Assembly: GCF_019443445.1 (NCBI RefSeq)
Contig: NZ_CP080378.1
Coordinates: 186,001-250,000, forward strand
Direction of reading: 5' to 3'
Source: Massilia sp. PAMC28688
GTDB lineage: Bacteria; Pseudomonadota; Gammaproteobacteria; Burkholderiales; Burkholderiaceae_D
DNA length: 64,000 bases
Shown: piece by piece, positions 1-64,000 of the stretch
Layout of the letters: the number at the start of each line of letters is the position of its first letter
Numbering within the stretch: position 1 is the stretch's first letter
The notes under the pieces: model-generated
Told to the model about the DNA's origin: nothing
The model's input: only the letters and a program-made list of their open reading frames with translations
Database searches by the model: none
Position numbers and translations under genes: made by a program

Positions 1-3000
1 ACGCCTTCCGCGATCACCTGCAGCTTCAGGCTGTGCGCCATGTTGATGATGGCCAGTACAATGGCCGCGTCGTCGGGATTGCTGGTCACTTCGCGCACAA
101 AGGCGATGTCGATCTTCAGCTTGTCGATCGGGAAGCGCTTGAGATAGGCCAGACTGGAGTAGCCGGTGCCGAAATCGTCGATCGAAATCTTGATGCCGAG
201 CGCCTTCAGGTTGCGCAGCACGGCGATGGTGTCTTCGGCATTGGACATGAGCGAGCTTTCGGTCAGCTCCAGTTCCAGCAGCTCGGGGGCGATCTCGTGG
301 ACCTTGAGCGCCCGCAGCACTTCTTCTTCCAGCCCGCCCAGGAAAAACTGGACCCCCGAGACGTTGACCGACAGGTGCACCGGGCCGACCTTGGACTTGC
401 CCCATTTGCTGATCAGGCGGCACGCTTCATTGAGCACCCAGGTGCCGACCGGGACAATCAGGCCGGTCTCTTCGAGCACCGGGATGAACAGCGCCGGCGA
501 CACCATGCCGTGCCCGGGCCGCTGCCAGCGGATCAGCGCTTCGGCGCCGCTGATGCGCCCCGACCCGATGTGCACCTTTGGCTGCAGGTAGAGCACGAAT
601 TCCTTGTTGTCGATGGCGCGGCGCAGCGCATTTTCCAGGTCCAGGCGGGCCAGCGACTGCGCGTTCATCTCCGCCGTGAAGAAGCGGTAGGCGTCGCGCC
701 CGGCTTCCTTGGCGCGGTACATGGCCGTGTCGGCGTATTTGATCAGGGTATCGGCATCGAGGCCGTCGTCAGGATAGATCGTGATGCCGATGCTGGACGT
801 GACGGTGACTTCATGGCCACCGAGGTCGAACGGGCGGCGCAGCGAATCGCGGATCTTGTCCACCACGGCCAGCGCGCCCTGCGGCCCTTCCGGCAGGATC
901 AGGATGGCGGCAAACTCGTCGCCGCCAAACCGGCCGACGGTATCGCGCACGCGCAGGCTGTCGACCAGGCGCGCCGAAAACTGGCGCAGCAGATCGTCGC
1001 CGCACGGGTGGCCAAGCGTGTCGTTGATGTTCTTGAAGCGGTCCACATCCAGGAACAGCACGCCCACCGACCAGTGATGCTCGGCGGCCTGCTCCAGCGA
1101 GCGGGTGAGCGAGGAATAGAACTGGCTGCGGTTGGGCAGGCCGGTCAGGGTATCGAAGTGGGCCAATTTGAGCAGGCGCGATTCCGATTCCTTGCGCTCG
1201 GTAATGTCGCGTGCCACTGCCACCAGAATCCAGTTGGCGCCCGAACGCAAGGTGCGGCGCTGTACCTCCACCGCCACTTCGCTGCCATCCTTGCGCATCA
1301 CGGTCAGCTCCGCCATGGCGCCGCTCTGGTCACCCGAGAGCAGCTTGTCATACAGGTCCTGCAGGCGCTCGCGGTCGCTGCCGCCGACGTTGTTCGTGCC
1401 CAGCGCCAGGTAGTCATTGCGCTCGTAGCCAAACATGCGGCACGCGGTGGCATTGACGTCCACGAACAGGCCGTCGGAGCGGTCGATCAGGAAGATGGCG
1501 TCGGCGGTGACGTCCATGGCCGTACGAAAGCGCCGCAGGTCTTCGTCGAGCCGGATGCGGGCCGTCATGTCGGCCGTCAGCTGCGCATGGTGGCGCTTGA
1601 TTTCGTCGTACAGCAGCAGGTTCTCGTAGGCCACCGCAATCTGGGCCGACACCGTCACCGCCACCCGTTCATCGACTTCCGAGAACGCGGCCGCGCCCAG
1701 TTTGTCGACCAGGTACAGCCAGCCATGCACCCGCTCGCGCGAGGCAATCGGCACGCCCAGGAAGGAATGGACCGGCGGGTGCGACTGCGGCAGGCCGAGG
1801 GCGCGCGGGTCGCCGCCCTCGTTCTCCATGCGCACCGGCTGGCGCTTTTCAAGCAGGGTATTGAGTACCCCCGCGCGCGGCGAACTGGAGACCACGCGCG
1901 CCTGGCGGTTGTCGCCGCAGGAGGAAAAGTAACTGAGTTCGTCGGCGCCCTCCTCCATCACCCCGATGCAGGCAAACTTGGCCACCGACACGTTCTGCGC
2001 CACGCGGCAGCCGATCTCGATCAGGGCGGCCGGGTCGCGCTCGGCCCCCAGTTCGATACCCAGCTCGATGAGCGACGTCAGGCGCAGGCTCACTGCCTGC
2101 AGGCTTGACAGACTGCTGGACAGCCGCCCCGTCATGTCGGCCAGTCCGTGGGAAGGGACGGCGGCATCGCCGTCGTTGTCGCTGGCCATGCGCGACAGGC
2201 CCTGGCTGCTGGACTCCACCTCATCGAGGTATTCGGCCACCGTGTTTTCGATCAGCGACATGGGGCTGGCGTCAACCGCCGCGCTGGCCATGGCCGGCAG
2301 GGCCTTCGGTTCGTTCATCCCCAGCGCTTCGTGGACCGTGCGCAGGATTTCATCGGGATCGGACGGCTTGCCCAGCACCCAGCGCACGCCGCACGCTTCG
2401 GCCATGTTGTGCGCTTCGCGTTCACGGTAGGTTGCGGTATAGAAGATGACGGGAATATCGGCGGTGGCCGGGTCGCCCTGCATGCGCGTGACGAATTCGT
2501 AGCCATCCATATTCGGCATGAGGATGTCGGAAATGACCAGGTCCGGTCTTTCCTTGCGCACCATGGCCAGGCCTTCAACGCCGTTGGACGCCTCCACCAG
2601 CCGGTGCCCGCCGTAGCCGAGCAGCGTGATGAGGAATTCGCGGTTGAGCACATGGTCGTCCACGATCAGGATCGTGGCCCGGCGCGGCTCCGGCGCCGGC
2701 GGTGCGGGCGTGGCGCCGCTGCGGCTGGTGAGGAAATTTTCAAGCTCGGTGACGAAGGTATCAGGCTCGATCGGCTTGCCGATGTAGCCGTCAAAGCCCG
2801 CTTCCAGCAGCCGTTCGCGGTCGCCCACCATGGCCAGCGCCGTCACCGCCAGCACGGGAATGTGGGCCAGCGCGGGATCGGCCTTGAGTGCGCCCACCAC
2901 GCCGTAGCCATCGAGCTTGGGCAGGTGGACGTCGCAGATGATCAGGTCGGGCCGGGTTTCACGGGCCGCCTCCACGCCGCTGGTGCCGTCGATTGCCATC

Positions 3001-3089
3001 AGGGGTGTATAGCCGAACGCTGTCAGCAGGTACACCATCAATTCCATGTTGGTGGGATTGTCTTCAATAATAAGAATCCGTGCCGACAC
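1..3089 (-). CDS. REC-REC-GAF-PAS-GGDEF-EAL c-di-GMP signalling protein, C-terminus beyond window
   Basis: About 1,029 residues are visible; the gene runs off the left edge inside the EAL domain. Domains in order: receiver 1 (residues ~1-118, CDVHLPKLDG), receiver 2 (~138-255, SDILMPNMDGYEF), GAF (~330-480), PAS (~500-610), GGDEF (~620-780) and EAL (from ~790). The cyclase motif GGDEF is intact and has an RVRD inhibitory site five residues before it; EALIRW and DDFGTGYSSL are also conserved, so both c-di-GMP synthesis and breakdown are possible. No membrane segment is seen, so it should be a soluble response-regulator-type protein. The start is GTG with GGGAG eight bases upstream. No partner kinase is adjacent, so its input is unknown. 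Confidence 0.9.
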   Translation of the reverse strand, partial: MSARILIIEDNPTNMELMVYLLTAFGYTPLMAIDGTSGVEAARETRPDLIICDVHLPKLDGYGVVGALKADPALAHIPVLAVTALAMVGDRERLLEAGFDGYIGKPIEPDTFVTELENFLTSRSGATPAPPAPEPRRATILIVDDHVLNREFLITLLGYGGHRLVEASNGVEGLAMVRKERPDLVISDILMPNMDGYEFVTRMQGDPATADIPVIFYTATYREREAHNMAEACGVRWVLGKPSDPDEILRTVHEALGMNEPKALPAMASAAVDASPMSLIENTVAEYLDEVESSSQGLSRMASDNDGDAAVPSHGLADMTGRLSSSLSSLQAVSLRLTSLIELGIELGAERDPAALIEIGCRVAQNVSVAKFACIGVMEEGADELSYFSSCGDNRQARVVSSSPRAGVLNTLLEKRQPVRMENEGGDPRALGLPQSHPPVHSFLGVPIASRERVHGWLYLVDKLGAAAFSEVDERVAVTVSAQIAVAYENLLLYDEIKRHHAQLTADMTARIRLDEDLRRFRTAMDVTADAIFLIDRSDGLFVDVNATACRMFGYERNDYLALGTNNVGGSDRERLQDLYDKLLSGDQSGAMAELTVMRKDGSEVAVEVQRRTLRSGANWILVAVARDITERKESESRLLKLAHFDTLTGLPNRSQFYSSLTRSLEQAAEHHWSVGVLFLDVDRFKNINDTLGHPCGDDLLRQFSARLVDSLRVRDTVGRFGGDEFAAILILPEGPQGALAVVDKIRDSLRRPFDLGGHEVTVTSSIGITIYPDDGLDADTLIKYADTAMYRAKEAGRDAYRFFTAEMNAQSLARLDLENALRRAIDNKEFVLYLQPKVHIGSGRISGAEALIRWQRPGHGMVSPALFIPVLEETGLIVPVGTWVLNEACRLISKWGKSKVGPVHLSVNVSGVQFFLGGLEEEVLRALKVHEIAPELLELELTESSLMSNAEDTIAVLRNLKALGIKISIDDFGTGYSSLAYLKRFPIDKLKIDIAFVREVTSNPDDAAIVLAIINMAHSLKLQVIAEG

Positions 3090-3235
3090 GATTTCCGCTC
3101 CCGTCCATGATCAAGCGCCTGGAATTTGAAACCGAAGGTTACAAATTACCACATTTGAAATGCGAAAGTGCTTGTCCATGACAATACTTTCGGGTCCACT
3201 CTATCACGGCTGGGAGGGATGTTGCCGAAGATTAT

Positions 3236-4174
3236 CTATGGTGTGAACAGGTCGGCCAGTTCCTGCATGAGGCGGTTGAGGATGCGCGGGTTGCGGCCCA
3301 TGGCCACATGGCCGATGCCGCCAAACTCGATGCTGCGCGCGCCGGGCAGCACGCTGGAGGTCTGGGGCGCGACGATATTGTCGTGATGGGTGAAGATGGA
3401 GGTGATCAGCGCGCGCCTGGCCGGCGTCTCAGATGCGCCCAGCTCGCGCAGCCAGTCGCATTCCGGGGCGTCCGGCCCGCCCGAGCGGCGCATCTGGGCC
3501 GCGTTCAGGCCAATACCCTTGCTGGCCAGGCTGGTGCCGAAATGGGGCGTGCCAAGCGTGAAAATGTGCGCCACGCGCGCCTCGCCATGGGCCCGCATAT
3601 ACGCCCTGGCCACCAGGCCGCCCATGCTGTGGGCGATGATGACGACCTTGGGGGCGTTGGTTTTAGCACACAGTGTCGCCACCGCCCGTTCAACCAGGGG
3701 CACATAGTCGTCGATGGCGCCGAGCATCGGTTCCAGGTCGAGCGAGGCGTGGCTGATGCCACCCGCGTCGAGCAGCGGCGTCAAATGCGACCAATAGCCG
3801 CTATTGCAGCCGTAACCATGCAGCAGCAGCACGGGCGGGTAAGTGCGGTTATCGTAAATACGCTCGCGCGCACTGGCGCGCGCCATGAACCACGAGGACT
3901 GCAGCAAGGTGGCGATGAATTCCTCGGCAAAAAGCTTCAGGCGCGCTCCGGCGGCGAGCTGGAAATTTGCCGGGGTGGCGCTGGAAAAACGGGCCGTCAT
4001 GAGAAAGTTGTTGGCCGTGATGAGCATGCGCACCACCAGCACGATGAGGGCCCCGGCGGCCAGCGCCAGCGGCCAGCTGGCAATGGTGCCCCCGCCAACC
4101 AGGGCCCAGGCAAAGAGCAGCGCACACGCCGCCTGCACCAGCAGCAGCCATCGCAGCAGCGTACGCGTCCTCAT
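3236..4174 (-). CDS. membrane-anchored alpha/beta hydrolase, lipase-like
   Basis: The 312-residue protein starts with two hydrophobic stretches (about residues 6-25 and 33-52), suggesting an N-terminal membrane anchor. The rest is an alpha/beta hydrolase: oxyanion-hole region LLLHGYGCNSGYW, nucleophile elbow AHSMGGLVARAYM (Ser), a likely acid in HHDNIVAP and a His in GIGHVAMGR. This resembles triacylglycerol lipases that release fatty acids from esters. It begins seven bases after the GMC oxidoreductase stop codon and has no clear ribosome site of its own, so it is probably translationally coupled as the last gene of a three-gene operon. The substrate cannot be read from the sequence. Confidence 0.85.
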   Translation of the reverse strand: MRTRTLLRWLLLVQAACALLFAWALVGGGTIASWPLALAAGALIVLVVRMLITANNFLMTARFSSATPANFQLAAGARLKLFAEEFIATLLQSSWFMARASARERIYDNRTYPPVLLLHGYGCNSGYWSHLTPLLDAGGISHASLDLEPMLGAIDDYVPLVERAVATLCAKTNAPKVVIIAHSMGGLVARAYMRAHGEARVAHIFTLGTPHFGTSLASKGIGLNAAQMRRSGGPDAPECDWLRELGASETPARRALITSIFTHHDNIVAPQTSSVLPGARSIEFGGIGHVAMGRNPRILNRLMQELADLFTP

Positions 4175-4181
4175 GCCGGGA

Positions 4182-5804
4182 CTAGGCGGCCACCAGACGC
4201 GCGGCCGGCTTGCCGGTCAGTTCCTGCGCCAGGATGCTGGCCAGGCGTGCGGTGATGCCATAGATGGACAGCTGCGGATTGGCGCCGATCGAGGTGGGAA
4301 ACAGCGAGCCGTCGTGCACCGACAGGTTGCTCACGCCGTGGTAGCGGCCGTTGGCGTTGACCACACCGAGGTTCTCGTCGTCCGACATGGCGCACCCGCC
4401 CATGACATGGGCCGAGACCACGCGCGTGATGAGCGGCGCAAAGTCGAGCGACTCGATGCCCTTTTTCGCCGCTGCCCAGGTGCTGTAGCGATCGGCCATT
4501 TCATGCACCGGCTGCACGGTTTTGGCGCCGGCCGCAAACTGGATTTCGGCCATGGAGAGCATGGAGCGCTTGACGCCGTCCCAGACAAAACCGGTAATCG
4601 GATAATCGAGCACCGCCGCCCCGCCGCTGCCCAGCTGCACGGTGCCGCCCTGCGACTGCTCGTGAAAGCCGTCGCGCAGCAGGGCAAGCAGGGCATGCAC
4701 GTGCGGGTACTGGCGCATCATGTCGGCGTGCGCCTGGCCATAACCGGCCATGGTGGTTGACAGCAGCAGCGGATGCAGGGGCGGCGCTTCGAGCTTGTAG
4801 CCGATCGGCCCGTCAATGGCCTGGGTGTCGAGGAAGTGGTCGGAATAAATGGTTTGCGGCGCGCCCGCATAGCCATCCACGCGCTGCTCGAAGATGCCGG
4901 CCGAGATCACGGTGGGATGCAAGAAGGTACGCTTGCCCAGCAGGCCATGCGGGTCGGGCGCCTTTGAGCGCAGCAGCAGGCCGGGCGAATTGATGGCGCC
5001 TCCGGCCACCACGAAGTGCCTGGCGCGTAGCACGATGGTGCGACCGGTCGGCGCCAGGCCGTCGGCATCGAGGGCCGTGACCACCAGGCTGTCCACGCGC
5101 TCGCCCTTGAACACCAGGCGCTCGGCGCGCGCATGGGTCAGGAGCGTGGCCTTGTGCTCGAGCGCGGCGGGGATGGTGGTGACCAGCATCGACTGCTTGG
5201 CGTTGGTGGGACAGCCCATGCCGCAGTAGCCCAGGTTCCAGCAGCCCTTCACGTTGCGCATGATGGCGGCGGCGGGAATACCCAGCTGCGCGGCGCCGCG
5301 CTTGAGCAGGTCGTTGTTTTCGTTGGGCGGCGTGAGCCAGGTACTCACGTGCAAGCGCTGCTCCATCATGAGAAACCACGGGGCCAGCGCTTCGGCGCTG
5401 TAGCCGGCCAGCCCGAAATGCTTCTGCCAGTATTCGAGCGTGGGGGTGGGCGTGCGGAAGCTGGACGTCCAGTTGACAGTGGTGGAGCCGCCCACGGTGC
5501 GGCCCTGCAGGATGTTGATTGCCTTGTCGCGCGTCTTGCGCGCCGCCGACTCCTGGTACAGGGTCGGATAGGCTTCTGCCTCGCGCATCTTGAAGTCCCG
5601 GGAAGACTTGAGCGCGCCCTCCTCCACGATCAGCACCTTCAGGCCCGAGCGGGCCAGGATTTCGGCCGTGACCCCGCCACCGGCACCGCTGCCGACAATG
5701 ACCACATCCGCTTCCATGGTGCGGTCGGATGTGAGCGTGGCCGCATCGGTGACGCTCCAGCCGCCTGCCACGCCGGCCTGGATCGGATCAGGAATCACAC
5801 TCAT
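4182..5804 (-). CDS. GMC family FAD-dependent oxidoreductase
   Basis: 540 residues. The N-terminus has the FAD-binding fold (DVVIVGSGAGGGVTAEIL, followed by VLIVEEG), then the GMC signature GRTVGGSTTVNW, and the C-terminus carries the catalytic His/Asn pair in HVMGGCAMSDD and GANPQLSIYG. GMC enzymes oxidise alcohols, sugars or sterols. A longer open frame exists upstream, but the ATG at 5804 fits: it overlaps the stop of the preceding gene by four bases (ATGA), which is typical of coupled translation. The preceding gene is a Tat-exported gluconate-dehydrogenase-subunit-3-like protein, so this large subunit is probably carried to the periplasm in complex with it. The substrate is unknown; the lipase downstream suggests a lipid-derived alcohol, which is only inference. 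Confidence 0.88.
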   Translation of the reverse strand: MSVIPDPIQAGVAGGWSVTDAATLTSDRTMEADVVIVGSGAGGGVTAEILARSGLKVLIVEEGALKSSRDFKMREAEAYPTLYQESAARKTRDKAINILQGRTVGGSTTVNWTSSFRTPTPTLEYWQKHFGLAGYSAEALAPWFLMMEQRLHVSTWLTPPNENNDLLKRGAAQLGIPAAAIMRNVKGCWNLGYCGMGCPTNAKQSMLVTTIPAALEHKATLLTHARAERLVFKGERVDSLVVTALDADGLAPTGRTIVLRARHFVVAGGAINSPGLLLRSKAPDPHGLLGKRTFLHPTVISAGIFEQRVDGYAGAPQTIYSDHFLDTQAIDGPIGYKLEAPPLHPLLLSTTMAGYGQAHADMMRQYPHVHALLALLRDGFHEQSQGGTVQLGSGGAAVLDYPITGFVWDGVKRSMLSMAEIQFAAGAKTVQPVHEMADRYSTWAAAKKGIESLDFAPLITRVVSAHVMGGCAMSDDENLGVVNANGRYHGVSNLSVHDGSLFPTSIGANPQLSIYGITARLASILAQELTGKPAARLVAA

Positions 5805-6325
5805 GCCAGCTCCTTCATGGGGCCGGGATAGCCAATGCTGTCCCAGGTGGAGGGATCGGCGTACCATGCGCCGATGATCAGGTCGTGCAGGGCATGGTAA
5901 GCCGTTTGCAGCATGTCGAGCCGGTGGAAGCGCCACGCCTGCAGGAACTCGCCCACCTGGTCGGGCCGCGCCGCACGCCAGCCGCCGGACACGCCCGTGA
6001 GCAGGCGGCGCGCGGGCGCCAGGGCCAGCAAGCCAAACAGATCCTGTACTTCCTTCTGGGCGGCCAGGGGCAGGCCCAGGATAGCCTGGTGGACGCGGCC
6101 GGTGGTGGCGACGATGGCAGTGGTGCGGGCGGCCCCGTCCACGGGCAGGGCGCCGGCGAGCATGGCAGGGACGATCGCGTCGAGGGCGGCCCTGGCTTCG
6201 CCATCGAGCACAAAGCGCTGCAGGGGGCTGGAAGCCTGGGTGTAGCGATACAGCCCGCCACCGGCGGCAAGCGTGACTGCCGCCAGCGCGCCCACTTTCA
6301 TGAATGTCCTGCGATTGGTCCCCAT
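5801..6325 (-). CDS. Tat-signal protein, gluconate 2-dehydrogenase subunit 3-like
   Basis: 174 residues from the ATG at 6325, chosen because it puts the twin-arginine motif NRRTFMKVG right at the N-terminus; a start 13 codons earlier would bury it. A hydrophobic Ala-rich segment and a likely cleavage site follow. The mature part (LDAIVPAMLAGALPVDG, WRFHRLDMLQTAYHALHDL, AWYADPSTWDSIGYPGP) matches the small gamma subunit family that pairs with GMC dehydrogenases. The family role is to help fold and export the catalytic subunit through the Tat system. First gene of the operon with the GMC enzyme (4-base overlap). No cytochrome c subunit is found next to them, so the electron acceptor is not evident. 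Confidence 0.85.
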   Translation of the reverse strand: MGTNRRTFMKVGALAAVTLAAGGGLYRYTQASSPLQRFVLDGEARAALDAIVPAMLAGALPVDGAARTTAIVATTGRVHQAILGLPLAAQKEVQDLFGLLALAPARRLLTGVSGGWRAARPDQVGEFLQAWRFHRLDMLQTAYHALHDLIIGAWYADPSTWDSIGYPGPMKELA

Positions 6326-6430
6326 GTCCCTGATTCCATGTATTTTTTTGCTAGTGTACGCCAATCCGGGAGGCGGATTTGCCGGGAAACTAGAGTGATC
6401 CGTCTACTCGTTTCTGGTACAACGTCAGTC

Positions 6431-7126
6431 ATGAAGAAAGACATTCTGGCCCAAAAACTGGAACAACAGCTCAGGACCGTGGCCGCCGAGCGCCTCGCTG
6501 CCAAGCGTGAACCGGGCTTGCTGGCATCGCGCACGGCGCTCAAGCAGTATCAGGCGGCGCGGCTGGCCAGCTCGCATGCGGACCTGCTGGCCCACCCCAA
6601 TACCGGCGACGCGGCCAGGTTCTTCCTCGAAGAACTGTATGGCTCGCAGGACCTGAGCCAGCGCGACATTGACCTGGGACGCATCATCCCCACGCTGCAA
6701 AAAATGCTCACCTATGAAGCGCTTCACACGATCACGGACGCGATCGTGCTCGACGCGCTGTCCGAGCAGCTCGATACGGCCATGGCGCGCGTGCTGGGAA
6801 CGGAATTTACCGAAGGCATGTACATTGCGGCCTACCGCACGGCCACCACGCGCGAGGAGCGCTTGCGGCAGCTGGACCTGGTGCAGGAACTGGGCGGCTC
6901 GCTGTGCGACCTGGTAAATATTCCCCTTCTGGCAATGACGCTCACCATCATGAAGGGACCGGCCAGGGTGGCTGGCCTGTCGAATCTGCACAAGTTCCTG
7001 GAACGGGGATTTACCACGTTCAAGAAAATGCGCAAGCCGCGCGACTTCGTTGCCACCATCGTCGCGCGCGAACGCCAGGTGATGGAAAACATCTTTGAAG
7101 GCCGGATGGATTCGTTTGGCCAGTAG
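6431..7126 (+). CDS. FFLEELY-motif protein of unknown function
   Basis: 231 residues from the ATG at 6431; the open frame extends further upstream but that part lies antisense to the Tat protein gene. The protein is soluble and mostly alpha-helical, with the motif ARFFLEELYGSQDL near residue 65 and repeated charged helices after it. I recognise it only as a conserved family named for the FFLEELY motif that is common in beta- and gammaproteobacteria; no biochemical function is known to me. It has no signal peptide or membrane segment. It is divergent from the GMC operon and convergent with trmJ, so it is likely a single-gene unit. Confidence 0.75.
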   Translation: MKKDILAQKLEQQLRTVAAERLAAKREPGLLASRTALKQYQAARLASSHADLLAHPNTGDAARFFLEELYGSQDLSQRDIDLGRIIPTLQKMLTYEALHTITDAIVLDALSEQLDTAMARVLGTEFTEGMYIAAYRTATTREERLRQLDLVQELGGSLCDLVNIPLLAMTLTIMKGPARVAGLSNLHKFLERGFTTFKKMRKPRDFVATIVARERQVMENIFEGRMDSFGQ

Positions 7127-7170
7127 CGTGCCCATCGGTCCCGGGCGGGCGCCATGGCAGTGCTGGCCAG

Positions 7171-7923
7171 CTACTTGGCTGCCTTGATGATTTGCCGCGC
7201 AATGCCGCGCAAGATATTGACTTCTTCCGTTTCCAGCTGCGTGCGGGAAAACAGGCGCTTCAGGCGCGGCATGAGTTTCTTGGGATTGTTCGCATCCAGG
7301 AAATCGATCTGCACCAGCGCCTGTTCCAGGTGGGCAAACATGCCCTCGATCTGCTCCAGGCTGGCCGCGTCGCCATGAAAGCCGATATTGCTGGCCGGCG
7401 CCACCGCGCCATCGGCCACCCGGCATTCATAGGCGAGCACCTGCAGCGCCTGGGCCAGGTTGAGCGAGGAATAATCGGGATTGGCGGGAATATTGATCAG
7501 CACATTGCACTGCTCGACGATCTGGTTCGGCAGCCCGAACCGTTCATTACCGAAAATGAGCGCGGCCGACAGCTCGCCCTGCCCCGCCACGTGGCCTGCG
7601 AATTCGCGCGGCGTCCATACCGGTGGCGAGAATTCGCGGAGCCGGGCCGAGACCGCGGCCGCAAAGTTGCATCCTTCCAGCGCTTCGGCCATGCTGCTCA
7701 CGGTACGCGCGCCTTCCAGGACATCGAGCGCGCCGCTGGCAAAGGCGATGGCTTCGGCATCGCGCGTCATGTCCGGGAAGCGGGGATTGACCAGCACCAG
7801 CTCGCCAAAGCCCATGGTTTTCATGGCACGCGCTGCAGCGCCAATATTGCCGGCGCGGCTCGTTTCGACCAGGACGAATCGGAGGCGCTGAAAAACAGAA
7901 GTGGGTGTTTGGGGCATGTTCAT
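7171..7923 (-). CDS. trmJ: tRNA (cytidine/uridine-2'-O-)-methyltransferase TrmJ
   Basis: 250 residues of the SpoU/TrmH (SPOUT) class. Motif 1 is VETSRAGNIGAAARAMKTMG, motif 2 LIFGNERFGLPN and motif 3 IPANPDYSSLNLAQALQVLAYE, the knotted SAM-binding region. TrmJ methylates the 2'-hydroxyl of position 32 in several tRNAs using S-adenosylmethionine. The gene is divergent from suhB with about 170 bases between them, the same neighbourhood seen in Escherichia coli and many other proteobacteria, which supports the assignment over other SpoU methylases. Confidence 0.93.
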   Translation of the reverse strand: MNMPQTPTSVFQRLRFVLVETSRAGNIGAAARAMKTMGFGELVLVNPRFPDMTRDAEAIAFASGALDVLEGARTVSSMAEALEGCNFAAAVSARLREFSPPVWTPREFAGHVAGQGELSAALIFGNERFGLPNQIVEQCNVLINIPANPDYSSLNLAQALQVLAYECRVADGAVAPASNIGFHGDAASLEQIEGMFAHLEQALVQIDFLDANNPKKLMPRLKRLFSRTQLETEEVNILRGIARQIIKAAK

Positions 7924-8092
7924 TTAAAATAGCGGCATCGCGCAGGTTCGGGCAAGTAAAACAAGGCTTATCAAGGCCGCGATTTTACCCAGTTCGCTGA
8001 CGCACCGCTCTTTAATTCATTCTTATTCTCTATCGTTTGCTGCGCCCGCCCGGGCGCTGTGGGCGTTAGCGTTCTCTTACCGGAAGCCAAAC

Positions 8093-8881
8093 ATGCACCC
8101 AATGCTCAACACGGCCATCAAGGCCGCCCGCCGCGCCGCCACCGTCATCCAGCGCGCCTCGTTCGACGTCGACCGCCTCAGCGTTACCGAAAAACAACAC
8201 AACGATTTCGTGACCGATGTGGACCAGGCGGCAGAACAGGCCATCATCGAGACCCTGCTCAAGGCCTATCCCGAGCATGCCATCCTGGCCGAGGAATCGG
8301 GTGCTTCTTCCAATTTGAACGATGAGAGTGAATTCGCGTGGATCATCGACCCCATCGATGGCACCACCAACTTCATGCACGGCTATCCCAACTATTGCAT
8401 TTCCATCGCCCTGTCCCAGCGCGGCGTCATCACCCAGGCCGTGGTGTACGACCCGGTGCGCAATGACCTGTACACCGCGACCAAGGGCGCCGGCGCCTAC
8501 CTCAACGACAAGCGCATCCGCGTGACCAAGCATGACCGCCTGTCCAACACCCTGTTGTGCACCGGCCACGCGGCCGGGCCGCGCGCCCTCGAAGACTACA
8601 TGCGCATGTACAAGGCGGTGGCCGAGCGTTGCCAGGCCGTGCGCAGTTCGGGCTCGGCCGCGCTGGAACTGGCCAACGTGGCTGCCGGGCGCAGCGACGG
8701 CTTCTACGAAAAAGGCTTGAAGGCCTGGGATATCGCGGCCGGTGCGCTGCTCGTGACCGAAGCCGGCGGCATCGTTGGCGAGTTCAATGGCGAGTCGGCC
8801 TACCTCTACAAGGGCGACATTATTGCCGCCAGCCCGAAGGTGTTCGGGCAAATGGTGACCCTCCTGTCGCCATTCGCGTAA
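8093..8881 (+). CDS. suhB: inositol-1-monophosphatase SuhB
   Basis: 262 residues, beginning MHPMLNTAIKAARRAA as in E. coli SuhB. Mg-dependent phosphatase motifs are complete: EHAILAEESG (metal-binding Glu), WIIDPIDGTTNFMHGYP (metal-binding Asp residues) and AWDIAAGALLVTEAGG (C-terminal metal-binding Asp). It removes phosphate from inositol monophosphate in vitro; in enterobacteria the protein also binds RNA polymerase and helps ribosomal RNA transcription and folding. It is divergent from trmJ. Confidence 0.95.
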   Translation: MHPMLNTAIKAARRAATVIQRASFDVDRLSVTEKQHNDFVTDVDQAAEQAIIETLLKAYPEHAILAEESGASSNLNDESEFAWIIDPIDGTTNFMHGYPNYCISIALSQRGVITQAVVYDPVRNDLYTATKGAGAYLNDKRIRVTKHDRLSNTLLCTGHAAGPRALEDYMRMYKAVAERCQAVRSSGSAALELANVAAGRSDGFYEKGLKAWDIAAGALLVTEAGGIVGEFNGESAYLYKGDIIAASPKVFGQMVTLLSPFA

Positions 8882-9094
8882 AATACGGCACTAAGTTGTA
8901 ACGGGAGTCACAAATGATTCCCGCACCCACCTTAAAATTTCCACAGCGAAATCCATTTGGTTTAGACTTGCTGTTGTGATACTGCATTGCCCGGTGGCGC
9001 TCTCCCAGTGCCTGCGCCACCACGGATTCTTAATTCGATTGCCTGTGACTGGCGCCCTATTGCGGCGGCGGGCCGATCTCACCATAAAGCTAAC

Positions 9095-10462
<1,368 letters not shown>

Positions 10463-10486
10463 GCCGGGCGACTGAAGTGGAAACTG

Positions 10487-10510
10487 CCCCCGGCCTGTCC
10501 GGGGGTTTTT
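10487..10510 (+). terminator. Rho-independent terminator of rhlE
   Basis: Stem CCCCCGG / CCGGGGG with a five-base loop, followed by five T residues. It lies 24 bases after the rhlE stop codon. Confidence 0.9.
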
Positions 10511-10594
10511 GTTGGTGCATGCTGCTTGCCTCGCTTGCGCGCAAGCAGATCCTGGCATACACTTGACCACTCAAGCATTTATGAAGGATTAATC

Positions 10595-11041
10595 ATGCAT
10601 CAGCAAACTACTGCCACCGATTTTTGCCTGCGGCTGGCGCGCGCGCACGCCGTGCTGGTGCGCCGCTATGACAATGCGCTGGGCAGCCAGCACGGCATCA
10701 GCTTTAGCGACTTCCAGCTCCTCAATCACCTGGCGCGCGCCCCGGGTGGACGATTGCGGCGGGTGGACCTGGCCGAACGGGTGGGCCTGACCGCCTCCGG
10801 CGTCACCCGCACCCTGCTGCCGCTGGAAAAGATCGGCCTGATCACGCGTGAAGCGGACCCGCGCGACGCCCGCGTCGGCTATGCCGTCATCACAGCTGCG
10901 GGGCAAGAGCTGGCAGGCAATGCGACCGATGTCGTGGACCTGGTCAGCCGCGAAGCGGTGCGCGGGCTTGCACCGGAGCAGACCGTGGCCATGGCCACCG
11001 TGCTGGGCGACATTGCAGGGATGCATTCGACGAACAGCTAG
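10595..11041 (+). CDS. MarR family transcriptional regulator
   Basis: 148 residues from the ATG at 10595, which has AAGGA eight bases upstream; the frame stays open further upstream but without a ribosome site. It is a winged-helix protein: helix-turn-helix VDLAERVGLTASGVTRTLLPL and the wing READPRDARVGYAVIT, with the basic Asp-Pro-Arg-Asp loop typical of MarR. Such proteins are dimeric repressors released by small ligands. The next gene is convergent and the previous one ends in a terminator, so its target is not given by context. Confidence 0.9.
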   Translation: MHQQTTATDFCLRLARAHAVLVRRYDNALGSQHGISFSDFQLLNHLARAPGGRLRRVDLAERVGLTASGVTRTLLPLEKIGLITREADPRDARVGYAVITAAGQELAGNATDVVDLVSREAVRGLAPEQTVAMATVLGDIAGMHSTNS

Positions 11042-11054
11042 CAACAGCCTCACA

Positions 11055-11570
11055 TCAAGCCGGGCTCTCTGTTGCCGGATTGGGGATGGCAAGCCCGCGT
11101 TTGACGCAAGTGCCAAGGTCGATGACAAAATGGGCTTCATCACCGGTGCTGGCCAGGCTGCGCTGCCAGCCGCGTGCGGTATAAAAGTGCTCGGCACGGG
11201 TGCCCGTGCCGGTATAGAGCTGCGCGCTGGCATGGCCAATCCCGTGCAGCCAGGCGCAGGAGCGATCGAGCAGTCCGGTGGCCACGCCCTGCCCTTCCCA
11301 AGCCGGCTGGACGAACAGTGCCCAGATCGACGCATCCACCTGGAGCGCGTAACAAAAGCCGATCAGCTGCAGCCGACAAGCCGCGCCCGCTTCGCACACC
11401 CAAGCGCGACCGAGCTCGTCCATATAGTCCCGGTACATCTGCGCGGTCACCCGGGCCGGCTCGGTCAGTACGTTCTCCGTCACTGCCAGGCGGATCGCCG
11501 ACATGGCCGGGATATCGGCCGGCCGGGCCAGCCTGAAATGCAAAGGTGCGGTCATGGCGAGATGGATCAT
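11055..11570 (-). CDS. GNAT family N-acetyltransferase
   Basis: About 171 residues. The acetyl-CoA-binding region is ALFVQPAWEGQGVATGLLDR (Q/RxxGxG/A) and the C-terminal strand-helix is LYTGTGTRAEHFYTARGWQR, as in GNAT enzymes. The acceptor substrate cannot be predicted. The start is uncertain: ATG at 11570 is used here, while ATG at 11555 (five codons later) is equally good and neither has a clear Shine-Dalgarno sequence. It is divergent from the hydroxypyruvate isomerase gene with only 35 bases between the starts, so the two promoters must overlap. Confidence 0.82.
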   Translation of the reverse strand: MIHLAMTAPLHFRLARPADIPAMSAIRLAVTENVLTEPARVTAQMYRDYMDELGRAWVCEAGAACRLQLIGFCYALQVDASIWALFVQPAWEGQGVATGLLDRSCAWLHGIGHASAQLYTGTGTRAEHFYTARGWQRSLASTGDEAHFVIDLGTCVKRGLAIPNPATESPA

Positions 11571-11605
11571 TGTGATGGCAGCATTCTGCCAGTTAAGATA
11601 GCGCC

Positions 11606-12385
11606 ATGCCAAAATTTGCCGCCAATCTCAGCTTGATGTTTGCCCACCTGGACTTTCCCGACCGTGTCAAGGCAGCGCGCGATTGCGGCTTTAAGGCCGT
11701 GGAATGCCTGTTTCCCTATGCCTGGCCGGCCGAGGTGCTGGCCGCGGCACTGCGCGAACACGGGCTGGCCCTCGTGCTGCACAATCTGCCTCCCGGTGAC
11801 TGGGACAAGGGCGAGCGCGGCATGGCTTGCGATCCAGCCCGGGGTGACGAGTTCCGCGCCGGCGTGGCGATGGCGGCCCAGTACGCGAATGCGCTCGGGG
11901 TCAAGCGCCTGCACTGCCTGGCCGGACTGCTGCCGCCCGGGGTGACGCCGCAGGCGGCGCGCGCCTGCTATATCGAGAACCTGCGCCATGCCGCACGCGT
12001 GCTGGCGCCGGACGGCATGGCGCTCCTGATCGAGCCGATCAACACGTTCGACATGCCCGGCTACTTCCTCACGGGGAGCGATCAGGCAGCCGACATCATT
12101 GCCGCCTGCGCTGAACCCAATCTGTTCATGCAGTTCGATATGTACCACCTGCAGCGCATGGGCGAAGATGTCGGGGCGGCCCTGCGCAGGCACTTGCCCC
12201 TGATCGGCCACATGCAGCTGGCCGACGTTCCGGGCCGCCACGAACCGGGTACGGGCGAGATGGATTATCCGGCCCTGTTCCAGCTGATCGATGCGCTCGG
12301 CTACGATGGCTGGATCGGCTGCGAATACCACCCGCTGGGCGACACGGCGGCCGGCCTGCGCTGGCTGCGCAAGTGTCAGCCTTGA
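11606..12385 (+). CDS. hyi: hydroxypyruvate isomerase family protein (Hyi/OtnI type)
   Basis: 259 residues, a TIM-barrel sugar isomerase. Conserved metal-binding and catalytic segments are visible: LLIEPINTFDMPGYFL (catalytic Glu), FMQFDMYHLQRM (metal-binding Asp and His), GHMQLADVPGRHEPGTGEMDY and IGCEYHP (second catalytic Glu). The family interconverts hydroxypyruvate and tartronate semialdehyde (Hyi) or 2-oxo-tetronate isomers (OtnI); the two are hard to separate by eye. No glyoxylate carboligase or tartronate semialdehyde reductase gene is nearby, so context does not decide between them. Confidence 0.85.
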   Translation: MPKFAANLSLMFAHLDFPDRVKAARDCGFKAVECLFPYAWPAEVLAAALREHGLALVLHNLPPGDWDKGERGMACDPARGDEFRAGVAMAAQYANALGVKRLHCLAGLLPPGVTPQAARACYIENLRHAARVLAPDGMALLIEPINTFDMPGYFLTGSDQAADIIAACAEPNLFMQFDMYHLQRMGEDVGAALRRHLPLIGHMQLADVPGRHEPGTGEMDYPALFQLIDALGYDGWIGCEYHPLGDTAAGLRWLRKCQP

Positions 12386-12441
12386 CTGACCGCGCCGGCG
12401 CGGGGGCACCGCACCGGCCGCCCCTCGCGCCGGCGCGTACC

Positions 12442-12756
12442 CTACTGCGGACGCAGCATCAAGCGCTCGCCACTCGCTTCCACCACCTCGTAGGTCTGCC
12501 CTGCACGCTCCCCTCCTTCAAAGCGCACCAGATTGGGCGCGAGCGCCGTGACGCTGGCCGTGGCGTGCCGGGTCCGGTCATCAGGGCCCGGCATGCCGGT
12601 AGTGACTTCATCACCATCAAACGCCAGCGTTTCACGCCCCCGGCGGCTGGGCGGGAATGGAAACGACTGGCTCGGCCGGAATACCAGCAGGCTGCCCTGG
12701 TCTTCCTCGAACGAATGGGTCCATGCGCCTGCCAGCGCCCCGGTCTGCCCGTTCAT
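12442..12756 (-). CDS. small conserved protein of unknown function coupled to the M43 protease
   Basis: 104 residues, soluble, no signal peptide. It begins [19 protein letters not shown], followed by a Phe/Pro/Arg-rich stretch ([15 protein letters not shown]) and several short beta strands; this GxWxHSxEED start is familiar from small uncharacterised bacterial proteins but I know no function. The start ATG overlaps the stop of the metalloprotease gene by four bases (ATGA at 12753-12756), so the two are translationally coupled. A role as inhibitor or immunity-like partner of the protease is possible, but is inference from position only. Confidence 0.7.
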
Positions 12757-15227
12757 TGGACACTCGTCGAGGCCATCGGGATGAAGTCGCGCTGCGCTGC
12801 AAACTGCGGCAGTTCCAGTGTTGCCAACGGCGCGTCAGCGGCTTGTTCCTGCGGCGGCTGCACGGTCCTGAAGGCCGAGACGATTCCTCCCATGTATTCG
12901 TAGCCGGTGACGGAGGGGCCCCAGCTGCTGCCGTTCCACCACTTGTGATACAGCGCGCTGTCGGTACCGGTGAGGAAGACGTCGAGCCGGTTGGGTCCCC
13001 AGGCGACTACCCGTGGCGCCGAGGTGGCCACCCCACCCATGGCCTCATAACCGGTCAGCGACGGCCCCCATGCCGAGCCGTTCCACCACTTGTGATAGAG
13101 GGCGCTGTCGGTACCGATGACAAACAGGTCGAGCCGGTTGGGTCCCCACGACACCGCTTCGATGTCGCCGACGCAGACGCCACCCATGCGTTCAAAGCCG
13201 TTCACGGATGGCCCCCATGCACTGCCGTTCCACCATTTGTGGTACAGCGCGCCGTCGGTGCCGGTGACGAACACATCGAGCCGGTTCGGTCCCCAGGACA
13301 CGGCGCGCGGGGCCGACATGCAGATGCCGCCCAGCCGTTCGTAGCCGGTCAGCGAAGGCCCCCAGTTTGATCCATCCCACCACTTGTGATAGAGCGCGCG
13401 ATCGGTGCCGACGACAAATACGTCGAGCCGGTTCGGACCCCAGGAGACGATTTCCGGCTGGCCCACGCACACGCCACCCATATTTTCATAGCCGGTGAGC
13501 GACGGCCCCCAGCTGCTCCCGTTCCACCATTTGTGATACAGGGCGCGGTTGGTCCCCAGCACGAACACATCGAGCCGGTTCGGTCCCCAGGAAACGATGC
13601 GCGGGTCGCCCATGCACACGCCGCCCATGTTTTCGTAGCCGCTCAGCGACGGTCCCCAGCGCGAGCCGTCCCACCACTTGTGATACAGGGCGCTGTCGGT
13701 GCCGGTGACGAAGACATCGAGCCGGTTCGGTCCCCAGGCCACTGCCTGCGGCGTGCTGGTGCAGACCCCGCCCATGCGTTCATAGCCGGTCACCGAAGGG
13801 CCCCAGCCCGCGCCGTTCCACCATTTGTGATACAGGGCGCGGTCGGTGCCGAGCACAAAGGCGTCGATCCGGTTCGGCCCCCATGCCACGACCGGCCCCG
13901 AACTCGGCCGCGTGGCGCCCGCGCCCAGGCCTATCGTGCGGCGCGGCCCATCCAGGCAGGCTTGCATGCGTGCCACCTGGCCGGCCGAAAACATGACCAT
14001 GGCGCGGTCGTCGACATAGTCCATGTAATTCATGTACATGTCGCCATTGGGCCCGTTGCTGCACGATACGCGCGGGAAAGTGGGGGCGCCGGTGTTGGCG
14101 CCGCCCTGGTTGGGCGTGTCGCCGACATTGTCGCTGCCGCCACAGCCGGTGCCGTCGTCGCCCCAAATATGGTTGAGATTGAGCCAGTGGCCGATCTCAT
14201 GGGTGGTGGTGCGGCCCAGGTTGAATGGCGCCGCGGCGGTGCCGTTGGTACCAAAGCCGGTATGGGTCACCACCACCCCGTCGGTGGCAGCCGGACCGCC
14301 CGGGAACTGGGCGTAGCCCAGCAGCCCGCCCCCAAGCTGGCAGACCCAGATATTGAGGTAATCCGCCGCCGGCCAGGCATCGAGCCCGCCGGCGGCGCTG
14401 CTCTTGACCAGGTCGTCGTCCGAAAACTGGGCGATGCTGGTCTGGCGGCGCTCGATACCGGTGGTGCTGTTGCCGGCCGGATCAGTGTGGGCGAGGTAGA
14501 ACTCGATCCGGGCGTCGGTCGCCAGCGGCAGGAAGGGTGCCGGCGTGGTGTTGACATCGGCATTGGTGCGGCGGAAGTCGCGGTTGAGCACATCGATCTG
14601 GCTGTTGATCTGCGCCACCGAGATATTTTGCTGGGCCGTGTTCCAGACCACGTGCACGACCACGGGGATGCGGGTGATGCCGGTACGCTCGGCGGTGCGG
14701 GCCCCGGTTTCGTACAGCCGCGCCTGGTTTTCAATGCGGTCACGGGCGCGCGCGTAGTCGGGCATCGTTGATAACAGGCGCCGGTGCACTGCCATGGTGG
14801 CACATTTGCGCACCGGCGGCGCGTCTTCCGTGCTGCCGCGCGCATCATGCTGGCCAGCGCCACCGCTGCCATTGCCGCCGTTCATGCCATTGCCGCCGCC
14901 ATGGCCGCCTCCCTGCCCTTCCTGGCGCCCCCCATCCATGCGCTTGCCGGGCATGTCCTGAGCGCGACCAGCTGCCGCCGGCGCCACCATGTCGCCGGAG
15001 GGCATGGCCGCGATGTCTTCGCGCGCATACAGGCCAGGCATGCCGCGCTCATCCGGCGCGCCGCTCACCTCGGTCTCGCCTGGCATGGCAAAGCCTTGGG
15101 CGCCACTGTGCCCATTACCCTGCTCTGGCGTGGCCGCTGCCTCCGCAGGATGCTCGTGCGACTCTTCAGAACTGCCGATGCATGCGTCAGTGGATACTGA
15201 AGCGCTTTTTGCCGATTTCGTTTTCAT
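12753..15227 (-). CDS. M43 (pappalysin-type) metalloprotease with seven-repeat PLL-like propeller
   Basis: 824 residues in three parts. Residues 1-180 are low-complexity, rich in Gly, Met, Ala and Pro, with no recognisable signal peptide. Residues ~185-435 are an M43-like metzincin: zinc site [11 protein letters not shown] at 343-353 and Met-turn MNYMDY at 399-404, plus the Cys-containing segment [14 protein letters not shown] usual in this group. Residues 445-787 are seven consecutive 49-residue repeats ([22 protein letters not shown]...WGPS..GYExMGGVC) that should close into a seven-bladed propeller of the PLL sugar-binding type. The combination suggests a protease targeted to glycans. How it leaves the cell is unclear. 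It is coupled to the small protein at 12442. Confidence 0.88.
12867..13895. repeat. seven tandem 147-bp repeats inside the M43 protease gene
   Basis: The 49-codon propeller unit recurs seven times without gaps, with the WGPN codons spaced exactly 147 bases apart. DNA similarity is also high, so the units probably arose by, and may still change by, unequal recombination. Confidence 0.95.
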
Positions 15228-15656
15228 GTCATCCCTTTCGTCTGTTATGCCTTTCGTCCCTTGTCATCCGTGGTCCCCACAATCGGTCGTGACTGCGCCA
15301 CTGCCGGTAAATACAATCTACTCTTCACGTGTGGTTAATCTGCTATTTATTTTTTAATGAAAAAACGAACTTCATAGATCACGTCTACCAGGCGAAGTCA
15401 TCGCTTCTGCCACGCCCTTGAACAGCATGCCGGGCGGTTTTTGACCAGGAAAATGGCGACGCCGCCAGCATCTGGCGAGGCACCACCAGAGCAGCCGATG
15501 TGTCGCAAAATTGCAGCAATTTGCGGCGCGAGGGTGTCCAGTAACCTTACATTGGATGAGGTCGCTTTTGACTTGACGCGGAGCAAAATGGGGCCATCCG
15601 GGTAGCGCAAGAATGGGATTCCCGCATGCCACTTTCGCGCATGCCCGAAAGGTCCC
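15228..15656. other. 429-bp intergenic region between divergent genes
   Basis: No gene is seen. The segment 15330-15375 is AT-rich (a run of A/T around 15344-15366) and is the likely promoter zone of the metalloprotease gene, but no convincing -35/-10 pair can be fixed. The right half is GC-rich, with an imperfect inverted repeat GCAAAATTGC-a-GCAATTTGC near 15517; it must contain the promoter of the lipoprotein at 15657. Confidence 0.5.
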
Positions 15657-16508
15657 ATGAACGCTTGCCGCTCCCTCGCCGCCCTTGCCCTGCTTGCCAC
15701 CTCGCTGCTCCTGGGCGGCTGCGCCAGCACCAGCGTCAGCCTGGTGGAAGTGCGCGAATTTGCCAGCGCCTCCACCAAACTGGGCGGCTATGCGGAACTG
15801 TCGAAGCGCTACCGCGACACTTACCAGCGCGAAAAACCCTATCTGACTCCGCTGACCGAACGGATGGCAAAGGAAAACGATGTCAAGCGCCGCGCCGCCT
15901 ACGACGACTTTGCCAGCGCCCAGAAGGCGCTGGTGCTGTACATGCAGACATTGAGCGTATTGGCCAGCGATACCCGCTACGACCTCACGCCCCAGCTTGA
16001 CGACATGGGCAGCGGCATCAAGGCCCTGGCCGGGAGCGGCATGGAACAGAAACACGCGGTGGCCTATACCGGGCTGACGCGCCTGCTCACCCGCGTCATT
16101 GCCTCCGGTTACCAGGGCCGCAGTGTGGAAACCATGGTGCGCGACGGCGAACCCCACGTGCGCGTGCTGCTCGACGGCATGATGGCCCTCACCCGCCTGT
16201 ACAGCAAAACGCATGAAAACGAGAAAAAGACCGTGCTCGGCATTTTTGATGTGGAGATACCTTTCGCCAGCAAGCCGCAAGACCGCATGCTGGTCACCAT
16301 GGCCAAGGTGCATTACCAGGACAAGGTCAACGAATACAAGGCGCTCGACAAGCGCTATGACCTGGCCATGCAGGGCCTGACCAAGGTTGCGCTGGGCCAC
16401 CAGAAGCTGCGCGAGCGGCTGGACAAATTGCACACGGACGAGGTGCGCCACATGCTGGCCGACTATGCGCGCGACCTGCGTCTGATTTACCTCGGCCTTC
16501 ATCAATAA
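15657..16508 (+). CDS. lipoprotein of unknown function
   Basis: 283 residues with a lipoprotein signal peptide ending in the lipobox LLLGGC, so the mature protein is lipid-anchored at Cys after residue ~20. The rest is predicted alpha-helical and rich in charged residues (for example REFASASTKLGGYAELSKRY and DKRYDLAMQGLTKVALGHQK), without a domain I recognise. AAAGG lies just before the ATG. The next gene starts 15 bases after its stop, so both are likely one operon of unknown role. Confidence 0.75.
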   Translation: MNACRSLAALALLATSLLLGGCASTSVSLVEVREFASASTKLGGYAELSKRYRDTYQREKPYLTPLTERMAKENDVKRRAAYDDFASAQKALVLYMQTLSVLASDTRYDLTPQLDDMGSGIKALAGSGMEQKHAVAYTGLTRLLTRVIASGYQGRSVETMVRDGEPHVRVLLDGMMALTRLYSKTHENEKKTVLGIFDVEIPFASKPQDRMLVTMAKVHYQDKVNEYKALDKRYDLAMQGLTKVALGHQKLRERLDKLHTDEVRHMLADYARDLRLIYLGLHQ

Positions 16509-16523
16509 TTCCAGGGAGTGCAT

Positions 16524-16982
16524 ATGAACAGCGAACCATCCGGCCTGGCCACGGCCGTACAAATCGAAGCGCTGGCCGACCAGCTCACGCTGGCAGCGGA
16601 CGAACTGCACGCGCGCGTGATGAAGTCGATCAAGGCCCACAAGGATGGCGCCATCAGCGAAGCCGAACAGGCGGTCGCGCGTTTGCTGCTGGAAGATGAG
16701 CTGGTCCTGCGCCAGCGCGCCAACGGCTTGCTGGCGGACGCCGCCAGCTACGTGGTGGCATCACTCGGCCAGTCACAACAGGCGGTCATGCAGCTCACTG
16801 CCGACGCTGCCGAAAAAATCCGCAAGATCGAACGCCTGCGCGATATAACTGGCCTGGTCGGTGGCCTGCTGATGCTGGCGGGAGCCGCCGCCACTGGCAA
16901 GGTGCCGGCCATCATCACGGCCATCGAGCGCGTGAGCAAGCACGTGCAGCGGGTCAAGGCCAGCACACCGGCCAAGGATTGA
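16524..16982 (+). CDS. hypothetical protein downstream of lipoprotein
   Basis: 152 residues from ATG 16524; AGGGAG lies six bases upstream, which favours it over a GTG two codons earlier. The N-terminal two thirds is helical and charged (AADELHARVMKSIKAHKDG, AVARLLLEDELVLRQRANGL); a short hydrophobic stretch near residue 113-132 (DITGLVGGLLMLAGAAATGK) could be a membrane-active or membrane-spanning helix. No family is recognised. It is probably cotranscribed with the lipoprotein before it, so it may act with it at the envelope. Confidence 0.68.
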   Translation: MNSEPSGLATAVQIEALADQLTLAADELHARVMKSIKAHKDGAISEAEQAVARLLLEDELVLRQRANGLLADAASYVVASLGQSQQAVMQLTADAAEKIRKIERLRDITGLVGGLLMLAGAAATGKVPAIITAIERVSKHVQRVKASTPAKD

Positions 16983-17043
16983 GGAACAGGCCACGCCCGC
17001 GCCGGCATCGCGTGCGTGGCGCTCCCGCCCTCCGTGGAACGCG

Positions 17044-17050
17044 CTACACT
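17044..17050 (+). promoter_or_regulatory. sigma-S-like -10 element CTACACT of the DksA-like gene
   Basis: CTACACT ends 36 bases before the ATG. No good -35 is present, which is common for sigma-S promoters. A GTGCG half-site occurs at 17012 but at the wrong distance for the palindrome class described elsewhere in this window. Confidence 0.45.
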
Positions 17051-17086
17051 GGATAGAGCGTGCCATTTTTTTTCACGGAGTCCATC

Positions 17087-17449
17087 ATGAACGGTCTCGA
17101 CGCTACGCAGCTCGCGCTGCTCACTGCCCTTCTCGAACGCCGCCATGCCGAACTGAACGGGCAGGAGCGCGTGCACAGCCAGGCCGACGCACGCGAACTG
17201 GCGGTGCAGGAAATCGAAACGTCGCCGGCAGACAAGGCCACGGTACGCCTGCTCAACGAACTGGCGCAGGAGGCGGCCGGCCTGCATCACCAGCAGCTGC
17301 GCAGCGTACGCCATGCGCTGGCCAAAATTGCCGACGGCAGCTTCGGCCAATGCGAGGAGTGCGGCCACCCCATTGGCTTTTCGCGCCTGCAGGCCAGGCC
17401 CGAAGCGCGCCTGTGCATTGCCTGCCAGACGCGCGCCGAGCGCCCTTAA
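17087..17449 (+). CDS. TraR/DksA family zinc-finger protein
   Basis: 120 residues from ATG 17087 with ACGGAG seven bases upstream. The C-terminus holds a four-cysteine zinc finger, CEEC then 17 residues then CIAC, preceded by a long helical hairpin. Proteins of this family enter the RNA polymerase secondary channel; full DksA acts with ppGpp. This one is shorter than DksA (about 150) and is more like the general stress members of the family. A CTACACT -10 element lies at 17044-17050, so stationary-phase (sigma-S) expression is plausible. Confidence 0.85.
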   Translation: MNGLDATQLALLTALLERRHAELNGQERVHSQADARELAVQEIETSPADKATVRLLNELAQEAAGLHHQQLRSVRHALAKIADGSFGQCEECGHPIGFSRLQARPEARLCIACQTRAERP

Positions 17450-17478
17450 GTGCAGCTCAATGGTGCCTGCTCATCACA

Positions 17479-17520
17479 GTGTCAGCTTCCCCTGGTGTCA
17501 GCTCCCCTGGTGTCAGCTCA
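17479..17520. repeat. 15/16-bp tandem repeat at the phaB 3' end
   Basis: GTGTCAGCT(T)CCCCTG occurs twice in tandem and a third partial copy (GTGTCAGCTCA) covers the last codons and stop of phaB. The stop codon region of phaB has thus been copied just downstream, probably by replication slippage. Confidence 0.85.
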
Positions 17521-18289
17521 TGTGCTGCCCACCGTTGATGGCGATATTGGCGCCAGTGACAAAGCCTGCTTCCTGGGAAGCAAGATAGGCCACCAGAGCC
17601 GCCACCTCGTCCGGCTCGCCCAGCCGGCCCATGGGAATTTGCGGCAGGATCTTTTGTTGCATGATGTCGTCGGGCACCGCCATGACCATCCTGGTGCGCA
17701 AATAGCCTGGCGAGACGGTGTTGACGGTAATGCCGTGGCGCGCCACCTCCTGCGCCAGCGACTTGGTAAAGCCATGCATGCCGGCCTTGGCAGCGGCGTA
17801 ATTGGCTTGCCCGAAAGCGCCCTTTTGCCCGTTGACGGATGAAATATTGATGATGCGTCCCCAGCGCTGTGCCAGCATGGGTTCGATGGCCTGGCGGCTC
17901 ATGTTGAAAACGCTGTCGAGATTGGTGCGCAGGACGTCGTGCCAGTCCTGCAGCGCCATCTTGGCCAGGCTGCGGTCGCGGGTAATGCCGGCATTGTTGA
18001 CCAAGACATCGAGCCGTCCCATGTCGGCCAGCAAAGTTTGCATCATCCATTCGGCCTGGGCAAAATCGGCCACATCGGCCTTGTAGGCGCGAAACCGGTA
18101 GCCGTCGTCGCGCTGGGCCGCCAGCCAGCCTTCCGGCGCCGTGTTCGATGGCGAATACGTTGCCGCAACCCGGAAACCGGCATCATGCAGCCTGCGGCAT
18201 AGTGCCGTACCCAGTCCACCCATGCCGCCGGTCACCAACGCCACACGTTGTACAGCCTCTCCTGAAGGGCTCACCCCTGTCTGTTCCAT
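17513..18289 (-). CDS. phaB: acetoacetyl-CoA reductase PhaB (short-chain dehydrogenase)
   Basis: 258 residues of the short-chain dehydrogenase family: NADPH site VTGGMGGLGTALCRRL, NNAGITRD, catalytic Ser in INISSVNGQKG and YxxxK in NYAAAKAGMHG. The SVNGQKGxFGQxNYxAAKAG pattern is typical of PhaB, which reduces acetoacetyl-CoA to (R)-3-hydroxybutyryl-CoA for polyhydroxybutyrate synthesis. No phaA or phaC is beside it, so it may be one of several PhaB paralogues. A 15-bp tandem repeat follows immediately at its 3' end. Confidence 0.88.
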   Translation of the reverse strand: MEQTGVSPSGEAVQRVALVTGGMGGLGTALCRRLHDAGFRVAATYSPSNTAPEGWLAAQRDDGYRFRAYKADVADFAQAEWMMQTLLADMGRLDVLVNNAGITRDRSLAKMALQDWHDVLRTNLDSVFNMSRQAIEPMLAQRWGRIINISSVNGQKGAFGQANYAAAKAGMHGFTKSLAQEVARHGITVNTVSPGYLRTRMVMAVPDDIMQQKILPQIPMGRLGEPDEVAALVAYLASQEAGFVTGANIAINGGQHMS

Positions 18290-18418
18290 GACACTTCCTT
18301 TTTTATTGGTAGGAGGCCAAGTCTAGGAGGGACGAGAACGCGTAATATTGAGCAATGTCAAAGCTGCCGCGATCTGGTTTAACATGATGGTGATCAATCC
18401 TAGCCAGAAGGTAGCCTG

Positions 18419-19273
18419 ATGCCATTCAATACTATTCTTGTGCATATCGATGACAGTCCCTACCTGGCGCGCCGGGTCGATGTGGCGGCCGCGCTGGCGC
18501 CTCCCGGGGGGCACCTGATCGGCGCTGCCGCCACCGGCGTATCGCGCTTCCTGTACCACAGCATGCCGCCGGAACAGGATGACCCCACCCTGGCCCTGCA
18601 CCTGGACATGCTGCGTGAACAGGCGCGCACGGCCCTGGCAAGCTTTAGCCAGCGCTGCGGCGAACTGGGTGTGGCATCGTTTGAAGAACGCATTGTCGAC
18701 GACGATACGGCGGCCGGCATCAGCCTGCATGCGCGCGCCGCCGACCTGGTGGTGGTGGGCCAGGCCGAGCCCGATGGCAAGCCGGCCAATGCCGAGATTC
18801 CCACTGCCGTCATCACCCACGCCGGGCGCCCCGTGCTGGTGGTGCCCTGGGCGGGCGGGCTGGCCGGCGCCGGCCAGCACATCCTGGTGTCCTGGGATGG
18901 GGGGCGTGAAGCGGCGCGCGCCATGCAGCTGGCGCTGCCCTTGCTCAAGGCGGCGCGCAGCGTGTCCATTGCCGTGTTTGAAATGCCCGCCACCGCCCAT
19001 ACGGCAGCCGATGCGCTGGCGGCCGATCCGCGCCCATGGCTGGCCAGGCACGGCATCGAGGCCGAGTTATCGGTGCATGCGGTGGAACATCATATGCGCC
19101 TGTCGCGCCGCCACGAAGTAGGCGAACGCCTGCTGTCGCTGGCCACCGAGCGCGGGCACGACATGCTGGTCATGGGTGCCCACGGGCATTCGCGCCTGCG
19201 CGAGTCGCTGCTGGGCGGAGTCACGCGCACGGTGCTCGCGTCGATGACCGTGCCGGTCCTCATGGCGCACTAG
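18419..19273 (+). CDS. two-domain universal stress protein
   Basis: 284 residues forming two UspA domains in tandem. The second domain has the full ATP-binding pattern GAHGHSRLRESLLGGVTRTV (G2xG9G(S/T)); the first ends VITHAGRPVLVVPW and lacks that motif, so only the C-terminal half is likely to bind nucleotide. Such proteins build up on stress or growth arrest and help survival by unclear means. It is divergent from phaB with 129 bases between the starts. Confidence 0.9.
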   Translation: MPFNTILVHIDDSPYLARRVDVAAALAPPGGHLIGAAATGVSRFLYHSMPPEQDDPTLALHLDMLREQARTALASFSQRCGELGVASFEERIVDDDTAAGISLHARAADLVVVGQAEPDGKPANAEIPTAVITHAGRPVLVVPWAGGLAGAGQHILVSWDGGREAARAMQLALPLLKAARSVSIAVFEMPATAHTAADALAADPRPWLARHGIEAELSVHAVEHHMRLSRRHEVGERLLSLATERGHDMLVMGAHGHSRLRESLLGGVTRTVLASMTVPVLMAH

Positions 19274-19341
19274 GCAAGATACCGGAAGCGCATCGGGGCG
19301 ACGGGTAGCGCGGTGGCGCGGTGGCGCGCTGGCGTTAACGC

Positions 19342-19364
19342 AAAAACGCTTCCGCAGAAGCGTT
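19342..19364 (-). terminator. Rho-independent terminator of the glycine-zipper gene
   Basis: Stem AACGCTTC / GAAGCGTT with a four-base loop; read on the minus strand it is followed by a five-T run. It lies about 26 bases after the stop of the gene at 19391. Confidence 0.8.
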
Positions 19365-19390
19365 CTTGCTGGCTGCGATGCTGCCCCCGC

Positions 19391-19948
19391 TTAGTGGTAC
19401 AGCTTGGGCAGGCTGGTGGGATCGAAATCGGTCCAGTCGCCATTGCGGATGGTGCCGCGTGCCCGCTCGATCTGGTCCGAACCGAGGCGCTGCAGCACTT
19501 CGAGCGCGCGCTGTTCGTCCGCTTCCTGCTCGAACGCCACTGCCACGATCATGCCCGCATGGCGCTGCACGAACTCATTCTTGACGCCGCCTTCTTCTTC
19601 CTCCCCCGCTTCCTTCATCTTGGAGAAACTGAACAGGGAACCCACGTGGGCACCCACCAGCCCGCCAATGACGGGACCGGCCGGGCCGGTAAACGGGGAA
19701 GTGGCCAGTCCGACCGCGGCGCCCACTGCACCACCGGTGGCCAGGCCTTCCACCACCCCTTCCGGTGACTCCTTGGCGCCCGGGGACGTGATGTTGTCGC
19801 CGCCAATGGGGGTGGCATCATGCTGGCCGGGCTGGCTCAGGTAGAAGCTGCTGATCTGGTCTTCAGCGAATCCAGCGCGCATGAGCTCGATTCTAGCCTG
19901 CTCGACTTGGTCCTGAAGTTGAAAGTGTCCTGCAACGATGGTCGACAT
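19391..19948 (-). CDS. glycine-zipper stress protein
   Basis: 185 residues from ATG 19948, which has a strong AGGAGG upstream. Residues ~1-40 resemble the N-terminal fold of general-stress proteins that begin by naming a 'flip' of sequence toward an alpha-beta ferredoxin-like unit (AGHFQLQDQVEQARIELMRA). The middle is a glycine zipper that may span a membrane (EGLATGGAVGAAVGLATS and GPAGPVIGGLVGAHVGSL), followed by an acidic patch EAGEEEEGG and a second alpha-beta unit. The exact function is unknown. A full palindromic site of the putative Crp/Fnr class lies at 20007-20020, so it probably belongs to the envelope-stress regulon. Confidence 0.78.
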   Translation of the reverse strand: MSTIVAGHFQLQDQVEQARIELMRAGFAEDQISSFYLSQPGQHDATPIGGDNITSPGAKESPEGVVEGLATGGAVGAAVGLATSPFTGPAGPVIGGLVGAHVGSLFSFSKMKEAGEEEEGGVKNEFVQRHAGMIVAVAFEQEADEQRALEVLQRLGSDQIERARGTIRNGDWTDFDPTSLPKLYH

Positions 19949-19978
19949 GCTGAATTCCTCCTGCGTAAATGAGCTTTC

Positions 19979-20020
19979 AGGATGCGCCTGTCGCCTTGCT
20001 TTTTCTGTACGCCAGCGCAC
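19979..20020 (-). promoter_or_regulatory. promoter with GTRCG-N4-CGYAC site, glycine-zipper gene 19391
   Basis: On the minus strand the palindrome GTGCGCTGGCGTAC (20020-20007) is followed after exactly 22 bases by the -10-like hexamer CATCCT (19984-19979). The hexamer is weak, but keeps the A at position 2 and T at position 6. The leader is about 24 bases. Confidence 0.6.
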
Positions 20021-20032
20021 CTAGCAATTGCA

Positions 20033-20896
20033 TCATTGCCATTGACCATAACCGCCGGCGGCCCAGGGCGACGGCTCCGGCTGGGGCAGCCAGGCGCGCG
20101 GGTCCACGCGGTAGAACTTGAACAGTTCCTGGTACAGGGCGCCATGCTGCTCGGACAGTTGCCACGGCTTTTCAAAAAAGGTTTCGGTGGCCACGGCGAA
20201 GAACTCCGCCGGGCTGGTGGCGCCGTAATGGTCCATCACGCTGTGCTGGCGGTACAGGGCGTCGGCCTGCAGGCTGGCAAAGTCGCGCGAGAGCACGGCC
20301 GACCAGTTGCGGTAATTGTCTTCGCTGCCCAGGTAAGGCGCACCATTGTTGCTGCCCGATTCACTGTCGAGCTGGTGGGCAAATTCATGCAGGACCACAT
20401 TCTGGCCGTCGGTCCAGTCCGCTGCACCGCGCTGCACGTGGTCCCACGACAGGATCACCCGTCCGTCGCCCCAGGATTCGCCCAGCAGGTCCTGGCGCTC
20501 CTCGGTCACCACGCCCGCTTCGTCCACCTGCTTGCGCGGCACCATGAATGCGCTCGGGTACACCAGCACCGCATGCAGACCGGGATACACCCGGGTGGGC
20601 CGGTTGAGCAGCAACAGGCAGGCCTGGCCGGCAATGGCCACCCGCATCTCGTCCGTGATCTCCAGTCCCGCGCAGCCGACAAATTTTTTTTCGTGCAGAA
20701 ATTGCTGTATCAAGCCGTGCAGCTGATGCTGGAGATCACCGGACATCTGCTGGTAAATCGGCATGGTGCGCAGCAGCGTCGCGCGCCACGCAGCCGGCAG
20801 GGGACGGGCACGCACGCGCTTCACGCGCCAGCCCGGCAAGATGAACGCGAGCGCAATGCCCGCGCTTGCCACGGCAATCAAGAGCAGCACATCCAT
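20033..20896 (-). CDS. M90 family zinc peptidase (MtfA-like)
   Basis: 287 residues. One N-terminal membrane segment (residues ~3-21) is followed by the M90 domain: zinc motif HEFAHQLD and the typical Asp-rich segment around it (NVVLHEFAH, NGAPYLGSEDNYRNW, SPAEFFAVATETFFEKP). E. coli MtfA is a cytosolic zinc aminopeptidase that binds the regulator Mlc; this longer version carries a membrane anchor, as is usual in betaproteobacteria. Its ATG directly abuts the TGA of the upstream LLM-class oxidoreductase (no gap), so translation is coupled. Confidence 0.88.
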   Translation of the reverse strand: MDVLLLIAVASAGIALAFILPGWRVKRVRARPLPAAWRATLLRTMPIYQQMSGDLQHQLHGLIQQFLHEKKFVGCAGLEITDEMRVAIAGQACLLLLNRPTRVYPGLHAVLVYPSAFMVPRKQVDEAGVVTEERQDLLGESWGDGRVILSWDHVQRGAADWTDGQNVVLHEFAHQLDSESGSNNGAPYLGSEDNYRNWSAVLSRDFASLQADALYRQHSVMDHYGATSPAEFFAVATETFFEKPWQLSEQHGALYQELFKFYRVDPRAWLPQPEPSPWAAGGYGQWQ

Positions 20897-21910
20897 TCAG
20901 GCTTCCTGCTGAAGATGGAATTCCCGGGCGAGCAGGCGGTAGGAATGCAGCCGCACCTGCGGATCGTGGGCCCAGGTATTGACGACAATATGGTCGAGAC
21001 CGAGACTTGCCGCCAGTGCCCGGATCTGCGCGGCCACTTCCGGCCCGGTGCCCACCAGGGCATTGACGCGCAGCTGGTCTATGCGAGCCTGTTCGGCGGG
21101 GGAAAACGCATATGCGGCCGCTTCGTCCGGCGCCACCAGCGGACCGAGCAGGCCCTGCTCGAAGCGCACGCGCCAGTGTTCGCGCGTCATCAGCTGGCGC
21201 TCCGCCTCGGCCGTGCTGTCGGCGGCCAGCGCCCACACGCAGATGGTGGGACGCGCGCTGGGGAAGCGCTCGCTGGGGCGGTAATTCTGCCGGTACAGGT
21301 CGAGCGCCTGCTCCACGCCCAGGCCATCACTGAAGAAATAGGCAAAGGCATACGGCAATCCCAGGTGGGCAGCGAGCTGGGCCCCGTACCCGGAACTGCC
21401 GAGAATCCACATTTCCGGACTGGTCGGCCCTTGCGGCTGGGCCGTGATGGCACGGTAGGGATGGCCTTCGGGCAAGCGCTCGCCATCGAGCCAGCGCTGC
21501 AGGTCCGCGATCTGGCGCGGGAAATCATCGGCCGAGGGGCTGGCATGGGGATTGAGGGCGCGCGCTGTCAGGCGGTCGGACCCGGGCGCGCGGCCCAGGC
21601 CGAGGTCGATGCGCCCCGGCGCGATGGCTTCGAGCACGCGGAACTGCTCGGCCACCTTGAGCGCCGCATAATGGGGCAGCATGATGCCGGCACTGCCCAC
21701 CCGGATCCGGCGCGTGGTGGCCGCCACGGCCGCCATCAGCACTTCCGGCGCGCTGCCCACGATGCTGCTGCTGTTGTGGTGCTCGGAGAGCCAGTAGCGT
21801 TCGTAGCCGAGGCGGTCGCACGCGCGCGCCAGCGCCAGCGAGGCGGTGATGGCATCGGCCGGGGTGCTGCCCTTGGCGGCGGGCGACTGGTCGAGGACGG
21901 ACAGTTTCAT
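20897..21910 (-). CDS. LLM class flavin-dependent oxidoreductase
   Basis: 337 residues of the bacterial luciferase-like monooxygenase family. Typical segments: SVLDQSPAAKGSTPADAI at the start, YWLSEHHNSSSIVGSAPEV, IRVGSAGIMLPHYAALKVAE, LEAIAPGRIDLGLGRAPGSD and MWILGSSGYGAQLAAHLGLP. These TIM-barrel enzymes use reduced FMN or F420; in proteobacteria FMN is expected. The substrate is unknown. It is the second gene of an apparent operon: peroxiredoxin-glutaredoxin fusion, this gene, then MtfA-like peptidase. Confidence 0.9.
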   Translation of the reverse strand: MKLSVLDQSPAAKGSTPADAITASLALARACDRLGYERYWLSEHHNSSSIVGSAPEVLMAAVAATTRRIRVGSAGIMLPHYAALKVAEQFRVLEAIAPGRIDLGLGRAPGSDRLTARALNPHASPSADDFPRQIADLQRWLDGERLPEGHPYRAITAQPQGPTSPEMWILGSSGYGAQLAAHLGLPYAFAYFFSDGLGVEQALDLYRQNYRPSERFPSARPTICVWALAADSTAEAERQLMTREHWRVRFEQGLLGPLVAPDEAAAYAFSPAEQARIDQLRVNALVGTGPEVAAQIRALAASLGLDHIVVNTWAHDPQVRLHSYRLLAREFHLQQEA

Positions 21911-21919
21911 GACGGCCGA

Positions 21920-22675
21920 TCAGGGGTTCTGGCGCGCCGTCTTGAACCAGTTCTCCAGGGCGTCTGCATTGCCGATCAGCTTGCCGCCCATGAAGACCTG
22001 GGGCCAGGTCGATTCGCCCGAGACGGCGCGCAGCACGCTGGAATTGATTTTCTGATCCTGGGAAATTTCAGTGAACTTGATATCGTGCGACTTGAGCGCT
22101 TCCTTGGCGCGCGCGCAATGCGGGCAGCCAGGCTTGGAAAACACGACCACAGGTTCGGGAATCTCGGCGGCAGGATTGATATGGCGCAGCATGGTTTCAG
22201 CATCCGACACTTCAAACGGATCGCCGTCTTTTTCAGGCTCGATGAACGCCTTTTCGATAATCCCATCCTTGACCAGCATGGAATAGCGCCACGAGCGCAT
22301 GCCAAAGCCCAGGTTGCGCTTGTCCACCAGCATGCCCATGCCCTCGCTGAAGTCGCCATTGCCGTCAGGGATGACGGTAATGTTCTCTGCATCCTGGCCA
22401 TGCTTCCACTCGTTCATGACAAAGGCGTCGTTGACGGCCATGCAAATGATGTCGTCGACCCCGTTTTGGCGGAAGACAGGCGCCAATTCGTTATAGCGGG
22501 GCAAGTGCGTGGACGAGCATGTCGGCGTGTAGGCGCCGGGAAGGGAAAACACGACGACGGTCTTGCCCTTGAACAGATCGTCAGTGGTGATGTCCTGCCA
22601 CTGGTTGTCCGGGCGGGCCTTGAACGTCACCTTGGGTACGGGTTTGCCTTCCAGCGATTCAGGGGTCGGTAGCAT
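21920..22675 (-). CDS. peroxiredoxin-glutaredoxin fusion (hybrid Prx5/Grx)
   Basis: 251 residues from ATG 22675 with GAAAGGAA upstream. Residues ~1-165 are a Prx5-type peroxiredoxin with the peroxidatic Cys in LPGAYTPTCSSTHLP; residues ~175-251 are glutaredoxin with active site GCPHC and the glutathione-binding TWPQVFMGGKLIG. The fused enzyme reduces hydrogen and alkyl peroxides with glutathione and needs no separate thiol reductase. It starts an operon with the LLM oxidoreductase ten bases downstream. No OxyR-type site was recognised in the short upstream region. Confidence 0.93.
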   Translation of the reverse strand: MLPTPESLEGKPVPKVTFKARPDNQWQDITTDDLFKGKTVVVFSLPGAYTPTCSSTHLPRYNELAPVFRQNGVDDIICMAVNDAFVMNEWKHGQDAENITVIPDGNGDFSEGMGMLVDKRNLGFGMRSWRYSMLVKDGIIEKAFIEPEKDGDPFEVSDAETMLRHINPAAEIPEPVVVFSKPGCPHCARAKEALKSHDIKFTEISQDQKINSSVLRAVSGESTWPQVFMGGKLIGNADALENWFKTARQNP

Positions 22676-22805
22676 GACGGTATTCCTTTCGATATAGGGG
22701 GCGGGAGTGCGCCCGGCTTGCCATTCATGCACAAGTGGGGCCCCGCAACAGGATTTCAATCACCTTGCAAGGCTTGCCTGCAAGATATTTGCAGCCACAA
22801 TGGCG

Positions 22806-22829
22806 AAAGCCCGGACCAGCCGGGCTTTT
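22806..22829 (-). terminator. terminator downstream of winged-helix gene
   Basis: Stem AAAGCCCGG / CCGGGCTTT with a five-base loop, T-rich on both sides. It lies between the stop of the gene at 22865 and the promoter of the peroxiredoxin gene. Confidence 0.6.
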
Positions 22830-22864
22830 ACGACAGGGAAGGCATCCGGCCGGATGCCCTGCCA

Positions 22865-23479
22865 TCAGGACTGCTGTTCCTTGTTGGCCGAAGGCGCGGC
22901 GCCAAACAGGGCGGCGACCAGCGGATCGCGGGTGACCGGGCTGCGGTTGACGCGAATGGCATAGTGGGTGTCATCGGCCAGGATATGGAAGTGACGGCCG
23001 GTGCCTGCCATGCTTTGCTCGCGCAGGCCTGGACGCTCCTTGCGCGGGGCGGCACCTTCACGCTTCGGCTGCACAATGGCTGCCAGGAATGCCTTGACGC
23101 GCTCAGGGTCGGGCGAAATCTGGTACACGGCCTTGCCCAGGTAGGTGGCGGTGCCTTCAATATAGCGCGCCAGTTCGATAACGCCGGCTTCGCGCAGGTC
23201 ACGGATGTACTTGCGTGCGCCGGAAGGCGAGAATTTCAGGAACCATGCGATCTCGTCGGCCAGCATTTCGTGGGTGGACAGTTCGCCAATCAGTTTTTGC
23301 ATGTTCTCGATACGACGCTGCGTGGCCGAGGTGGAGCGCACACGCTCGATGGGTGCCATCGAGATGGGTGGGCGTTCCGCTGGCTGTGGCGCGACGCGTT
23401 CGATGAGGGAAGAATTTGCGGTGTGAACTGCCGTCAGATCGCCTTGTGCCACGTTACGCTGGTTGTTTGATGCATGCAT
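22865..23479 (-). CDS. winged-helix DNA-binding protein, unknown regulator
   Basis: 204 residues from ATG 23479, chosen because GGAG lies eight bases upstream; an ATG ten codons earlier (23509) has no ribosome site. The central part looks like a winged helix (ADEIAWFLKFSPSGARKYIR, DLREAGVIELARYIEG), the C-terminal part is basic and includes REGAAPRKERPGLREQS and a His-rich strand. It lacks a signal peptide and looks cytosolic, so DNA binding is likely. I do not recognise a named family. It is divergent from a collagen-like lipoprotein gene, whose promoter region it shares. Confidence 0.65.
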   Translation of the reverse strand: MHASNNQRNVAQGDLTAVHTANSSLIERVAPQPAERPPISMAPIERVRSTSATQRRIENMQKLIGELSTHEMLADEIAWFLKFSPSGARKYIRDLREAGVIELARYIEGTATYLGKAVYQISPDPERVKAFLAAIVQPKREGAAPRKERPGLREQSMAGTGRHFHILADDTHYAIRVNRSPVTRDPLVAALFGAAPSANKEQQS

Positions 23480-23825
23480 GTTGAGTACTCCGTCAGAGAA
23501 GATAGTCATTGGACCGGTCCCGGCTCGTATCGTTTGACAGCCTGACAACACAAGGGTTCCGTCCTTCTTGGGAGCATATTGCCTGCGCCAGATCAACAGT
23601 TCTGTGCGCCATCGAACGTTCGAGCACAATTTACTTCCGCCCGTCATCTTTTTTAAGATTTGCAAAATCGCCACAGCAGATCGCTGCAATGTGCGTTGAC
23701 GTACAGATGAGGGTGACGGGAGTACGTACTCTGGCCCTGTTCGCGCGATAGTGCGTGTGCAACGAAAAATCGAAGTCCAGTCCGCCTGCCATATGGCATG
23801 TGACACTTTATAAAAGGAAACCACC
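23480..23825. other. 346-bp divergent intergenic region with several palindromes
   Basis: It holds a perfect 10-bp palindrome GGACCGGTCC at 23511-23520 just upstream of the winged-helix gene, the GTGCGTTGACGTAC site at 23691-23704, a perfect 12-bp palindrome GAGTACGTACTC at 23720-23731 overlapping the -10 hexamer, and an AT-rich block CACTTTATAAAAGG (23805-23818) just before the lipoprotein start. Confidence 0.6.
23691..23732 (+). promoter_or_regulatory. promoter with GTRCG-N4-CGYAC site, collagen-like lipoprotein
   Basis: Palindrome GTGCGTTGACGTAC (23691-23704), exactly 22 bases, then -10-like TACTCT (23727-23732). The expected leader is about 87 bases. The same hexamer and nearly the same 14-mer stand before the BON lipoprotein at 37082. 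Confidence 0.7.
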
Positions 23826-24095
23826 ATGAAAATGACCACCCTCTGTGCCGCACTGCTGGCTGTCGCCACTCTGTCCGCCTGCGAAAAAACCACCGTCAAC
23901 CCAGCACCAACCGTCGTGACCCCGGCCGTTGAAGTGCCAGTTGCTGCCCCGGCGCCCGTCGAAGTACCCGTACCGGTACCAGGCCCTGCCGGTGAGCCAG
24001 GCGCTCCCGGCGCCACCGGTGCACCTGGCACCCCAGGCGAGCCAGGCAAGGATGGCGACACCGTCATCGTTGTGCCAGAAAACAAGCCTAACTAA
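23826..24095 (+). CDS. small lipoprotein with collagen-like tail
   Basis: 89 residues. Signal peptide with lipobox TLSAC gives a lipid-anchored protein of about 70 residues. The mature part is a Pro/Val-rich stalk followed by a short collagen-like run of Gly-X-Y triplets (GPAGEPGAPGATGAPG, then TPGEPGKDG) and an acidic/valine end. The eight-triplet run is too short for a stable triple helix on its own; it may be a spacer. AAAGG lies ten bases upstream and a terminator follows. The upstream site places it in the inferred Crp/Fnr regulon. Confidence 0.82.
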   Translation: MKMTTLCAALLAVATLSACEKTTVNPAPTVVTPAVEVPVAAPAPVEVPVPVPGPAGEPGAPGATGAPGTPGEPGKDGDTVIVVPENKPN

Positions 24096-24116
24096 GACTC
24101 CGGTCTAGTTCCCAGG

Positions 24117-24150
24117 CGCCGCCGCCTCCTTCGGGACGCGGCGGCGTTTT
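24117..24150 (+). terminator. Rho-independent terminator of the collagen-like lipoprotein gene
   Basis: Nine-base GC stem CGCCGCCGC / GCGGCGGCG with a 12-base loop and a T4 tail, 22 bases after the stop. Confidence 0.85.
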
Positions 24151-24252
24151 GCTTTCCGCAGCGTTTTACACGATTTTTGCCTCAGCCCGCAGGCCACGCT
24201 GAACTCATCCCGTCCTCCCCCAGTCGAACAGGGCACGCAATTGCGATGTCGC

Positions 24253-24259
24253 CTACACT
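24253..24259 (+). promoter_or_regulatory. sigma-S-like -10 element CTACACT of the OmpA-like gene
   Basis: CTACACT followed by T-rich sequence, 25 bases before the GTG start. No recognisable -35 and no GTRCG palindrome upstream. Confidence 0.45.
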
Positions 24260-24284
24260 TTTTGACAACAATAGGGGAGTTTTC

Positions 24285-25319
24285 GTGAAAAAAATCCATC
24301 AGACCGTCAGCGCCGTCGTCCTGTCCTGTTGCCTCGCCTCAGCCCTTGCACAGGACATGGTCAATCCCTCCTGGTATTTACAGCCCCATGTGAGCGTGGC
24401 CCGCCCAGACCCCGACTTCGGCGTGGACGAACGCGACTACGGCGCGGGGATGCGACTTGGCAAACCCGTGCATCAGCACTGGGATATGCAGGTCGCTCTG
24501 AGCCAGCTGCGCGCCGAGGATGCAGGGCGCCGCTACCACCAGACCCTGCTCGAACTGGACGCCCTGCTGCTGGTCTCGCGCGGGCATTTCCGCCCTTTCC
24601 TCCTGTTCGGCCTTGGCGCCCAGCGCGACAAGGTGGAAAACCCGCTGCGCAGCGTGGGCCGCAATTCACCGTTTGCCACTGCGGGGCTGGGGTTCCAGTG
24701 GGCCATGGGTGATCGCTGGTCCATGCAAGCAGACTTGCGTACCGTGCGCGGCTGGCTGCGCGACGAAGAACTGTTCGGCATGAGCCGCAGCAATAATAAA
24801 TACTTGTCCTTCGGCCTCAACTACGCACTCAGTCCCCCGCCGGCACCGCCGGCGCCGCCCCAGCCTGCTCCGGCCCCGTTGCCCGCCGCCCCCGTGGCGG
24901 AGACGCCACCACCACCGCCCCCACCGGCACCGCCGCGCTTTGAAAAAGTCACCTTGTCGGCCACCGAGTTGTTTGCGTTTGACAGCGCCAGCCTGTCCCT
25001 GCCCCAGCCGCGCCTCGATGCCATTGCCGCGGCGCTGCAGGCAGACCCCGGCATTACCGACGTCGACATCATCGGTTACGCCGACCGCCTCGGCTCTGCC
25101 GACTACAATCTGCGCCTGTCCGAGCGGCGCGCCAACGCCGTGCGTGCCTACCTGATCGGCAGGGGCGTCGACGGCGGCCGCCTCCAGGCTCACGGGCGGG
25201 GCGAGGCCAATCCTGTCGTCATCTGCGACAACAAAAACCGGCAAGAACTCATTCAGTGTTTGGAACCGAACCGACGGGTGGAGGTCGAGCAGATTACAGT
25301 GGAGCGTCGCGTGCCCTAG
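24285..25319 (+). CDS. OmpA family outer-membrane protein
   Basis: 344 residues from GTG 24285, supported by GGGGAG six bases upstream and by a signal peptide directly after it (VKKIHQTVSAVVLSCCLAS, cleavage after ALA). Residues ~25-185 should form an eight-strand barrel (SWYLQPHVSVARPDPDFG, PFATAGLGFQWAMGDRWS). A proline-rich linker follows, then an OmpA peptidoglycan-binding domain (IDIGYADRLGS-type segment, YNLRLSERRANAVRAYL, with the conserved Asp and Arg that hold diaminopimelate). It links outer membrane and cell wall. Two Cys residues near the C-terminus (ICDNKN, IQCLEPNRR) likely form a disulfide, as in OmpA. Confidence 0.9.
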   Translation: MKKIHQTVSAVVLSCCLASALAQDMVNPSWYLQPHVSVARPDPDFGVDERDYGAGMRLGKPVHQHWDMQVALSQLRAEDAGRRYHQTLLELDALLLVSRGHFRPFLLFGLGAQRDKVENPLRSVGRNSPFATAGLGFQWAMGDRWSMQADLRTVRGWLRDEELFGMSRSNNKYLSFGLNYALSPPPAPPAPPQPAPAPLPAAPVAETPPPPPPPAPPRFEKVTLSATELFAFDSASLSLPQPRLDAIAAALQADPGITDVDIIGYADRLGSADYNLRLSERRANAVRAYLIGRGVDGGRLQAHGRGEANPVVICDNKNRQELIQCLEPNRRVEVEQITVERRVP

Positions 25320-25387
25320 CACGCCGTCCGCTGCCGGGCCTTGCGGGTACGGGGCCGGATGCCTTCCACTACCGAGGAGAACTACCT

Positions 25388-26308
25388 ATGCTGCAGATCA
25401 CGGACTGGCGCCCCTATTCCAAGCAGTTGTTCAATGTAATGAAGTGCGCGCTGGACCAGTGGTTCGTCCACCGCGCCTCAAGCAAGGGGGCTGCCCTGGC
25501 CTTTTACACGGCGTTCTCGATCGCCCCCATCCTGGTGCTCGTCATCGCCGTGGCGGGATTTTTCTGGGGCGCCGAGGCTGCCCAGGGACAATTGCTCGCC
25601 CAGTTGCGCGACCTCATGGGTCCGCAGGGGGCGGAAGCGGTGCAGCTGGTCCTGGCCGGCGCCCGGGACCAGGAAAGCGGAATCTTAGCCACCGTCATTG
25701 CCACCGTGCTGCTGCTGGTGGGCGCCACCACCGTGTTCGCCGAGCTCAAGGACAGCCTGGATGAAATCTGGAATGTGCCGCCACCGAAAGGGGCGACCTG
25801 GTGGGTAGTGCTGCGCACCCGCCTGCTCTCGTTCGGCCTCATCCTCGTACTGGCCTTTCTGCTGATGGTCTCCCTCGTCGTCAGCGCGGCCCTGGCCGTG
25901 GTGGAAGGCTATGTCAGCGGCATGTGGCAAGATGCCGCAGTGCTGCTCGGCTGGCTGGCCTGGCTGATCAGTTTTCTCGTCATTGCCGTGCTGTTCGGCG
26001 TCATTTTCAAGCTGCTGCCGCGCATCAAGCTATCCTGGCACGATGTGACCATCGGTGCGCTGGGCACGGCGGCCATGTTTATTCTGGGCAAGGGCTTGAT
26101 TGGCCTGTACATTGGCAACAGCGGTGTGGCGAGCAGCTTCGGCGCGGCCGGTTCCGTCATTGCCATGCTGCTGTGGGTGTACTACTCGTCCCTGGTGTTC
26201 TTTTTCGGTGCAGAATTTGCCCGTCAATATGCCCTGCAGCTGGGCAGCCTGCGCAACAAGCCTGACGAAGTGACGGGCGCCGCCAAGGTGACCAAGCTGC
26301 GGCAATAG
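25388..26308 (+). CDS. YihY/BrkB family inner-membrane protein
   Basis: 306 residues from ATG 25388, preceded by CGAGGAGA. It has about six membrane helices (for example AFSIAPILVLVIAVAGFF, GILATVIATVLLLVGAT, LILVLAFLLMVSLVVSAAL) and the family motif SSKGAALAFYTAFSIAPIL plus ELKDSLDEIWNVPP in a cytosolic loop. The family was once called ribonuclease BN by mistake; its real role is unknown. A GC-rich hairpin (26316-26342) without T-tail follows the gene. It starts 69 bases after the OmpA gene and may be cotranscribed. Confidence 0.9.
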   Translation: MLQITDWRPYSKQLFNVMKCALDQWFVHRASSKGAALAFYTAFSIAPILVLVIAVAGFFWGAEAAQGQLLAQLRDLMGPQGAEAVQLVLAGARDQESGILATVIATVLLLVGATTVFAELKDSLDEIWNVPPPKGATWWVVLRTRLLSFGLILVLAFLLMVSLVVSAALAVVEGYVSGMWQDAAVLLGWLAWLISFLVIAVLFGVIFKLLPRIKLSWHDVTIGALGTAAMFILGKGLIGLYIGNSGVASSFGAAGSVIAMLLWVYYSSLVFFFGAEFARQYALQLGSLRNKPDEVTGAAKVTKLRQ

Positions 26309-26498
26309 AGATGCCGGGCGCGCGCCAGTGCGGGGCGCGCCCGCGCGGGCAAGGCATGCAAGCATTGGACTGCTGGGAGCTGGCGAGTCCTCTGCGGCAC
26401 GTATTTGCTGTACGCATGTGCCGCACGCATCTGCCGCACCGGGTACCGGCGGGCGTCTTGCTGGCAGCGCCTCGGCCGCACGTCCCGCAATGTCGCGC

Positions 26499-27731
26499 TT
26501 ATTCGCCCAGCAGTTCGGCCACCACTTCCAGCCCTTCGACGCGTTCGGCAACCACCTTGATCATCACCACGATCGGTACACCGAGCAACAAGCCCCACAC
26601 CCCCCACAACCAGCCCCAGAACAGCAGGCTGACAAACACGGCCGCCGCATTCATCTTGGCGATGCGCCCCGTCATCCAGGTGGCAATGAAGGTGCCGACG
26701 AGGGTGGCAATGGCCAGCGAACTGCCGGTGACGAGCAGCACCATCTTGAGCGACTCGAACTGCATGAAGGCGGCAAGGCCGGTGGCCGTGGTGATGAGAA
26801 GCGGCCCAAAATACGGCATGATGTGCAACAGCCCCGCCACAATGGCCCAGGCACCGGCATTTTCCAGCCCGATATAGCGCAGCGCGATCCACATCATCAC
26901 GCCCAGCAGCACATTGGTCACCAGCAGCATGAACATATAGGCCTGGATGGACGTATTGATGTCGTCCAGGATGTGCACCGTGACTTTCTTGCGGCTCAGT
27001 GAAGGGCCGGTCAGCTTGACCAGCTTGCGCTTGAAGGTATCGCCCGCCAGCAGCAGAAAGAAGACGAGAAAGACCACCATGGTGGCCTGGGTGACGAAGC
27101 CGATCAGGCTCATGGAGCCTGCCAGTACCCAGTCCATCACCTTGAAGCTGCTGCCGCCGCCGGCCACGGGCGTGACTTCCTTGCGGGACGGGGATTTCTT
27201 GTCATCGATGCCGGCGCTGGCCGTGGCCTGCTCGATCTGGTTGGCGGCCGCCTGGACCTGGGCAATGGTGCTGGGGGTGCCATTATTGGTGTCGCGCATC
27301 AGCTTGGTCACCTTCTGGGTGATGCGCGGCAAGTCGTCGATGATATTGAAAAATTCACCCTGTACCCGGTGCAGCACGCCCGCCATCACGCCCAGCAAGG
27401 CGACGGTGACAAACAAGGTCCCCACCGCCCGGTGGATTTTGATTTTTTCCAGCCAGCTCACCACCGGATTGAGGGTATAGGCAATCAGAATTCCCAGCAG
27501 CAGCGGCACCAGGAATTCCTGGGCCCACTGCAGGGACCAGATGAAGGCGATGGTGGCGATGCTGCCCAGCGCCAGGCCGCGTGCATTGACATGAACCGGA
27601 AAGCGCGTGCCGGTGCCGCCATCGGTACTGTCCGGACCATCAACGGGGGCTGGGGTAAACACGGGCGGCTCCTCCACCTTCACGGAGGCAGGAGTGGGGG
27701 GCGCGGGAGTCTGGCTGTCTGCGAGCTGCAT
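26499..27731 (-). CDS. AI-2E family transporter (PerM-like)
   Basis: 410 residues from ATG 27731; a Thr/Pro-rich cytosolic N-terminus, then about eight membrane helices (ALGSIATIAFIWSLQW, VPLLLGILIAYTLNPVVSWL, AVGTLFVTVALLGVMAG and others) with a soluble insert at ~130-210. The C-terminal GLLLGVPIVVMIKVVAE is typical. Members export autoinducer-2 or act as ion-coupled antiporters; the substrate here is unknown. Start choice is uncertain: no ribosome site is clear, and the upstream region carries the terminator of the BON gene (27766-27788), leaving little room for a promoter. Confidence 0.87.
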   Translation of the reverse strand: MQLADSQTPAPPTPASVKVEEPPVFTPAPVDGPDSTDGGTGTRFPVHVNARGLALGSIATIAFIWSLQWAQEFLVPLLLGILIAYTLNPVVSWLEKIKIHRAVGTLFVTVALLGVMAGVLHRVQGEFFNIIDDLPRITQKVTKLMRDTNNGTPSTIAQVQAAANQIEQATASAGIDDKKSPSRKEVTPVAGGGSSFKVMDWVLAGSMSLIGFVTQATMVVFLVFFLLLAGDTFKRKLVKLTGPSLSRKKVTVHILDDINTSIQAYMFMLLVTNVLLGVMMWIALRYIGLENAGAWAIVAGLLHIMPYFGPLLITTATGLAAFMQFESLKMVLLVTGSSLAIATLVGTFIATWMTGRIAKMNAAAVFVSLLFWGWLWGVWGLLLGVPIVVMIKVVAERVEGLEVVAELLGE

Positions 27732-27765
27732 GATGTCATTCAAAAAAGAGGAACCGGCCGCGCGC

Positions 27766-27788
27766 AAAAAACCGGCCGCTGGGGCCGG
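27766..27788 (-). terminator. Rho-independent terminator of the BON lipoprotein gene
   Basis: On the minus strand CCGGCC / GGCCGG with a five-base loop and a T6 tail, 25 bases after the stop of the gene at 27814. Confidence 0.85.
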
Positions 27789-27813
27789 CGCAGGTCATCG
27801 CGGCAGTGGCGGC

Positions 27814-28125
27814 TTACTTGACCCGAACGTCGTTCTTGACCGATGTTACACCCTTCACGCCCTGGGCGATCCGGGCTGCCTTGGCGGCATCGCCCGGATC
27901 GGTTACAAAGCCCGACAGCTGGACGTCACCCTTGTAGGTTTCCACATTGATTTCCGATGCCTTCAGCGTCGGCTCGTTAAAAATGGACGCCTTTACCTTG
28001 GCGGTGATCACGGTGTCGTCGAGGTACTGGCCGGCCCCGACCCCGCCTCCGGTAGAGGCGCAGCCCGACAGGGCAAGCAGGGAAGCGGCGAACACGGCGG
28101 TGGCGAGGCGGTGGGCAATGGTCAT
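27814..28125 (-). CDS. BON-domain lipoprotein
   Basis: 103 residues from ATG 28125 with GGAG eight bases upstream. Signal peptide with lipobox LALSGC, then one BON domain (YLDDTVITAKVKASIF, INVETYKGDVQLSGFV, VTSVKNDVRVK). BON domains bind phospholipid surfaces and help keep the envelope intact under osmotic or detergent stress (OsmY, DolP). It is clearly paralogous to the BON lipoprotein at 37082 (same INVETYKG-VQLSGFV core). A degenerate palindromic site lies upstream at 28208-28221, consistent with the same regulon. Confidence 0.9.
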   Translation of the reverse strand: MTIAHRLATAVFAASLLALSGCASTGGGVGAGQYLDDTVITAKVKASIFNEPTLKASEINVETYKGDVQLSGFVTDPGDAAKAARIAQGVKGVTSVKNDVRVK

Positions 28126-28179
28126 GATGGGCTCCAAAATCAAGGTCAGGAAATGCCCGCAAGCGGCGGGCGTGGTTAA

Positions 28180-28221
28180 GTTAGCAAACAGCACTGCGCT
28201 TTTTACTGTGCGCCGGCGCTG
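28180..28221 (-). promoter_or_regulatory. promoter with degenerate GTRCG-N4-CGYAC site, BON lipoprotein 27814
   Basis: On the minus strand CAGCGCCGGCGCAC (28221-28208), one half degenerate, is followed after 22 bases by GCTAAC (28185-28180) as the -10. The fixed spacing is the main support. Confidence 0.5.
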
Positions 28222-28238
28222 CCGTCAATCAAAGCTGT

Positions 28239-28790
28239 CTATTTGGCGAATTGCGTCTTGGCCGCTGCCACGCAGCCATCCTTGGCGGCACCGGCGAAGG
28301 CATCACATTTTTCCATCGCCACCTTGAACTCGGCTTCGCGCTTGTCTTCACGCGCATCGGCCCTTGCTTCAATGGCGCGCTTGTCCGCCTTGGCATCGGC
28401 CTGGGCCGCCACCAGGGTGGCCTTGGCCTGGGAAACGCAGACGTCCTTTGGATTGCCGGTCAGTCCTGCGCATTTGACCTTGTCCAGGTCATAGTGTGCC
28501 GACGCGATTTTCATGCGCGAAGCAGTGTAGGCTTTCAGCGTATTCTTGTACAGGGCCGTGGCTTCTTCAACCGTGCGCACCTGCGCCGCCTTCGCTTCTG
28601 CCACACAAATGTCCTTGGGATTGCCGGTAATCAAGTCGCAGCGGGCGCGCGCGACCTTGTAATCGGCCTTGGCACGGTCCTTGGCATGGGTATAGGCAGC
28701 CTTGGCTTCGGCGCTCGGGCCTGCGTGAACGAGGCCGGCACCGGCCAGGGCCAATGCCACCAGGGTGATCTGTAAGCTCGTATGTGTCAT
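28239..28790 (-). CDS. secreted helical protein with three Cys-pair repeats
   Basis: 183 residues from ATG 28790 (GGAG upstream). A signal peptide (LVALALAGAGLVHA) is followed by a charged helical protein containing three copies of a Cys-x8/9-Cys unit: CDLITGNPKDICVAEAKA, CAGLTGNPKDVCVSQAKA and CDAFAGAAKDGCVAAAKT, spaced by ~50-60 residues of Ala/Lys/Asp-rich helix. Each Cys pair probably forms a disulfide in the periplasm. Similar proteins occur in Burkholderiales without known function. A full palindromic site and TACAAC -10 lie immediately upstream, so it is one of the best-supported members of the inferred regulon. Confidence 0.82.
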   Translation of the reverse strand: MTHTSLQITLVALALAGAGLVHAGPSAEAKAAYTHAKDRAKADYKVARARCDLITGNPKDICVAEAKAAQVRTVEEATALYKNTLKAYTASRMKIASAHYDLDKVKCAGLTGNPKDVCVSQAKATLVAAQADAKADKRAIEARADAREDKREAEFKVAMEKCDAFAGAAKDGCVAAAKTQFAK

Positions 28791-28821
28791 GTTGTTCTTC
28801 TCCGTGAAAGGTGCTGTTACC

Positions 28822-28863
28822 GTTGTACGGGATTTGGCCGCTCGTATCTGTACGGTGCCGAAC
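28822..28863 (-). promoter_or_regulatory. promoter with GTRCG-N4-CGYAC site, Cys-repeat protein
   Basis: On the minus strand GTTCGGCACCGTAC (28863-28850), exactly 22 bases, then -10 TACAAC (28827-28822); the leader is about 25 bases. The 14-mer differs by one base from the site before the phospholipase D gene. On the plus strand no -10 is found at the matching distance, so the site points to the minus gene. Confidence 0.75.
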
Positions 28864-28910
28864 ACAAACAATTTTTCAAATGCAACGGCCATTGCCCAGC
28901 CCTGCACTCG

Positions 28911-28963
28911 GTGTGGCAGCGCACAGACCCGGGGGTGGTGCCTGATTATTCTGGACCTACACT
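28911..28963 (+). promoter_or_regulatory. promoter of glycine-zipper lipoprotein: CTACACT -10 and remote palindrome
   Basis: CTACACT at 28957-28963 lies 17 bases before the ATG. A near-match palindrome GTGTGGCAGCGCAC (28911-28924) lies 33 bases before the TACACT hexamer, that is 22 plus 11: one helical turn further than at the other genes. Position -52.5 is less usual for activation, so this site is tentative. Confidence 0.4.
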
Positions 28964-28980
28964 TTTGTCAGGAGAACAAC

Positions 28981-29457
28981 ATGAAATCGACTCACACCTT
29001 CGCCGCCATTGCCCTGGCCGCCAGCGCCCTGCTCACCGGTTGCGCCAGCACGTCAAGCGACCCGTACAACAACGGCTCGTACAACAACGGCGCCTATAAC
29101 AATTCGTCTTCCTCATCCATGGGCTACGGCACCATTGATTCCATCCAGGTCACCCGCGCCGGCGGCAATGCCAGCGGCGCCGGTGCGGTCGTTGGCGGCG
29201 TGGTGGGCGCCCTGGTCGGCAGCCAGATCGGCAGCGGCAGTGGCCGTACGGCTGCGACCGTGGCCGGCGCCGTGGGCGGCGCGGCGATTGGCAACAATGT
29301 GGAAGCGAACCGCGCCGCCAACAATGGCCGCGACATGTACCAGATCGGCATCCGCCTCGATAATGGCGACTACCGTACCCTGGTCCAGGACAGTGTCTAT
29401 GACCTGCGCGTGGGCAACCGCGTGCGCGTGGTGGACGGCCGTGCCTATCGCTATTAA
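28981..29457 (+). CDS. glycine-zipper 2TM lipoprotein (17-kDa antigen/SlyB-like)
   Basis: 158 residues. Lipobox LLTGC, an Asn/Tyr/Ser-rich low-complexity part (PYNNGSYNNGAYNNSSSS), then a glycine-zipper hairpin (GAGAVVGGVVGALVGSQIG and AATVAGAVGGAAIGNNVE) and a small beta C-terminal domain (YQIGIRLDNGDYRTLVQDS, LRVGNRVRVVDG). This is the layout of SlyB/PcpY and Rickettsia 17-kDa antigen proteins, which sit in the outer membrane and respond to envelope stress. AGGAG lies before the ATG. Confidence 0.9.
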   Translation: MKSTHTFAAIALAASALLTGCASTSSDPYNNGSYNNGAYNNSSSSSMGYGTIDSIQVTRAGGNASGAGAVVGGVVGALVGSQIGSGSGRTAATVAGAVGGAAIGNNVEANRAANNGRDMYQIGIRLDNGDYRTLVQDSVYDLRVGNRVRVVDGRAYRY

Positions 29458-29499
29458 TTGATCGCCGTACAAAGCGAAAAAGTTTACCCCACCTACTAA
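29457..29499 (+). promoter_or_regulatory. possible promoter of the DUF3309 gene with half-site
   Basis: Only the right half (CCGTAC, 29465-29470) of the palindrome is present; TACTAA follows after 23 bases at 29494-29499. The spacing fits, the left half does not. Confidence 0.35.
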
Positions 29500-29520
29500 T
29501 AACAAGAACAGGAGCCCCTC

Positions 29521-29679
29521 ATGGGTATCGGTACCATCCTCCTCATCATTCTCGTGCTCGCCTTGCTGGGCGCGCTGCCGACCTGGAACCACAGCCGCAG
29601 CTGGGGCTACGCCCCGACCGGCATCATCGGTATCCTGGTCGTGGTGCTGCTGATCATGGTGCTCACGGGCAGACTGTAA
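29521..29679 (+). CDS. DUF3309 family small membrane protein
   Basis: 52 residues: MGIGTILLIILVLALLGALP, then a short Trp/His/Ser turn (TWNHSRSWGYAPTG) and a second hydrophobic helix (GIIGILVVVLLIMVL). This is the DUF3309 pattern, a tiny two-helix inner-membrane protein of unknown function that is common next to stress lipoproteins. CAGGAG lies nine bases upstream. It follows the glycine-zipper lipoprotein by 63 bases and is closed by a strong terminator. Confidence 0.88.
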   Translation: MGIGTILLIILVLALLGALPTWNHSRSWGYAPTGIIGILVVVLLIMVLTGRL

Positions 29680-29692
29680 GGGCTTCATCGTG

Positions 29693-29720
29693 ACCGGCGC
29701 CGCGTGCGCCGGTTTTTTTT
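29693..29720 (+). terminator. Rho-independent terminator after DUF3309 gene
   Basis: Stem ACCGGCGC / GCGCCGGT with a five-base loop and a T8 tail, 13 bases after the stop. Confidence 0.93.
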
Positions 29721-29742
29721 CACGCAACAACAAGGAGTTGCC

Positions 29743-30138
29743 ATGCACCAGCCTGTCCAACTTTTTCAGCGCGCCGCACTCGGCATCGGCGCCCTGCTGC
29801 TGTCCTGCACCGCCCACGCCCAGACGACGCCCGCCGTGCAGGAATCCATGCCCGAGGCGCAGCGCGCGCCCGCCGTCATGGCGCGCGACCAGAATACGCC
29901 GGCACCGGTGGCGCGCCAGCAGCGCGCCGAACTGGCCAAGGGCGACCCGGCGCGCTGGTATCAGGAAGACGAGACCATGGCTGAACGCATGCGCACCATG
30001 CGCAAGGACATTGCCGCCGGCCTGCAGGAAAATCTGGGCGCCTGCCGCTCCCGCCCCGCAGCCGAGCGCAGCGCCTGCATGCGCGACGCGCGCGCCACCT
30101 ACCGGCAGGAAATGGCTGACGTGGGCCGCATGCGCTGA
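29743..30138 (+). CDS. small secreted protein of unknown function
   Basis: 131 residues from ATG 29743, with AAGGAG seven bases upstream and located right after a terminator. A signal peptide (LGIGALLLSCTAHA, cleavage before QTTPA) precedes a charged mature part with a possible disulfide between Cys in NLGACRSRP and Cys in SACMRDARATYRQEM; that CR(x)nACMxDARATYRxEM pattern recurs in small periplasmic proteins of Burkholderiales. No function is known to me. It must have its own promoter inside or before the terminator region. Confidence 0.72.
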   Translation: MHQPVQLFQRAALGIGALLLSCTAHAQTTPAVQESMPEAQRAPAVMARDQNTPAPVARQQRAELAKGDPARWYQEDETMAERMRTMRKDIAAGLQENLGACRSRPAAERSACMRDARATYRQEMADVGRMR

Positions 30139-30171
30139 GGCAGCGACCGGGCGCAGCTTGTCCGGCGCCCT

Positions 30172-31302
30172 TTACTGCACCGGCGGCAGCTCGTGCACGA
30201 CCACCGCCGTATCCTCGGCCACATGCTGCAGCCACAGCGCGCTCTTGAGCGCGCGCATGGCATCGCCATAGCCCTGGTCCCAGCGCCACGCGATGGAACC
30301 CCTGGAAAAATTGATGTCCTTGGCCGCCATATGCCAGTCGCGCCCGCTATAAGGCAGGCGCACGATGTGCAAAGTGGCGTCGCAGCCCAGCGCCAGCAAT
30401 TCCTGCTCGTCCTGCTCGGTGCGGCTGTCCGGGGGCAGGCGCGCATACAGTTCGCGCAGCTTGCGCTGCATGGTATGGGTGACAGTGTAGTCGTCGATAT
30501 GGCGCTGCGAGCGCGACGCGAAGGTGACATCCTTCAAGCGTGTGCGCACCTCTTCCATGCTGACAGGCTCCAGCCCGTCGGCGCTCCACAGGTCGACCAT
30601 GAAGCACAGGGTATCGCCGCTGGGCAGCTCATTGAGGACCGATTCGAGCGGCGTGTTCGAGTACAGGCCGCCGTCCCAGTACAGCTCGCCGTCGATGCGG
30701 ACCCCGGCAAAACCCGGCGGCAGGCTGCCGCTGGCTCGGACGTGATCGGCGCACAAGGTGCCGGTGCGGCTGTCAAAATGGGCCAGCTCGCCCGTGCGCA
30801 CATTGACGGCGTTGACGGTGAGGCGGATATCCTTGTCCTGGTTCAGGTAATCAAAGTCCACCAGCTCTTCCAGCGTGGTATTGAGCGGGCAGGTGTCATA
30901 GAACGATGCCTGTTCCGGCGCCACGTCCATCCCGAAGGGGAAACCGCTGAACAGGCGCGGGGCGAAAAATCCCGGTGCGCCGCGCACCACGGTATCGATG
31001 GTATTGAACCAGATGTTGGACTGGCGCATGGCGTCGCTGACCCGGCTCATGTCGACATGGTCGGGATGCGACACCCGGTCCCAGAATTGCTTGATCCGTT
31101 GGAGCCGGTGCTCCTGGCGGTTACCGGCAATTAAGGCGGCATTGATGGCGCCAATCGAGGTGCCCACGATCCAGTCAGGCACCAGGTCGTGTTCGTGCAG
31201 GGCCTGGTACACGCCGGCCTGGTAGGCGCCAAGTGCGCCCCCGCCCTGCAGCACCAGCACAATCGGTAATTGCTTCGGATTGAGGTGATTGCTCGTTTTC
31301 AT
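30172..31302 (-). CDS. patatin-like phospholipase
   Basis: 376 residues from ATG 31302. The patatin core is complete: oxyanion loop LQGGGALGAYQAGVYQAL, nucleophile GTSIGAINAALIAGN (Ser) and catalytic Asp in YWDGGLYSNTPLE. The C-terminal third (SRSQRHIDDYTVTHTMQRKL and onward) matches the DUF3734 extension found on many proteobacterial patatins. Such enzymes release fatty acids from phospholipids; no signal peptide is seen, so it acts in the cytoplasm or at the inner membrane. A short signal-free start, weak ribosome site and 165 bases to the next gene leave the regulation open. Confidence 0.9.
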   Translation of the reverse strand: MKTSNHLNPKQLPIVLVLQGGGALGAYQAGVYQALHEHDLVPDWIVGTSIGAINAALIAGNRQEHRLQRIKQFWDRVSHPDHVDMSRVSDAMRQSNIWFNTIDTVVRGAPGFFAPRLFSGFPFGMDVAPEQASFYDTCPLNTTLEELVDFDYLNQDKDIRLTVNAVNVRTGELAHFDSRTGTLCADHVRASGSLPPGFAGVRIDGELYWDGGLYSNTPLESVLNELPSGDTLCFMVDLWSADGLEPVSMEEVRTRLKDVTFASRSQRHIDDYTVTHTMQRKLRELYARLPPDSRTEQDEQELLALGCDATLHIVRLPYSGRDWHMAAKDINFSRGSIAWRWDQGYGDAMRALKSALWLQHVAEDTAVVVHELPPVQ

Positions 31303-31467
31303 GATATTGGTCTTCACAATAAAAAAGACGGCGCCGAACCCGAAGGTTGCGACGCCGCTCAAGCCCCACCATATCCTGCATTATTGTTGCGAGGCCAGGT
31401 CCGTATGCCTGGCGGGGGTAATCAATACAACGCGACACACCAGCAAAGTACGATATCGGGCACCGAT

Positions 31468-31887
31468 CTAGTACGCCGACTTATGGCGGCGATGCTGGAA
31501 GTAATACGCCAGGCCCGCCGCCGCCGCGGCCATCACGCCCATGGCAGGCTTGACCAAACCGCGCTGGCGCAAAAAGCCCAGCGCCGTGACTGCGTACGGC
31601 ATGACCGTGGCGACATTGATGCCGGTGGGGCGCAAGATGTTGTCGACCCGGCTGCGGATGGCAAAGGCAGCATGGTCCACAGCATTGTGGAACAAGGTTT
31701 CCGGCCGCGCGCCCTGCTTGATGGCTGCCTTGGCGCGGACAATGCCGACCCGGTAAAAGTCACCCTGCCGCTTGAGGCGCGCCTTGCAGGCCTCGTACGA
31801 CTCTTCCTTGCCCTGCTCTTTCACGGGCACGGTCGCGGCCACCGGTGCGGTTTCCTTGTCGAGGCCGATGATCTTCTTTTCTTCCAT
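31468..31887 (-). CDS. small membrane-anchored protein, last gene of YqjD/YqjE operon
   Basis: 139 residues. A soluble charged N-terminal part (KEESYEACKARLKRQGDFYR) is followed by a hydrophobic helix near the C-terminus (PAMGVMAAAAAGLAYYF) and a basic tail HRRHKSAY. By position after YqjD and YqjE it corresponds to YqjK-like genes, though it is longer than E. coli YqjK and the similarity is weak. It starts 18 bases after yqjE. The role is unknown; the C-tail anchor suggests attachment to the inner membrane. Confidence 0.7.
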   Translation of the reverse strand: MEEKKIIGLDKETAPVAATVPVKEQGKEESYEACKARLKRQGDFYRVGIVRAKAAIKQGARPETLFHNAVDHAAFAIRSRVDNILRPTGINVATVMPYAVTALGFLRQRGLVKPAMGVMAAAAAGLAYYFQHRRHKSAY

Positions 31888-31905
31888 ATTTCTCCCCTTT
31901 GCCCG

Positions 31906-32292
31906 TTACAGAAGCATGTCGCGGTCGTTCTTGAGTTCGCTCATCGTTTCAGGGAAGGCCAGCTTGCCTTCCTTGAGCATGGCCTTGGCCTTGAAGCCGA
32001 GGAATGCCGTGATGGCGACGAACACTAGGAACATGACCAAAAGGATCTTCCACCCCATGGCTGGCCACGCAAGCGCGACAATCATCGCAGTTCCGTAGGC
32101 GATTGCGAACCAGCTGCACAGTACTGCCAGCACGGCAATGACGAGCAGCGAGATCACATGGTTGCGCACTTCGGTCAGCTCGAGGGCGGCCAGTTCGAGC
32201 CGCGACACGAGCAATCCGAATACGTTTTTAGCCAGGCCGGTCAGGCCGCCCATGAGGCCGGGGCCATGCACTGTTGCAGTCGATTTGTCCAT
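31906..32292 (-). CDS. yqjE: YqjE family (holin-like superfamily III) membrane protein
   Basis: 128 residues with two strong membrane helices (ISLLVIAVLAVLCSWFAIAY and GWKILLVMFLVFVAITAFL) between amphipathic ends. Start LTGLAKNVFGLLVSRLELAALEL is typical of YqjE. The family is abundant in stationary phase, binds membranes and has no proven activity; it is annotated as holin-like only by fold. It sits in the YqjD-YqjE-YqjK order known from E. coli, 18 bases after the YqjD gene. Confidence 0.85.
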   Translation of the reverse strand: MDKSTATVHGPGLMGGLTGLAKNVFGLLVSRLELAALELTEVRNHVISLLVIAVLAVLCSWFAIAYGTAMIVALAWPAMGWKILLVMFLVFVAITAFLGFKAKAMLKEGKLAFPETMSELKNDRDMLL

Positions 32293-32310
32293 GGCTTTCC
32301 CCGGCTCAGA

Positions 32311-32646
32311 TTATTTACGGCCCAGGATCACGCCGACCAGCAGGCCGACGCCGGCAGCAGCGGCGACCGTGCGCCATGGGTTGTCCTTGACGTAGACATC
32401 GGCGCTGTGGGCCAGTTCCTTGCCCTTGACGACAGCCTGGCCCTGGACTGCGGAAGCCTTGCCCAGTGCCACGTCCAGCATCTGCATGCCGCGGCCGCGC
32501 ATCTCTTCGGCCTTCTCGCCCGTCAGGGCGGCCGCTGCCGTCAGCAGGGTCTGGGCATCCTTGACCAGGGTCTTGACGTCGGTTTGCACGGCATTCATGT
32601 TGCCGTTCAGGTTGCCATTGGTGCGGGTGGTGGTGGTATCTAACAT
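32311..32646 (-). CDS. yqjD: YqjD/ElaB family ribosome-associated membrane protein
   Basis: 111 residues: a helical soluble part (DVKTLVKDAQTLLTAAAAL, SAVQGQAVVKGKELAHSADVYVKDNPWR) and one C-terminal membrane helix (TVAAAAGVGLLVGVILGRK). This DUF883 layout is that of YqjD, ElaB and YgaM, which are sigma-S induced and bind stationary-phase ribosomes to the inner membrane. The VKDNPWRTVAAAAGVGLLVG motif is diagnostic. It is 55 bases after the ferritin-like gene in the same operon. Confidence 0.88.
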   Translation of the reverse strand: MLDTTTTRTNGNLNGNMNAVQTDVKTLVKDAQTLLTAAAALTGEKAEEMRGRGMQMLDVALGKASAVQGQAVVKGKELAHSADVYVKDNPWRTVAAAAGVGLLVGVILGRK

Positions 32647-32701
32647 GGGAATTCTCCTGGTGGTTAATTAAAATGTGGTCTTGCGCTATGGTGGGTACTG
32701 C

Positions 32702-33238
32702 TTACTTGTCGAGAAGATCGCGCATGTCGTCAGCGTGTTCTTCTTCAACAGCCATGATCCGCACCAGCATGTGCTTGGTGGTGGGATCCTTGTCGCCAAT
32801 GGCGGCAATCATCTGGCGGTAGGACTCGATGGCCACGCGCTCGGCAATGAGGTTGGCGCGGATCATCGAAGGCACATCCGTCGATTCGTCGTATTCGGCA
32901 TGGCTGCGGGCCGTCAGCGTGGCCGGATTGAAATTGGGCGAGCCATTGAGCTGCACAATGCGTTCGGCAATGTCATCGGCGTGCTCCTGCTCCTGCTGGG
33001 CGTGCTCGAGGAACTCGGCCTTGACGGCCGCATTATTGCGCCCGCTGACCGTGTAGTAATGACGCTTGTAGCGCAGCACGCACAGCAGCTCGGTTGCCAG
33101 GGCGTCATTGAGCATGCGGATCACGGCCTCGCGGTCGGCCTGGTAGCCGTCGGTCACGGCGCCGTCGTCGAGATTGGCAGCCGCTTCGCGGATTGCCTTG
33201 ACGTCGAAGCCGTGGCCCAGTTGGTTCATGTCTTCCAT
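32702..33238 (-). CDS. ferritin-like (bacterioferritin/Dps-like) protein
   Basis: 178 residues from ATG 33238 (AAGGAAG upstream). It is a four-helix bundle with carboxylate/histidine iron ligands in ALATELLCVLRYKRHYY, EFLEHAQQEQEHADDIAERI, ANLIAERVAIESYRQMI and RIMAVEEEHADDMRDLL (two ExxH motifs). It resembles bacterioferritins without the haem-binding Met pattern and Dps-like proteins that store iron and remove peroxide. Third gene of the operon beginning at 34611; iron storage in this stress operon fits oxidative protection. Confidence 0.87.
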   Translation of the reverse strand: MEDMNQLGHGFDVKAIREAAANLDDGAVTDGYQADREAVIRMLNDALATELLCVLRYKRHYYTVSGRNNAAVKAEFLEHAQQEQEHADDIAERIVQLNGSPNFNPATLTARSHAEYDESTDVPSMIRANLIAERVAIESYRQMIAAIGDKDPTTKHMLVRIMAVEEEHADDMRDLLDK

Positions 33239-33253
33239 AATCTTCCTTGTCGG

Positions 33254-34165
33254 TTAGCGCGGAGCGATCGGGCTGCCTGCGTTGGACAGCACAATTTCAA
33301 CGCGGCGATTGATCTGGCGATTGCCCGGCGTGTCATTGCTGGCGACCGGATACATTTCGCCATACCCTTTCATGGCTACCCGTTCCGGTGCCACGCCCAT
33401 GCCCAGCAAGGCATTGCGCACGGACGCGGCACGTTTCTCGGACAATTCCTGGTTGTAGGCATTCGAGCCCACGCTGTCGGTAAACCCTTCGACCAGCACG
33501 GTGCGCTCCGGGTTCTGTGCCAATGCATCGGCCAGCTTGCGCAGATTGGCCATGCCGGCATGCGTGAGCGTGGCCTGGCCGGTGGCAAACAGGACGTCGC
33601 CAATGGTGATGATCATGCCGCGATCCGTCTTTTTCGCTTGCAGGTCCACCATCATCGCTTCCAGCGCGGCGGCGCGGGCCTGGGCTTCGCGGGTGCGCGC
33701 CTCGGCATCGGCGGCCTGGCGCTGGGCATCGGCGGCGGCATTTTGCGCGGCTGCGGCCTGGGCCTGGGCGGCCTCAGCCTGGGCGCGGGCACGGTCAGCC
33801 TCGGCGGTGCGGGCCGCCAGGCGTACCTGGTCGCGCTCCTTGCCGGCGTTGGCAATCTCGGCCTCGGCAGCCTTTTGCTGCGCCACGGCCCGTGCGGTGG
33901 CAATCTTTTGCTTGGCGATATAGGCCAGCTTGTCGATATCGGCCAGGCTGTCATTGCGCGCTGCCGCGGCGTTGGCCAGTTCCAGCGCCTCGCTGGCAGC
34001 CTTGAATTCCATCGGTGCCAGGCTCGACACCTGCGGCGCGTTGTTGGCGGCGATGAAGTCGCCGCGGGCCTGGTCCAGCAGCGGCGTGGTGGTGGGCATG
34101 GACGAGCAGGCGCCGAGCGCCAGGGCAGTAGCCAGTACGGCCGACTTGAGCATCATTGATTTCAT
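33254..34165 (-). CDS. OmpA-family lipoprotein with DUF4398 and coiled coil
   Basis: 303 residues. Lipobox LALGACS; DUF4398 region (SLAPMEFKAASEALELANAA, NDSLADIDKLAYIAKQKIATA); a long Ala/Gln/Glu-rich coiled coil (~95-175) ; then OmpA peptidoglycan-binding domain (VLFATGQATLTHAGMANL, VLVEGFTDSVGSNAYNQELS, NRQINRRVEIVL). It should bridge outer membrane and peptidoglycan over a long coiled-coil spacer. It follows the shorter DUF4398 lipoprotein by 59 bases and precedes the ferritin-like gene by 15. Confidence 0.9.
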   Translation of the reverse strand: MKSMMLKSAVLATALALGACSSMPTTTPLLDQARGDFIAANNAPQVSSLAPMEFKAASEALELANAAAARNDSLADIDKLAYIAKQKIATARAVAQQKAAEAEIANAGKERDQVRLAARTAEADRARAQAEAAQAQAAAAQNAAADAQRQAADAEARTREAQARAAALEAMMVDLQAKKTDRGMIITIGDVLFATGQATLTHAGMANLRKLADALAQNPERTVLVEGFTDSVGSNAYNQELSEKRAASVRNALLGMGVAPERVAMKGYGEMYPVASNDTPGNRQINRRVEIVLSNAGSPIAPR

Positions 34166-34224
34166 GGTCTATCCTTTTTCTTGTGTTTTGTTGCGGCACC
34201 GGCGCTCACGCCGTGGGCAGGGTC

Positions 34225-34611
34225 TTATTTGGTGTTGGCGCGGTCAAGTTCCTCGCGCAGCACCCGCAAGTCGTTATTGAGCGCATCGGCAGCGGCAGTG
34301 GCCTTGGCCGAGCGCGACTTGCTCTGCGCCAGCCGGGCATCAGCCTGGGCCTGGGCGGCAAGGTCACGCGCCAGGGTGTAGTCGCGGGCCGCCAGGGCGG
34401 CGTTGGCGCGTACCATCTTTTCGCGCGCTGCATTGATTTCCATCGGGGCCAGCTCGGCGGCGCCGGCACTGACGGCGTTTTCCACGGCATTCCTGGTCAC
34501 CGCCACATCGGCCGTGGCAGGCGCCTTTTCGGGACTGGTGCAGGCTGCCAGCGCAAGCACGGCACCGGCACAGGCCAGACGGCTCAGCTGCGTCAGAGTT
34601 GGATGGGTCAT
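34225..34611 (-). CDS. DUF4398 lipoprotein, first gene of envelope-stress operon
   Basis: 128 residues from ATG 34611 with AGGAGA seven bases upstream. Lipobox ALAAC, then one DUF4398 unit: ELAPMEINAAREKMVRANAA, DYTLARDLAAQAQADARLAQ and a helical C-terminus. It is a short paralogue of the next gene without its OmpA domain. The promoter upstream (palindrome plus TATAAC) should drive this gene and the five that follow (to 31468), with gaps of 59, 15, 55, 18 and 18 bases. Confidence 0.88.
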   Translation of the reverse strand: MTHPTLTQLSRLACAGAVLALAACTSPEKAPATADVAVTRNAVENAVSAGAAELAPMEINAAREKMVRANAALAARDYTLARDLAAQAQADARLAQSKSRSAKATAAADALNNDLRVLREELDRANTK

Positions 34612-34647
34612 TATTGTTTCTCCTGGTGTGAATGATCTCGTGTTAAC

Positions 34648-34689
34648 GTTATATGCTGATTCTTTAACAATATCCGTACGCTGGCGCAC
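34648..34689 (-). promoter_or_regulatory. promoter with GTRCG-N4-CGYAC site, DUF4398-OmpA-ferritin-YqjD-YqjE operon
   Basis: On the minus strand GTGCGCCAGCGTAC (34689-34676), exactly 22 bases, then a good -10 TATAAC (34653-34648). The leader is about 30 bases. It faces away from the AsmA promoter, whose own palindrome starts 36 bases on the other side. Confidence 0.8.
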
Positions 34690-34725
34690 ATAGTTCCCGG
34701 ATCCGGAAATGCAGCGCCGCCGTGG

Positions 34726-34767
34726 GTGCGGCAGCGCACGAAAAGGGGCCAGGCATCGGTCTACACT
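34726..34767 (+). promoter_or_regulatory. promoter with GTRCG-N4-CGYAC site, asmA-like gene
   Basis: GTGCGGCAGCGCAC (34726-34739, perfect 5-bp arms), exactly 22 bases, then TACACT (34762-34767, within CTACACT). The ATG follows 28 bases later. Confidence 0.8.
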
Positions 34768-34794
34768 GGCCTCACATTGTTAACAGGGATACCC

Positions 34795-36957
34795 ATGACT
34801 GACGCTGCAGCGACCGCACCGGGCGCCGGATCCGGCAACCATGCCCCGCCCCCCCGCAAACGCCCGATGAGCAGAAACACCAAGGTCATCCTGTGGGTGC
34901 TTGGCCTGCTCATTGCCATCCCCGCCATTGCGCTGGTGATCCTGCTGACCTACGACTGGAACAAGGCGCGTCCCTGGCTCAACGCCAAAACCAGTGAAGC
35001 GATCGGGCGCGAATTTGAAATCCGGGGCGACCTGTCGCTGACCTGGGAAAAGCCGGCCAGCCGCATGGCTGGGCGCGACAAGACCTGGCGCGACTGGATT
35101 CCCTGGCCGCACCTGGTGGCCAAGGATGTCCGGGTCGGCAATCCCGAAGGCATGGCCAGGGAAAACATGGCCCATGTGGACCAGTTCTCGTTTTCGCTCA
35201 ACCCGCTGGCCCTGCTCGACAAGCGCATCGTGGTGCCGGTGCTGCGCTTTGCCGCGCCCGATGTCAACCTGGTGCGCCTCAAGGACGGCACCAACAACTG
35301 GACCTTCAAGCACGAGAACAAGCCCTCGCCGTGGCGGCTGGACGTGGAACGGGTGGTATTCACCAAGGGCGTGGTGCGTTACCGCGACGCCATCGAGCAA
35401 GCCGACATCACGGCCGACGTCGATCTGCTCGAGCGCGATCCCACCTACGGCGTGGGCTGGAAAGTGCGCGGCACCTTCAACGACGCGCCCGTGACCGGCT
35501 CGGGCAAGGCCGGCGCCGTGCTCTCGCTCAAGCAGCAGCTCACCCCCTATCCCTTGCAGGGCGACGTGCGCATTGGCGCCGTGCGCATTGCCGCCGAGGG
35601 CACGCTGACCAAGCCCACGCGCCTGGCCGCCCTCGACTTCAAGCTCAAGCTGGCCGGACCGAGCATGGCGCGCCTGTACCCGATCATCGGGGTGGTGCTG
35701 CCGGAAACCCCGGCCTTTTCCACGGAAGGCCGCCTGCTGGCCGCGCTCGATGATGAGAGCAGCCGCTGGGACTATGACAAGTTCCGCGGCAAGGTCGGCT
35801 CCAGCGACATTGGCGGCCAGCTCGTGTACCAGACCGGCAAGCCGCGCGGCAAGCTGACCGGCAATGTCGTCTCCAGCCTGCTGCAGTTTGCCGACCTGGG
35901 CCCCCTGATTGGCGCCGACTCCAATGCCAGCAAGACTGCGCGCGGCGTGGCGCCGGTGCAGCCGTCGGGCAAGGTGCTGCCGGTGGAAACCTTCCGCACC
36001 GGGCGCTGGACTGCCATCGATGCCGACGTGCGCTATTCGGCCAGCCGCATCATCCGTGACGAAGCGCTGCCCATCCGCAAGCTGAGCACCCACCTGATTC
36101 TCAAGAACGGCGTGCTCCATCTCAATCCCCTCACCTTCGACATGGCCGGCGGCACGCTCAGTTCCGTCATCAAGCTCGATGGCAGCGGGCGCGAAGGCAA
36201 GAATGCCATCCGCGCCACGGCCAACGTCAATGCGCGCCGCATCAAGATCAAGGAACTGTTCCCCACCATTCCGGACATGCAGGCCACCATTGGCGAGATC
36301 AACGGCGACGCCCGGCTGTCGGCCACGGGCAACTCGGTGGCCTCGCTGCTGGCTGCCTCCAACGGTGAAGTCAAGACCATGATCAACCAGGGTGCCGTCA
36401 GCAAGCTGCTGCTTGAAAAGATGGGCCTCAATATCGGCAACATCATCCTGACCACCCTGTTTGGCGACAAACAGGTCAAGCTCAATTGCATGGCCACCGA
36501 CTTCGGCGTGCGCGATGGGGTGATGCAGACCCGCGTGTTCGTGGTCGACACCGAGGAAGCCTTGATCACGGCGGACGGCACCATCAACCTGGCGACCGAG
36601 CAGATCAACATGACCTTGCGTCCGCGCACCAAGGGCTTGCGCATCGTGTCGCTGCGCGCGCCGCTGTATGTGCGCGGCCCCTTCAAGCAGCCTGATGTAA
36701 GCGTGGACAAGGGTGTGCTGGCCATGAAGGCCGGCGGCGCCATTGCCCTGGGCCTGGCCGCGCCCCTGGCGGCCCTGCTGCCCCTGATCAACGCCGGACC
36801 GGGCAAGGACAGCGATTGCGCCCGCCTGCTGGCCATGGCGAGCGAAAAGCCGCAAGCCCCGCCGCCCGGCAAGACGGCAGCGAACAGTGCCGCCCGGCTC
36901 CCCATCGCAGGCCCGAATGCACAGAATGTGGTACCGCGCGCAACACGTGGCCGGTGA
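34795..36957 (+). CDS. AsmA family inner-membrane protein
   Basis: 720 residues from ATG 34795; upstream codons have no ribosome site. One N-terminal membrane helix (KVILWVLGLLIAIPAIALV) is followed by a large periplasmic region with AsmA features: a beta-rich N-part with LRFAAPDVNLVRLKDGTNNW and the C-terminal AsmA_2 part (KIKELFPTIPDMQATIGEIN, GEVKTMINQGAVSKLLLEKM, LITADGTINLATEQINMTLR). AsmA-like proteins (YhdP, TamB, YdbH relatives) form grooved bridges that move phospholipids between membranes. Under its own palindromic promoter, it fits an envelope lipid-homeostasis role. Confidence 0.92.
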   Translation: MTDAAATAPGAGSGNHAPPPRKRPMSRNTKVILWVLGLLIAIPAIALVILLTYDWNKARPWLNAKTSEAIGREFEIRGDLSLTWEKPASRMAGRDKTWRDWIPWPHLVAKDVRVGNPEGMARENMAHVDQFSFSLNPLALLDKRIVVPVLRFAAPDVNLVRLKDGTNNWTFKHENKPSPWRLDVERVVFTKGVVRYRDAIEQADITADVDLLERDPTYGVGWKVRGTFNDAPVTGSGKAGAVLSLKQQLTPYPLQGDVRIGAVRIAAEGTLTKPTRLAALDFKLKLAGPSMARLYPIIGVVLPETPAFSTEGRLLAALDDESSRWDYDKFRGKVGSSDIGGQLVYQTGKPRGKLTGNVVSSLLQFADLGPLIGADSNASKTARGVAPVQPSGKVLPVETFRTGRWTAIDADVRYSASRIIRDEALPIRKLSTHLILKNGVLHLNPLTFDMAGGTLSSVIKLDGSGREGKNAIRATANVNARRIKIKELFPTIPDMQATIGEINGDARLSATGNSVASLLAASNGEVKTMINQGAVSKLLLEKMGLNIGNIILTTLFGDKQVKLNCMATDFGVRDGVMQTRVFVVDTEEALITADGTINLATEQINMTLRPRTKGLRIVSLRAPLYVRGPFKQPDVSVDKGVLAMKAGGAIALGLAAPLAALLPLINAGPGKDSDCARLLAMASEKPQAPPPGKTAANSAARLPIAGPNAQNVVPRATRGR

Positions 36958-36969
36958 ACGGAAGATTAT

Positions 36970-37012
36970 GTGCGTTGCCGTACAGACCGGATTGTCTGGT
37001 TGGCACTACTCT
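36970..37012 (+). promoter_or_regulatory. promoter with GTRCG-N4-CGYAC site, BON lipoprotein 37082
   Basis: GTGCGTTGCCGTAC (36970-36983), 23 bases (22 if the hexamer is taken one base earlier), then TACTCT (37007-37012). The 14-mer differs by one base from the site at 23691. Confidence 0.7.
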
Positions 37013-37081
37013 GCATCTATCGGTACGGCAATTGCCTTGCCGGACGCTTGAACCAAACGCTCACCATTTAAGGAAAACAAC

Positions 37082-37393
37082 ATGAAAAACCTGCGCATCG
37101 TATCCTCCCTGTTGGCTGCAATGATGTTGACCACCGTTGTTGGCTGCGCGCCAACGGCCAAGACCGAAAGCGTTGGCGAGTACGTCGATGACAGCCTGAT
37201 CACCGCTGGCGTGAAATCGGCTTTCGCGATCGACCCAACCCTGAAGGCAACGGAAATCAACGTCGAGACCTACAAAGGTGTAGTACAGCTGAGCGGCTTT
37301 GTTGCCCAAAGCTCCGACATCGCCAACGCGACCAATGTGGCACGCAGCGTCAAGGGCGTGAAGTCGGTCAAGAACGACATCCGCATGAAGTAA
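37082..37393 (+). CDS. BON-domain lipoprotein
   Basis: 103 residues. Signal peptide with lipobox TVVGC, then a single BON domain (YVDDSLITAGVKSAF, INVETYKGVVQLSGFV, VKSVKNDIRMK). It is the paralogue of the protein at 27814, similar over its whole length. AAGGA lies before the ATG. It is cotranscribed with the glycine-zipper lipoprotein 30 bases downstream and closed by the terminator at 37671. Role by family: binds phospholipid and supports the outer membrane in osmotic stress. Confidence 0.92.
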   Translation: MKNLRIVSSLLAAMMLTTVVGCAPTAKTESVGEYVDDSLITAGVKSAFAIDPTLKATEINVETYKGVVQLSGFVAQSSDIANATNVARSVKGVKSVKNDIRMK

Positions 37394-37423
37394 TTACCTG
37401 AACAGACAGAAAAGAGGCCCCCC

Positions 37424-37645
37424 ATGAAATCGATCAAACAATTCGTCGCCACCGCATCGCTCGTCACCGTCGCACTCGGCCTGGCCGGCTGCGCAGGCAT
37501 GTCCCAGCAAGACAAGAACACCGCCATCGGCGCCGGCGCCGGTGCGGTAGTCGGTGGTGTACTGACCGGTGGCAGCCCAGTGGGCACGGTTGGCGGCGCT
37601 GCAGTTGGCGGCGTCATCGGCAACCAGGTCAAGCCAGCACGTTAA
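37424..37645 (+). CDS. OsmB-like glycine-zipper lipoprotein
   Basis: 73 residues: signal peptide with lipobox GLAGC, then MSQQDKNTAIGAGAGAVVGG and GTVGGAAVGGVIGNQVK, a glycine-zipper hairpin as in the osmotically induced lipoprotein OsmB. It is the second gene of the BON operon. Such proteins may oligomerise in the membrane through their Gly-x3-Gly ridges. Confidence 0.88.
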   Translation: MKSIKQFVATASLVTVALGLAGCAGMSQQDKNTAIGAGAGAVVGGVLTGGSPVGTVGGAAVGGVIGNQVKPAR

Positions 37646-37670
37646 TACCCCAAGTTTTGCCTGCAAATAC

Positions 37671-37699
37671 GGGCCCGCTGATGCGGGCCCTTATTTTTT
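37671..37699 (+). terminator. Rho-independent terminator of the BON/OsmB-like operon
   Basis: Stem GGGCCCGC / GCGGGCCC with a four-base loop, followed by TTATTTTTT. It separates this operon from the convergent Crp/Fnr gene. Confidence 0.92.
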
Positions 37700-37741
37700 G
37701 GTGCAGTGGAAAAACGCCGGCGCTGCGCTGCAGCCCGGCGA

Positions 37742-38476
37742 TCAGACAAAGGCAGTGGTCGATGGCACGACGGCCCCGGCATCCTTGACGATTTCGTAGC
37801 ACTTGCACGATGCGGCTGCCAGGCCGGGCACATCGAGAATCTCGATATTGCCGCGGCTGTAGATGATCAGGCCCTGCTGCTGCAAGGCGCTGGCCGCCTT
37901 GGTCACGCCCACGCGGCGCACGCCCAGCGCATGGGCCAGAAATTCGTGCGTGAGGTGGAATTTGTCGGCCTGCACCCGGTCGCGCGTGATCAGCAGCGAA
38001 CGGGCCAGGCGCGCCTCGAGCACGTGGAAGCGGCTGCACACGGCAATCTGGATGGCTTGCGCCAGCAGGCTGTCGGTGTAGCGGTACAGCACCCGCTGCA
38101 AGGCCGGATTGCGCGCGAACTCGGTGCGAAAGCGCGCGCTGCTCATGCGCGAGGCGGTGCCGGCGCGCTGCACGATGGCGCGCACCTGCGACACGTCGTG
38201 GCCAAGGGCCACCGTGGCGCCGAGCATGCCCTCGCGCCCCACCAGTCCCACTTCGAGCGTCATGCGCCCTTCGGCCACGCCGAGCAGGGAAATCAGGCTA
38301 TCGTTGGGAAAGTAGATGTGGCGAATCGGTGCGCCCGGTTCGGACAGCACTTCGCCTACCTCAAGCGGTACCGGTTCAAGCGCGTTCGCCAGGCGTGCCA
38401 GGTCGGCCGCTGGCAAGGCTGCAAGCAGCATGTTCGCGCCGGGATGTGCAACTTCGAGGGACGACACGATACTCAT
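37742..38476 (-). CDS. Crp/Fnr family transcriptional regulator
   Basis: 244 residues. Residues ~17-130 form the cyclic-nucleotide-type beta-roll (HIYFPNDSLISLLG, LVGREGMLGATVALG), ~130-160 the dimer helix, ~168-215 the helix-turn-helix (HEFLAHALGVRRVGVTKAAS). No Fnr-type Cys cluster and no cAMP-contact Arg-Ser pair is visible, so the ligand is unknown. In the recognition helix the Glu that reads TGA in Crp (181) and Fnr (209) is replaced by Val (GVRRVGVTK), which predicts a different DNA half-site. It sits in the middle of the envelope-stress block and has a matching palindrome (38618-38631) upstream. It is the best candidate to bind GTRCG-N4-CGYAC. Confidence 0.9.
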   Translation of the reverse strand: MSIVSSLEVAHPGANMLLAALPAADLARLANALEPVPLEVGEVLSEPGAPIRHIYFPNDSLISLLGVAEGRMTLEVGLVGREGMLGATVALGHDVSQVRAIVQRAGTASRMSSARFRTEFARNPALQRVLYRYTDSLLAQAIQIAVCSRFHVLEARLARSLLITRDRVQADKFHLTHEFLAHALGVRRVGVTKAASALQQQGLIIYSRGNIEILDVPGLAAASCKCYEIVKDAGAVVPSTTAFV

Positions 38477-38589
38477 GTTGTGCTCCCACTGACGCTGCGC
38501 AGATTGTCATTACGGTTAATACGGATGGCAGTCATTGGGTACGTAATCTATTGGTGGTGCGCAGATACATTTACAAACAATTTTCAATC

Positions 38590-38659
38590 AGACTACCGGT
38601 AATAATAGGTAAGGTATGTACGGTGACGCACGGAAGCGCCCGTCCCTTGACTGGACAAT
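38590..38659. promoter_or_regulatory. shared palindrome between crp/fnr-like gene and glycine-zipper gene
   Basis: One palindrome, GTACGGTGACGCAC (38618-38631), has a -10-like hexamer at exactly 22 bases on both sides: TAGTCT on the minus strand (38595-38590), toward the Crp/Fnr gene, and GACAAT on the plus strand (38654-38659), toward the glycine-zipper gene at 38756. Both hexamers are weak; leaders would be about 107 and 90 bases. It suggests self-regulation of the Crp/Fnr gene. Confidence 0.6.
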
Positions 38660-38755
38660 GGCCAGCGTCAAATTGGTATGGCGCCTGTCCTGCCAGGCGA
38701 CGCCGCCCGCGTCGCGATCGACCGTAAGACATCCAACAACAATAAAGGAAGCTCC

Positions 38756-39577
38756 ATGAACACTCCCCTCCATCACCCGCACACACCGGCCGCCCGCACG
38801 CGCCAGCATCCCATGATGATGCTGGCCGCGCTGGCCGTCATCGTGTTTTGCCTGGCCGGCACGGCAGCCATCCTGGGCTGGATTCCCAGCTCCTTCGGCG
38901 GCGCCAGCTCGGGCGAACTGACCGCCAGCGACCGCGCCGCCCTGGCCTCACGCCTGGCTGACACGGCCAGCCCGCCGCCCGGCGCCGGCAACCTGGCGCC
39001 CTCGCGTGACAATGAACGCCTGGCCCTGCTCGACAGCGAGCGCGCAAGCAGCGAGCGCCTGCACGCGGAACGCGAACGTGAACTGGCCGACCTCGAACGC
39101 GAGCGCAGCCTGGAACGCGAACGCGCGCTGGCCGATCTCGAGCGCGAGCGCGCACGCGACCGGGCACTGGCAGCGGCGCGCGAACGCGACACCGAGCCGG
39201 TCGTGCGCGAACGAGTGGCCCAGGCCGCGCCCAAGGCCACCTGCAGCAATTGCGGCCGCGTGATCGGCGTGCGTACCATCAAGCAGCGCGCCGAAGGCAG
39301 TGGCCTGGGCGCCGCCGGCGGGGCCGTGCTGGGGGGCCTGCTGGGCAACCAGATTGGTGATGGCAGTGGCCGCAAGATCGCTACCGTGGCCGGTGCCGTG
39401 GGTGGCGCCGTGGTGGGCAACCAGGTGGAAGGCAATATGAAAGCGCGCACCAGCTACCAGGTCAGCGTGCGGCTGGACAATGGCAAAGAGCGCAGCTTCA
39501 CGCTGCAAAACCTGAATGGCTTTTCCAGCGGCGACCGCATTCGCATCGTCGATGGCAGCCTGCGCCACGCCAACTGA
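38756..39577 (+). CDS. glycine-zipper 2TM protein with membrane anchor and coiled coil
   Basis: 273 residues from ATG 38756 (AAAGGAAG upstream). One N-terminal membrane helix (MLAALAVIVFCLAGTAAILG), a strongly charged Glu/Arg/Leu coiled coil (~85-150, repeats of LERERALADLERE type), a Cys pair CSNCG, a glycine zipper (GLGAAGGAVLGGLLGNQIG, ATVAGAVGGAVVGNQVEG) and the same small C-terminal beta domain as the lipoprotein at 28981 (YQVSVRLDNGKERSFTLQN, GDRIRIVDGSL). It looks like a SlyB-type module placed on an inner-membrane anchor with a periplasmic stalk. Divergent from the Crp/Fnr regulator. Confidence 0.85.
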   Translation: MNTPLHHPHTPAARTRQHPMMMLAALAVIVFCLAGTAAILGWIPSSFGGASSGELTASDRAALASRLADTASPPPGAGNLAPSRDNERLALLDSERASSERLHAERERELADLERERSLERERALADLERERARDRALAAARERDTEPVVRERVAQAAPKATCSNCGRVIGVRTIKQRAEGSGLGAAGGAVLGGLLGNQIGDGSGRKIATVAGAVGGAVVGNQVEGNMKARTSYQVSVRLDNGKERSFTLQNLNGFSSGDRIRIVDGSLRHAN

Positions 39578-39658
39578 AACAGCGCCCCTGTGCCCGCCAA
39601 GGCACATGCTTACTTTGTAAGAATATATTGCGAATAGGACAAAAAATTGGCGGGCAGT

Positions 39659-39700
39659 GTACGCTAACGTACGGAATCGGGAAGGTGAAGAATGGATACT
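39659..39700 (+). promoter_or_regulatory. promoter with GTRCG-N4-CGYAC site, Lmo0937-type gene
   Basis: GTACGCTAACGTAC (39659-39672, perfect 5-bp arms), exactly 22 bases, then GATACT (39695-39700). The leader is about 56 bases. Confidence 0.78.
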
Positions 39701-39762
39701 GCATCCATCGACTGCTGCAGGCATTGAACGGTCGTCTATAACAACCCACCGAGGACAAAATC

Positions 39763-39909
39763 ATGCTTTATACAATCGCTGTCGTACTGTTGATCCTGTG
39801 GCTGCTCGGCCTGGTCACATCCTACACCGTGGGTGGATTCATCCACATTCTGCTGGTCGTTGCCGTCATCATGATTCTGGTGCGTCTGATCAGTGGCAGA
39901 GGCATATAG
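39763..39909 (+). CDS. Lmo0937-family 48-residue membrane protein
   Basis: 48 residues: MLYTIAVVLLILWLLGLVTS, a short Tyr-Thr-Val-Gly-Gly turn and a second hydrophobic helix (FIHILLVVAVIMILVRLI). This matches the Lmo0937-type (DUF5670) tiny two-helix membrane proteins, function unknown, often stress-induced. GAGGA lies nine bases before the ATG. It has its own palindromic promoter and is followed after 106 bases by an OmpA-family gene that may be read from the same transcript. Confidence 0.88.
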   Translation: MLYTIAVVLLILWLLGLVTSYTVGGFIHILLVVAVIMILVRLISGRGI

Positions 39910-39922
39910 TTTTGCAGCACCT

Positions 39923-39992
39923 GGTCATCATGTGATGACCGATCCGTTTCGCGGTCGTGCCCGGCTGACCGCGGTGTGACAGCGAAACGGAT
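39923..39992. repeat. three nested/adjacent inverted repeats before the OmpA/glycine-zipper gene
   Basis: GGTCATCA-tg-TGATGACC at 39923-39940; an 11-bp outer pair ATCCGTTTCGC (39942-39952) / GCGAAACGGAT (39982-39992); and inside it CGCGGTC / GACCGCG (39950-39956 / 39967-39973). No T-run follows, so they are not a standard terminator; they may form a structured leader or operators for the gene at 40016. Confidence 0.7.
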
Positions 39993-40015
39993 TCAATATT
40001 CAAGGAGAACTCTAG

Positions 40016-40678
40016 ATGAAGAAAAATATTGCTAAAACATTCGTTGGGGTCGCCGTCCTCTCCCTCGCAGCCGGTTGTGCCGACATGTCGGCCACCCAGC
40101 GCGGTACCGCTACCGGTGCCGGCGTCGGTGCAGGTCTCGGTGCCATCCTGGGCGGTACCACGGGCGGCGGCGGCGGTGACCGCGCAGCCAAAGGCGCCGT
40201 GCTGGGCGGCGCGGCCGGTGCGATCATCGGCAACATCTGGTCGACCCGCATGGAAAAGCAAAAGCAGGAAATGGAAGCTGCCACGCGCGGCACCGGCATC
40301 GAGGTCAGCCAGACCTCGGACAACCGCCTCAAGCTCGCCATTCCGGCCGACGTCTCGTTCGACACCGGCCGTTCGGACATCAAGTCCAACTTCCGCCCCG
40401 TGCTTGAGCGCTTCGCCCAGACACTCAATGACAATCCGGCGACCACGGTGTCCATCATTGGCCACACCGACAGCACCGGCAGCGATGCCATCAACAATCC
40501 CCTGTCGGTCGACCGTGCCGCCCGCACCCGCGACTTCCTGGCGCAGCGCGGCGTGTCGCCTAACCGCGTGATGATCGACGGCCGTGGCGAGCGCGAGCCG
40601 ATCGCCTCCAACGACAGCGATTCCGGCCGTGCGCGCAACCGCCGCGTCGAAATCTACGTGGCAGAACGCCAGGGCTGA
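40016..40678 (+). CDS. OmpA-family lipoprotein with glycine zipper (YiaD-like)
   Basis: 220 residues, AAGGAG seven bases upstream. Lipobox SLAAGC, a glycine-zipper hairpin (TGAGVGAGLGAILGGTTGG, GAVLGGAAGAIIGNIW), a charged linker, then an OmpA C-terminal domain (VSFDTGRSDIKSNFRPVL, VSIIGHTDSTGSDAINNPLS, RARNRRVEIYV). YiaD-type proteins sit in the outer membrane and bind peptidoglycan; E. coli YiaD suppresses envelope-assembly defects. It lies 106 bases after the Lmo0937-type gene, behind three inverted repeats, and ends in a terminator. Confidence 0.92.
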   Translation: MKKNIAKTFVGVAVLSLAAGCADMSATQRGTATGAGVGAGLGAILGGTTGGGGGDRAAKGAVLGGAAGAIIGNIWSTRMEKQKQEMEAATRGTGIEVSQTSDNRLKLAIPADVSFDTGRSDIKSNFRPVLERFAQTLNDNPATTVSIIGHTDSTGSDAINNPLSVDRAARTRDFLAQRGVSPNRVMIDGRGEREPIASNDSDSGRARNRRVEIYVAERQG

Positions 40679-40700
40679 TCCCCGCGCTTGGGCGCCTATG

Positions 40701-40736
40701 AACCGGCATCACGCGTTTGCGGATGCCGGTTTTTTC
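40701..40736 (+). terminator. Rho-independent terminator after YiaD-like gene
   Basis: Stem AACCGGCATC / GATGCCGGTT, 11-base loop, T7 tail. Confidence 0.9.
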
Positions 40737-40815
40737 TTGGGCGCCCTGTGCGGCGCCGCTGGCCTGACGGTATTCCAGGCGCGAAGTTAACGATGCAAAA
40801 AGAATAAAAACTGGA

Positions 40816-40822
40816 CTACACT
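40816..40822 (+). promoter_or_regulatory. sigma-S-like -10 element CTACACT of the DUF3617 gene
   Basis: CTACACT lies 23 bases before the ATG. No palindrome of the GTRCG class is upstream. Confidence 0.45.
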
Positions 40823-40845
40823 GCAGGTTCACCCGAGGAGCCGAT

Positions 40846-41412
40846 ATGAAAACCACACTGATTGCCGCGACCCTGTTTTCCGCCGCCCTGTGCGCCGCCC
40901 AGGCGTCGGCCCAGACCCTCAGGCCCGGCCTGTGGGAAATCAGGTCCAGCACGCCCGGCGGCGCCGGCAGCGGCAAGGCCATGGCCGAGCACATGGCGCG
41001 CATGAAAAAGGAAATTGCCGCCATGCCGGCCGCGCAGCGCCAGCAGATGGAAGCGGCGCTGGCAGGCCAGGCAGCGAGCGCGCTCCAGTTCACCGACGAC
41101 GGCATGATCATGAAGCATTGCATCACCCCGGATGATGTAGCCGCAATGGACAAGCTGATCATCAAGGAAGGCGGCTGCACCACCCAGCGCTCGCCCATGA
41201 TCGGCGGCGTGGTCAAGATGAACATGAGCTGCACCACCCCGCCGTCGACCGGCAACGGCACCATTCGCTTCAGCGGCGATACCGCCTATACCATGGAGAT
41301 GACGATGAATACGCGCTTCCAGGGCCAGAACCATACCGCCAAGGTCAGCAGCTCCGGCAAGTGGCTGGCCAGCAGCTGCGGCAAGGTCAAGCCGGTGCCG
41401 CGCGCCCGATAA
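40846..41412 (+). CDS. DUF3617 family secreted protein
   Basis: 188 residues. Signal peptide (LIAATLFSAALCAAQASA, cleavage before QTLRPG), then the DUF3617 pattern LRPGLWEIRSSTPGG, a helical insert with many Met/Gln, CITPDDVAAMDK, and two further Cys (GGCTTQRS, MNMSCTTPP) that may form disulfides. The function of this periplasmic family is unknown. CGAGGAG lies upstream. Its stop codon directly abuts the stop codon of the convergent aminotransferase gene, with no base between them. Confidence 0.88.
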   Translation: MKTTLIAATLFSAALCAAQASAQTLRPGLWEIRSSTPGGAGSGKAMAEHMARMKKEIAAMPAAQRQQMEAALAGQAASALQFTDDGMIMKHCITPDDVAAMDKLIIKEGGCTTQRSPMIGGVVKMNMSCTTPPSTGNGTIRFSGDTAYTMEMTMNTRFQGQNHTAKVSSSGKWLASSCGKVKPVPRAR

Positions 41413-42249
41413 TCAGCTGGCCTCGGTAAAAGCCAGGTAGCGTTCGCGCGCGAGGGTGGCAACCGGCCCGATCGGCAGGGTGCGCTCCTCGTAGCGCACG
41501 CAGGGCGTCACCTTGCCATAGTTGCCGGTACTAAAAATCTCCAGTGCCGTGTCCAGTTCGGCCGGCTGCACGGTGCGCTCCTCCACCGCCACGCCCGCCT
41601 CGGCCAGCAAGCGCAGCACGCGCGCCCGGGTAATCCCCGCCAGGAAAGTTCCGTTGGGAACCGGGGTCACCACGGCTCCGGAGGCAGTGACAAGGAACAG
41701 GTTGGACGTGGCAAACTCCGCCACCGCGCCGGCGCTGTCGCGCACGACCGCATTGTCGAATCCCCGCGTTTTGGCCTCGCGCAGCACCCGCGTCGAGTTG
41801 GCGTACAGGGCCGAAGCCTTGGCATCGGTGGGCGCCATGTTGGCATCAGGCCGGCGCAGGGGCGACAGGCAGGCGGCAAAACCGGTAAAAGGCGGCATCG
41901 GCGCGTCGAACAGCGTGAGCGCAAAGCCGCTGTGCTGCGCTTCCGGAATGAGAAAGCCCTCACGGCCAAAGACCAGGGGACGGATATACAGATCGGCGTC
42001 CGGGGCAAAGCGCGCCACGCCTTCGCGCGAGAGCGCCTCCATTTCCTCGACCGTCACGGGGCAGCGCAGGCCAAGCCGTTCGGCTGACTGCACCACGCGC
42101 GCCAGATGCGGGCGCAGGTCGGGCAGGCGCCCGGCAATGGCGCGCGCGCCATCGAACACGGACGAGCCGAGCCACAGGCTGTGATCCATGGCCCCATACA
42201 GCGGCACATTGCCTTCCGCCCAGCTTCCCTGGTAATAGGTCAGGTACAT
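41413..42249 (-). CDS. class IV aminotransferase (branched-chain/D-amino-acid type)
   Basis: 278 residues from ATG 42249 (GGGGAAC upstream). The PLP lysine is in DAKASALYANSTRVLREA, the fold-type IV signature is VAEFATSNLFLVTASG and phosphate binding is in FLAGITRARVLRLL. YQGSWAEGNVPLYGAMDHSL at the start resembles IlvE-like enzymes. It transfers the amino group of branched-chain amino acids (or D-amino acids or aminodeoxychorismate chemistry in relatives) to 2-oxoglutarate. The sequence alone does not settle which, so no symbol is given. Divergent from the phospholipase D gene. Confidence 0.86.
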   Translation of the reverse strand: MYLTYYQGSWAEGNVPLYGAMDHSLWLGSSVFDGARAIAGRLPDLRPHLARVVQSAERLGLRCPVTVEEMEALSREGVARFAPDADLYIRPLVFGREGFLIPEAQHSGFALTLFDAPMPPFTGFAACLSPLRRPDANMAPTDAKASALYANSTRVLREAKTRGFDNAVVRDSAGAVAEFATSNLFLVTASGAVVTPVPNGTFLAGITRARVLRLLAEAGVAVEERTVQPAELDTALEIFSTGNYGKVTPCVRYEERTLPIGPVATLARERYLAFTEAS

Positions 42250-42348
42250 GGTGTTCCCCAAAAAATAGTCTGCGGCGAGTGTATCAAAATGGCGCGGAAA
42301 CGGAACGTGTCGCATTTTCGGCGCTAAAAAGGATTCTGGGCAACATCG

Positions 42349-42400
42349 GTACGGGTGCGTTCGGTACCGTACGAAGACCAATGAGTTCCCCCAGTACACT
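42349..42400 (+). promoter_or_regulatory. promoter with overlapping GTRCG-N4-CGYAC sites, phospholipase D gene
   Basis: GTTCGGTACCGTAC (42359-42372), exactly 22 bases, then TACACT (42395-42400). A second near-match, GTACGGGTGCGTTC (42349-42362), overlaps it with its centre 10 bp upstream, so two dimers could compete or cooperate. The leader is about 31 bases. Confidence 0.75.
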
Positions 42401-42437
42401 GTGCTTTTAGTTCGGCATCATCTCTGAGGGGTTTCCC

Positions 42438-43826
42438 ATGAAAACGCTCCATCATCTCGTGCGCTATCTGCTGCTCGCGTTGACCATCACGCTGTCGTCC
42501 TGCGCGTCACTGCCGGAGGTCAACGCCGACAGCGAGCGAACGGAAGCGCGGGCCGTTCCCACGGTGGCCACGGCCAAGGGCCGGCTGGCCAAACGTCAGG
42601 CCGCCGACTTGCTGGCGCGGCGCTGGGCCAAGGCCAGCCCGGACCTGAAGGCCCTGGCGACGCTGGAAGAAGCCGCCACGGGGGTGCCCCTGATCGCCGG
42701 TAATAATGTGAAACTGCTCTTTGACGGTCCCGCCACCATGCGCGAGATGATGGCCGCTGCGTCGGCTGCCCGCCACACGATCAACCTGGAAACCTATATT
42801 TTTGACCAGGATGAGGTGGGCCTGCAGTTCGCCGCTCTCCTGATGGAAAAGCGCAAGCAGGGCGTGATCGTGAATCTGCTGTATGACAGCGTCGGCGCCC
42901 TGGGCACGCCGCCCGAATTTTTCAAGCGCATGAAGGAGGCGGGCATCAACGTGCTGGCCTTTAATCCCGTCAATCCAACCAAGCGCATCGGCAAATGGGA
43001 GCTCAACAACCGCGACCACCGCAAGCTGATGGTGGTCGACGGCAAGGTCGCCTTCACCGGCGGCATCAATATCAGCAGCACCTATGCCAACAGTTCGTTT
43101 TTCCGCAGCAAGCGCGCGCCCACCATGGACAGCAGGAAAGTTGGCTGGCGCGATACCCACGTCAAGATCGAAGGACCGGCCGTGGCCTCGCTGCAATACC
43201 ATTTCATCGACAACTGGGTCGGCCAGGATGCCGGCGAACTGGCCGAAGCCAATTATTTCCCGACGCTGGCGCCGGCCGGCAACAAGCTGGTGCGGGTGCT
43301 GGCCACCGACCCGGCGCGCGATTCGGAAATCTACAAGGCGTTCATCGTGGCCATCCAGGAAGCGAAGACCTCGGTTCACATCACCTCGGCCTACTTCGTG
43401 CCGGACCGCCAGTTCATCGAGTCCCTGATCGCCGCCGCCAAGCGCGGGGTGGACGTGAAGCTGGTGCTGCCCGGGGTGTCGGACCATGGCCTGGTGATGC
43501 ATGCGGGACGCTCGTTTTACGATGAACTGCTCAGCAATGGCGTGAAAATCTACCAGCTGCAGGTGGCGGTACTGCACGCCAAGACGGCCGTCATTGACGG
43601 CACCTGGTCCACGGTGGGCTCGGCCAATATCGACCGCCGCAGTTTCCTGCACAACTATGAACTCAATATCGTCGTGCTCGATCCGGCCTTCGGCAAGGAC
43701 ATGCAGAGCGCCTTTGCCGAAGACTTGCGCGACTCCAAGGAAGTGACGCTGGAGCAATGGCGCCGCCGTCCCTGGGCCGACCGCATCAAGGAATTCGCGG
43801 CGCGCCTGACGGAATACTGGATCTAG
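42438..43826 (+). CDS. phospholipase D family lipoprotein (cardiolipin synthase-like)
   Basis: 462 residues. An N-terminal signal peptide with lipobox LSSC suggests a lipid-anchored, periplasmic enzyme. Two HKD motifs are intact: NRDHRKLMVVDGKVAFTGG and VLHAKTAVIDGTWSTVGSAN. Flanks fit cardiolipin-synthase-type enzymes, which join two phosphatidylglycerols, but exported relatives may act as phospholipase or phosphatidyl transferases. It is under a palindromic promoter of the inferred regulon and lies next to a PAP2/lipid-kinase operon, so phospholipid remodelling is the likely job. Confidence 0.9.
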   Translation: MKTLHHLVRYLLLALTITLSSCASLPEVNADSERTEARAVPTVATAKGRLAKRQAADLLARRWAKASPDLKALATLEEAATGVPLIAGNNVKLLFDGPATMREMMAAASAARHTINLETYIFDQDEVGLQFAALLMEKRKQGVIVNLLYDSVGALGTPPEFFKRMKEAGINVLAFNPVNPTKRIGKWELNNRDHRKLMVVDGKVAFTGGINISSTYANSSFFRSKRAPTMDSRKVGWRDTHVKIEGPAVASLQYHFIDNWVGQDAGELAEANYFPTLAPAGNKLVRVLATDPARDSEIYKAFIVAIQEAKTSVHITSAYFVPDRQFIESLIAAAKRGVDVKLVLPGVSDHGLVMHAGRSFYDELLSNGVKIYQLQVAVLHAKTAVIDGTWSTVGSANIDRRSFLHNYELNIVVLDPAFGKDMQSAFAEDLRDSKEVTLEQWRRRPWADRIKEFAARLTEYWI

Positions 43827-43853
43827 CAAAAGGCCGGCCGCCTTCACCGGGGC

Positions 43854-44690
43854 TCAGATCCCCGTTGCGTACAAGCCCTCGGTGTGCGCGGACCACACAT
43901 TGCCCTTGCGCAGGAACGGTTCGGTCTTGACCAGCGAAAAGGCCTTGCCTATGTCGTCCCAGCCATAGCGGTCCACCTCGATGCGCTCGCTCTCCACCCG
44001 CACCACATTGAAGGAATTGACTTCCCCCCTGCCCCGCGTGGACGTGGCCGTGCCGGCCTGCACCACGAGGGCCGCGTATTCGCTGATCTGGTAGCGTTGC
44101 TGGGTGTTGCCGGCGTGGCTCGCATGCATGTGGCCGGCCAGCAGCAAGTCCACGCCGCAGTCGGCAAAGGCCTTCATCGCCATCGGGGCGCGGTCCACCA
44201 GATCATCCTCGTCATTACTGCTTGGCAGGTCGAAGGGATGGTGGGTGACGATGATCCGGACTACGTCCGGACCCAGGCCGGCCAGCTGGGCGCGGATGGT
44301 CTCGATTTGTTCCTTGTTGACGCGCCCATCCTTGAAGGTCAGCGAGCGGGCTGTATTCACCCCCAGCACCGCGATTTCCTCGTCCACATACATCGGGTCC
44401 AGGTCATCGGTGATGTAGCGCTTGTAGCGCGTGAGCGGCAGAAAAAAGCGGCGGAACACGTTATACAAGGAAATATCGTGATTGCCCGGGACAATGATCT
44501 GCGGTCCCGGCAGCGTATCGAGCCAGGCCCGGGCTTCTTCGAACTGTTCGCTCTTGGCGCGCTGGGTCAGGTCGCCCGACACCACCACCACATCGGGCGC
44601 GAGCTGATGAATCAGCTCGCGCAAGGGGGCGAGCAGGCCCGCATCCACGCGGCCGAAATGCAGGTCAGACAAATGAACCAGGGTACGCAT
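43854..44690 (-). CDS. calcineurin-like metallophosphoesterase
   Basis: 278 residues from ATG 44690, with AGGAG six bases upstream; a GTG two codons earlier would overlap the ribosome site. Two-metal phosphoesterase motifs are all present: HLSDLHFG, VVSGDLTQRA, VPGNHD, VTHHPF and LAGHMH. Members act on cyclic nucleotides, diadenosine compounds or nucleotide-lipids (as LpxH does on UDP-diacylglucosamine). It is the last gene of an operon with a lipid kinase and a PAP2 phosphatase (10-base gap), which favours a phospholipid-type substrate; this is inference. Confidence 0.9.
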   Translation of the reverse strand: MRTLVHLSDLHFGRVDAGLLAPLRELIHQLAPDVVVVSGDLTQRAKSEQFEEARAWLDTLPGPQIIVPGNHDISLYNVFRRFFLPLTRYKRYITDDLDPMYVDEEIAVLGVNTARSLTFKDGRVNKEQIETIRAQLAGLGPDVVRIIVTHHPFDLPSSNDEDDLVDRAPMAMKAFADCGVDLLLAGHMHASHAGNTQQRYQISEYAALVVQAGTATSTRGRGEVNSFNVVRVESERIEVDRYGWDDIGKAFSLVKTEPFLRKGNVWSAHTEGLYATGI

Positions 44691-44699
44691 ACACACTCC

Positions 44700-45596
44700 T
44701 TACATTGGAACAATGACATTGAGCGCACCGGGACGGATGCGGTAGCGCAAGGGCGAATGCATCACCGTCACTTCGCCATCGGTTGCCACACGCACGCGCC
44801 GCTCACGGGTCTCGATCTCCATGCTGCGGGCCTGCAGCATGTCGAAATCGCCCTCCTGGGCCAGGCGTCCGCGCAGCGCGCACCAGCCCAGCCGCAGCAA
44901 GGCCAGGCGCCCCGGCCGCTGCGCCATGCATAAGCTCAGGCGGCCGCCATCGAGCCGGGCGCGCGCACCCAGGTTGAAGCCTTGCATCGAGTACTCGTTG
45001 TTGCCTACAAAAACAAAGGGCGTACTGCGCACGTGGTCGGCGCCATCGTCAAGCCTGAGCGACACGTTCAGGAATGGATAGCGCTTGAGCGCCCGCAGCG
45101 TGGCCCAGCAAGCCGCCAGCCACTTGCCCCGCCCCAGGCGGTGCTGCTGCTTTTCCCGCTCGCGCACAATGTCAGGATACAGGCCCAGGCTGGAATTGTT
45201 CAGGAAGATCCGTCCATTGACTTCCCCCAGGTCCACCCGCCGCCTGGCCCCCCTGGCAATGGTGGCAATCGCTTCATCGAGGTCGAGCGGGATGCCTGCA
45301 TCCTTGGCAAAATGGTTGAGCGTGCCCAGCGGCAGCACGCCAAAGGCAATGTGGGGATGATCGGCCAGCACCGAGGCCACCGCGTTGATGGTGCCATCGC
45401 CGCCGCCGGCCACCACCACCGGCAGGCGCTGCACCACGGCGCGCCGGGTGGCGGCAATGATCGCCTCGCCGTCGGCCGCCAGCGTCACGTCCGCCTCCAG
45501 CGCATGGGCGGCAAATTTCAGGCGCAGGGACGCCGCCTGGTCCTGGCCATGGCCGGCGCCGGCACTGCCGTTAATGATGACTGCGATCCTGGTCAG
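44700..45596 (-). CDS. diacylglycerol/lipid kinase (DAGK catalytic domain), probable CTG start
   Basis: 298 residues if started at CTG 45596. The nucleotide-binding motif VVAGGGDGTINAVASVLADH and LPLGTLNHFAKDAGIPLD define the DgkB/YegS lipid kinase family; VDLGEVNGRIFLNNSSLGLYP and FDMLQARSMEIE are also typical. There is no ATG, GTG or TTG at the expected N-terminus (TRIAVIINGSAG). A CTG six bases after a perfect GGGAG fits; the alternative is a GTG 16 codons upstream that adds a basic stretch RRRRAGHREK. It overlaps the PAP2 gene by 26 bases. Role: phosphorylates diacylglycerol or a related lipid. Confidence 0.85.
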   Translation of the reverse strand: MTRIAVIINGSAGAGHGQDQAASLRLKFAAHALEADVTLAADGEAIIAATRRAVVQRLPVVVAGGGDGTINAVASVLADHPHIAFGVLPLGTLNHFAKDAGIPLDLDEAIATIARGARRRVDLGEVNGRIFLNNSSLGLYPDIVREREKQQHRLGRGKWLAACWATLRALKRYPFLNVSLRLDDGADHVRSTPFVFVGNNEYSMQGFNLGARARLDGGRLSLCMAQRPGRLALLRLGWCALRGRLAQEGDFDMLQARSMEIETRERRVRVATDGEVTVMHSPLRYRIRPGALNVIVPM

Positions 45597-46329
45597 ACAT
45601 TTCTCCCGGTGTCCTGCCCGCCTGCGCCGCACGGCGCCGCCTGAGCGTGGATATGCCTGTGATGCAGATTGCCAGCCAGGCACAACCCACCGCGACGCCG
45701 GCCAGCACATCGCTCAGATAATGTGCGCCCAGGTACACGCGGCTGTACGCCACCAGCGCTACCATCACGGCCGCGCCCAGCAGCACCAGGGCGCGCGCTG
45801 CCGCCCCGCGCCACTGCATGACCAGATAGGCCGCCAGCACGCCGTAAAACAAGGTCGCGCCGGAAGTATGACCGCTGGGAAAACTGTACGTGGCCAGTTG
45901 CACCAGTGGCTCGTCAAACCCCGGCCTGGCCCGCTGGAATGTGTACTTTAACAAAACATTGAGCAGCATGCCGCCCGGTACTGCCAGCACCACGGCGGCC
46001 ATCCAGTCGTGGGCACCGCGCCGGCGCAGGTAAGCCACGAACAGCGCGCTCATGACCATCAGGCCCACCGGATGGTTCAGGTGTGTCACGCCAAACATGA
46101 GGGGAATCCAGTCTTCGTGGGCATGGCGGTTGAACCATTGCGCCAGATGCTCGTCGAGCACGGTAATCGGAGCGCCGCTGACCACGTCGCTGGCCAGCAG
46201 GCCGAACAAGGCCATGGTGACGACCAGCGCAATGGCACCGAGGGTCAGGTGCAGGCCGAACACTTCATCAGGGTTGAAACGGGCGGCGACATGGCGCGCC
46301 AGGCGCGGATAACGATCGGTGACGGGCAT
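45571..46329 (-). CDS. PAP2 family membrane phosphatase
   Basis: 252 residues with about six membrane helices. The acid-phosphatase motifs are complete: KYTFQRARP (motif 1), YSFPSGHTSG (motif 2) and SRVYLGAHYLSDV (motif 3). Such proteins remove phosphate from phosphatidic acid, phosphatidylglycerol phosphate or undecaprenyl pyrophosphate. It is the first gene of the operon with the lipid kinase (26-base overlap) and metallophosphoesterase. PAP2 plus lipid kinase can interconvert diacylglycerol and phosphatidic acid in opposite directions, pointing to a lipid recycling unit. Confidence 0.92.
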   Translation of the reverse strand: MPVTDRYPRLARHVAARFNPDEVFGLHLTLGAIALVVTMALFGLLASDVVSGAPITVLDEHLAQWFNRHAHEDWIPLMFGVTHLNHPVGLMVMSALFVAYLRRRGAHDWMAAVVLAVPGGMLLNVLLKYTFQRARPGFDEPLVQLATYSFPSGHTSGATLFYGVLAAYLVMQWRGAAARALVLLGAAVMVALVAYSRVYLGAHYLSDVLAGVAVGCAWLAICITGISTLRRRRAAQAGRTPGEMSDQDRSHH

Positions 46330-46440
46330 GGGCAGGAGCGTGCAATGGCGAAACCGTCATTTACGCATGAAGCGGCGCGCACTGCCAATACTACAGGCGC
46401 TGCAGGCGCTGCTGGCGCCGGCGCGCGGCCCGCAGACCGC

Positions 46441-46806
46441 CTAGGCCAGCGTCTTGACCAGTTCCAGCAGCTTGACGTGGTCGAGCGGCTTGTTCATGAA
46501 GGCGGTGGCACCCTGGCGCAGGGCCCAGATGCGGTCCGAATCCATGTCCTTGCTGGTGAGCAGGATGACCGGGATATGCCAGGTGCTTTCATCATTGGTG
46601 ATGGCCCGGGTGGCTTGAAAGCCGTTGAGGCCCGGCATGACGATATCCATGATGATCAGGTCGGGCAGTTCGCTCCGGGCTTTCTGGACGGCTTCCTCGC
46701 CGTCGCAGGCCATGATCACGCTATGGCCTTCCTGGCTCAGGACGGCAGCGACAATCATGCGCTGGGAAGCGGAATCATCTACAACGAGAATTTTTTGACG
46801 GGCCAT
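46441..46806 (-). CDS. single-domain response regulator
   Basis: 121 residues: KILVVDDSASQRMIVAAVLS (acidic pocket), phospho-acceptor Asp in LIIMDIVMPGLNGFQATRAI, LLTSKDMDSDRIWALRQGA with conserved Thr/Ser and Lys in FMNKPLDHVKLLELV. No output domain, so it acts by protein contact, like CheY or PilG/PilH. The sequence (MARQKILVVDDSASQR, GATAFMNKP) is closest in style to PilG/PilH-type regulators. It starts four bases after the gene at 46811. Confidence 0.9.
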   Translation of the reverse strand: MARQKILVVDDSASQRMIVAAVLSQEGHSVIMACDGEEAVQKARSELPDLIIMDIVMPGLNGFQATRAITNDESTWHIPVILLTSKDMDSDRIWALRQGATAFMNKPLDHVKLLELVKTLA

Positions 46807-46810
46807 GAAA

Positions 46811-47134
46811 TCAGTTCGCAGATATGGGTGCGGTGACGGTGTCGGCGGCCAGCTTTTCCTCGGGCAGGTAGCGCCAGTAAAAGGCATGGACCTGGACCCG
46901 GAATTCCTGCAGCAGCTCTTTCGACACCATCTGTTCGGCCAGGTACAGGGCCTTGAGATTGGTGGTGCGCCCGAGCGTGGCATACACGCGCAGCGTGCGG
47001 GTCTGCGAGGAATTGTGCAGCTCCATGTCGGTCACGTCAATCTCCATGCCCTTGAGCTTTTTCTTGATGTATTTGGACACGTCCTTGCTGATCGAATTGA
47101 ACAGTTCGGGACTGATGACCTTGGCAAGCGACAT
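46811..47134 (-). CDS. unknown protein cotranscribed with response regulator
   Basis: 107 residues from ATG 47134, with GAGG nine bases upstream; the frame extends 16 codons further without a ribosome site. It is a soluble alpha/beta protein (SPELFNSISKDVSKYIKKKL, KGMEIDVTDMELHNSSQTRT, AEQMVSKELLQEFRVQVHAF) with no recognised domain. It ends four bases before the response-regulator start, so the pair is cotranscribed and may interact. Confidence 0.75.
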   Translation of the reverse strand: MSLAKVISPELFNSISKDVSKYIKKKLKGMEIDVTDMELHNSSQTRTLRVYATLGRTTNLKALYLAEQMVSKELLQEFRVQVHAFYWRYLPEEKLAADTVTAPISAN

Positions 47135-47354
47135 GGTAGGCCTCGGAAATTGAACGTTAATGGCGCTGCCGGCGCCTGACATCCAGTAGACCGCAGTTGT
47201 TACCCGACGTCAACCCGGCAATTCAAGCTTCATCTGAGCCAGCGCAAGTCATTCGTCATGCGGGCGCAATGTGGGGGGATTAAGCTGGGCGCAGAGTTGC
47301 TTTTTCGCACCACACTGTTGGCAAAAAAGCGACATCCGTGAAAAAGGCTGGGCT

Positions 47355-47392
47355 TTTGTACAGTAACTGTGGATTTGTACAGTAGTTGTGAT
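47355..47392. repeat. tandem 19-bp direct repeat with dyad symmetry before small gene
   Basis: TTTGTACAGTAACTGTGGA and TTTGTACAGTAGTTGTGAT follow each other without a gap. The first unit contains the perfect dyad ACAGT-a-ACTGT, the second an imperfect copy. A TATTCT hexamer comes right after (47392-47397), so this may be an operator overlapping the promoter of the gene at 47437. Confidence 0.7.
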
Positions 47393-47436
47393 ATTCTGGA
47401 ATCTCTTCAACGCAAAACCAATCAAAGGAATTTGTC

Positions 47437-47649
47437 ATGACCACCTTGAACAGCAATTTCGGCATGCAATACGCACCCACCCCTTTCATGCTGCGCTTCG
47501 GCCGCCGGGAAGTGCTGGTCACGCGTGACTTCCGCAAGCGTTTTTATCCCGTCAATCCCCTCATCGAGTGCGACACCGGTGTCGAGCCGGGCCACGTGGA
47601 AGTGCTGCTGCTGCGCCGCTGGCTGCTCATCCTCTCCAAGGCACACTGA
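47437..47649 (+). CDS. small protein of unknown function
   Basis: 70 residues, soluble, basic (FMLRFGRREVLVTRDFRKRF), ending in VEVLLLRRWLLILSKAH. AAAGGA lies nine bases before the ATG and codon use is like its neighbours, so it is probably real, though no family is recognised. It is preceded by a tandem 19-bp repeat that looks like an operator, and stands alone between the response regulator pair and the sulfate-binding protein gene. Confidence 0.6.
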   Translation: MTTLNSNFGMQYAPTPFMLRFGRREVLVTRDFRKRFYPVNPLIECDTGVEPGHVEVLLLRRWLLILSKAH

Positions 47650-47735
47650 GCGCATAAGCAAACCCGTTTAAATTCGTGTTCTTTCGCCGGGCCGGGACGT
47701 AAGCTGTTTTCACCCGAACTACCGAGAGAATCACC

Positions 47736-48740
47736 ATGCTGTTAAACAAACGAGTTGTGTGCCTGCTGGCCGTGGCTATCATGGCGCCAGCGGCCGCGGC
47801 AGCCGACATCACGCTGCTCAATGTGTCGTACGACCCGACGCGCGAACTGTACCAGGACTTCAACGCCGCCTTTGCCAAACACTGGAAGGCACGTACCGGC
47901 GACAAGGTGTCCATCCGGCAGTCGCATGGCGGCTCTGGAAAACAGGCGCGCACCGTCATCGATGGCTTGCAGGCAGACGTCGTCACACTCGCGCTGGCGC
48001 ACGACATTGACGCCATTGCCGAGCGCGGCCTCATCCATCCGCAGTGGCAACAGCGCCTGAAGTTCAACAGCGCGCCGTACAGCTCCACCATCGTGTTCCT
48101 GGTGCGCAAGGGCAATCCCAAAAACATCAAGGACTGGGCCGACCTGGTCAAACCGGGTATAGCCGTGATTACGCCCAATCCCAAGACCTCGGGCGGGGCG
48201 CGCTGGAATTACCTGGCCGCCTGGGGTTATGCCTTGCGCCAGCCGGGTGGTACCCCGGCCTCGGCCACCGCCTTTGTCAATCAGCTGTACAAGAATGTCC
48301 CTGTGCTCGATTCCGGCGCCCGCGGCGCCACCACCACGTTTGTTGAACGCGGCATCGGCGACGTCCTCATTGCCTGGGAAAATGAAGCCCTGCTGGCCAT
48401 GCGCGAACTCGGTCCGCACAAGGTGGAAATGGTCGCACCGTCCACCAGCATTGTGGCCGAGCCGCCGGTAGCGGTGGTTGACAAGGTGGCCGACAAGCGC
48501 GGCACGCGCCAGGTCGCACAGGCCTATGTGGAGTACCTGTACAGCGAAGAAGGCCAGGAAATCGCAGCCCGTAACTACTATCGCCCCATCGGCCACAGGG
48601 CATCGGTCAAATACGCCGCGCAGTATCCGAAAATGACGCTGTTCACCATTGCCGACGTCGCCGGCAACTGGCGCAATGCGCAAAAAACCCACTTTGCGGA
48701 CGGCGCCATCTTCGACAGGATCTACCAGCCGAGGCGTTGA
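47736..48740 (+). CDS. sbp: sulfate/thiosulfate ABC transporter substrate-binding protein
   Basis: 334 residues. Signal peptide ([14 protein letters not shown], cleavage before ADITLLN). The mature protein has the Sbp/CysP pattern: [75 protein letters not shown]. It binds sulfate or thiosulfate in the periplasm for the CysTWA permease. No cysT, cysW or cysA is beside it, so it is an orphan binding protein that must use a transporter encoded elsewhere. AGAGAATC precedes the ATG. Confidence 0.92.
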
Positions 48741-48895
48741 TGCCGCGCGCGCGGGCAGAGGCGAACCACGGGCACTGCTGGACTGGCTTCCTCTCCCGTG
48801 CGCGGCGGCCGGCATGACCTGGGCGGCCGGAGTATGATCCTTGTTCACTGCTGTTTTGGACCACCAGAGAACGTCAATACGAGGAGACATCGACG

Positions 48896-49783
48896 ATGAC
48901 CCGCCTGACCCAGCATGACTTCGATCCGGAAGTACTCAAACTGTTTGACCAGTATGTGCACGGCCAGATCGACCGCCGTGGTTTTCTATCGGAAGCGGGC
49001 CGCTACGCCGTGGGCGGCGTGACGGCCGCCGGCTTGCTGAGCGCCCTGTCGCCCAGTTTCGCTGCCACCATGGTGGCACCCACGGATCCGCGTATCCAGG
49101 CCAGGTATGTGGAGTATCCATCGCCGCAAGGCTACGGCACGCTGCGCGGCTACCTCGTCATGCCCGCCAATGCCAAGGGCAAGCTACCGGCAGTGCTCGT
49201 GGTGCATGAAAACCGCGGCCTCAATCCCCACATTGAAGATGTTGCCCGCCGCGTGGCCGTCGAAAACTTCATCGCCTTCGCGCCGGACGCGCTGTTCCCG
49301 CTGGGCGGCTACCCCGGCGACGAAGACAAGGGGCGCGAACTGTTTGGCAAACTCGACCAGGTGAAAACACGGGCTGATTTCGTCGCCGCCACCGACATGC
49401 TGCGCAAGATGCCCGAAGGCAGCGGCAAGGTTGGCGTGGTCGGATTTTGCTATGGCGGCGGCATCGCCAACTACCTGCCCACTGTCGTCAAGGGCCTCGA
49501 CGCGGCTGTGGCATTCTATGGTTCCCAGACACCGGCGGCGGAAGTACCCAAGATGAAAACGCCGCTCCTGATCCATGACGCCGAAAAGGATGAACGCATC
49601 CTGGCAGGATGGCCGGCGTATGAAGCTGCGCTCAAGGCCAACAAGGTCGAATACACCCACTACGTCTATCCGGGCACCCAGCACGGGTTTCACAATGACA
49701 CCACCCCGCGCTACGACGAGGCGGCGGCAAAGCTGGCGTGGACGCGCACCATGGACTTTTTCAGGAAGCATTTGAAGGCGTGA
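48896..49783 (+). CDS. dienelactone hydrolase family protein (YghX-like)
   Basis: 295 residues. The N-terminal ~60 residues contain RRGFLSEAGRYAVGGVTAAG, a Tat-like arginine pair and hydrophobic stretch, though it is preceded by 30 polar residues, so export is uncertain. The hydrolase domain has nucleophile Cys in VGFCYGGGIANYL, Asp in LIHDAEKDERI and His in YPGTQHGFHND. This Cys-His-Asp triad is typical of dienelactone hydrolases, which open lactone rings of chlorocatechol-type compounds; the real substrate of YghX-like members is unknown. A bidirectional terminator follows. Confidence 0.88.
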   Translation: MTRLTQHDFDPEVLKLFDQYVHGQIDRRGFLSEAGRYAVGGVTAAGLLSALSPSFAATMVAPTDPRIQARYVEYPSPQGYGTLRGYLVMPANAKGKLPAVLVVHENRGLNPHIEDVARRVAVENFIAFAPDALFPLGGYPGDEDKGRELFGKLDQVKTRADFVAATDMLRKMPEGSGKVGVVGFCYGGGIANYLPTVVKGLDAAVAFYGSQTPAAEVPKMKTPLLIHDAEKDERILAGWPAYEAALKANKVEYTHYVYPGTQHGFHNDTTPRYDEAAAKLAWTRTMDFFRKHLKA

Positions 49784-49866
49784 GCCAGCCAGCGCCGGAC
49801 TGCCCTGGCCCGCCGCCAGGGACGGGTTGCCGGCGCCTGCCCTGCACCACGCCGACTTACCACGGC

Positions 49867-49898
49867 AAAACGGCAGTCCGGAAGGACTGCCGTTTTTG
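49867..49898. terminator. bidirectional Rho-independent terminator
   Basis: Twelve-base perfect stem AAACGGCAGTCC / GGACTGCCGTTT with a GGAA loop and T-runs on both strands, between two convergent genes. Confidence 0.93.
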
Positions 49899-49928
49899 AG
49901 ACTGTCAATTCATAGGAATTGCCGGCTG

Positions 49929-50369
49929 CTACCTTCTGCCCTGCTGCGGCTTGTCGCGGTCGCCGCCGGGCGGCGTGCTGTGCAGGAACGCCACGTCGTC
50001 CTCATCCAGCGCCACGTTCGGAATGGCTTCGATATGATCGACGTCAATGTCCGCGCCGTCACGCACGACCGTGTCGCGCCCGGCAGTAGCGCGCTCGCCG
50101 GTGCCGCCCGAATCACTGTCGCTGTCGAGGTTGGCGTCACCCACGTCCGGTCCGGCCGTACCGCCGGCGCGGCTGGTATCGATGTCGGACGTGGTGCCGG
50201 TATCGAAGTCGAGCATGTCGTCACCGGCCAGCCCGGCGGCGCCGACCACATCGCTGCCGCTGTCGGACGTATCGCTGGGGCCCAGGGCGCCGGTGCCGTG
50301 GCCGCTACCGAGTACGCGGTCCGGGGCTTCAGGGAAGTTGTCAGGATCAAGTGTGCTGTTGCCAGTCAT
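49929..50369 (-). CDS. acidic, probably disordered protein of unknown function
   Basis: 146 residues from ATG 50369 with GGAGG upstream. It is dominated by Asp, Gly, Ser and Thr (SDTSDSGSDVVGAAGLAG, DANLDSDSDSGGTGERA), with very few hydrophobic residues except around DIDVDHIEAIPNVALDEDDV. No signal peptide or known domain. The composition suggests a flexible, hydrophilin-like protein. A GTGCG half-site and TACAAT -10 lie upstream, so it may belong to the stress regulon. Confidence 0.7.
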   Translation of the reverse strand: MTGNSTLDPDNFPEAPDRVLGSGHGTGALGPSDTSDSGSDVVGAAGLAGDDMLDFDTGTTSDIDTSRAGGTAGPDVGDANLDSDSDSGGTGERATAGRDTVVRDGADIDVDHIEAIPNVALDEDDVAFLHSTPPGGDRDKPQQGRR

Positions 50370-50393
50370 GATGGCCTCCATATGGTGAGAAAT

Positions 50394-50436
50394 ATTGTAG
50401 TTTCAGGCTACCGATTTTTTGGCATCGGGGGCGCAC
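50394..50436 (-). promoter_or_regulatory. possible promoter of the acidic protein gene with half-site
   Basis: On the minus strand GTGCGCCCCCGATG (50436-50423) carries only the left half of the palindrome; TACAAT (50399-50394) follows after 23 bases. Good -10, weak site. Confidence 0.4.
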
Positions 50437-50470
50437 GCCCGGCGCCAGCGGCGCGCCTGGGAGTGGACGG

Positions 50471-51274
50471 TCAAAAGGAATGCCGCATGCCGATATTGAC
50501 GGCCGCCGAGCCACCTACCGCGGCGCCATTCAAGGCGCCGGGACGCAGTTGCGTGTGCGACAGCGCCGCGTAAAAGTCCAGCTTGCGGGACATGGCGTAA
50601 GTGGCTCCCACCGCCAGTTGCTGGGCGTTCAAGTCTGCCGCGTCGCGGTCATTCTTGCGCACGAACGACGCGAGCAGCGTGGTTGCACCCATCGGCATGG
50701 CCATGCCCACCAGCACATCGCGGCTGTTGGTCGACGGCGTGCTGACCATGGCCGCTCCGTAAGGATTGTCGGGATTCCACAAGGGCGAACTGCCCCAGCC
50801 GCGGTTGGCACTGTACGCCGTGTAGGCCTTGACGGGTCCGATATCGATGTTGGCGGCAATGATGGAATTCTTGGCGTCGGTGCGCAGGCCCAGCGGCATG
50901 GAGGGCGCGACCTTGGCCACGTTCTTGTTCTGGTGTGCAATGCGGAATGTGAAAGGGCCGCCCTGGGCGCCCACGGAAATGCCCCAGGCGCGGTTGTTGC
51001 TCCGGTCGCGCTCGATGCCGTCGATGGGCAGGCGGCGCGGTTCGGCCACCGTGGCCAGGCCCATGCGCTTGCCGGGGTAGCCAAACACCTGGGTCGCGGT
51101 ATCGGTCATGCCGGGCTCGAACAGATCGTCCACCTCGATCACGGCCAGGGCGCGCTTGCCGTCCATGGTAGGCAAACTGAGCCGGAAAACATCGCCGGAA
51201 CGTGGCCCGCTTTGGGCATGCGCGAGACTCGCGCAGACGCTCAGGGACACCACCAGCAAACTTGTCGATTTCAT
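50471..51274 (-). CDS. short Burkholderiales-type porin
   Basis: 267 residues with a clear signal peptide (LLVVSLSVCASLAHA, then QSGPRSG). The C-terminal half has porin strands (AVGATYAMSRKLDFYAALSH) and ends in AVNIGMRHSF with the terminal Phe needed for outer-membrane insertion. General porins of this family are about 330-380 residues and start their first strand with a VTLYGxxD-like motif right after the signal peptide; here that part is missing, so the barrel is shorter or the gene is an internal-deletion derivative. The reading frame is otherwise open. Confidence 0.8.
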   Translation of the reverse strand: MKSTSLLVVSLSVCASLAHAQSGPRSGDVFRLSLPTMDGKRALAVIEVDDLFEPGMTDTATQVFGYPGKRMGLATVAEPRRLPIDGIERDRSNNRAWGISVGAQGGPFTFRIAHQNKNVAKVAPSMPLGLRTDAKNSIIAANIDIGPVKAYTAYSANRGWGSSPLWNPDNPYGAAMVSTPSTNSRDVLVGMAMPMGATTLLASFVRKNDRDAADLNAQQLAVGATYAMSRKLDFYAALSHTQLRPGALNGAAVGGSAAVNIGMRHSF

Positions 51275-51431
51275 TACTTGACTCCAGCATTAATTGTTCC
51301 GCTAAAGTCAGTATCTCCCCGATAGCCACAAACGCTCTGTCGGTTACCCCACACAAGCACGTGCATATATCAAGCATTCGGCTCGTTGTGCTGCGGGAGC
51401 AATCCTACACGCTAAGTAATATCGATGTTTC

Positions 51432-51818
51432 TCAAGTGAAATATGGCCAGAAAGTCAGAATGCCGATGATGAGCGAGGCCAGCGCGGCAATAAGCACGCC
51501 GCCTGCCGCAATATCCTTGGCATGCTTGACGGCCTCGCTATAGTTGGGCGACACCACGTCGCACACGTATTCCACTGCCGTATTGATGGTTTCGCCCACC
51601 CACACCATGGCCATGGCCACGATCAGCCAGCGCCAGTCGCTCGCCGACACGTTGCAGTACAGCGCCAGCGCGATGACCGCCATGGTCGCAACTGCATGCA
51701 GCCAGGCGTTGTGCTGAGTCTTGAGCATGAAAATAATGCCGGCAATTGCATAGGCAAAACTTTTCAGGCGGGCCGACAGGGTCAGCCGCTGGGGAATGCT
51801 CCCGTTCTTCACTTCCAT
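51432..51818 (-). CDS. dgkA: diacylglycerol/undecaprenol kinase DgkA family
   Basis: 128 residues from ATG 51818. It has three membrane helices and the family residues GETINTAVEYVCDVVSP (catalytic Glu and Asn-Thr) and EAVKHAKDIAAGGVLIAAL (Lys-Asp-x-Ala-Ala). This small trimeric enzyme phosphorylates diacylglycerol or undecaprenol with ATP and is unrelated to the soluble lipid kinase at 44700. GGAAAGAG lies upstream. Confidence 0.9.
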   Translation of the reverse strand: MEVKNGSIPQRLTLSARLKSFAYAIAGIIFMLKTQHNAWLHAVATMAVIALALYCNVSASDWRWLIVAMAMVWVGETINTAVEYVCDVVSPNYSEAVKHAKDIAAGGVLIAALASLIIGILTFWPYFT

Positions 51819-51915
51819 TGCTCTCTTTCCTTCAGCTTGTTCTCTGATCGCCAAATCGGCTGGCCTTGGCCGCGTCCGGGCCCGGCACCGGCGGCTATTC
51901 TCTCATGAGCCATTT

Positions 51916-52275
51916 TCAGCCAGCCTTTTTTGCCCGGTGGCCCAGCTTGAGCAAAGTCGCCAGCACGGTGTCCACGTGCTCGCCCTGCACTTCGATCACG
52001 CCATCCTTGACCGTGCCGCCCGCGCCGCACGCTGCCCGCAAGGCCTTGCCCAGCACCGCCAGTGCCGCCGCATCCAGCGCCACGCCCTTGACCAGGGTGA
52101 CGCATTTGCCGCCGCGCCCCTTGGTCTGGCGCGACACCCGGACCGCGCCATCACCGGCCACGGCCGCCTTGGCCAGTGCCTTGCAACGGCAATTGGCCAG
52201 CGGCTCGCCGCAGGCAGGGCACAGGCGGCCCGTTTCGGTGGAATACACCAGTGTGCCGGAAGAAGATTTACGCAT
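51916..52275 (-). CDS. yciH: translation initiation factor SUI1-like protein YciH
   Basis: 119 residues. An N-terminal zinc-ribbon-like pair of Cys motifs (LCPACGEPLANCRC) precedes the SUI1/eIF1 domain (TKGRGGKCVTLVKGVALD, CGAGGTVKDGVIEVQGEHVD, LLKLGHRAKKAG). YciH resembles eukaryotic eIF1 and is reported to affect initiation fidelity or act as an inhibitor of translation under stress. It stands alone. Confidence 0.93.
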   Translation of the reverse strand: MRKSSSGTLVYSTETGRLCPACGEPLANCRCKALAKAAVAGDGAVRVSRQTKGRGGKCVTLVKGVALDAAALAVLGKALRAACGAGGTVKDGVIEVQGEHVDTVLATLLKLGHRAKKAG

Positions 52276-52431
52276 GATGGAAGCAAAAAAAACAGAGGGC
52301 GCATTATCTCACCCGGCGCGCCAACAAAAAAGATGCGAGGCAAATGCATCCAGTTGTTGTTCGTTTGCGTATATGAATTGTCACTCCCGTTTCGGGACGA
52401 TTCAACTTGTCCATAGAGAAAGGTTCATACC

Positions 52432-54078
52432 ATGCACGCGCCTACCCTGCCCAAGCTCCTGCTCGCCTCTGCCATTGCCCTGTCCCTTGCCGCCTGCGGC
52501 AGTGACGACGACGCGGCCAGCGACACCCCGCCAGTCGTCACCACGCCGATCCCGCCGGTCGAAGCGGGCGACACCGTCATCCTCACCTCTGCCAATCGCC
52601 TGCTTTCCTACAACATGGACAACAGCGCCACCCTGCGCACCGGCGTGACGATCACCGGCATGCAGTCCGGTGAAAACATGGTCGGCATCGACTATCGCCC
52701 TGCCGACGGCCTGCTGTACGGCGTGGGCAGCACGGGACGGCTATATACGATCGATCCGACCACCGGCGTGGCCACCCAGAAGTCAACCCTGAGCGCCGAC
52801 GCCACCGATACCACCAATCCCTTCACCGCCATGGCCGGGACCGAGTTTGGCGTGGACTTCAACCCCGTGCCTGACCGCCTGCGCGTTGTCAGCAACACGG
52901 GCCAGAACCTGCGCATCAATGTCGACACGGGCGCCACCACCACCGACGGCAATATCAACGGCGGCGCGGCCAACACCGTCCTCACGGCCGCCGCCTACAC
53001 CAACTCCTTCGCCGGCACCGGCAGCACCACCCTGTTCGTGCTCGATGGTGCCAATGGCACGCTGTATACCCAGAACCCGCCCAACGACGGCACCCTCGCG
53101 TCGCCGGTGGCACTGGGCGTGACCGCCACCAGCGTGGGGGCGTTTGATATCGACGCGCGCAACAACCGTGGCTACGCCGTCATGACAGTTGGCGGCGTGC
53201 GCGGCATCTATGCCATCAACCTGGGCGTCACCACGGGCGCTGCCACCCTGGTCAATTCCATCGCCGCCATGGAAGACGTGCGTGGCATCGCCATTCGTAC
53301 GCCCGCTGCGCCCACCGTGTTCGGCCTGACCAGCACCAACCGCCTGGTATCGTTCCGCCCTGCCACGCCCAACACCCTGGCCACCGACGTGGCAGTGACC
53401 GGCACCGCCAGCGGCGAGCGCCTGATCGGCATCGACGTGCGCCCGCGCGACGGCGCCATGATCGGCATCGCCGCCTCGGGCCGCATCTACACCATCGACA
53501 CAGCCACTGGTGCGGCCACCCTCAAGGCCACGCTGGCTGCCGATGCGACCGACGCCACCGCGCCATTTACCGCCATCGCCGGCACCGAATTCGCTGTCGA
53601 CTTCAACCCCGTGGCCGATCGCCTGCGCGTGATCAGCAACAGTGGCCAGAACCTGCGCATCAACGTCGACACCGGCGCCACCACGACCGACGGCACCATC
53701 AACCGCGCGCCCGCCCTGCCCGCCGTAACCGCTGCCGCCTACACCAACAGCTTTGCCGGCACCACCTCCACCATGCTGCTGGTGGCCGATGCCGACAGCG
53801 ACAGCCTGGCGCTGCAAAATCCGCCCAATGACGGCACGCTGGTCAATATCGGCGGCTTCGGGCTCGATGTCAGCGGCGACGTGGGCATGGACATTGCCGG
53901 TGGCGCCAACGGCCTGGTACTGGCCGCCCTGCGCCCCGCGGGCGGGCCTGTCACCCTGTACCGCGTGAATGCGGCCACCGGCGCCGCCACGCCGGTCAAT
54001 GGCAGCACCAATGCGGCCCTGTCGGCCATTGGCACCGGTGCGGTGGACCTGGTCGACATCGCCATCGTGCTCAAATAA
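52432..54078 (+). CDS. DUF4394 lipoprotein with two tandem domain copies
   Basis: 548 residues. Lipobox SLAAC, an Asp-rich and Pro-rich linker, then two ~245-residue DUF4394 copies (starting near residues 60 and 305). Each has the same landmarks: ITSANRLLSY or LTSTNRLVSF, GIDYRPADGLLYGVGSTGRL or GIDVRPRDGAMIGIAASGRI, FGVDFNPVPDRLRVVSN or FAVDFNPVADRLRVISN, and QNLRINVDTGATTTDG in both. The fold is likely a beta-propeller on the cell surface or in the periplasm; the function of DUF4394 is unknown. The two halves are clearly an internal duplication. Confidence 0.88.
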   Translation: MHAPTLPKLLLASAIALSLAACGSDDDAASDTPPVVTTPIPPVEAGDTVILTSANRLLSYNMDNSATLRTGVTITGMQSGENMVGIDYRPADGLLYGVGSTGRLYTIDPTTGVATQKSTLSADATDTTNPFTAMAGTEFGVDFNPVPDRLRVVSNTGQNLRINVDTGATTTDGNINGGAANTVLTAAAYTNSFAGTGSTTLFVLDGANGTLYTQNPPNDGTLASPVALGVTATSVGAFDIDARNNRGYAVMTVGGVRGIYAINLGVTTGAATLVNSIAAMEDVRGIAIRTPAAPTVFGLTSTNRLVSFRPATPNTLATDVAVTGTASGERLIGIDVRPRDGAMIGIAASGRIYTIDTATGAATLKATLAADATDATAPFTAIAGTEFAVDFNPVADRLRVISNSGQNLRINVDTGATTTDGTINRAPALPAVTAAAYTNSFAGTTSTMLLVADADSDSLALQNPPNDGTLVNIGGFGLDVSGDVGMDIAGGANGLVLAALRPAGGPVTLYRVNAATGAATPVNGSTNAALSAIGTGAVDLVDIAIVLK

Positions 54079-54197
54079 GCGGGCACACCCCGTCGCGCGG
54101 CAGGTGACGGGGTAGCGCAATTCATCCTCAGCGCATCGTGCCTTCACATTGCGGCCCTAAAGTGCAGCTATCGACTTTAACCAGGATGGGGATCATC

Positions 54198-54506
54198 ATG
54201 AATACAACGATGGGCAATGGCCGCGGTGGCGCCGAAAACAACATCAGCCGGGATATCGCCCGGGTGCTCGCGGGCACCGGCCTGCTGCTGCTTGTTCCAC
54301 TGGCGGCCATGCAGTTCACGGACGAAGTGGTCTGGACGCTGTCCGACTTCGTGTTTGCCGCCCTGCTGATCGCAGGTACCGGCATTGCTTATGTCCTTAT
54401 CGCCAGCAAAGTCAAGACCAGCCGCCAGCGCATGATCACCGCCGCCGTGCTGGCCTGTGTCTTCCTGACGGTGTGGGCCGAACTGGCGGTAGGCCTGTTG
54501 GACTGA
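54198..54506 (+). CDS. small membrane protein of unknown function
   Basis: 102 residues from ATG 54198, with GGGG eight bases upstream; earlier in-frame codons have no ribosome site. Three hydrophobic segments (VLAGTGLLLLVPLAAMQF, DFVFAALLIAGTGIAYVLIA and MITAAVLACVFLTVWAELAV) suggest a three-helix inner-membrane protein. No family is recognised with confidence. A strong bidirectional terminator follows. Confidence 0.75.
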   Translation: MNTTMGNGRGGAENNISRDIARVLAGTGLLLLVPLAAMQFTDEVVWTLSDFVFAALLIAGTGIAYVLIASKVKTSRQRMITAAVLACVFLTVWAELAVGLLD

Positions 54507-54527
54507 AGGCGCCGAAGGCCACCCGCG

Positions 54528-54554
54528 AAAAGCCAGCGTGATGCTGGCTTTTTT
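54528..54554. terminator. bidirectional Rho-independent terminator
   Basis: AAAGCCAGC / GCTGGCTTT with a five-base loop and T6 on the plus strand (three or four T on the minus strand), between convergent genes. Confidence 0.9.
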
Positions 54555-54564
54555 ACGTGCGGCG

Positions 54565-55449
54565 CTAGAGCGGCACCTGGACGCGTGCCTTGATATGTTT
54601 GAGGTTGGCGATGATCGTAAAGGTCATTACCACCAGCAGCGACCACGAGCTCCATTTCCCCACGTGCACCATGGACCAGGCGCCGAGCTGGTTGGGATAC
54701 TTCCAGATGCCGAAAAAGGTACTGATGTTTTCGGCCAGCCAGATAAAAAACCCGATCAGCACAAAGGCAAGCAGCAAGGGCATCGTGCGGTCAACGTCCA
54801 GTGGCCGGTAGATGACGGTGGCGCGTGCGTACAGCCCCAGTGCGCACGCTGCGACGTACCAGCGGTAGTCGCCAATGAAATGATGGGTAAAGAAGTTGGC
54901 GTAAATGAGAATGGCAATGAGCGCGGCCATCCAGTAAGGCGGGTGATGCCGGATGCGCAGGTCAAACAGGCGCCAGGCCTGGATCATGTAGCTGCCCACG
55001 GCCGCATACATGAATCCCGCAAACAGGGGCACCCCAAACAGCTTGGTGTACGCAAAGTCGGGATAGGCCCATGACTTGATCCCGCTCGACGTCTTGAATA
55101 CCTCCAGCGCGAAACCGATCACGTGGAACAGCGTGACCGCCTTGAGCTCATCGACCGTTTCGAGCCGCGACCAGACCATCCATGCCTGGATGCCGAGTGC
55201 CACCACAAGCAGCACGTCGTAGCGGGGAAGGCCGAGCAACCCGGCCCGGGGCACCGTAAACACCGCGAGAAAGAACAGTCCCACGAACAGGCAGGCGCGC
55301 GCGTTCTTGATGCCGAAGTAAATGAATTCTGTCAGCCAGCGCGCCGGGCCGGTGAGCGCCGGGCGCGCATGGTGGGCGGACAAGCGCGCATCAAGGGTGC
55401 TGATGCGCAAGGTGGAAAGCAGGGACAGCGTCTGGCCGGACAATTTCAC
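54565..55449 (-). CDS. DUF817 family membrane protein
   Basis: 294 residues from GTG 55449, chosen because GGAG lies five bases upstream; the ATG at 55491 has no ribosome site, and a still earlier TTG only looks good because the terminator of the next gene supplies GGGAG. About seven to eight membrane helices (FVGLFFLAVFTVPRAGLL, VLLVVALGIQAWMVW, MAALIAILIYANFFTHHF and others) with the DUF817 segments EFIYFGIKNARACLF, GIKSWAYPDFAYTKLFGVPL and GIWKYPNQLGAWSMVH. The function is unknown. Confidence 0.85.
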   Translation of the reverse strand: MKLSGQTLSLLSTLRISTLDARLSAHHARPALTGPARWLTEFIYFGIKNARACLFVGLFFLAVFTVPRAGLLGLPRYDVLLVVALGIQAWMVWSRLETVDELKAVTLFHVIGFALEVFKTSSGIKSWAYPDFAYTKLFGVPLFAGFMYAAVGSYMIQAWRLFDLRIRHHPPYWMAALIAILIYANFFTHHFIGDYRWYVAACALGLYARATVIYRPLDVDRTMPLLLAFVLIGFFIWLAENISTFFGIWKYPNQLGAWSMVHVGKWSSWSLLVVMTFTIIANLKHIKARVQVPL

Positions 55450-55533
55450 AGTCACTCCAAAAAAAACGAGGGCATATGCCACCTCTTGCATGGTGAGGAG
55501 TGTGTGTGAAGTGACGATGAAGTGGCCGAAATC

Positions 55534-55564
55534 AAAAAAAGGGAACGCCAATGACGGCGCTCCC
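55534..55564 (-). terminator. Rho-independent terminator of the S8 protease gene
   Basis: On the minus strand GGGAGCGCC / GGCGTTCCC (one G-T pair), six-base loop and a T7 tail, 36 bases after the protease stop. Confidence 0.88.
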
Positions 55565-55599
55565 TTGTACGCACGACCGGGGTGCGGTCACGCCCCTTG

Positions 55600-57441
55600 T
55601 TACCAGCTCAGCTTGAGCGAATATTTGCCGCCGACCGCGCCCGTGCCCCCGCTGTAGTACACCACGCGTACATAACGGGCCATGGTCGTGCTGTTGTAGT
55701 TGGTCACGGAAACCGCATCAGTGGCGCCAGGTCCATTCTCGCTCTTGCCGAGCAAGCCGCCATTGGCGCCGTACACCAGCAGATCGTAATCTGCATTCGC
55801 GCTGCCGGGAATCAAGGTCGAGCTGAGCGTCTTGCCGGGCGGCAGTTGCACCAGGAAGATATCGGTATCGCTCCAGCTGCCCATGCTGCCTTGCACGGTC
55901 GTGCCGCTGGTAGCGACAATATTGGCGCTGCTCATGCCATTGTTCGGCTCCACTTCGGTTCTGAGCAGCGGATCGGTGGTCGGTGGCGGTGGCGTCACGG
56001 TGCCGCCCATGGCAAGCACGGCTGCGGTGGCATCGACCACCCCCGTGCCGCAGCCATTGCATGCTGCCGCAAAAGCGCGGGTGGTGGACTTGAGCCTGGA
56101 TTCAAGTTCGTCGACGGTGACCGATGGTTTCTTCGCGATCATCAATGCTGCCACCCCGGCCACGTGCGGCGCGGCCATTGACGTGCCCTGCTGATACGAA
56201 TAGCTGTCCGCACCCGGGGTGGTGGTGCCGGCGTTGTGGGTGGACAGGATACCGTTGGCATTGACCTGGGTGTCGCCACCGGGCGCGGCAACATCGATGA
56301 CTGCGCCATAGTTGGAGTACCAGGCACGTCCACCGGAACGATTGACCGCTGCAACGGTCGTCACGCCTGCGCAGTTGGCCGGCGTGAAGCCGCTGGCATC
56401 CGTGTTGTCGTTGCCTGCCGCAACAATGACAATGCTGCCGCGTGCGCGTGCGCCATTAATCGCCGTCTGGGTGGTGGTGTCGCAGGTGCCGGGGCCACCG
56501 AGCGACAAATTGATCACCCGCGCCGGGTTGGCATTGGCCGGTACGCCTGCAACCGCACCGCCGGACGACCAGATGATGGCATCGGCAATGTCGGACGTAT
56601 AGCCACCGCATTTGCCGAGTACGCGGGCCGGCACCACCTTGGCATTGAATGCCACGCCGGCCACGCCCACGCCGTTATTGGTACGGGCGGCGATGGTCCC
56701 CGCCACGTGGGTGCCGTGCCAGCTCGAATTGGTATTTTGCGCCGGGCGCCCGAAGCCGCACTGGTTCGCGATCAGCGAGTCGCCCGTATCGGTGGCATCG
56801 GCATCGCGGCCGCCACCGTCATTGGCCACGCTGGCGTTACTGATGAAGTCGTAGCCGGGCAAGAGATTGGCGGCCAGGTCGGGGTGCGGCCGAAAGCCGG
56901 TATCGATCACGGCCACGGTCACGCCAACACCGGTGGACTGGTCCCACGCTGCCGGCAGGCGCAGGCCGCCTGCCGCTTCAAAATAATGCCATTGCTCGTT
57001 GTAGCGCGAATCGGTCGGCGTCATCAAGGCCTGCAGCATGCGGTCCGGCTCGGCGTATTCAACCGACGGGTCGCGCGCCTTCAGGTCTGCCGCCAGCGCG
57101 GCCACATCCTTGACGGACATTTTTCGGTCGAGCTCGAACACCTGGGCACCGGTCGCGGTCGTGCGCGCCGCTTTCATGGTCACGCCCAGCTGCTGGCCGG
57201 CGCGGGCGGCAAAGGCCATGCGGCTGCTGCTCATGGGCGCCGCCATTGCACCCTGCTTGCCGCTTGTGGCGGCAGCGCGGTACTTGACGATCATGCGGTC
57301 GGTATCGGCGGCGTAGTGCCTGGCAGCGGCATTGGGCTGCAAATCCGGCATACCGGCCACTGCCACCATCGGGCCAGTTGCCAGCATGACGGCGGCGGCC
57401 ATTTTTAAAAGGGTTGGATAGTTCAACTGCGATTGCTTCAT
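55600..57441 (-). CDS. secreted S8 (subtilisin-like) serine protease with PPC domain
   Basis: 613 residues from ATG 57441 (GAGGA upstream). Signal peptide (LLKMAAAVMLATGPMVAVAG), an I9-type propeptide (~35-145, DRMIVKYRAAATSG, ARDPSVEYAEPDRML), then the catalytic domain with Asp in VAVIDTGFRPHPDL, His in SSWHGTHVAGTIAAR and Ser in QQGTSMAAPHVAGVAAL. The last ~100 residues are a bacterial pre-peptidase C-terminal (PPC) domain (DTDIFLVQLPPGKTLSSTL). It should be an extracellular protease activated by self-cleavage. Its upstream region carries a consensus-like promoter covered by two perfect palindromes. Confidence 0.94.
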   Translation of the reverse strand: MKQSQLNYPTLLKMAAAVMLATGPMVAVAGMPDLQPNAAARHYAADTDRMIVKYRAAATSGKQGAMAAPMSSSRMAFAARAGQQLGVTMKAARTTATGAQVFELDRKMSVKDVAALAADLKARDPSVEYAEPDRMLQALMTPTDSRYNEQWHYFEAAGGLRLPAAWDQSTGVGVTVAVIDTGFRPHPDLAANLLPGYDFISNASVANDGGGRDADATDTGDSLIANQCGFGRPAQNTNSSWHGTHVAGTIAARTNNGVGVAGVAFNAKVVPARVLGKCGGYTSDIADAIIWSSGGAVAGVPANANPARVINLSLGGPGTCDTTTQTAINGARARGSIVIVAAGNDNTDASGFTPANCAGVTTVAAVNRSGGRAWYSNYGAVIDVAAPGGDTQVNANGILSTHNAGTTTPGADSYSYQQGTSMAAPHVAGVAALMIAKKPSVTVDELESRLKSTTRAFAAACNGCGTGVVDATAAVLAMGGTVTPPPPTTDPLLRTEVEPNNGMSSANIVATSGTTVQGSMGSWSDTDIFLVQLPPGKTLSSTLIPGSANADYDLLVYGANGGLLGKSENGPGATDAVSVTNYNSTTMARYVRVVYYSGGTGAVGGKYSLKLSW

Positions 57442-57652
57442 GTCGTTTCCTCTGACTCCGTAAGAATTTATGGAGGAAGACGCAGGCATTACCTTTGTCG
57501 TCCAGTTATTCCCGTTATTCGCGGGACCCGCTTCTGAGTAGCGAGCTCTGCAATGTAAGACGTAATCACAGGCGCAGGACAACTGGTCTAGACAACTGTG
57601 CCGATTTCGGCGCGGTAGTCACATGAAATTCACACAGCATAAAATGTTTTTG

Positions 57653-57695
57653 TTGCATTATTTCTTGAAATAATGCAAATGTAAAATTTACATTT
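57653..57695. repeat. two adjacent perfect AT-rich inverted repeats
   Basis: TTGCATTATTTC-tt-GAAATAATGCAA (57653-57678) is a perfect 12-bp pair; AAATGTAAA-a-TTTACATTT (57677-57695) is a perfect 9-bp pair. They overlap by two bases and cover the -35 and -10 of the protease promoter. Confidence 0.9.
57657..57685 (-). promoter_or_regulatory. sigma-70 type promoter of the S8 protease
   Basis: On the minus strand TTTACA (57685-57680), 17 bases, AATAAT (57662-57657): five of six matches to each consensus hexamer. Confidence 0.65.
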
Positions 57696-57726
57696 AACTG
57701 TTGGGCAGTTTTTCCCTTCACAAGCG

Positions 57727-57754
57727 AAAACGCCACGATCGACTCGTGGCGTTT
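57727..57754 (-). terminator. Rho-independent terminator of the Gln/Ser-rich protein gene
   Basis: On the minus strand AAACGCCACG / CGTGGCGTTT, seven-base loop, T4 tail, 46 bases after the stop. Confidence 0.8.
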
Positions 57755-57799
57755 CCGTATGACTGGGCGGAGGACCTGCCCTCCGCATCTGGCTAGCCC

Positions 57800-58225
57800 T
57801 TAACGGCCGCCGACATTGCCTGGCTTCTTGCCGGCACCCTGGTTATATGACTGCTGGCTGTCCGAGCGCTCCATCTGCGACTCGCGCGAGGCCGACTGCT
57901 TGTTGCCGGAACTCTGGGACGACTGCTTGTTGTCGGACTTTTGCGAAGACGACTGCTGATTACCAGACTGCGAGCCGGATTGCATATTGCCCCCATTCTG
58001 CGAGGACGACTGCTGGCTGCCGGATTGCTTCGACGACGACTGCTGGTTGCCGGATTGCCTGGACGCCGACTGCTGATTGCCCGCATTTTGCGACGCCGAC
58101 TGCTGGCTGCCCGCGTTTTGCGAACCCGACTGCATATTGTTCATTGAATCTTCCGACGAACCCGACTTGTTGCCGCCCTGGGACATATGCTTACCGCCTT
58201 GCTGGTTTTTGCTCTTGCTAGTCAT
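57800..58225 (-). CDS. Gln/Ser/Asn-rich tandem-repeat protein
   Basis: 141 residues, AAGGAG nine bases upstream. After a short polar start (MTSKSKNQQGGKHMSQGGNK) it consists of ten-residue repeats of the type SQNAGNQQSA, SRQSGNQQSS, SKQSGSQQSS (30-bp units in the DNA, about six clear copies near 57960-58130), then a Ser/Lys/Gln tail. It has almost no hydrophobic residues, so it is disordered and prion-like in composition; no signal peptide. Such proteins are sometimes desiccation- or stress-related hydrophilins, but no function is shown. A CGTAC half-site lies upstream but its spacing to a -10 is unconvincing. Confidence 0.75.
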   Translation of the reverse strand: MTSKSKNQQGGKHMSQGGNKSGSSEDSMNNMQSGSQNAGSQQSASQNAGNQQSASRQSGNQQSSSKQSGSQQSSSQNGGNMQSGSQSGNQQSSSQKSDNKQSSQSSGNKQSASRESQMERSDSQQSYNQGAGKKPGNVGGR

Positions 58226-58461
58226 AAATGATCTCCTTGAGTCTGATAACTGAGGAAACGTACCACTGATGTGTACGTCTGCTTGAGTGAGACTATCTTA
58301 ACCAGCTCGGCCTTACTCTGCCTCGGCGGTTCGGCAGGCTGTTTGTCGGACTAGGGGAAGCTTCCTTGTAGGACGAGTCACGCGGACCACGAGACGCACC
58401 GCGTTCGCCTGGCCAGGGGCCAGGGACTGCGCCCCGCCTGGGCACGCCGCCATCCGCCTGC

Positions 58462-58860
58462 TTACCGGGCCTTGACCCGGTGAAGCGCGCACAGCTTGTT
58501 GCCATCCGGATCGCGCACATAGGCCAGATGCATGGCGCCGAGCTGGCTTTCACGCGGGCCAGGCGGCTCTTCGCACGAGGTGCCGCCATTGGCCACTGCC
58601 ACATCATGGAACTGCACGACCTGCTCCGGCGAATGGCACTTGAAGCCGATGGTGCCCCCATTGGCGGCGGTGGCCGCTTCCCCATTGATCGGCTCGCTCA
58701 CGCAAAAGGTGCTGCCGTCGTGGCGATAGAACAGCCTGGTGTGGCCACTGGCAGCCACATCGCGGTGGGGCTCGCCCGCACCCAGCATGCCGAGCAAGGC
58801 ATCGTAAAAGCGCTTCGACCGTTCGATATCGTTCGACCCAACCATCACATGATTAAACAT
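58462..58860 (-). CDS. VOC (glyoxalase/bleomycin resistance) family protein
   Basis: 132 residues with the paired beta-alpha-beta-beta-beta units of the vicinal-oxygen-chelate fold: MFNHVMVGSNDIERSKRFYD, ASGHTRLFYRHDGSTFCVSE, NGGTIGFKCHSPEQVVQFHD and HLAYVRDPDGNKLCALHRV. Metal ligands are probably the His near the start and the conserved Glu/His in the second half. Small stand-alone members are often annotated as lactoylglutathione-lyase-like, but the substrate is unknown. Confidence 0.88.
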   Translation of the reverse strand: MFNHVMVGSNDIERSKRFYDALLGMLGAGEPHRDVAASGHTRLFYRHDGSTFCVSEPINGEAATAANGGTIGFKCHSPEQVVQFHDVAVANGGTSCEEPPGPRESQLGAMHLAYVRDPDGNKLCALHRVKAR

Positions 58861-59109
58861 TTCCCGTCCTCGAAGTGAGCATTGTTGTCCAAATTTTTTA
58901 TAGAGTATAAGGCAACACGGCCGGCCCGCAACAGTGGCCTACCACCACGTACATATATCAGTGGCCGCACTCACATTATTGATGCTAGTATCATTTTTGG
59001 ATACGCTTCCAATGAAGATGCGATTCAGCTAGTCGGGAAGACCTGCCCGCGGATGCCTTCATCCATGGGCAAGTCCACCTGTCACTTTATAAAAACCATT
59101 CGAGACAAC

Positions 59110-60903
59110 ATGAAAAACACACTCTTCGCGGGGAAGCTGCTTCCCCTGGCCGCGGCCGGCCTGCTGGCCGCCTGCGCCGACAACCCCCAGGACCACACGG
59201 CCATCGCCGCGCGTGCCAGTAAGACCGCCGCCGTGCTCGTGCAAGGCACGGCGGCGGACAGTCTGGCACCGGGCCGCTACGTCATCGTCAATGCCCAAAG
59301 CGGCAAGTGCGTGGACGTGGCCTGGGCCAGCATGGCCGACGGCGGCAACATCCAGCAGGTAGACTGCAACACCAACCTGGCCCAGGTGTTCGATGTGAGC
59401 CAGCCCGCAGCCGGCGTCTACAAGCTGACCAATGCCGGCAGTGGCAAGGTGATGGATGTGAGCGCGTCGTCGACCCTGGATGGCGCCAACGTCCAGCAGT
59501 GGACCGACAACGGCACCAATGCCCAGCGCTTCACCGTGGCCCGTACCCTTGGCAACCGCTACGTGCTCACCAACGTCAACAGCAAGAAATGCGTGGACGT
59601 GGCCGGCGGATCGCTCGCCTCCGGCGCCAACATCCAGCAAGCCACCTGCAACAATACGGCCGCACAGCAGTTCCACTTCTACCCCCGCAGCGATGCCGGA
59701 CGGGGCGTGCTGCCGGTGGGGCTGTACGCGCTCAGTTCTCACCATTCTCGCCTGTGCCTGGGCATCGACGGCGCAAGTATCAACGCCGGAGCCAGGGCCG
59801 TGCAGGCCACGTGCGCCGCCACATCGGCCCAGCGCTTCCATGTACTGGCCGGAGGCAACGGCAGCTACTGGTTCGCCAACGCCAACAGCGGCCTGGCGCT
59901 GGAGATTGCAGGCGGATCTACCGCCAATGGCGCCCAGGTGATTCAGCGCGGCGACGCGCAGCAGCCGAACCAGCGCTTCAGCGTCAATGCCACCAGCAGC
60001 GGCTACCAGATCGTTGCGCGCAACAGCAATCGCTGCCTCGACGTACCGGGCTGGAGCACCACGGCGGGTGCCGTGATCCAGCAATGGGATTGCGGCAACC
60101 AGGCCAACCAGCGCTGGGCCTTCGAGCCCGTGACCGGCGCCACTGTCGAACCGCCACCGACGGGCGGCTGGCGCCTTGTATGGGCGGACGAATTCAACGG
60201 CACCAGTGTCGATATGAACAAGTGGGAATTTGAAGTCAATGGCGCAGGCGGCGGCAATGGCGAACTCCAGTACTACACGGCGCGGCCGGAAAACGCCTTC
60301 GTTTCCAACGGCGCACTCACGATCCGGGCGCAGCGCGAGAATTATTGCAGCACTGACGGCTGCCGCCAGTACACGTCCGCGCGCCTGCGCACCCGTGGCA
60401 AGGGCGACTGGCTGTACGGGCGCATGGAAGCGCGCGCCAGACTGCCGCGCGGCCAGGGACTGTGGCCTGCGATCTGGATGCTGCCAACCGACTTTGCCTA
60501 CGGCGGCTGGGCTGCCAGCGGCGAAATCGACATCGTGGAAGCGGTCAACCTGGGCGGCGCGGGCGGCAACTCCATCTTTGGCACCCTGCACTACGGCGGC
60601 GCCTGGCCCAACAATGTCCACAAAGGCGGCAATACCGCGCCTGCGGCCAGCGTGGTGGATAACTTCCACACCTATGCGGTGGAATGGGAGCCGACCCAGA
60701 TTCGCTTTTACCTGAACGGCGTGCTCTATCACACGGCAACCGACTGGTGGTCCAGCGGCGGCGCCTTCCCGGCGCCGTTTGACAAGCGTTTCCACATGCT
60801 GCTCAATGTGGCAGTGGGCGGCAACTGGCCGGGGTCGCCGGATGCGGGGACGGTATTTCCGCAGACGATGCAGGTCGATTACGTGCGGGTGTATCAAAAG
60901 TAA
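59110..60903 (+). CDS. lipoprotein GH16 beta-glucanase with ricin-type lectin domains
   Basis: 597 residues from ATG 59110; the upstream part of the open frame lacks a ribosome site. Lipobox GLLAAC, then about two ricin-B-type lectin domains (residues ~50-345) with repeated Q-x-W/F units (GKCVDVAWASMADGGNIQQ, KVMDVSASSTLDGANVQQW, KCVDVAGGSLASGANIQQ, RCLDVPGWSTTAGAVIQQW), then a GH16 domain with catalytic GEIDIVEAV (ExDxxE) and flanking Trp-rich substrate cleft (GLWPAIWMLP). It likely cuts beta-1,3- or beta-1,3-1,4-glucan such as laminarin. The terminator at 60927 ends the unit. Confidence 0.93.
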   Translation: MKNTLFAGKLLPLAAAGLLAACADNPQDHTAIAARASKTAAVLVQGTAADSLAPGRYVIVNAQSGKCVDVAWASMADGGNIQQVDCNTNLAQVFDVSQPAAGVYKLTNAGSGKVMDVSASSTLDGANVQQWTDNGTNAQRFTVARTLGNRYVLTNVNSKKCVDVAGGSLASGANIQQATCNNTAAQQFHFYPRSDAGRGVLPVGLYALSSHHSRLCLGIDGASINAGARAVQATCAATSAQRFHVLAGGNGSYWFANANSGLALEIAGGSTANGAQVIQRGDAQQPNQRFSVNATSSGYQIVARNSNRCLDVPGWSTTAGAVIQQWDCGNQANQRWAFEPVTGATVEPPPTGGWRLVWADEFNGTSVDMNKWEFEVNGAGGGNGELQYYTARPENAFVSNGALTIRAQRENYCSTDGCRQYTSARLRTRGKGDWLYGRMEARARLPRGQGLWPAIWMLPTDFAYGGWAASGEIDIVEAVNLGGAGGNSIFGTLHYGGAWPNNVHKGGNTAPAASVVDNFHTYAVEWEPTQIRFYLNGVLYHTATDWWSSGGAFPAPFDKRFHMLLNVAVGGNWPGSPDAGTVFPQTMQVDYVRVYQK

Positions 60904-60926
60904 AGCGGCCAGTTGGCTGCGGTCAC

Positions 60927-60957
60927 GGCCCCGCCTCGGTGAGTGCGGGGCCTTTTT
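60927..60957 (+). terminator. Rho-independent terminator of the GH16 gene
   Basis: GGCCCCGC / GCGGGGCC with a ten-base loop and T5 tail, 23 bases after the stop. Confidence 0.9.
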
Positions 60958-61177
60958 ATTGACGGTACTGGCCTCTGGAGGCGGCCCCGGTCGTCTTCCT
61001 TTACCCTTGCCCGCAGCGTAGAATAACGCCCATCAATTTACCGGCTGAGTACGCATCGGCTCGCACAAAACAATCGCGGCTAGTGATACGTCCTCTCGGC
61101 GGCTGACCGGCGCCATATAACGGCAGGGCCCTTGTGCGACTCCTGAAGCAATCCCACCTGCCATTCTGAGGAGATTC

Positions 61178-62554
61178 ATGAAGCTTTTTACCCAATCGGC
61201 GCTGGCGCGCTCCAGCGGTGTCTGCCTGTTCGCGTTTGCCGTCGTGAGCGCCGGCTGCACCTCCCCTGCCCGCCTGACCAGTGAGCAAGCGCCGCCGGAG
61301 CAAGCTGCGCAATGGACCGGTACCTGGGGCACTGCACCGGCAGGCCCGACGGCACCTGGCAGCATACAAAGCTTTGCGAACCAGACGCTTCGCCTGATCG
61401 TTCATACCAGCATCGGCGGCTCACAGGTGCGCATTCGCGTGTCGAACGAACACGGCGCCGTACCGCTGTACATCGGAGCAGCGCGCATCGCCCTGCAGCG
61501 CACCGGTGCCGAGATTGTTCCGGGCAGCGACCGCGCACTCACCTTTTCCGGCTCCCGTTCCGTCACCATACCGGCCGGCTCACCGGCCGTTAGCGACCCG
61601 ATTGCGTTTGACGTGCCGGCATCGTCGGATCTGGCCATCAGCCTTTACTTTCCCGCGCAGGTGCAGGTCACAACCATCCACGAAAACGCATTCCAGACAA
61701 ATTACGTTTCCGCGCCGGGCAACTTTGCAGCTGCAAGCGTGCTGCCCACCCAGAAAGCGATTACGTCCTGGCCATTCCTGACCCAGGTTGATGTCCTCTC
61801 GCGCGCCCCGGTACTGGTGGCCTTTGGCGATTCCATCACCGAGGGCGCCATCACAACGCTCGACGCCAATCAGCGCTGGCCCGATTTGCTCGCGCGGCGC
61901 GTGCAAAGTGCGGCAAGGGCGGCATCGGCGGCGGGTAAGGCGTTGGTGCATCCGACGCCAGCCATTGGCATCGTCAATCGCGGCATCGGTGGCAACCGTC
62001 TGCTGCGCGATTCCGGGGGAGATGGCCTGGCCGGACGCGCCGCCTTGGCGCGTTTTGACCGCGATGTGCTGGCGACGGCCGGTGTCGAGCATGTGATCGT
62101 GCTACTTGGGATTAACGACATCGGCGTGCCTGGCACCCCTGGTTCGACTCTGGAGCAGGCCGTGACGGTGGACGACCTGGTCGCCGGCTACCGCCAGCTG
62201 ATCGCGCGGGCCCGCGCCAGGGGCCTGAAAATTTACGGTGGGACCATGACGCCTTTCGAAGGCACCATCTACCCGGACTATTATTCGCCAGAGAAAGAGC
62301 GCGTGCGGCAGGCGGCGAATGCGTGGATTCGCACCAGCGGAGAGTTTGATGGCGTGATTGACTTCGACCGCGCGGTCCGCGATCCCGATCATCCGGCGCG
62401 ATTGCTGCCGGCGTTCGACGGCGGCGATCATCTGCACCCGGGCGACCTTGGTATGCGGGCGATGGCCGACGCTGTGCCGCTTGAACTGTTTGCTGCAAAG
62501 CGCACGGGTTCTGGTGGCGTTGATGCCGTGCCCACGCTAATTGGAACGCGATGA
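61178..62554 (+). CDS. SGNH/GDSL family secreted esterase lipoprotein
   Basis: 458 residues. Signal peptide with a lipobox-like VVSAGC, an N-terminal beta domain (~45-205, RLIVHTSIGGSQVRIRVSNE) and an SGNH hydrolase: block I VAFGDSITEGA (Ser), block II NRGIGGNRLL (Gly), block III VLLGINDIG (Asn) and block V GGDHLHPGDLG (Asp, His). The domain order is that of GDSL esterases in plant-polymer or polysaccharide deacetylation. It is next to the GH16 glucanase, which supports a role in outside polysaccharide breakdown. GAGGAG precedes the ATG. Confidence 0.9.
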   Translation: MKLFTQSALARSSGVCLFAFAVVSAGCTSPARLTSEQAPPEQAAQWTGTWGTAPAGPTAPGSIQSFANQTLRLIVHTSIGGSQVRIRVSNEHGAVPLYIGAARIALQRTGAEIVPGSDRALTFSGSRSVTIPAGSPAVSDPIAFDVPASSDLAISLYFPAQVQVTTIHENAFQTNYVSAPGNFAAASVLPTQKAITSWPFLTQVDVLSRAPVLVAFGDSITEGAITTLDANQRWPDLLARRVQSAARAASAAGKALVHPTPAIGIVNRGIGGNRLLRDSGGDGLAGRAALARFDRDVLATAGVEHVIVLLGINDIGVPGTPGSTLEQAVTVDDLVAGYRQLIARARARGLKIYGGTMTPFEGTIYPDYYSPEKERVRQAANAWIRTSGEFDGVIDFDRAVRDPDHPARLLPAFDGGDHLHPGDLGMRAMADAVPLELFAAKRTGSGGVDAVPTLIGTR

Positions 62555-62788
62555 GCTAAAGATCCAGGCAGCCGATCACGCAGGGCACGACGTCGAAAGC
62601 CGGACGTGCCGTGGGTGGGGCCCGTCCACAGCTGATTTTCGCTCATCGTGAAGATCATGCGCGAGCGTTGCGCGCACCTTGTTTCATCTTTGTGACCGCA
62701 ACCCGGCGGTCAGCTACAGATGTCCTCTCCGCCCTTTTTCTTCGCGTGGGGATTGTAGACCTAGCTTCGGCTGCATTCAGGGCATACA

Positions 62789-63319
62789 CTACTGCTGGGG
62801 GCTGGAGAAGTTGCGGATCATACTCGCAACTGCCGCCGGTTCAACAGCAATGTCAAGATTGAAGGGAGCGCTATCGGACGCAGATACGATAAGCGTCCGG
62901 CCAGCGGCGCCCGATAATGCAATCCCGGCAAGAACACGCGCGGCATGTACCGCCGTTTGCGACACCGGGCCCGCACCCGCGTGGTGAATATGATGCGGCC
63001 CAGATCCCAGAAACTTCCCATTGTCCGGCGTACGTTCCAGCCACTCCAATCGCCAAAGCGGCCTTGCCGTTTTGATGAGGAGCGGCTCAAGCGAGACCCA
63101 TTCCCGTGGTTCGGACGGTTCAAGATCGAACTTCAACGGGAACACCTCGAAGTATTTGGCCAAACCCCGATCCTCAGTAGAAAACACGACACTGCGACCA
63201 TTTTTCATCCTGAGTGCGACAAAGAATCGCCAATAGCCATCGGCATGGAAATAGGCATTCACACGCCGCCCAACAAGCTGCGAAAAGTCAGCGCATGCCG
63301 TCACCGACTCAATCAGCAT
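62789..63319 (-). CDS. hypothetical protein, pair partner of DUF2199 gene
   Basis: 176 residues, soluble, no signal peptide. The N-terminal half looks like a small alpha/beta protein (GRRVNAYFHADGYWRFFVAL, RSVVFSTEDRGLAKYFEVFP); the C-terminal part has GPHHIHHAGAGPVSQTAV. No family is recognised. Its ATG overlaps the stop of the DUF2199 gene by 11 bases, so the two are cotranscribed and coupled. GC content here is lower than in the rest of the window. Confidence 0.7.
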   Translation of the reverse strand: MLIESVTACADFSQLVGRRVNAYFHADGYWRFFVALRMKNGRSVVFSTEDRGLAKYFEVFPLKFDLEPSEPREWVSLEPLLIKTARPLWRLEWLERTPDNGKFLGSGPHHIHHAGAGPVSQTAVHAARVLAGIALSGAAGRTLIVSASDSAPFNLDIAVEPAAVASMIRNFSSPQQ

Positions 63320-63833
63320 GGCGACAGCCTTCTACGGGATGCACTACCGCCGCGTAGAGCTGCGCTACCCGCGCAACGGATATCCCCTCGCGTTGTTCGA
63401 TAGCGAGCGGGTGACAGTTCGGCTCCAGTTCGACGTAGGGTCGAAATCGGCCATCCCTCAGATGAACACGGGTCTTCAGATTGACAGTGTCGGGATACGG
63501 CCCGAGGGCTGCATTCAACCATCCAAAGAAGGGGCCAATATGCGACCGCGTATCGGCATCAAAACACGCTGCCCATTGCTGATAGCTTTGCTCGCTCAGC
63601 GACACCCACACCCCCCAAGAAAGCGGCTCTGCTTCCTCAAGCACGGGAATTTCGAGACAGCAACGAACAAAATACTGCGCCTGGTCGATGACGCAGGAGT
63701 CCGAATCAAGCTGGCAGCGTGCCTGACGTTCGTGGACCGGGACGGCGTAATAGCTCAGGGGCGCGTTGGCACCAAACGCGGGCATACCTTGATGAACCTC
63801 GCCGCATCCACTGCATAAACACTCAAACACCAT
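63309..63833 (-). CDS. DUF2199 domain protein
   Basis: 174 residues. It starts with a Cys-rich segment (CLCSGCGEVHQGMPAFGANA) that fits a zinc ribbon, followed by conserved DUF2199 parts: DSDSCVIDQAQYFVRCCLEI, WGVWVSLSEQSYQQW, WLNAALGPYPDTVNLKTRVH, YVELEPNCHPLAIEQREGIS. The family function is unknown. It is the first gene of a two-gene unit. A possible promoter (TTGATG - 18 - TTATAC) lies near 63937-63966 on the minus strand, close to the window edge. Confidence 0.85.
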   Translation of the reverse strand: MVFECLCSGCGEVHQGMPAFGANAPLSYYAVPVHERQARCQLDSDSCVIDQAQYFVRCCLEIPVLEEAEPLSWGVWVSLSEQSYQQWAACFDADTRSHIGPFFGWLNAALGPYPDTVNLKTRVHLRDGRFRPYVELEPNCHPLAIEQREGISVARVAQLYAAVVHPVEGCRHAD

Positions 63834-64000
63834 CGCGACTTCCTTTCTCGTTCATCCGTTACGCCACCCTGCCCCGTCTCGGGGAACACATTTTCCGGAA
63901 AACAAACCAGCAAGACATCTTTGATGCCTCTTACGGGAATGCCGATGTTGTATAATAATTGCCAAATCCATAACATCAAGTGCGACCTACATGCGTTCAT

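Follow-up and report, generated by a model that had tools for sequence, protein, structure and literature searches.

A 14-bp palindrome, GTnCG-N4-CGnAC with a pyrimidine-purine centre, recurs in the window (the whole 64,000-nucleotide stretch analyzed here) at a fixed distance from -10-like hexamers (table 1). Very probably it serves as the operator for a dimeric activator of the Crp/Fnr family, one that would act from a class II position, is encoded within the same cluster and is probably autoregulated. The original prediction listed nine such palindromes, each with a -10 hexamer 22 bp away (23 bp in the single case of 36970); a rescan of the window recovered all nine together with their hexamers and their centers (CA, TG, or TA in every case), and added two matches that the list had missed, at 7992 (which lacks a good -10 at 22 bp) and at 23604, such that the list was correct but understated. 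The pattern had also been expected to be rare by chance, and the 11 GTNCGNNNNCGNAC matches in the window indeed compare with a mean of 2.04 and a maximum of 6 across 100 dinucleotide shuffles, none of which reached 11. The 5.46-Mb genome holds 164 matches, 10 of which fall between 20007 and 42372, where 0.67 would be expected from the overall density. The cluster is confirmed as a real concentration of palindromes, more marked than first noted. The pattern was compared with shuffles of the window, with every other gapped palindrome, and with a version of itself that has a reversed center; the -10 scoring and gene calls were simple and made for this analysis. By protein family, the earlier description of the downstream genes as envelope-stress genes holds for most of them, with the stress role itself being presumptive. 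Positions 19000-44000 gave no Rfam match at the gathering score.

Table 1. Palindromes, -10-like hexamers, putative target genes, and candidate regulator in the window.
Feature	Position	Strand	Remark
Palindrome	20007..20020	-	5' of gene 19391-19948
-10-like CATCCT	19979..19984	-	22 bp from palindrome 20007
Putative target, glycine-zipper protein, 185 aa	19391..19948	-	Two Pfam glycine-zipper matches, both below curated cut-off
Palindrome, absent from original prediction	23604..23617	-	CAATAT at 22 bp; gene 22865-23359 (-) 244 bp away
Palindrome	23691..23704	+	5' of lipoprotein-like ORF 23826-24095
-10-like TACTCT	23727..23732	+	22 bp from palindrome 23691
Putative target, 89-aa lipoprotein-like ORF, Gly/Pro-rich tail	23826..24095	+	Missed by gene caller
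Palindrome	28850..28863	-	5' of gene 28239-28790
-10-like TACAAC	28822..28827	-	22 bp from palindrome 28850
Putative target, 183 aa, signal-peptide-like start	28239..28790	-	No Pfam family at E 0.001
Palindrome	34676..34689	-	5' of gene 34225-34611
-10-like TATAAC	34648..34653	-	22 bp from palindrome 34676
Putative target, DUF4398 protein	34225..34611	-	Family match
Palindrome	34726..34739	+	5' of gene 34795-36957
-10-like TACACT	34762..34767	+	22 bp from palindrome 34726
Putative target, AsmA family protein	34795..36957	+	Family match
Palindrome	36970..36983	+	5' of gene 37082-37393
-10-like TACTCT	37007..37012	+	23 bp from palindrome 36970
Putative target, BON-domain protein	37082..37393	+	Score below NCBIfam OsmY cut-off
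Candidate regulator, Crp/Fnr-family, 244 aa	37742..38476	-	Pfam HTH_Crp_2; helix GVRRVGVTK; Cys147/His151/Cys224/Cys226
Palindrome, divergent promoter region	38618..38631		Between regulator (-) and gene 38756-39577 (+)
-10-like TAGTCT, towards regulator gene	38590..38595	-	22 bp from palindrome 38618
-10-like GACAAT	38654..38659	+	22 bp from palindrome 38618
Putative target, glycine-zipper 2TM protein	38756..39577	+	Family match
Palindrome	39659..39672	+	5' of gene 39763-39909
-10-like GATACT	39695..39700	+	22 bp from palindrome 39659
Putative target, lmo0937-family membrane protein (DUF5670)	39763..39909	+	Family match
Palindrome	42359..42372	+	5' of gene 42438-43826
-10-like TACACT	42395..42400	+	22 bp from palindrome 42359
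Putative target, phospholipase D-like protein	42438..43826	+	PLDc_2, PLDc

The palindrome is conserved around orthologues of the cluster's Crp/Fnr gene. Across 80 orthologue loci (1.52 Mb, mostly Massilia and Janthinobacterium, and hence related rather than independent), we found 585 sites, among which 547 have a CA, TG, or TA center, against 49.6 expected, and the palindrome ranked first in over-representation among the 2816 gapped palindromes tested. Nearly all of the pyrimidine-purine-centered sites (539/547) are intergenic, and 442 of these 539 have a -10-like hexamer at a gap of 22 bp, compared with 9 to 87 at each of 23 other gaps; about one fifth (97/539) have none at 22. The reversed-center control yielded four sites in the same loci, one of which is intergenic. 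Both the enrichment 5' of genes and the fixed distance to the -10 that had been anticipated are thereby borne out in relatives.

No regulator was named in the original prediction, and a likely candidate sits in the middle of the cluster. Its product matches Pfam HTH_Crp_2 (53.3 bits against a cut-off of 27) and no NCBIfam family at E 0.001, has the beta-roll sensor domain, long helix, and C-terminal helix-turn-helix of the Crp/Fnr fold, and finds its best profile match among solved structures in NtcA. The protein contains only three cysteines (Cys147, Cys224, and Cys226), and these are either retained or lost jointly with His151; this co-occurrence suggests a sensor site, possibly for a metal, an iron-sulfur cluster, or thiol chemistry. 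The class II Crp/Fnr reading offered earlier is supported, and is strengthened because the site lies in the promoter region of this Crp/Fnr gene itself, as it does for nearly all orthologues: in 78 of the 80 loci, the regulator gene is preceded by a site with a -10 at 22 or 23 bp. Two further members of the subfamily are encoded in the same genome, at 4.35 and 5.45 Mb. Annotations of such proteins go no further than Crp/Fnr family or CRP-like.

The site is also tied to the protein subfamily on a broader scale. Over 200 genomes, site excess tracks the presence of the regulator and is greatest where relatives with Val rather than Glu in the recognition helix (the Val and Glu types) were seen, and a pyrimidine-purine-center excess also occurs in genomes with no relative (1201 vs. 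873). In a genome of another family that has a relative (G088), 15 of 21 sites are intergenic and 8 have the -10 at gap 22; in G164, of the same family and with no relative found, the one regulator-free genome inspected site by site, 2 of 24 are intergenic and 0 have a -10 at that gap. Loci around relatives from across the phylum (29, including 5 from the earlier sample) contain 19 sites against 0 in the control, and relatives of both types have a site near their own gene; loci with only Glu-type relatives hold 50 sites against 11.5 expected. Site and control were both at 0 in 20 loci (about 73 kb) around relatives further removed, most of which have a different helix. The Val/Glu swap had been expected to determine base 3 of the operator, an expectation refuted by comparison of the sites; because no change at base 3 accompanies the swap, we claim no specificity code. 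A different palindrome, CAnAC-N4-GTnTG, ranked top in the Glu-type-only loci and was dropped as a coding artefact, since most of its 55 places lie inside the regulator coding sequence at the same frame position and with the same flanks, only 3/55 have a CA, TG, or TA center, and there is no -10 peak.

The occurrence of the site in Glu-type-only loci and near the genes of both types, together with one site directly 5' of the 4.35-Mb paralogue, would fit a scheme in which the palindrome is read mainly by a paralogue (at 4.35 or 5.45 Mb) or by several members jointly, with the cluster gene being only a target. We consider this unlikely, however, given that both paralogues have another helix (RRESIT) and lack three of the four Cys/His residues, that no good -10 lies 21-24 bp from the site by the 4.35-Mb paralogue in the direction of that gene, and that site excess peaks with the Val type.

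The arrangement of the element would fit an operator bound by a dimer. The extended operator is about TnTGTDCG-n-YR-n-CGHACAKA; across the 80 loci, both half-sites and the pyrimidine-purine center are conserved and the flanks are roughly symmetric, with the third position not fixed (31% A and 56% G across the upstream half-sites). The inverted repeat and its fixed spacing to the -10 are directly visible, and the start site, as deduced from sequence, bears a C-A signature at -1/+1 in these loci, which fits the predicted center at -41.5. An element that ends at about -35 with fixed spacing to the -10 could alternatively be the long -35-like part of an alternative sigma factor promoter, with no operator involved, but such a promoter is very improbable in view of the conserved symmetry, the capacity of the single copy at 38618 to serve two divergent -10s, each 22 bp away, and the fact that presence of the element follows the Crp/Fnr gene.

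Genome-wide, the bare pattern is not above its backward control, at 164 against 295 per strand, nor is the pyrimidine-purine-centered pattern (60 vs. 76); the composition-matched control gives 56 sites with TG, TA, or CA centers against 19 with AC, AT, or GT centers (strand-counts). Of 32 sites examined in the rest of the genome beyond the window, 22 are intergenic, and 14 of these 22 have a -10 at gap 22, against an average of 1.1 for the remaining gaps (P about 2e-13, assuming independent sites), such that recurrence with fixed spacing at other places in the genome holds as foreseen. A chance or repeat-driven build-up of a GC-rich word, which the bare-pattern counts would permit, is scarcely credible beside the matched-center comparison in the 80 loci (547 vs. 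4) and a -10 peak at one gap in separate genome places.

We hypothesize that a dimer of the cluster-encoded regulator would bind the palindrome at -41.5, stand in for the -35 element and recruit RNA polymerase to a -10 of the TAnAMT type, activating rather than repressing by the class II mode. The regulator probably controls its own gene, since its own promoter region carries the site, and its targets, here and elsewhere in the genome, would be cell-envelope, lipoprotein-like, and small stress-protein genes; its signal may be sensed through Cys147/His151/Cys224/Cys226 rather than cAMP. More tentatively, and at somewhat less than even confidence, a widespread Crp/Fnr subfamily (Burkholderiales and other Pseudomonadota) may read GTnCG-N4-CGnAC and run an envelope and general-stress regulon, with metal, iron-sulfur, or thiol sensing by a Cys3His (once Cys4) set to which the last part of the dimer helix and the C-terminal tail both contribute. 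Should the proposed link between regulator and palindrome hold, a group of proteins known only as Crp/Fnr or CRP-like would have its binding code, regulator, and target list defined, one switch would connect numerous envelope proteins of the DUF and glycine-zipper kinds, and a regulon of soil bacteria would become testable. Literature searches with several spellings of the motif found no match (subscription papers and most preprints lay outside their scope), those on target-family pairs found only unrelated work, and those on the Crp/Fnr family, which were largely unable to match "Crp/Fnr," found no description; the available part of one regulon survey contains neither "Crp" nor "FNR" (PMC5343134).

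Among the nearest known systems is the nitrogen regulator NtcA of cyanobacteria. Its canonical activated promoters have the site centered near -41.5, and for one such site a distance of 22 nt to the -10 has been described (PMC3898017). The two systems share a 14-bp GT...AC dyad, this center (a predicted one here), a TAN3T -10 and, once, the 22-nt spacing (PMC3898017), as well as Arg-Val at the base-reading positions in our alignment. They differ in that the NtcA operator, GTAN8TAC, does not describe the sites here, where A occupies the third base in only 31%, CG is fixed at positions 4-5 and the center is pyrimidine-purine; moreover, NtcA has about 20% identity to the regulator and responds to 2-oxoglutarate, and the putative targets here are envelope and stress genes by family. 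By dyad distance, the GT of the palindrome aligns with that of both NtcA GTAN8TAC and CRP TGTGA. In CRP, Arg180 reads the G of GT while Glu181 and Arg185 read the next G:C, and these residues are Arg, Val, and Lys here; the TGTGA half-site of Escherichia coli CRP, GlxR, and MtbCRP is absent. The cAMP pocket of GlxR and CRP comprises a Glu and an Arg-Thr/Ser pair, and the GlxR pocket stretch is not kept in the regulator at the sequence level (profile alignment). Among other near systems, SdrP of Thermus (TTHA1359, 2zcw) stands beside DdrI of Deinococcus (8yz7), and the latter differs in binding the CRP consensus TGTGA-N6-TCACA and in having R-E-T-V where the regulator has R-V-G-V. FNR recognizes TTGAT-N4-ATCAA, an operator that the sites here do not match, their half-site being GTnCG rather than TTGAT, and it holds its iron-sulfur cluster through four cysteines, three of them near the N-terminus, unlike the Cys147, Cys224, and Cys226 of this protein. 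Joint retention of the Cys and His residues suggests a mode of sensing that would be new in a textbook family, and a Cys3His sensor, if true, would be a design distinct from those of both FNR and CRP.

The palindrome promoters of this window very probably belong to a regulon of the Crp/Fnr family and are of the class II type, a known kind, and the gene at 37742-38476 most likely encodes their regulator. The original prediction had likened their geometry to CRP/FNR class II promoters; a Crp/Fnr-family gene indeed lies within the cluster, with a palindrome in its divergent intergenic region. A weak literature search, with direct queries on the motif and the target families only and with "Crp/Fnr" unmatchable, turned up no account of operator, regulon or putative sensor, and a novel case is for this reason rated as slightly less probable.

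All nine palindromes originally reported are present, each with the pyrimidine-purine centre ascribed to them (CA, TG or TA) and with the proposed fixed spacing, the -10-like hexamer starting, toward the next gene, 22 bp past the palindrome (23 bp for 36970). One or two matches were originally anticipated by chance; our computed expectation is 2.04 for the window, against which GTNCGNNNNCGNAC has eleven matches, a number reached in 0 of 100 shuffles. Two palindromes are added to the list; the one at 7992-8005, where we looked for a good -10 at 22 bp and found none, may be a chance occurrence.

Coordinates of palindromes (14 bp; first base unless a range is given) and associated genes in the window
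Position	Strand	Feature	Remarks
7171-7824	-	Gene
7992-8005		Palindrome	Added here; between 7171-7824 and 8102-8881
8102-8881	+	Gene
20007		Palindrome
23604		Palindrome	Added here; -10-like hexamer at gap 22
23691		Palindrome
23826-24095	+	Small lipoprotein-like ORF, Gly/Pro-rich tail	Downstream of 23691; missed by the gene caller
28850		Palindrome
34676		Palindrome
34726		Palindrome
36970		Palindrome
37742-38476	-	Candidate regulator, Crp/Fnr family	Mid-cluster
38618		Palindrome	Between 37742-38476 and 38756-39577
38756-39577		Gene	Divergent from regulator gene
39659		Palindrome
42359		Palindrome

The expected recurrence with fixed spacing in related genomes is borne out by the best 80 of the 144 orthologue loci found (mostly Massilia and Janthinobacterium), whose counts are not independent because the loci are related. 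These contain 585 sites against 49.6 expected, and the palindrome ranks strongest among 2816 gapped palindromes tested. The centre is CA, TG or TA in 547, of which 539 are intergenic by our own gene calls, whereas an identical search with AC, GT or AT centres yields 4. Of the 539 intergenic sites, 442 have a -10-like hexamer at gap 22 (our own score of at least 3.5, on either strand); the 23 other gaps between 12 and 35 give 9 to 87. A slightly stricter pattern gives 542 sites (5 within called genes, 46 without gene assignment) and 577 site-gene pairs, 74 of them without a homologue in the window. With this pattern, 78 of the 80 loci carry a site and its -10 at 22 or 23 in front of the regulator gene, and 75 carry them in front of the DUF4398 gene; the same arrangement precedes the lmo0937-family gene in 69/80, the 38756-type gene in 61/80, the 28239-type and 28981-type genes in 51/80 each and the 34795-type gene in 44/80. 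A plainer search finds a site at most 350 bp from the regulator open frame in 73/80.

Alignment of 451 gap-22 sites from these 80 loci reveals TnT before the core and AKA after it; the -10 is of type TAnAMT with a G behind it, and the expected -1/+1 positions show a C-A pair (55% and 65%). Since the hexamer served to select and orient the sites, independent evidence comes from the flanks and the C-A pair only. The pair is consistent with the predicted placement of the palindrome centre at -41.5. In a second set of 60 loci around relatives of the regulator (4 from the same family; 59 used, L189 being left out with an unmatched helix), the spacing peak is unchanged: TANNNT occurs at gap 22 in 47 of 221 oriented sites and at any other gap between 10 and 40 in 0 to 6. 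Here the C-A pair shows only in part or not at all.

The 5.46-Mb genome itself, in which the window is G000:C1:186001-250000, contains 164 palindrome matches, ten of them within 22.4 kb where 0.67 are expected; genome-wide, the bare pattern is not over-represented relative to a backward control, and strand-counts are 56 against 19 for the reversed-centre control. Outside the window lie 35 CA/TG/TA sites, of which 32 were examined (all except three TA-centre sites). Both the enrichment upstream of genes and the non-random spacing hold at these separate places: 22 of the 32 are intergenic, and for 14 of these a -10 lies at gap 22 (mean 1.1 at other gaps; binomial P ~2e-13 if sites are taken as independent). 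Genes behind such sites (gap 22 or 23) include those for DUF3606, transglycosylase-associated, BON-domain, L,D-transpeptidase and glycine-zipper proteins; four of ten scanned genes lacked a Pfam family. At genome position 4353492 (L020), a palindrome lies directly upstream of a regulator paralogue; in that direction, gaps of 21-24 bp yield no good -10.

Site-by-site comparison covered two other genomes. G164, of the same family and without a relative of the regulator at E 0.001, has 2 intergenic sites among 24 of 26 examined, neither with a -10 at gap 22; G088, from another family and with relatives, has 15 intergenic among 21 of 48 examined, and 8 at gap 22. A census of 200 genomes of the order compared raw strand-counts for TG/TA/CA and AC/AT/GT centres: 755 vs 346 (median difference 17.5) in the 22 genomes with an observed Val-type relative, this status (Val or Glu in the recognition helix) being known only where the locus was retrieved; 1051 vs 746 (6.5) in 42 that have a different strong relative; 604 vs 502 (3) in 37 that show nothing beyond weak matches; and 1201 vs 873 (1) in 99 without a relative. 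Among the last, G014 alone contributes 92 vs 6; its TR-centred palindrome has 80 forward and 12 reverse matches, perhaps a repeat rather than the palindrome regulon. In the second set, the palindrome ranks first in loci with only Val-type relatives (10 loci; 28 vs 3.8 expected) or both types (15; 82 vs 6.8) and second in those with only Glu-type (32; 50 vs 11.5), where the top-ranked palindrome was set aside as an artefact of coding sequence; the other two loci lack both types. Across the phylum, 29 short loci around relatives hold 19 sites and 0 controls (five of these loci, which contribute 5 sites, overlap other samples), three loci with sites being from another class (G262, G266, G307), and 20 loci around more distant relatives hold neither.

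The candidate regulator is a 244-aa protein (Pfam HTH_Crp_2) whose predicted model (pLDDT 89.7, pTM 0.84) matches GlxR, CRP, NtcA and FNR along the greater part of the chain; in a profile search of solved structures, NtcA proteins are nearest (E 4.6e-13). Groups of two to four relatives within 20 kb are common (L140, L155, L133 and other loci). The candidate regulator has exactly three cysteines (147, 224, 226), and Cys147-His151-Cys224-Cys226 is complete in 142 of 161 sequences, itself included; one has Cys-Cys-Cys-Cys, two are fragments, and 16 have lost at least three of the four, which represents fewer than 16 independent losses because these include both own-genome paralogues and several sets of closely related sequences. 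An overlapping collection with many close orthologues gives 196/203. Joint retention or loss, together with the single His-to-Cys swap, suggests that the four residues share a metal, iron-sulfur or thiol site, a possible sensor in this Crp/Fnr protein.

In CRP, as described in PMC11253593, Arg180 reads the G of TGTGA, and Glu181 and Arg185 read the next G:C. At the equivalent dyad distance the palindrome presents G, T and then a free base (upstream half: A 31, G 56, T 13, C 0 percent), and this third base bears no mark of the Val-to-Glu swap among relatives. The NtcA operator is given as GTAN8TAC (PMC3898017). Aligned to NtcA, which has Arg, Val and Arg at the base-reading positions, the regulator has Arg, Val and Lys, a combination that, with the palindrome bases, fits but does not prove the predicted binding.
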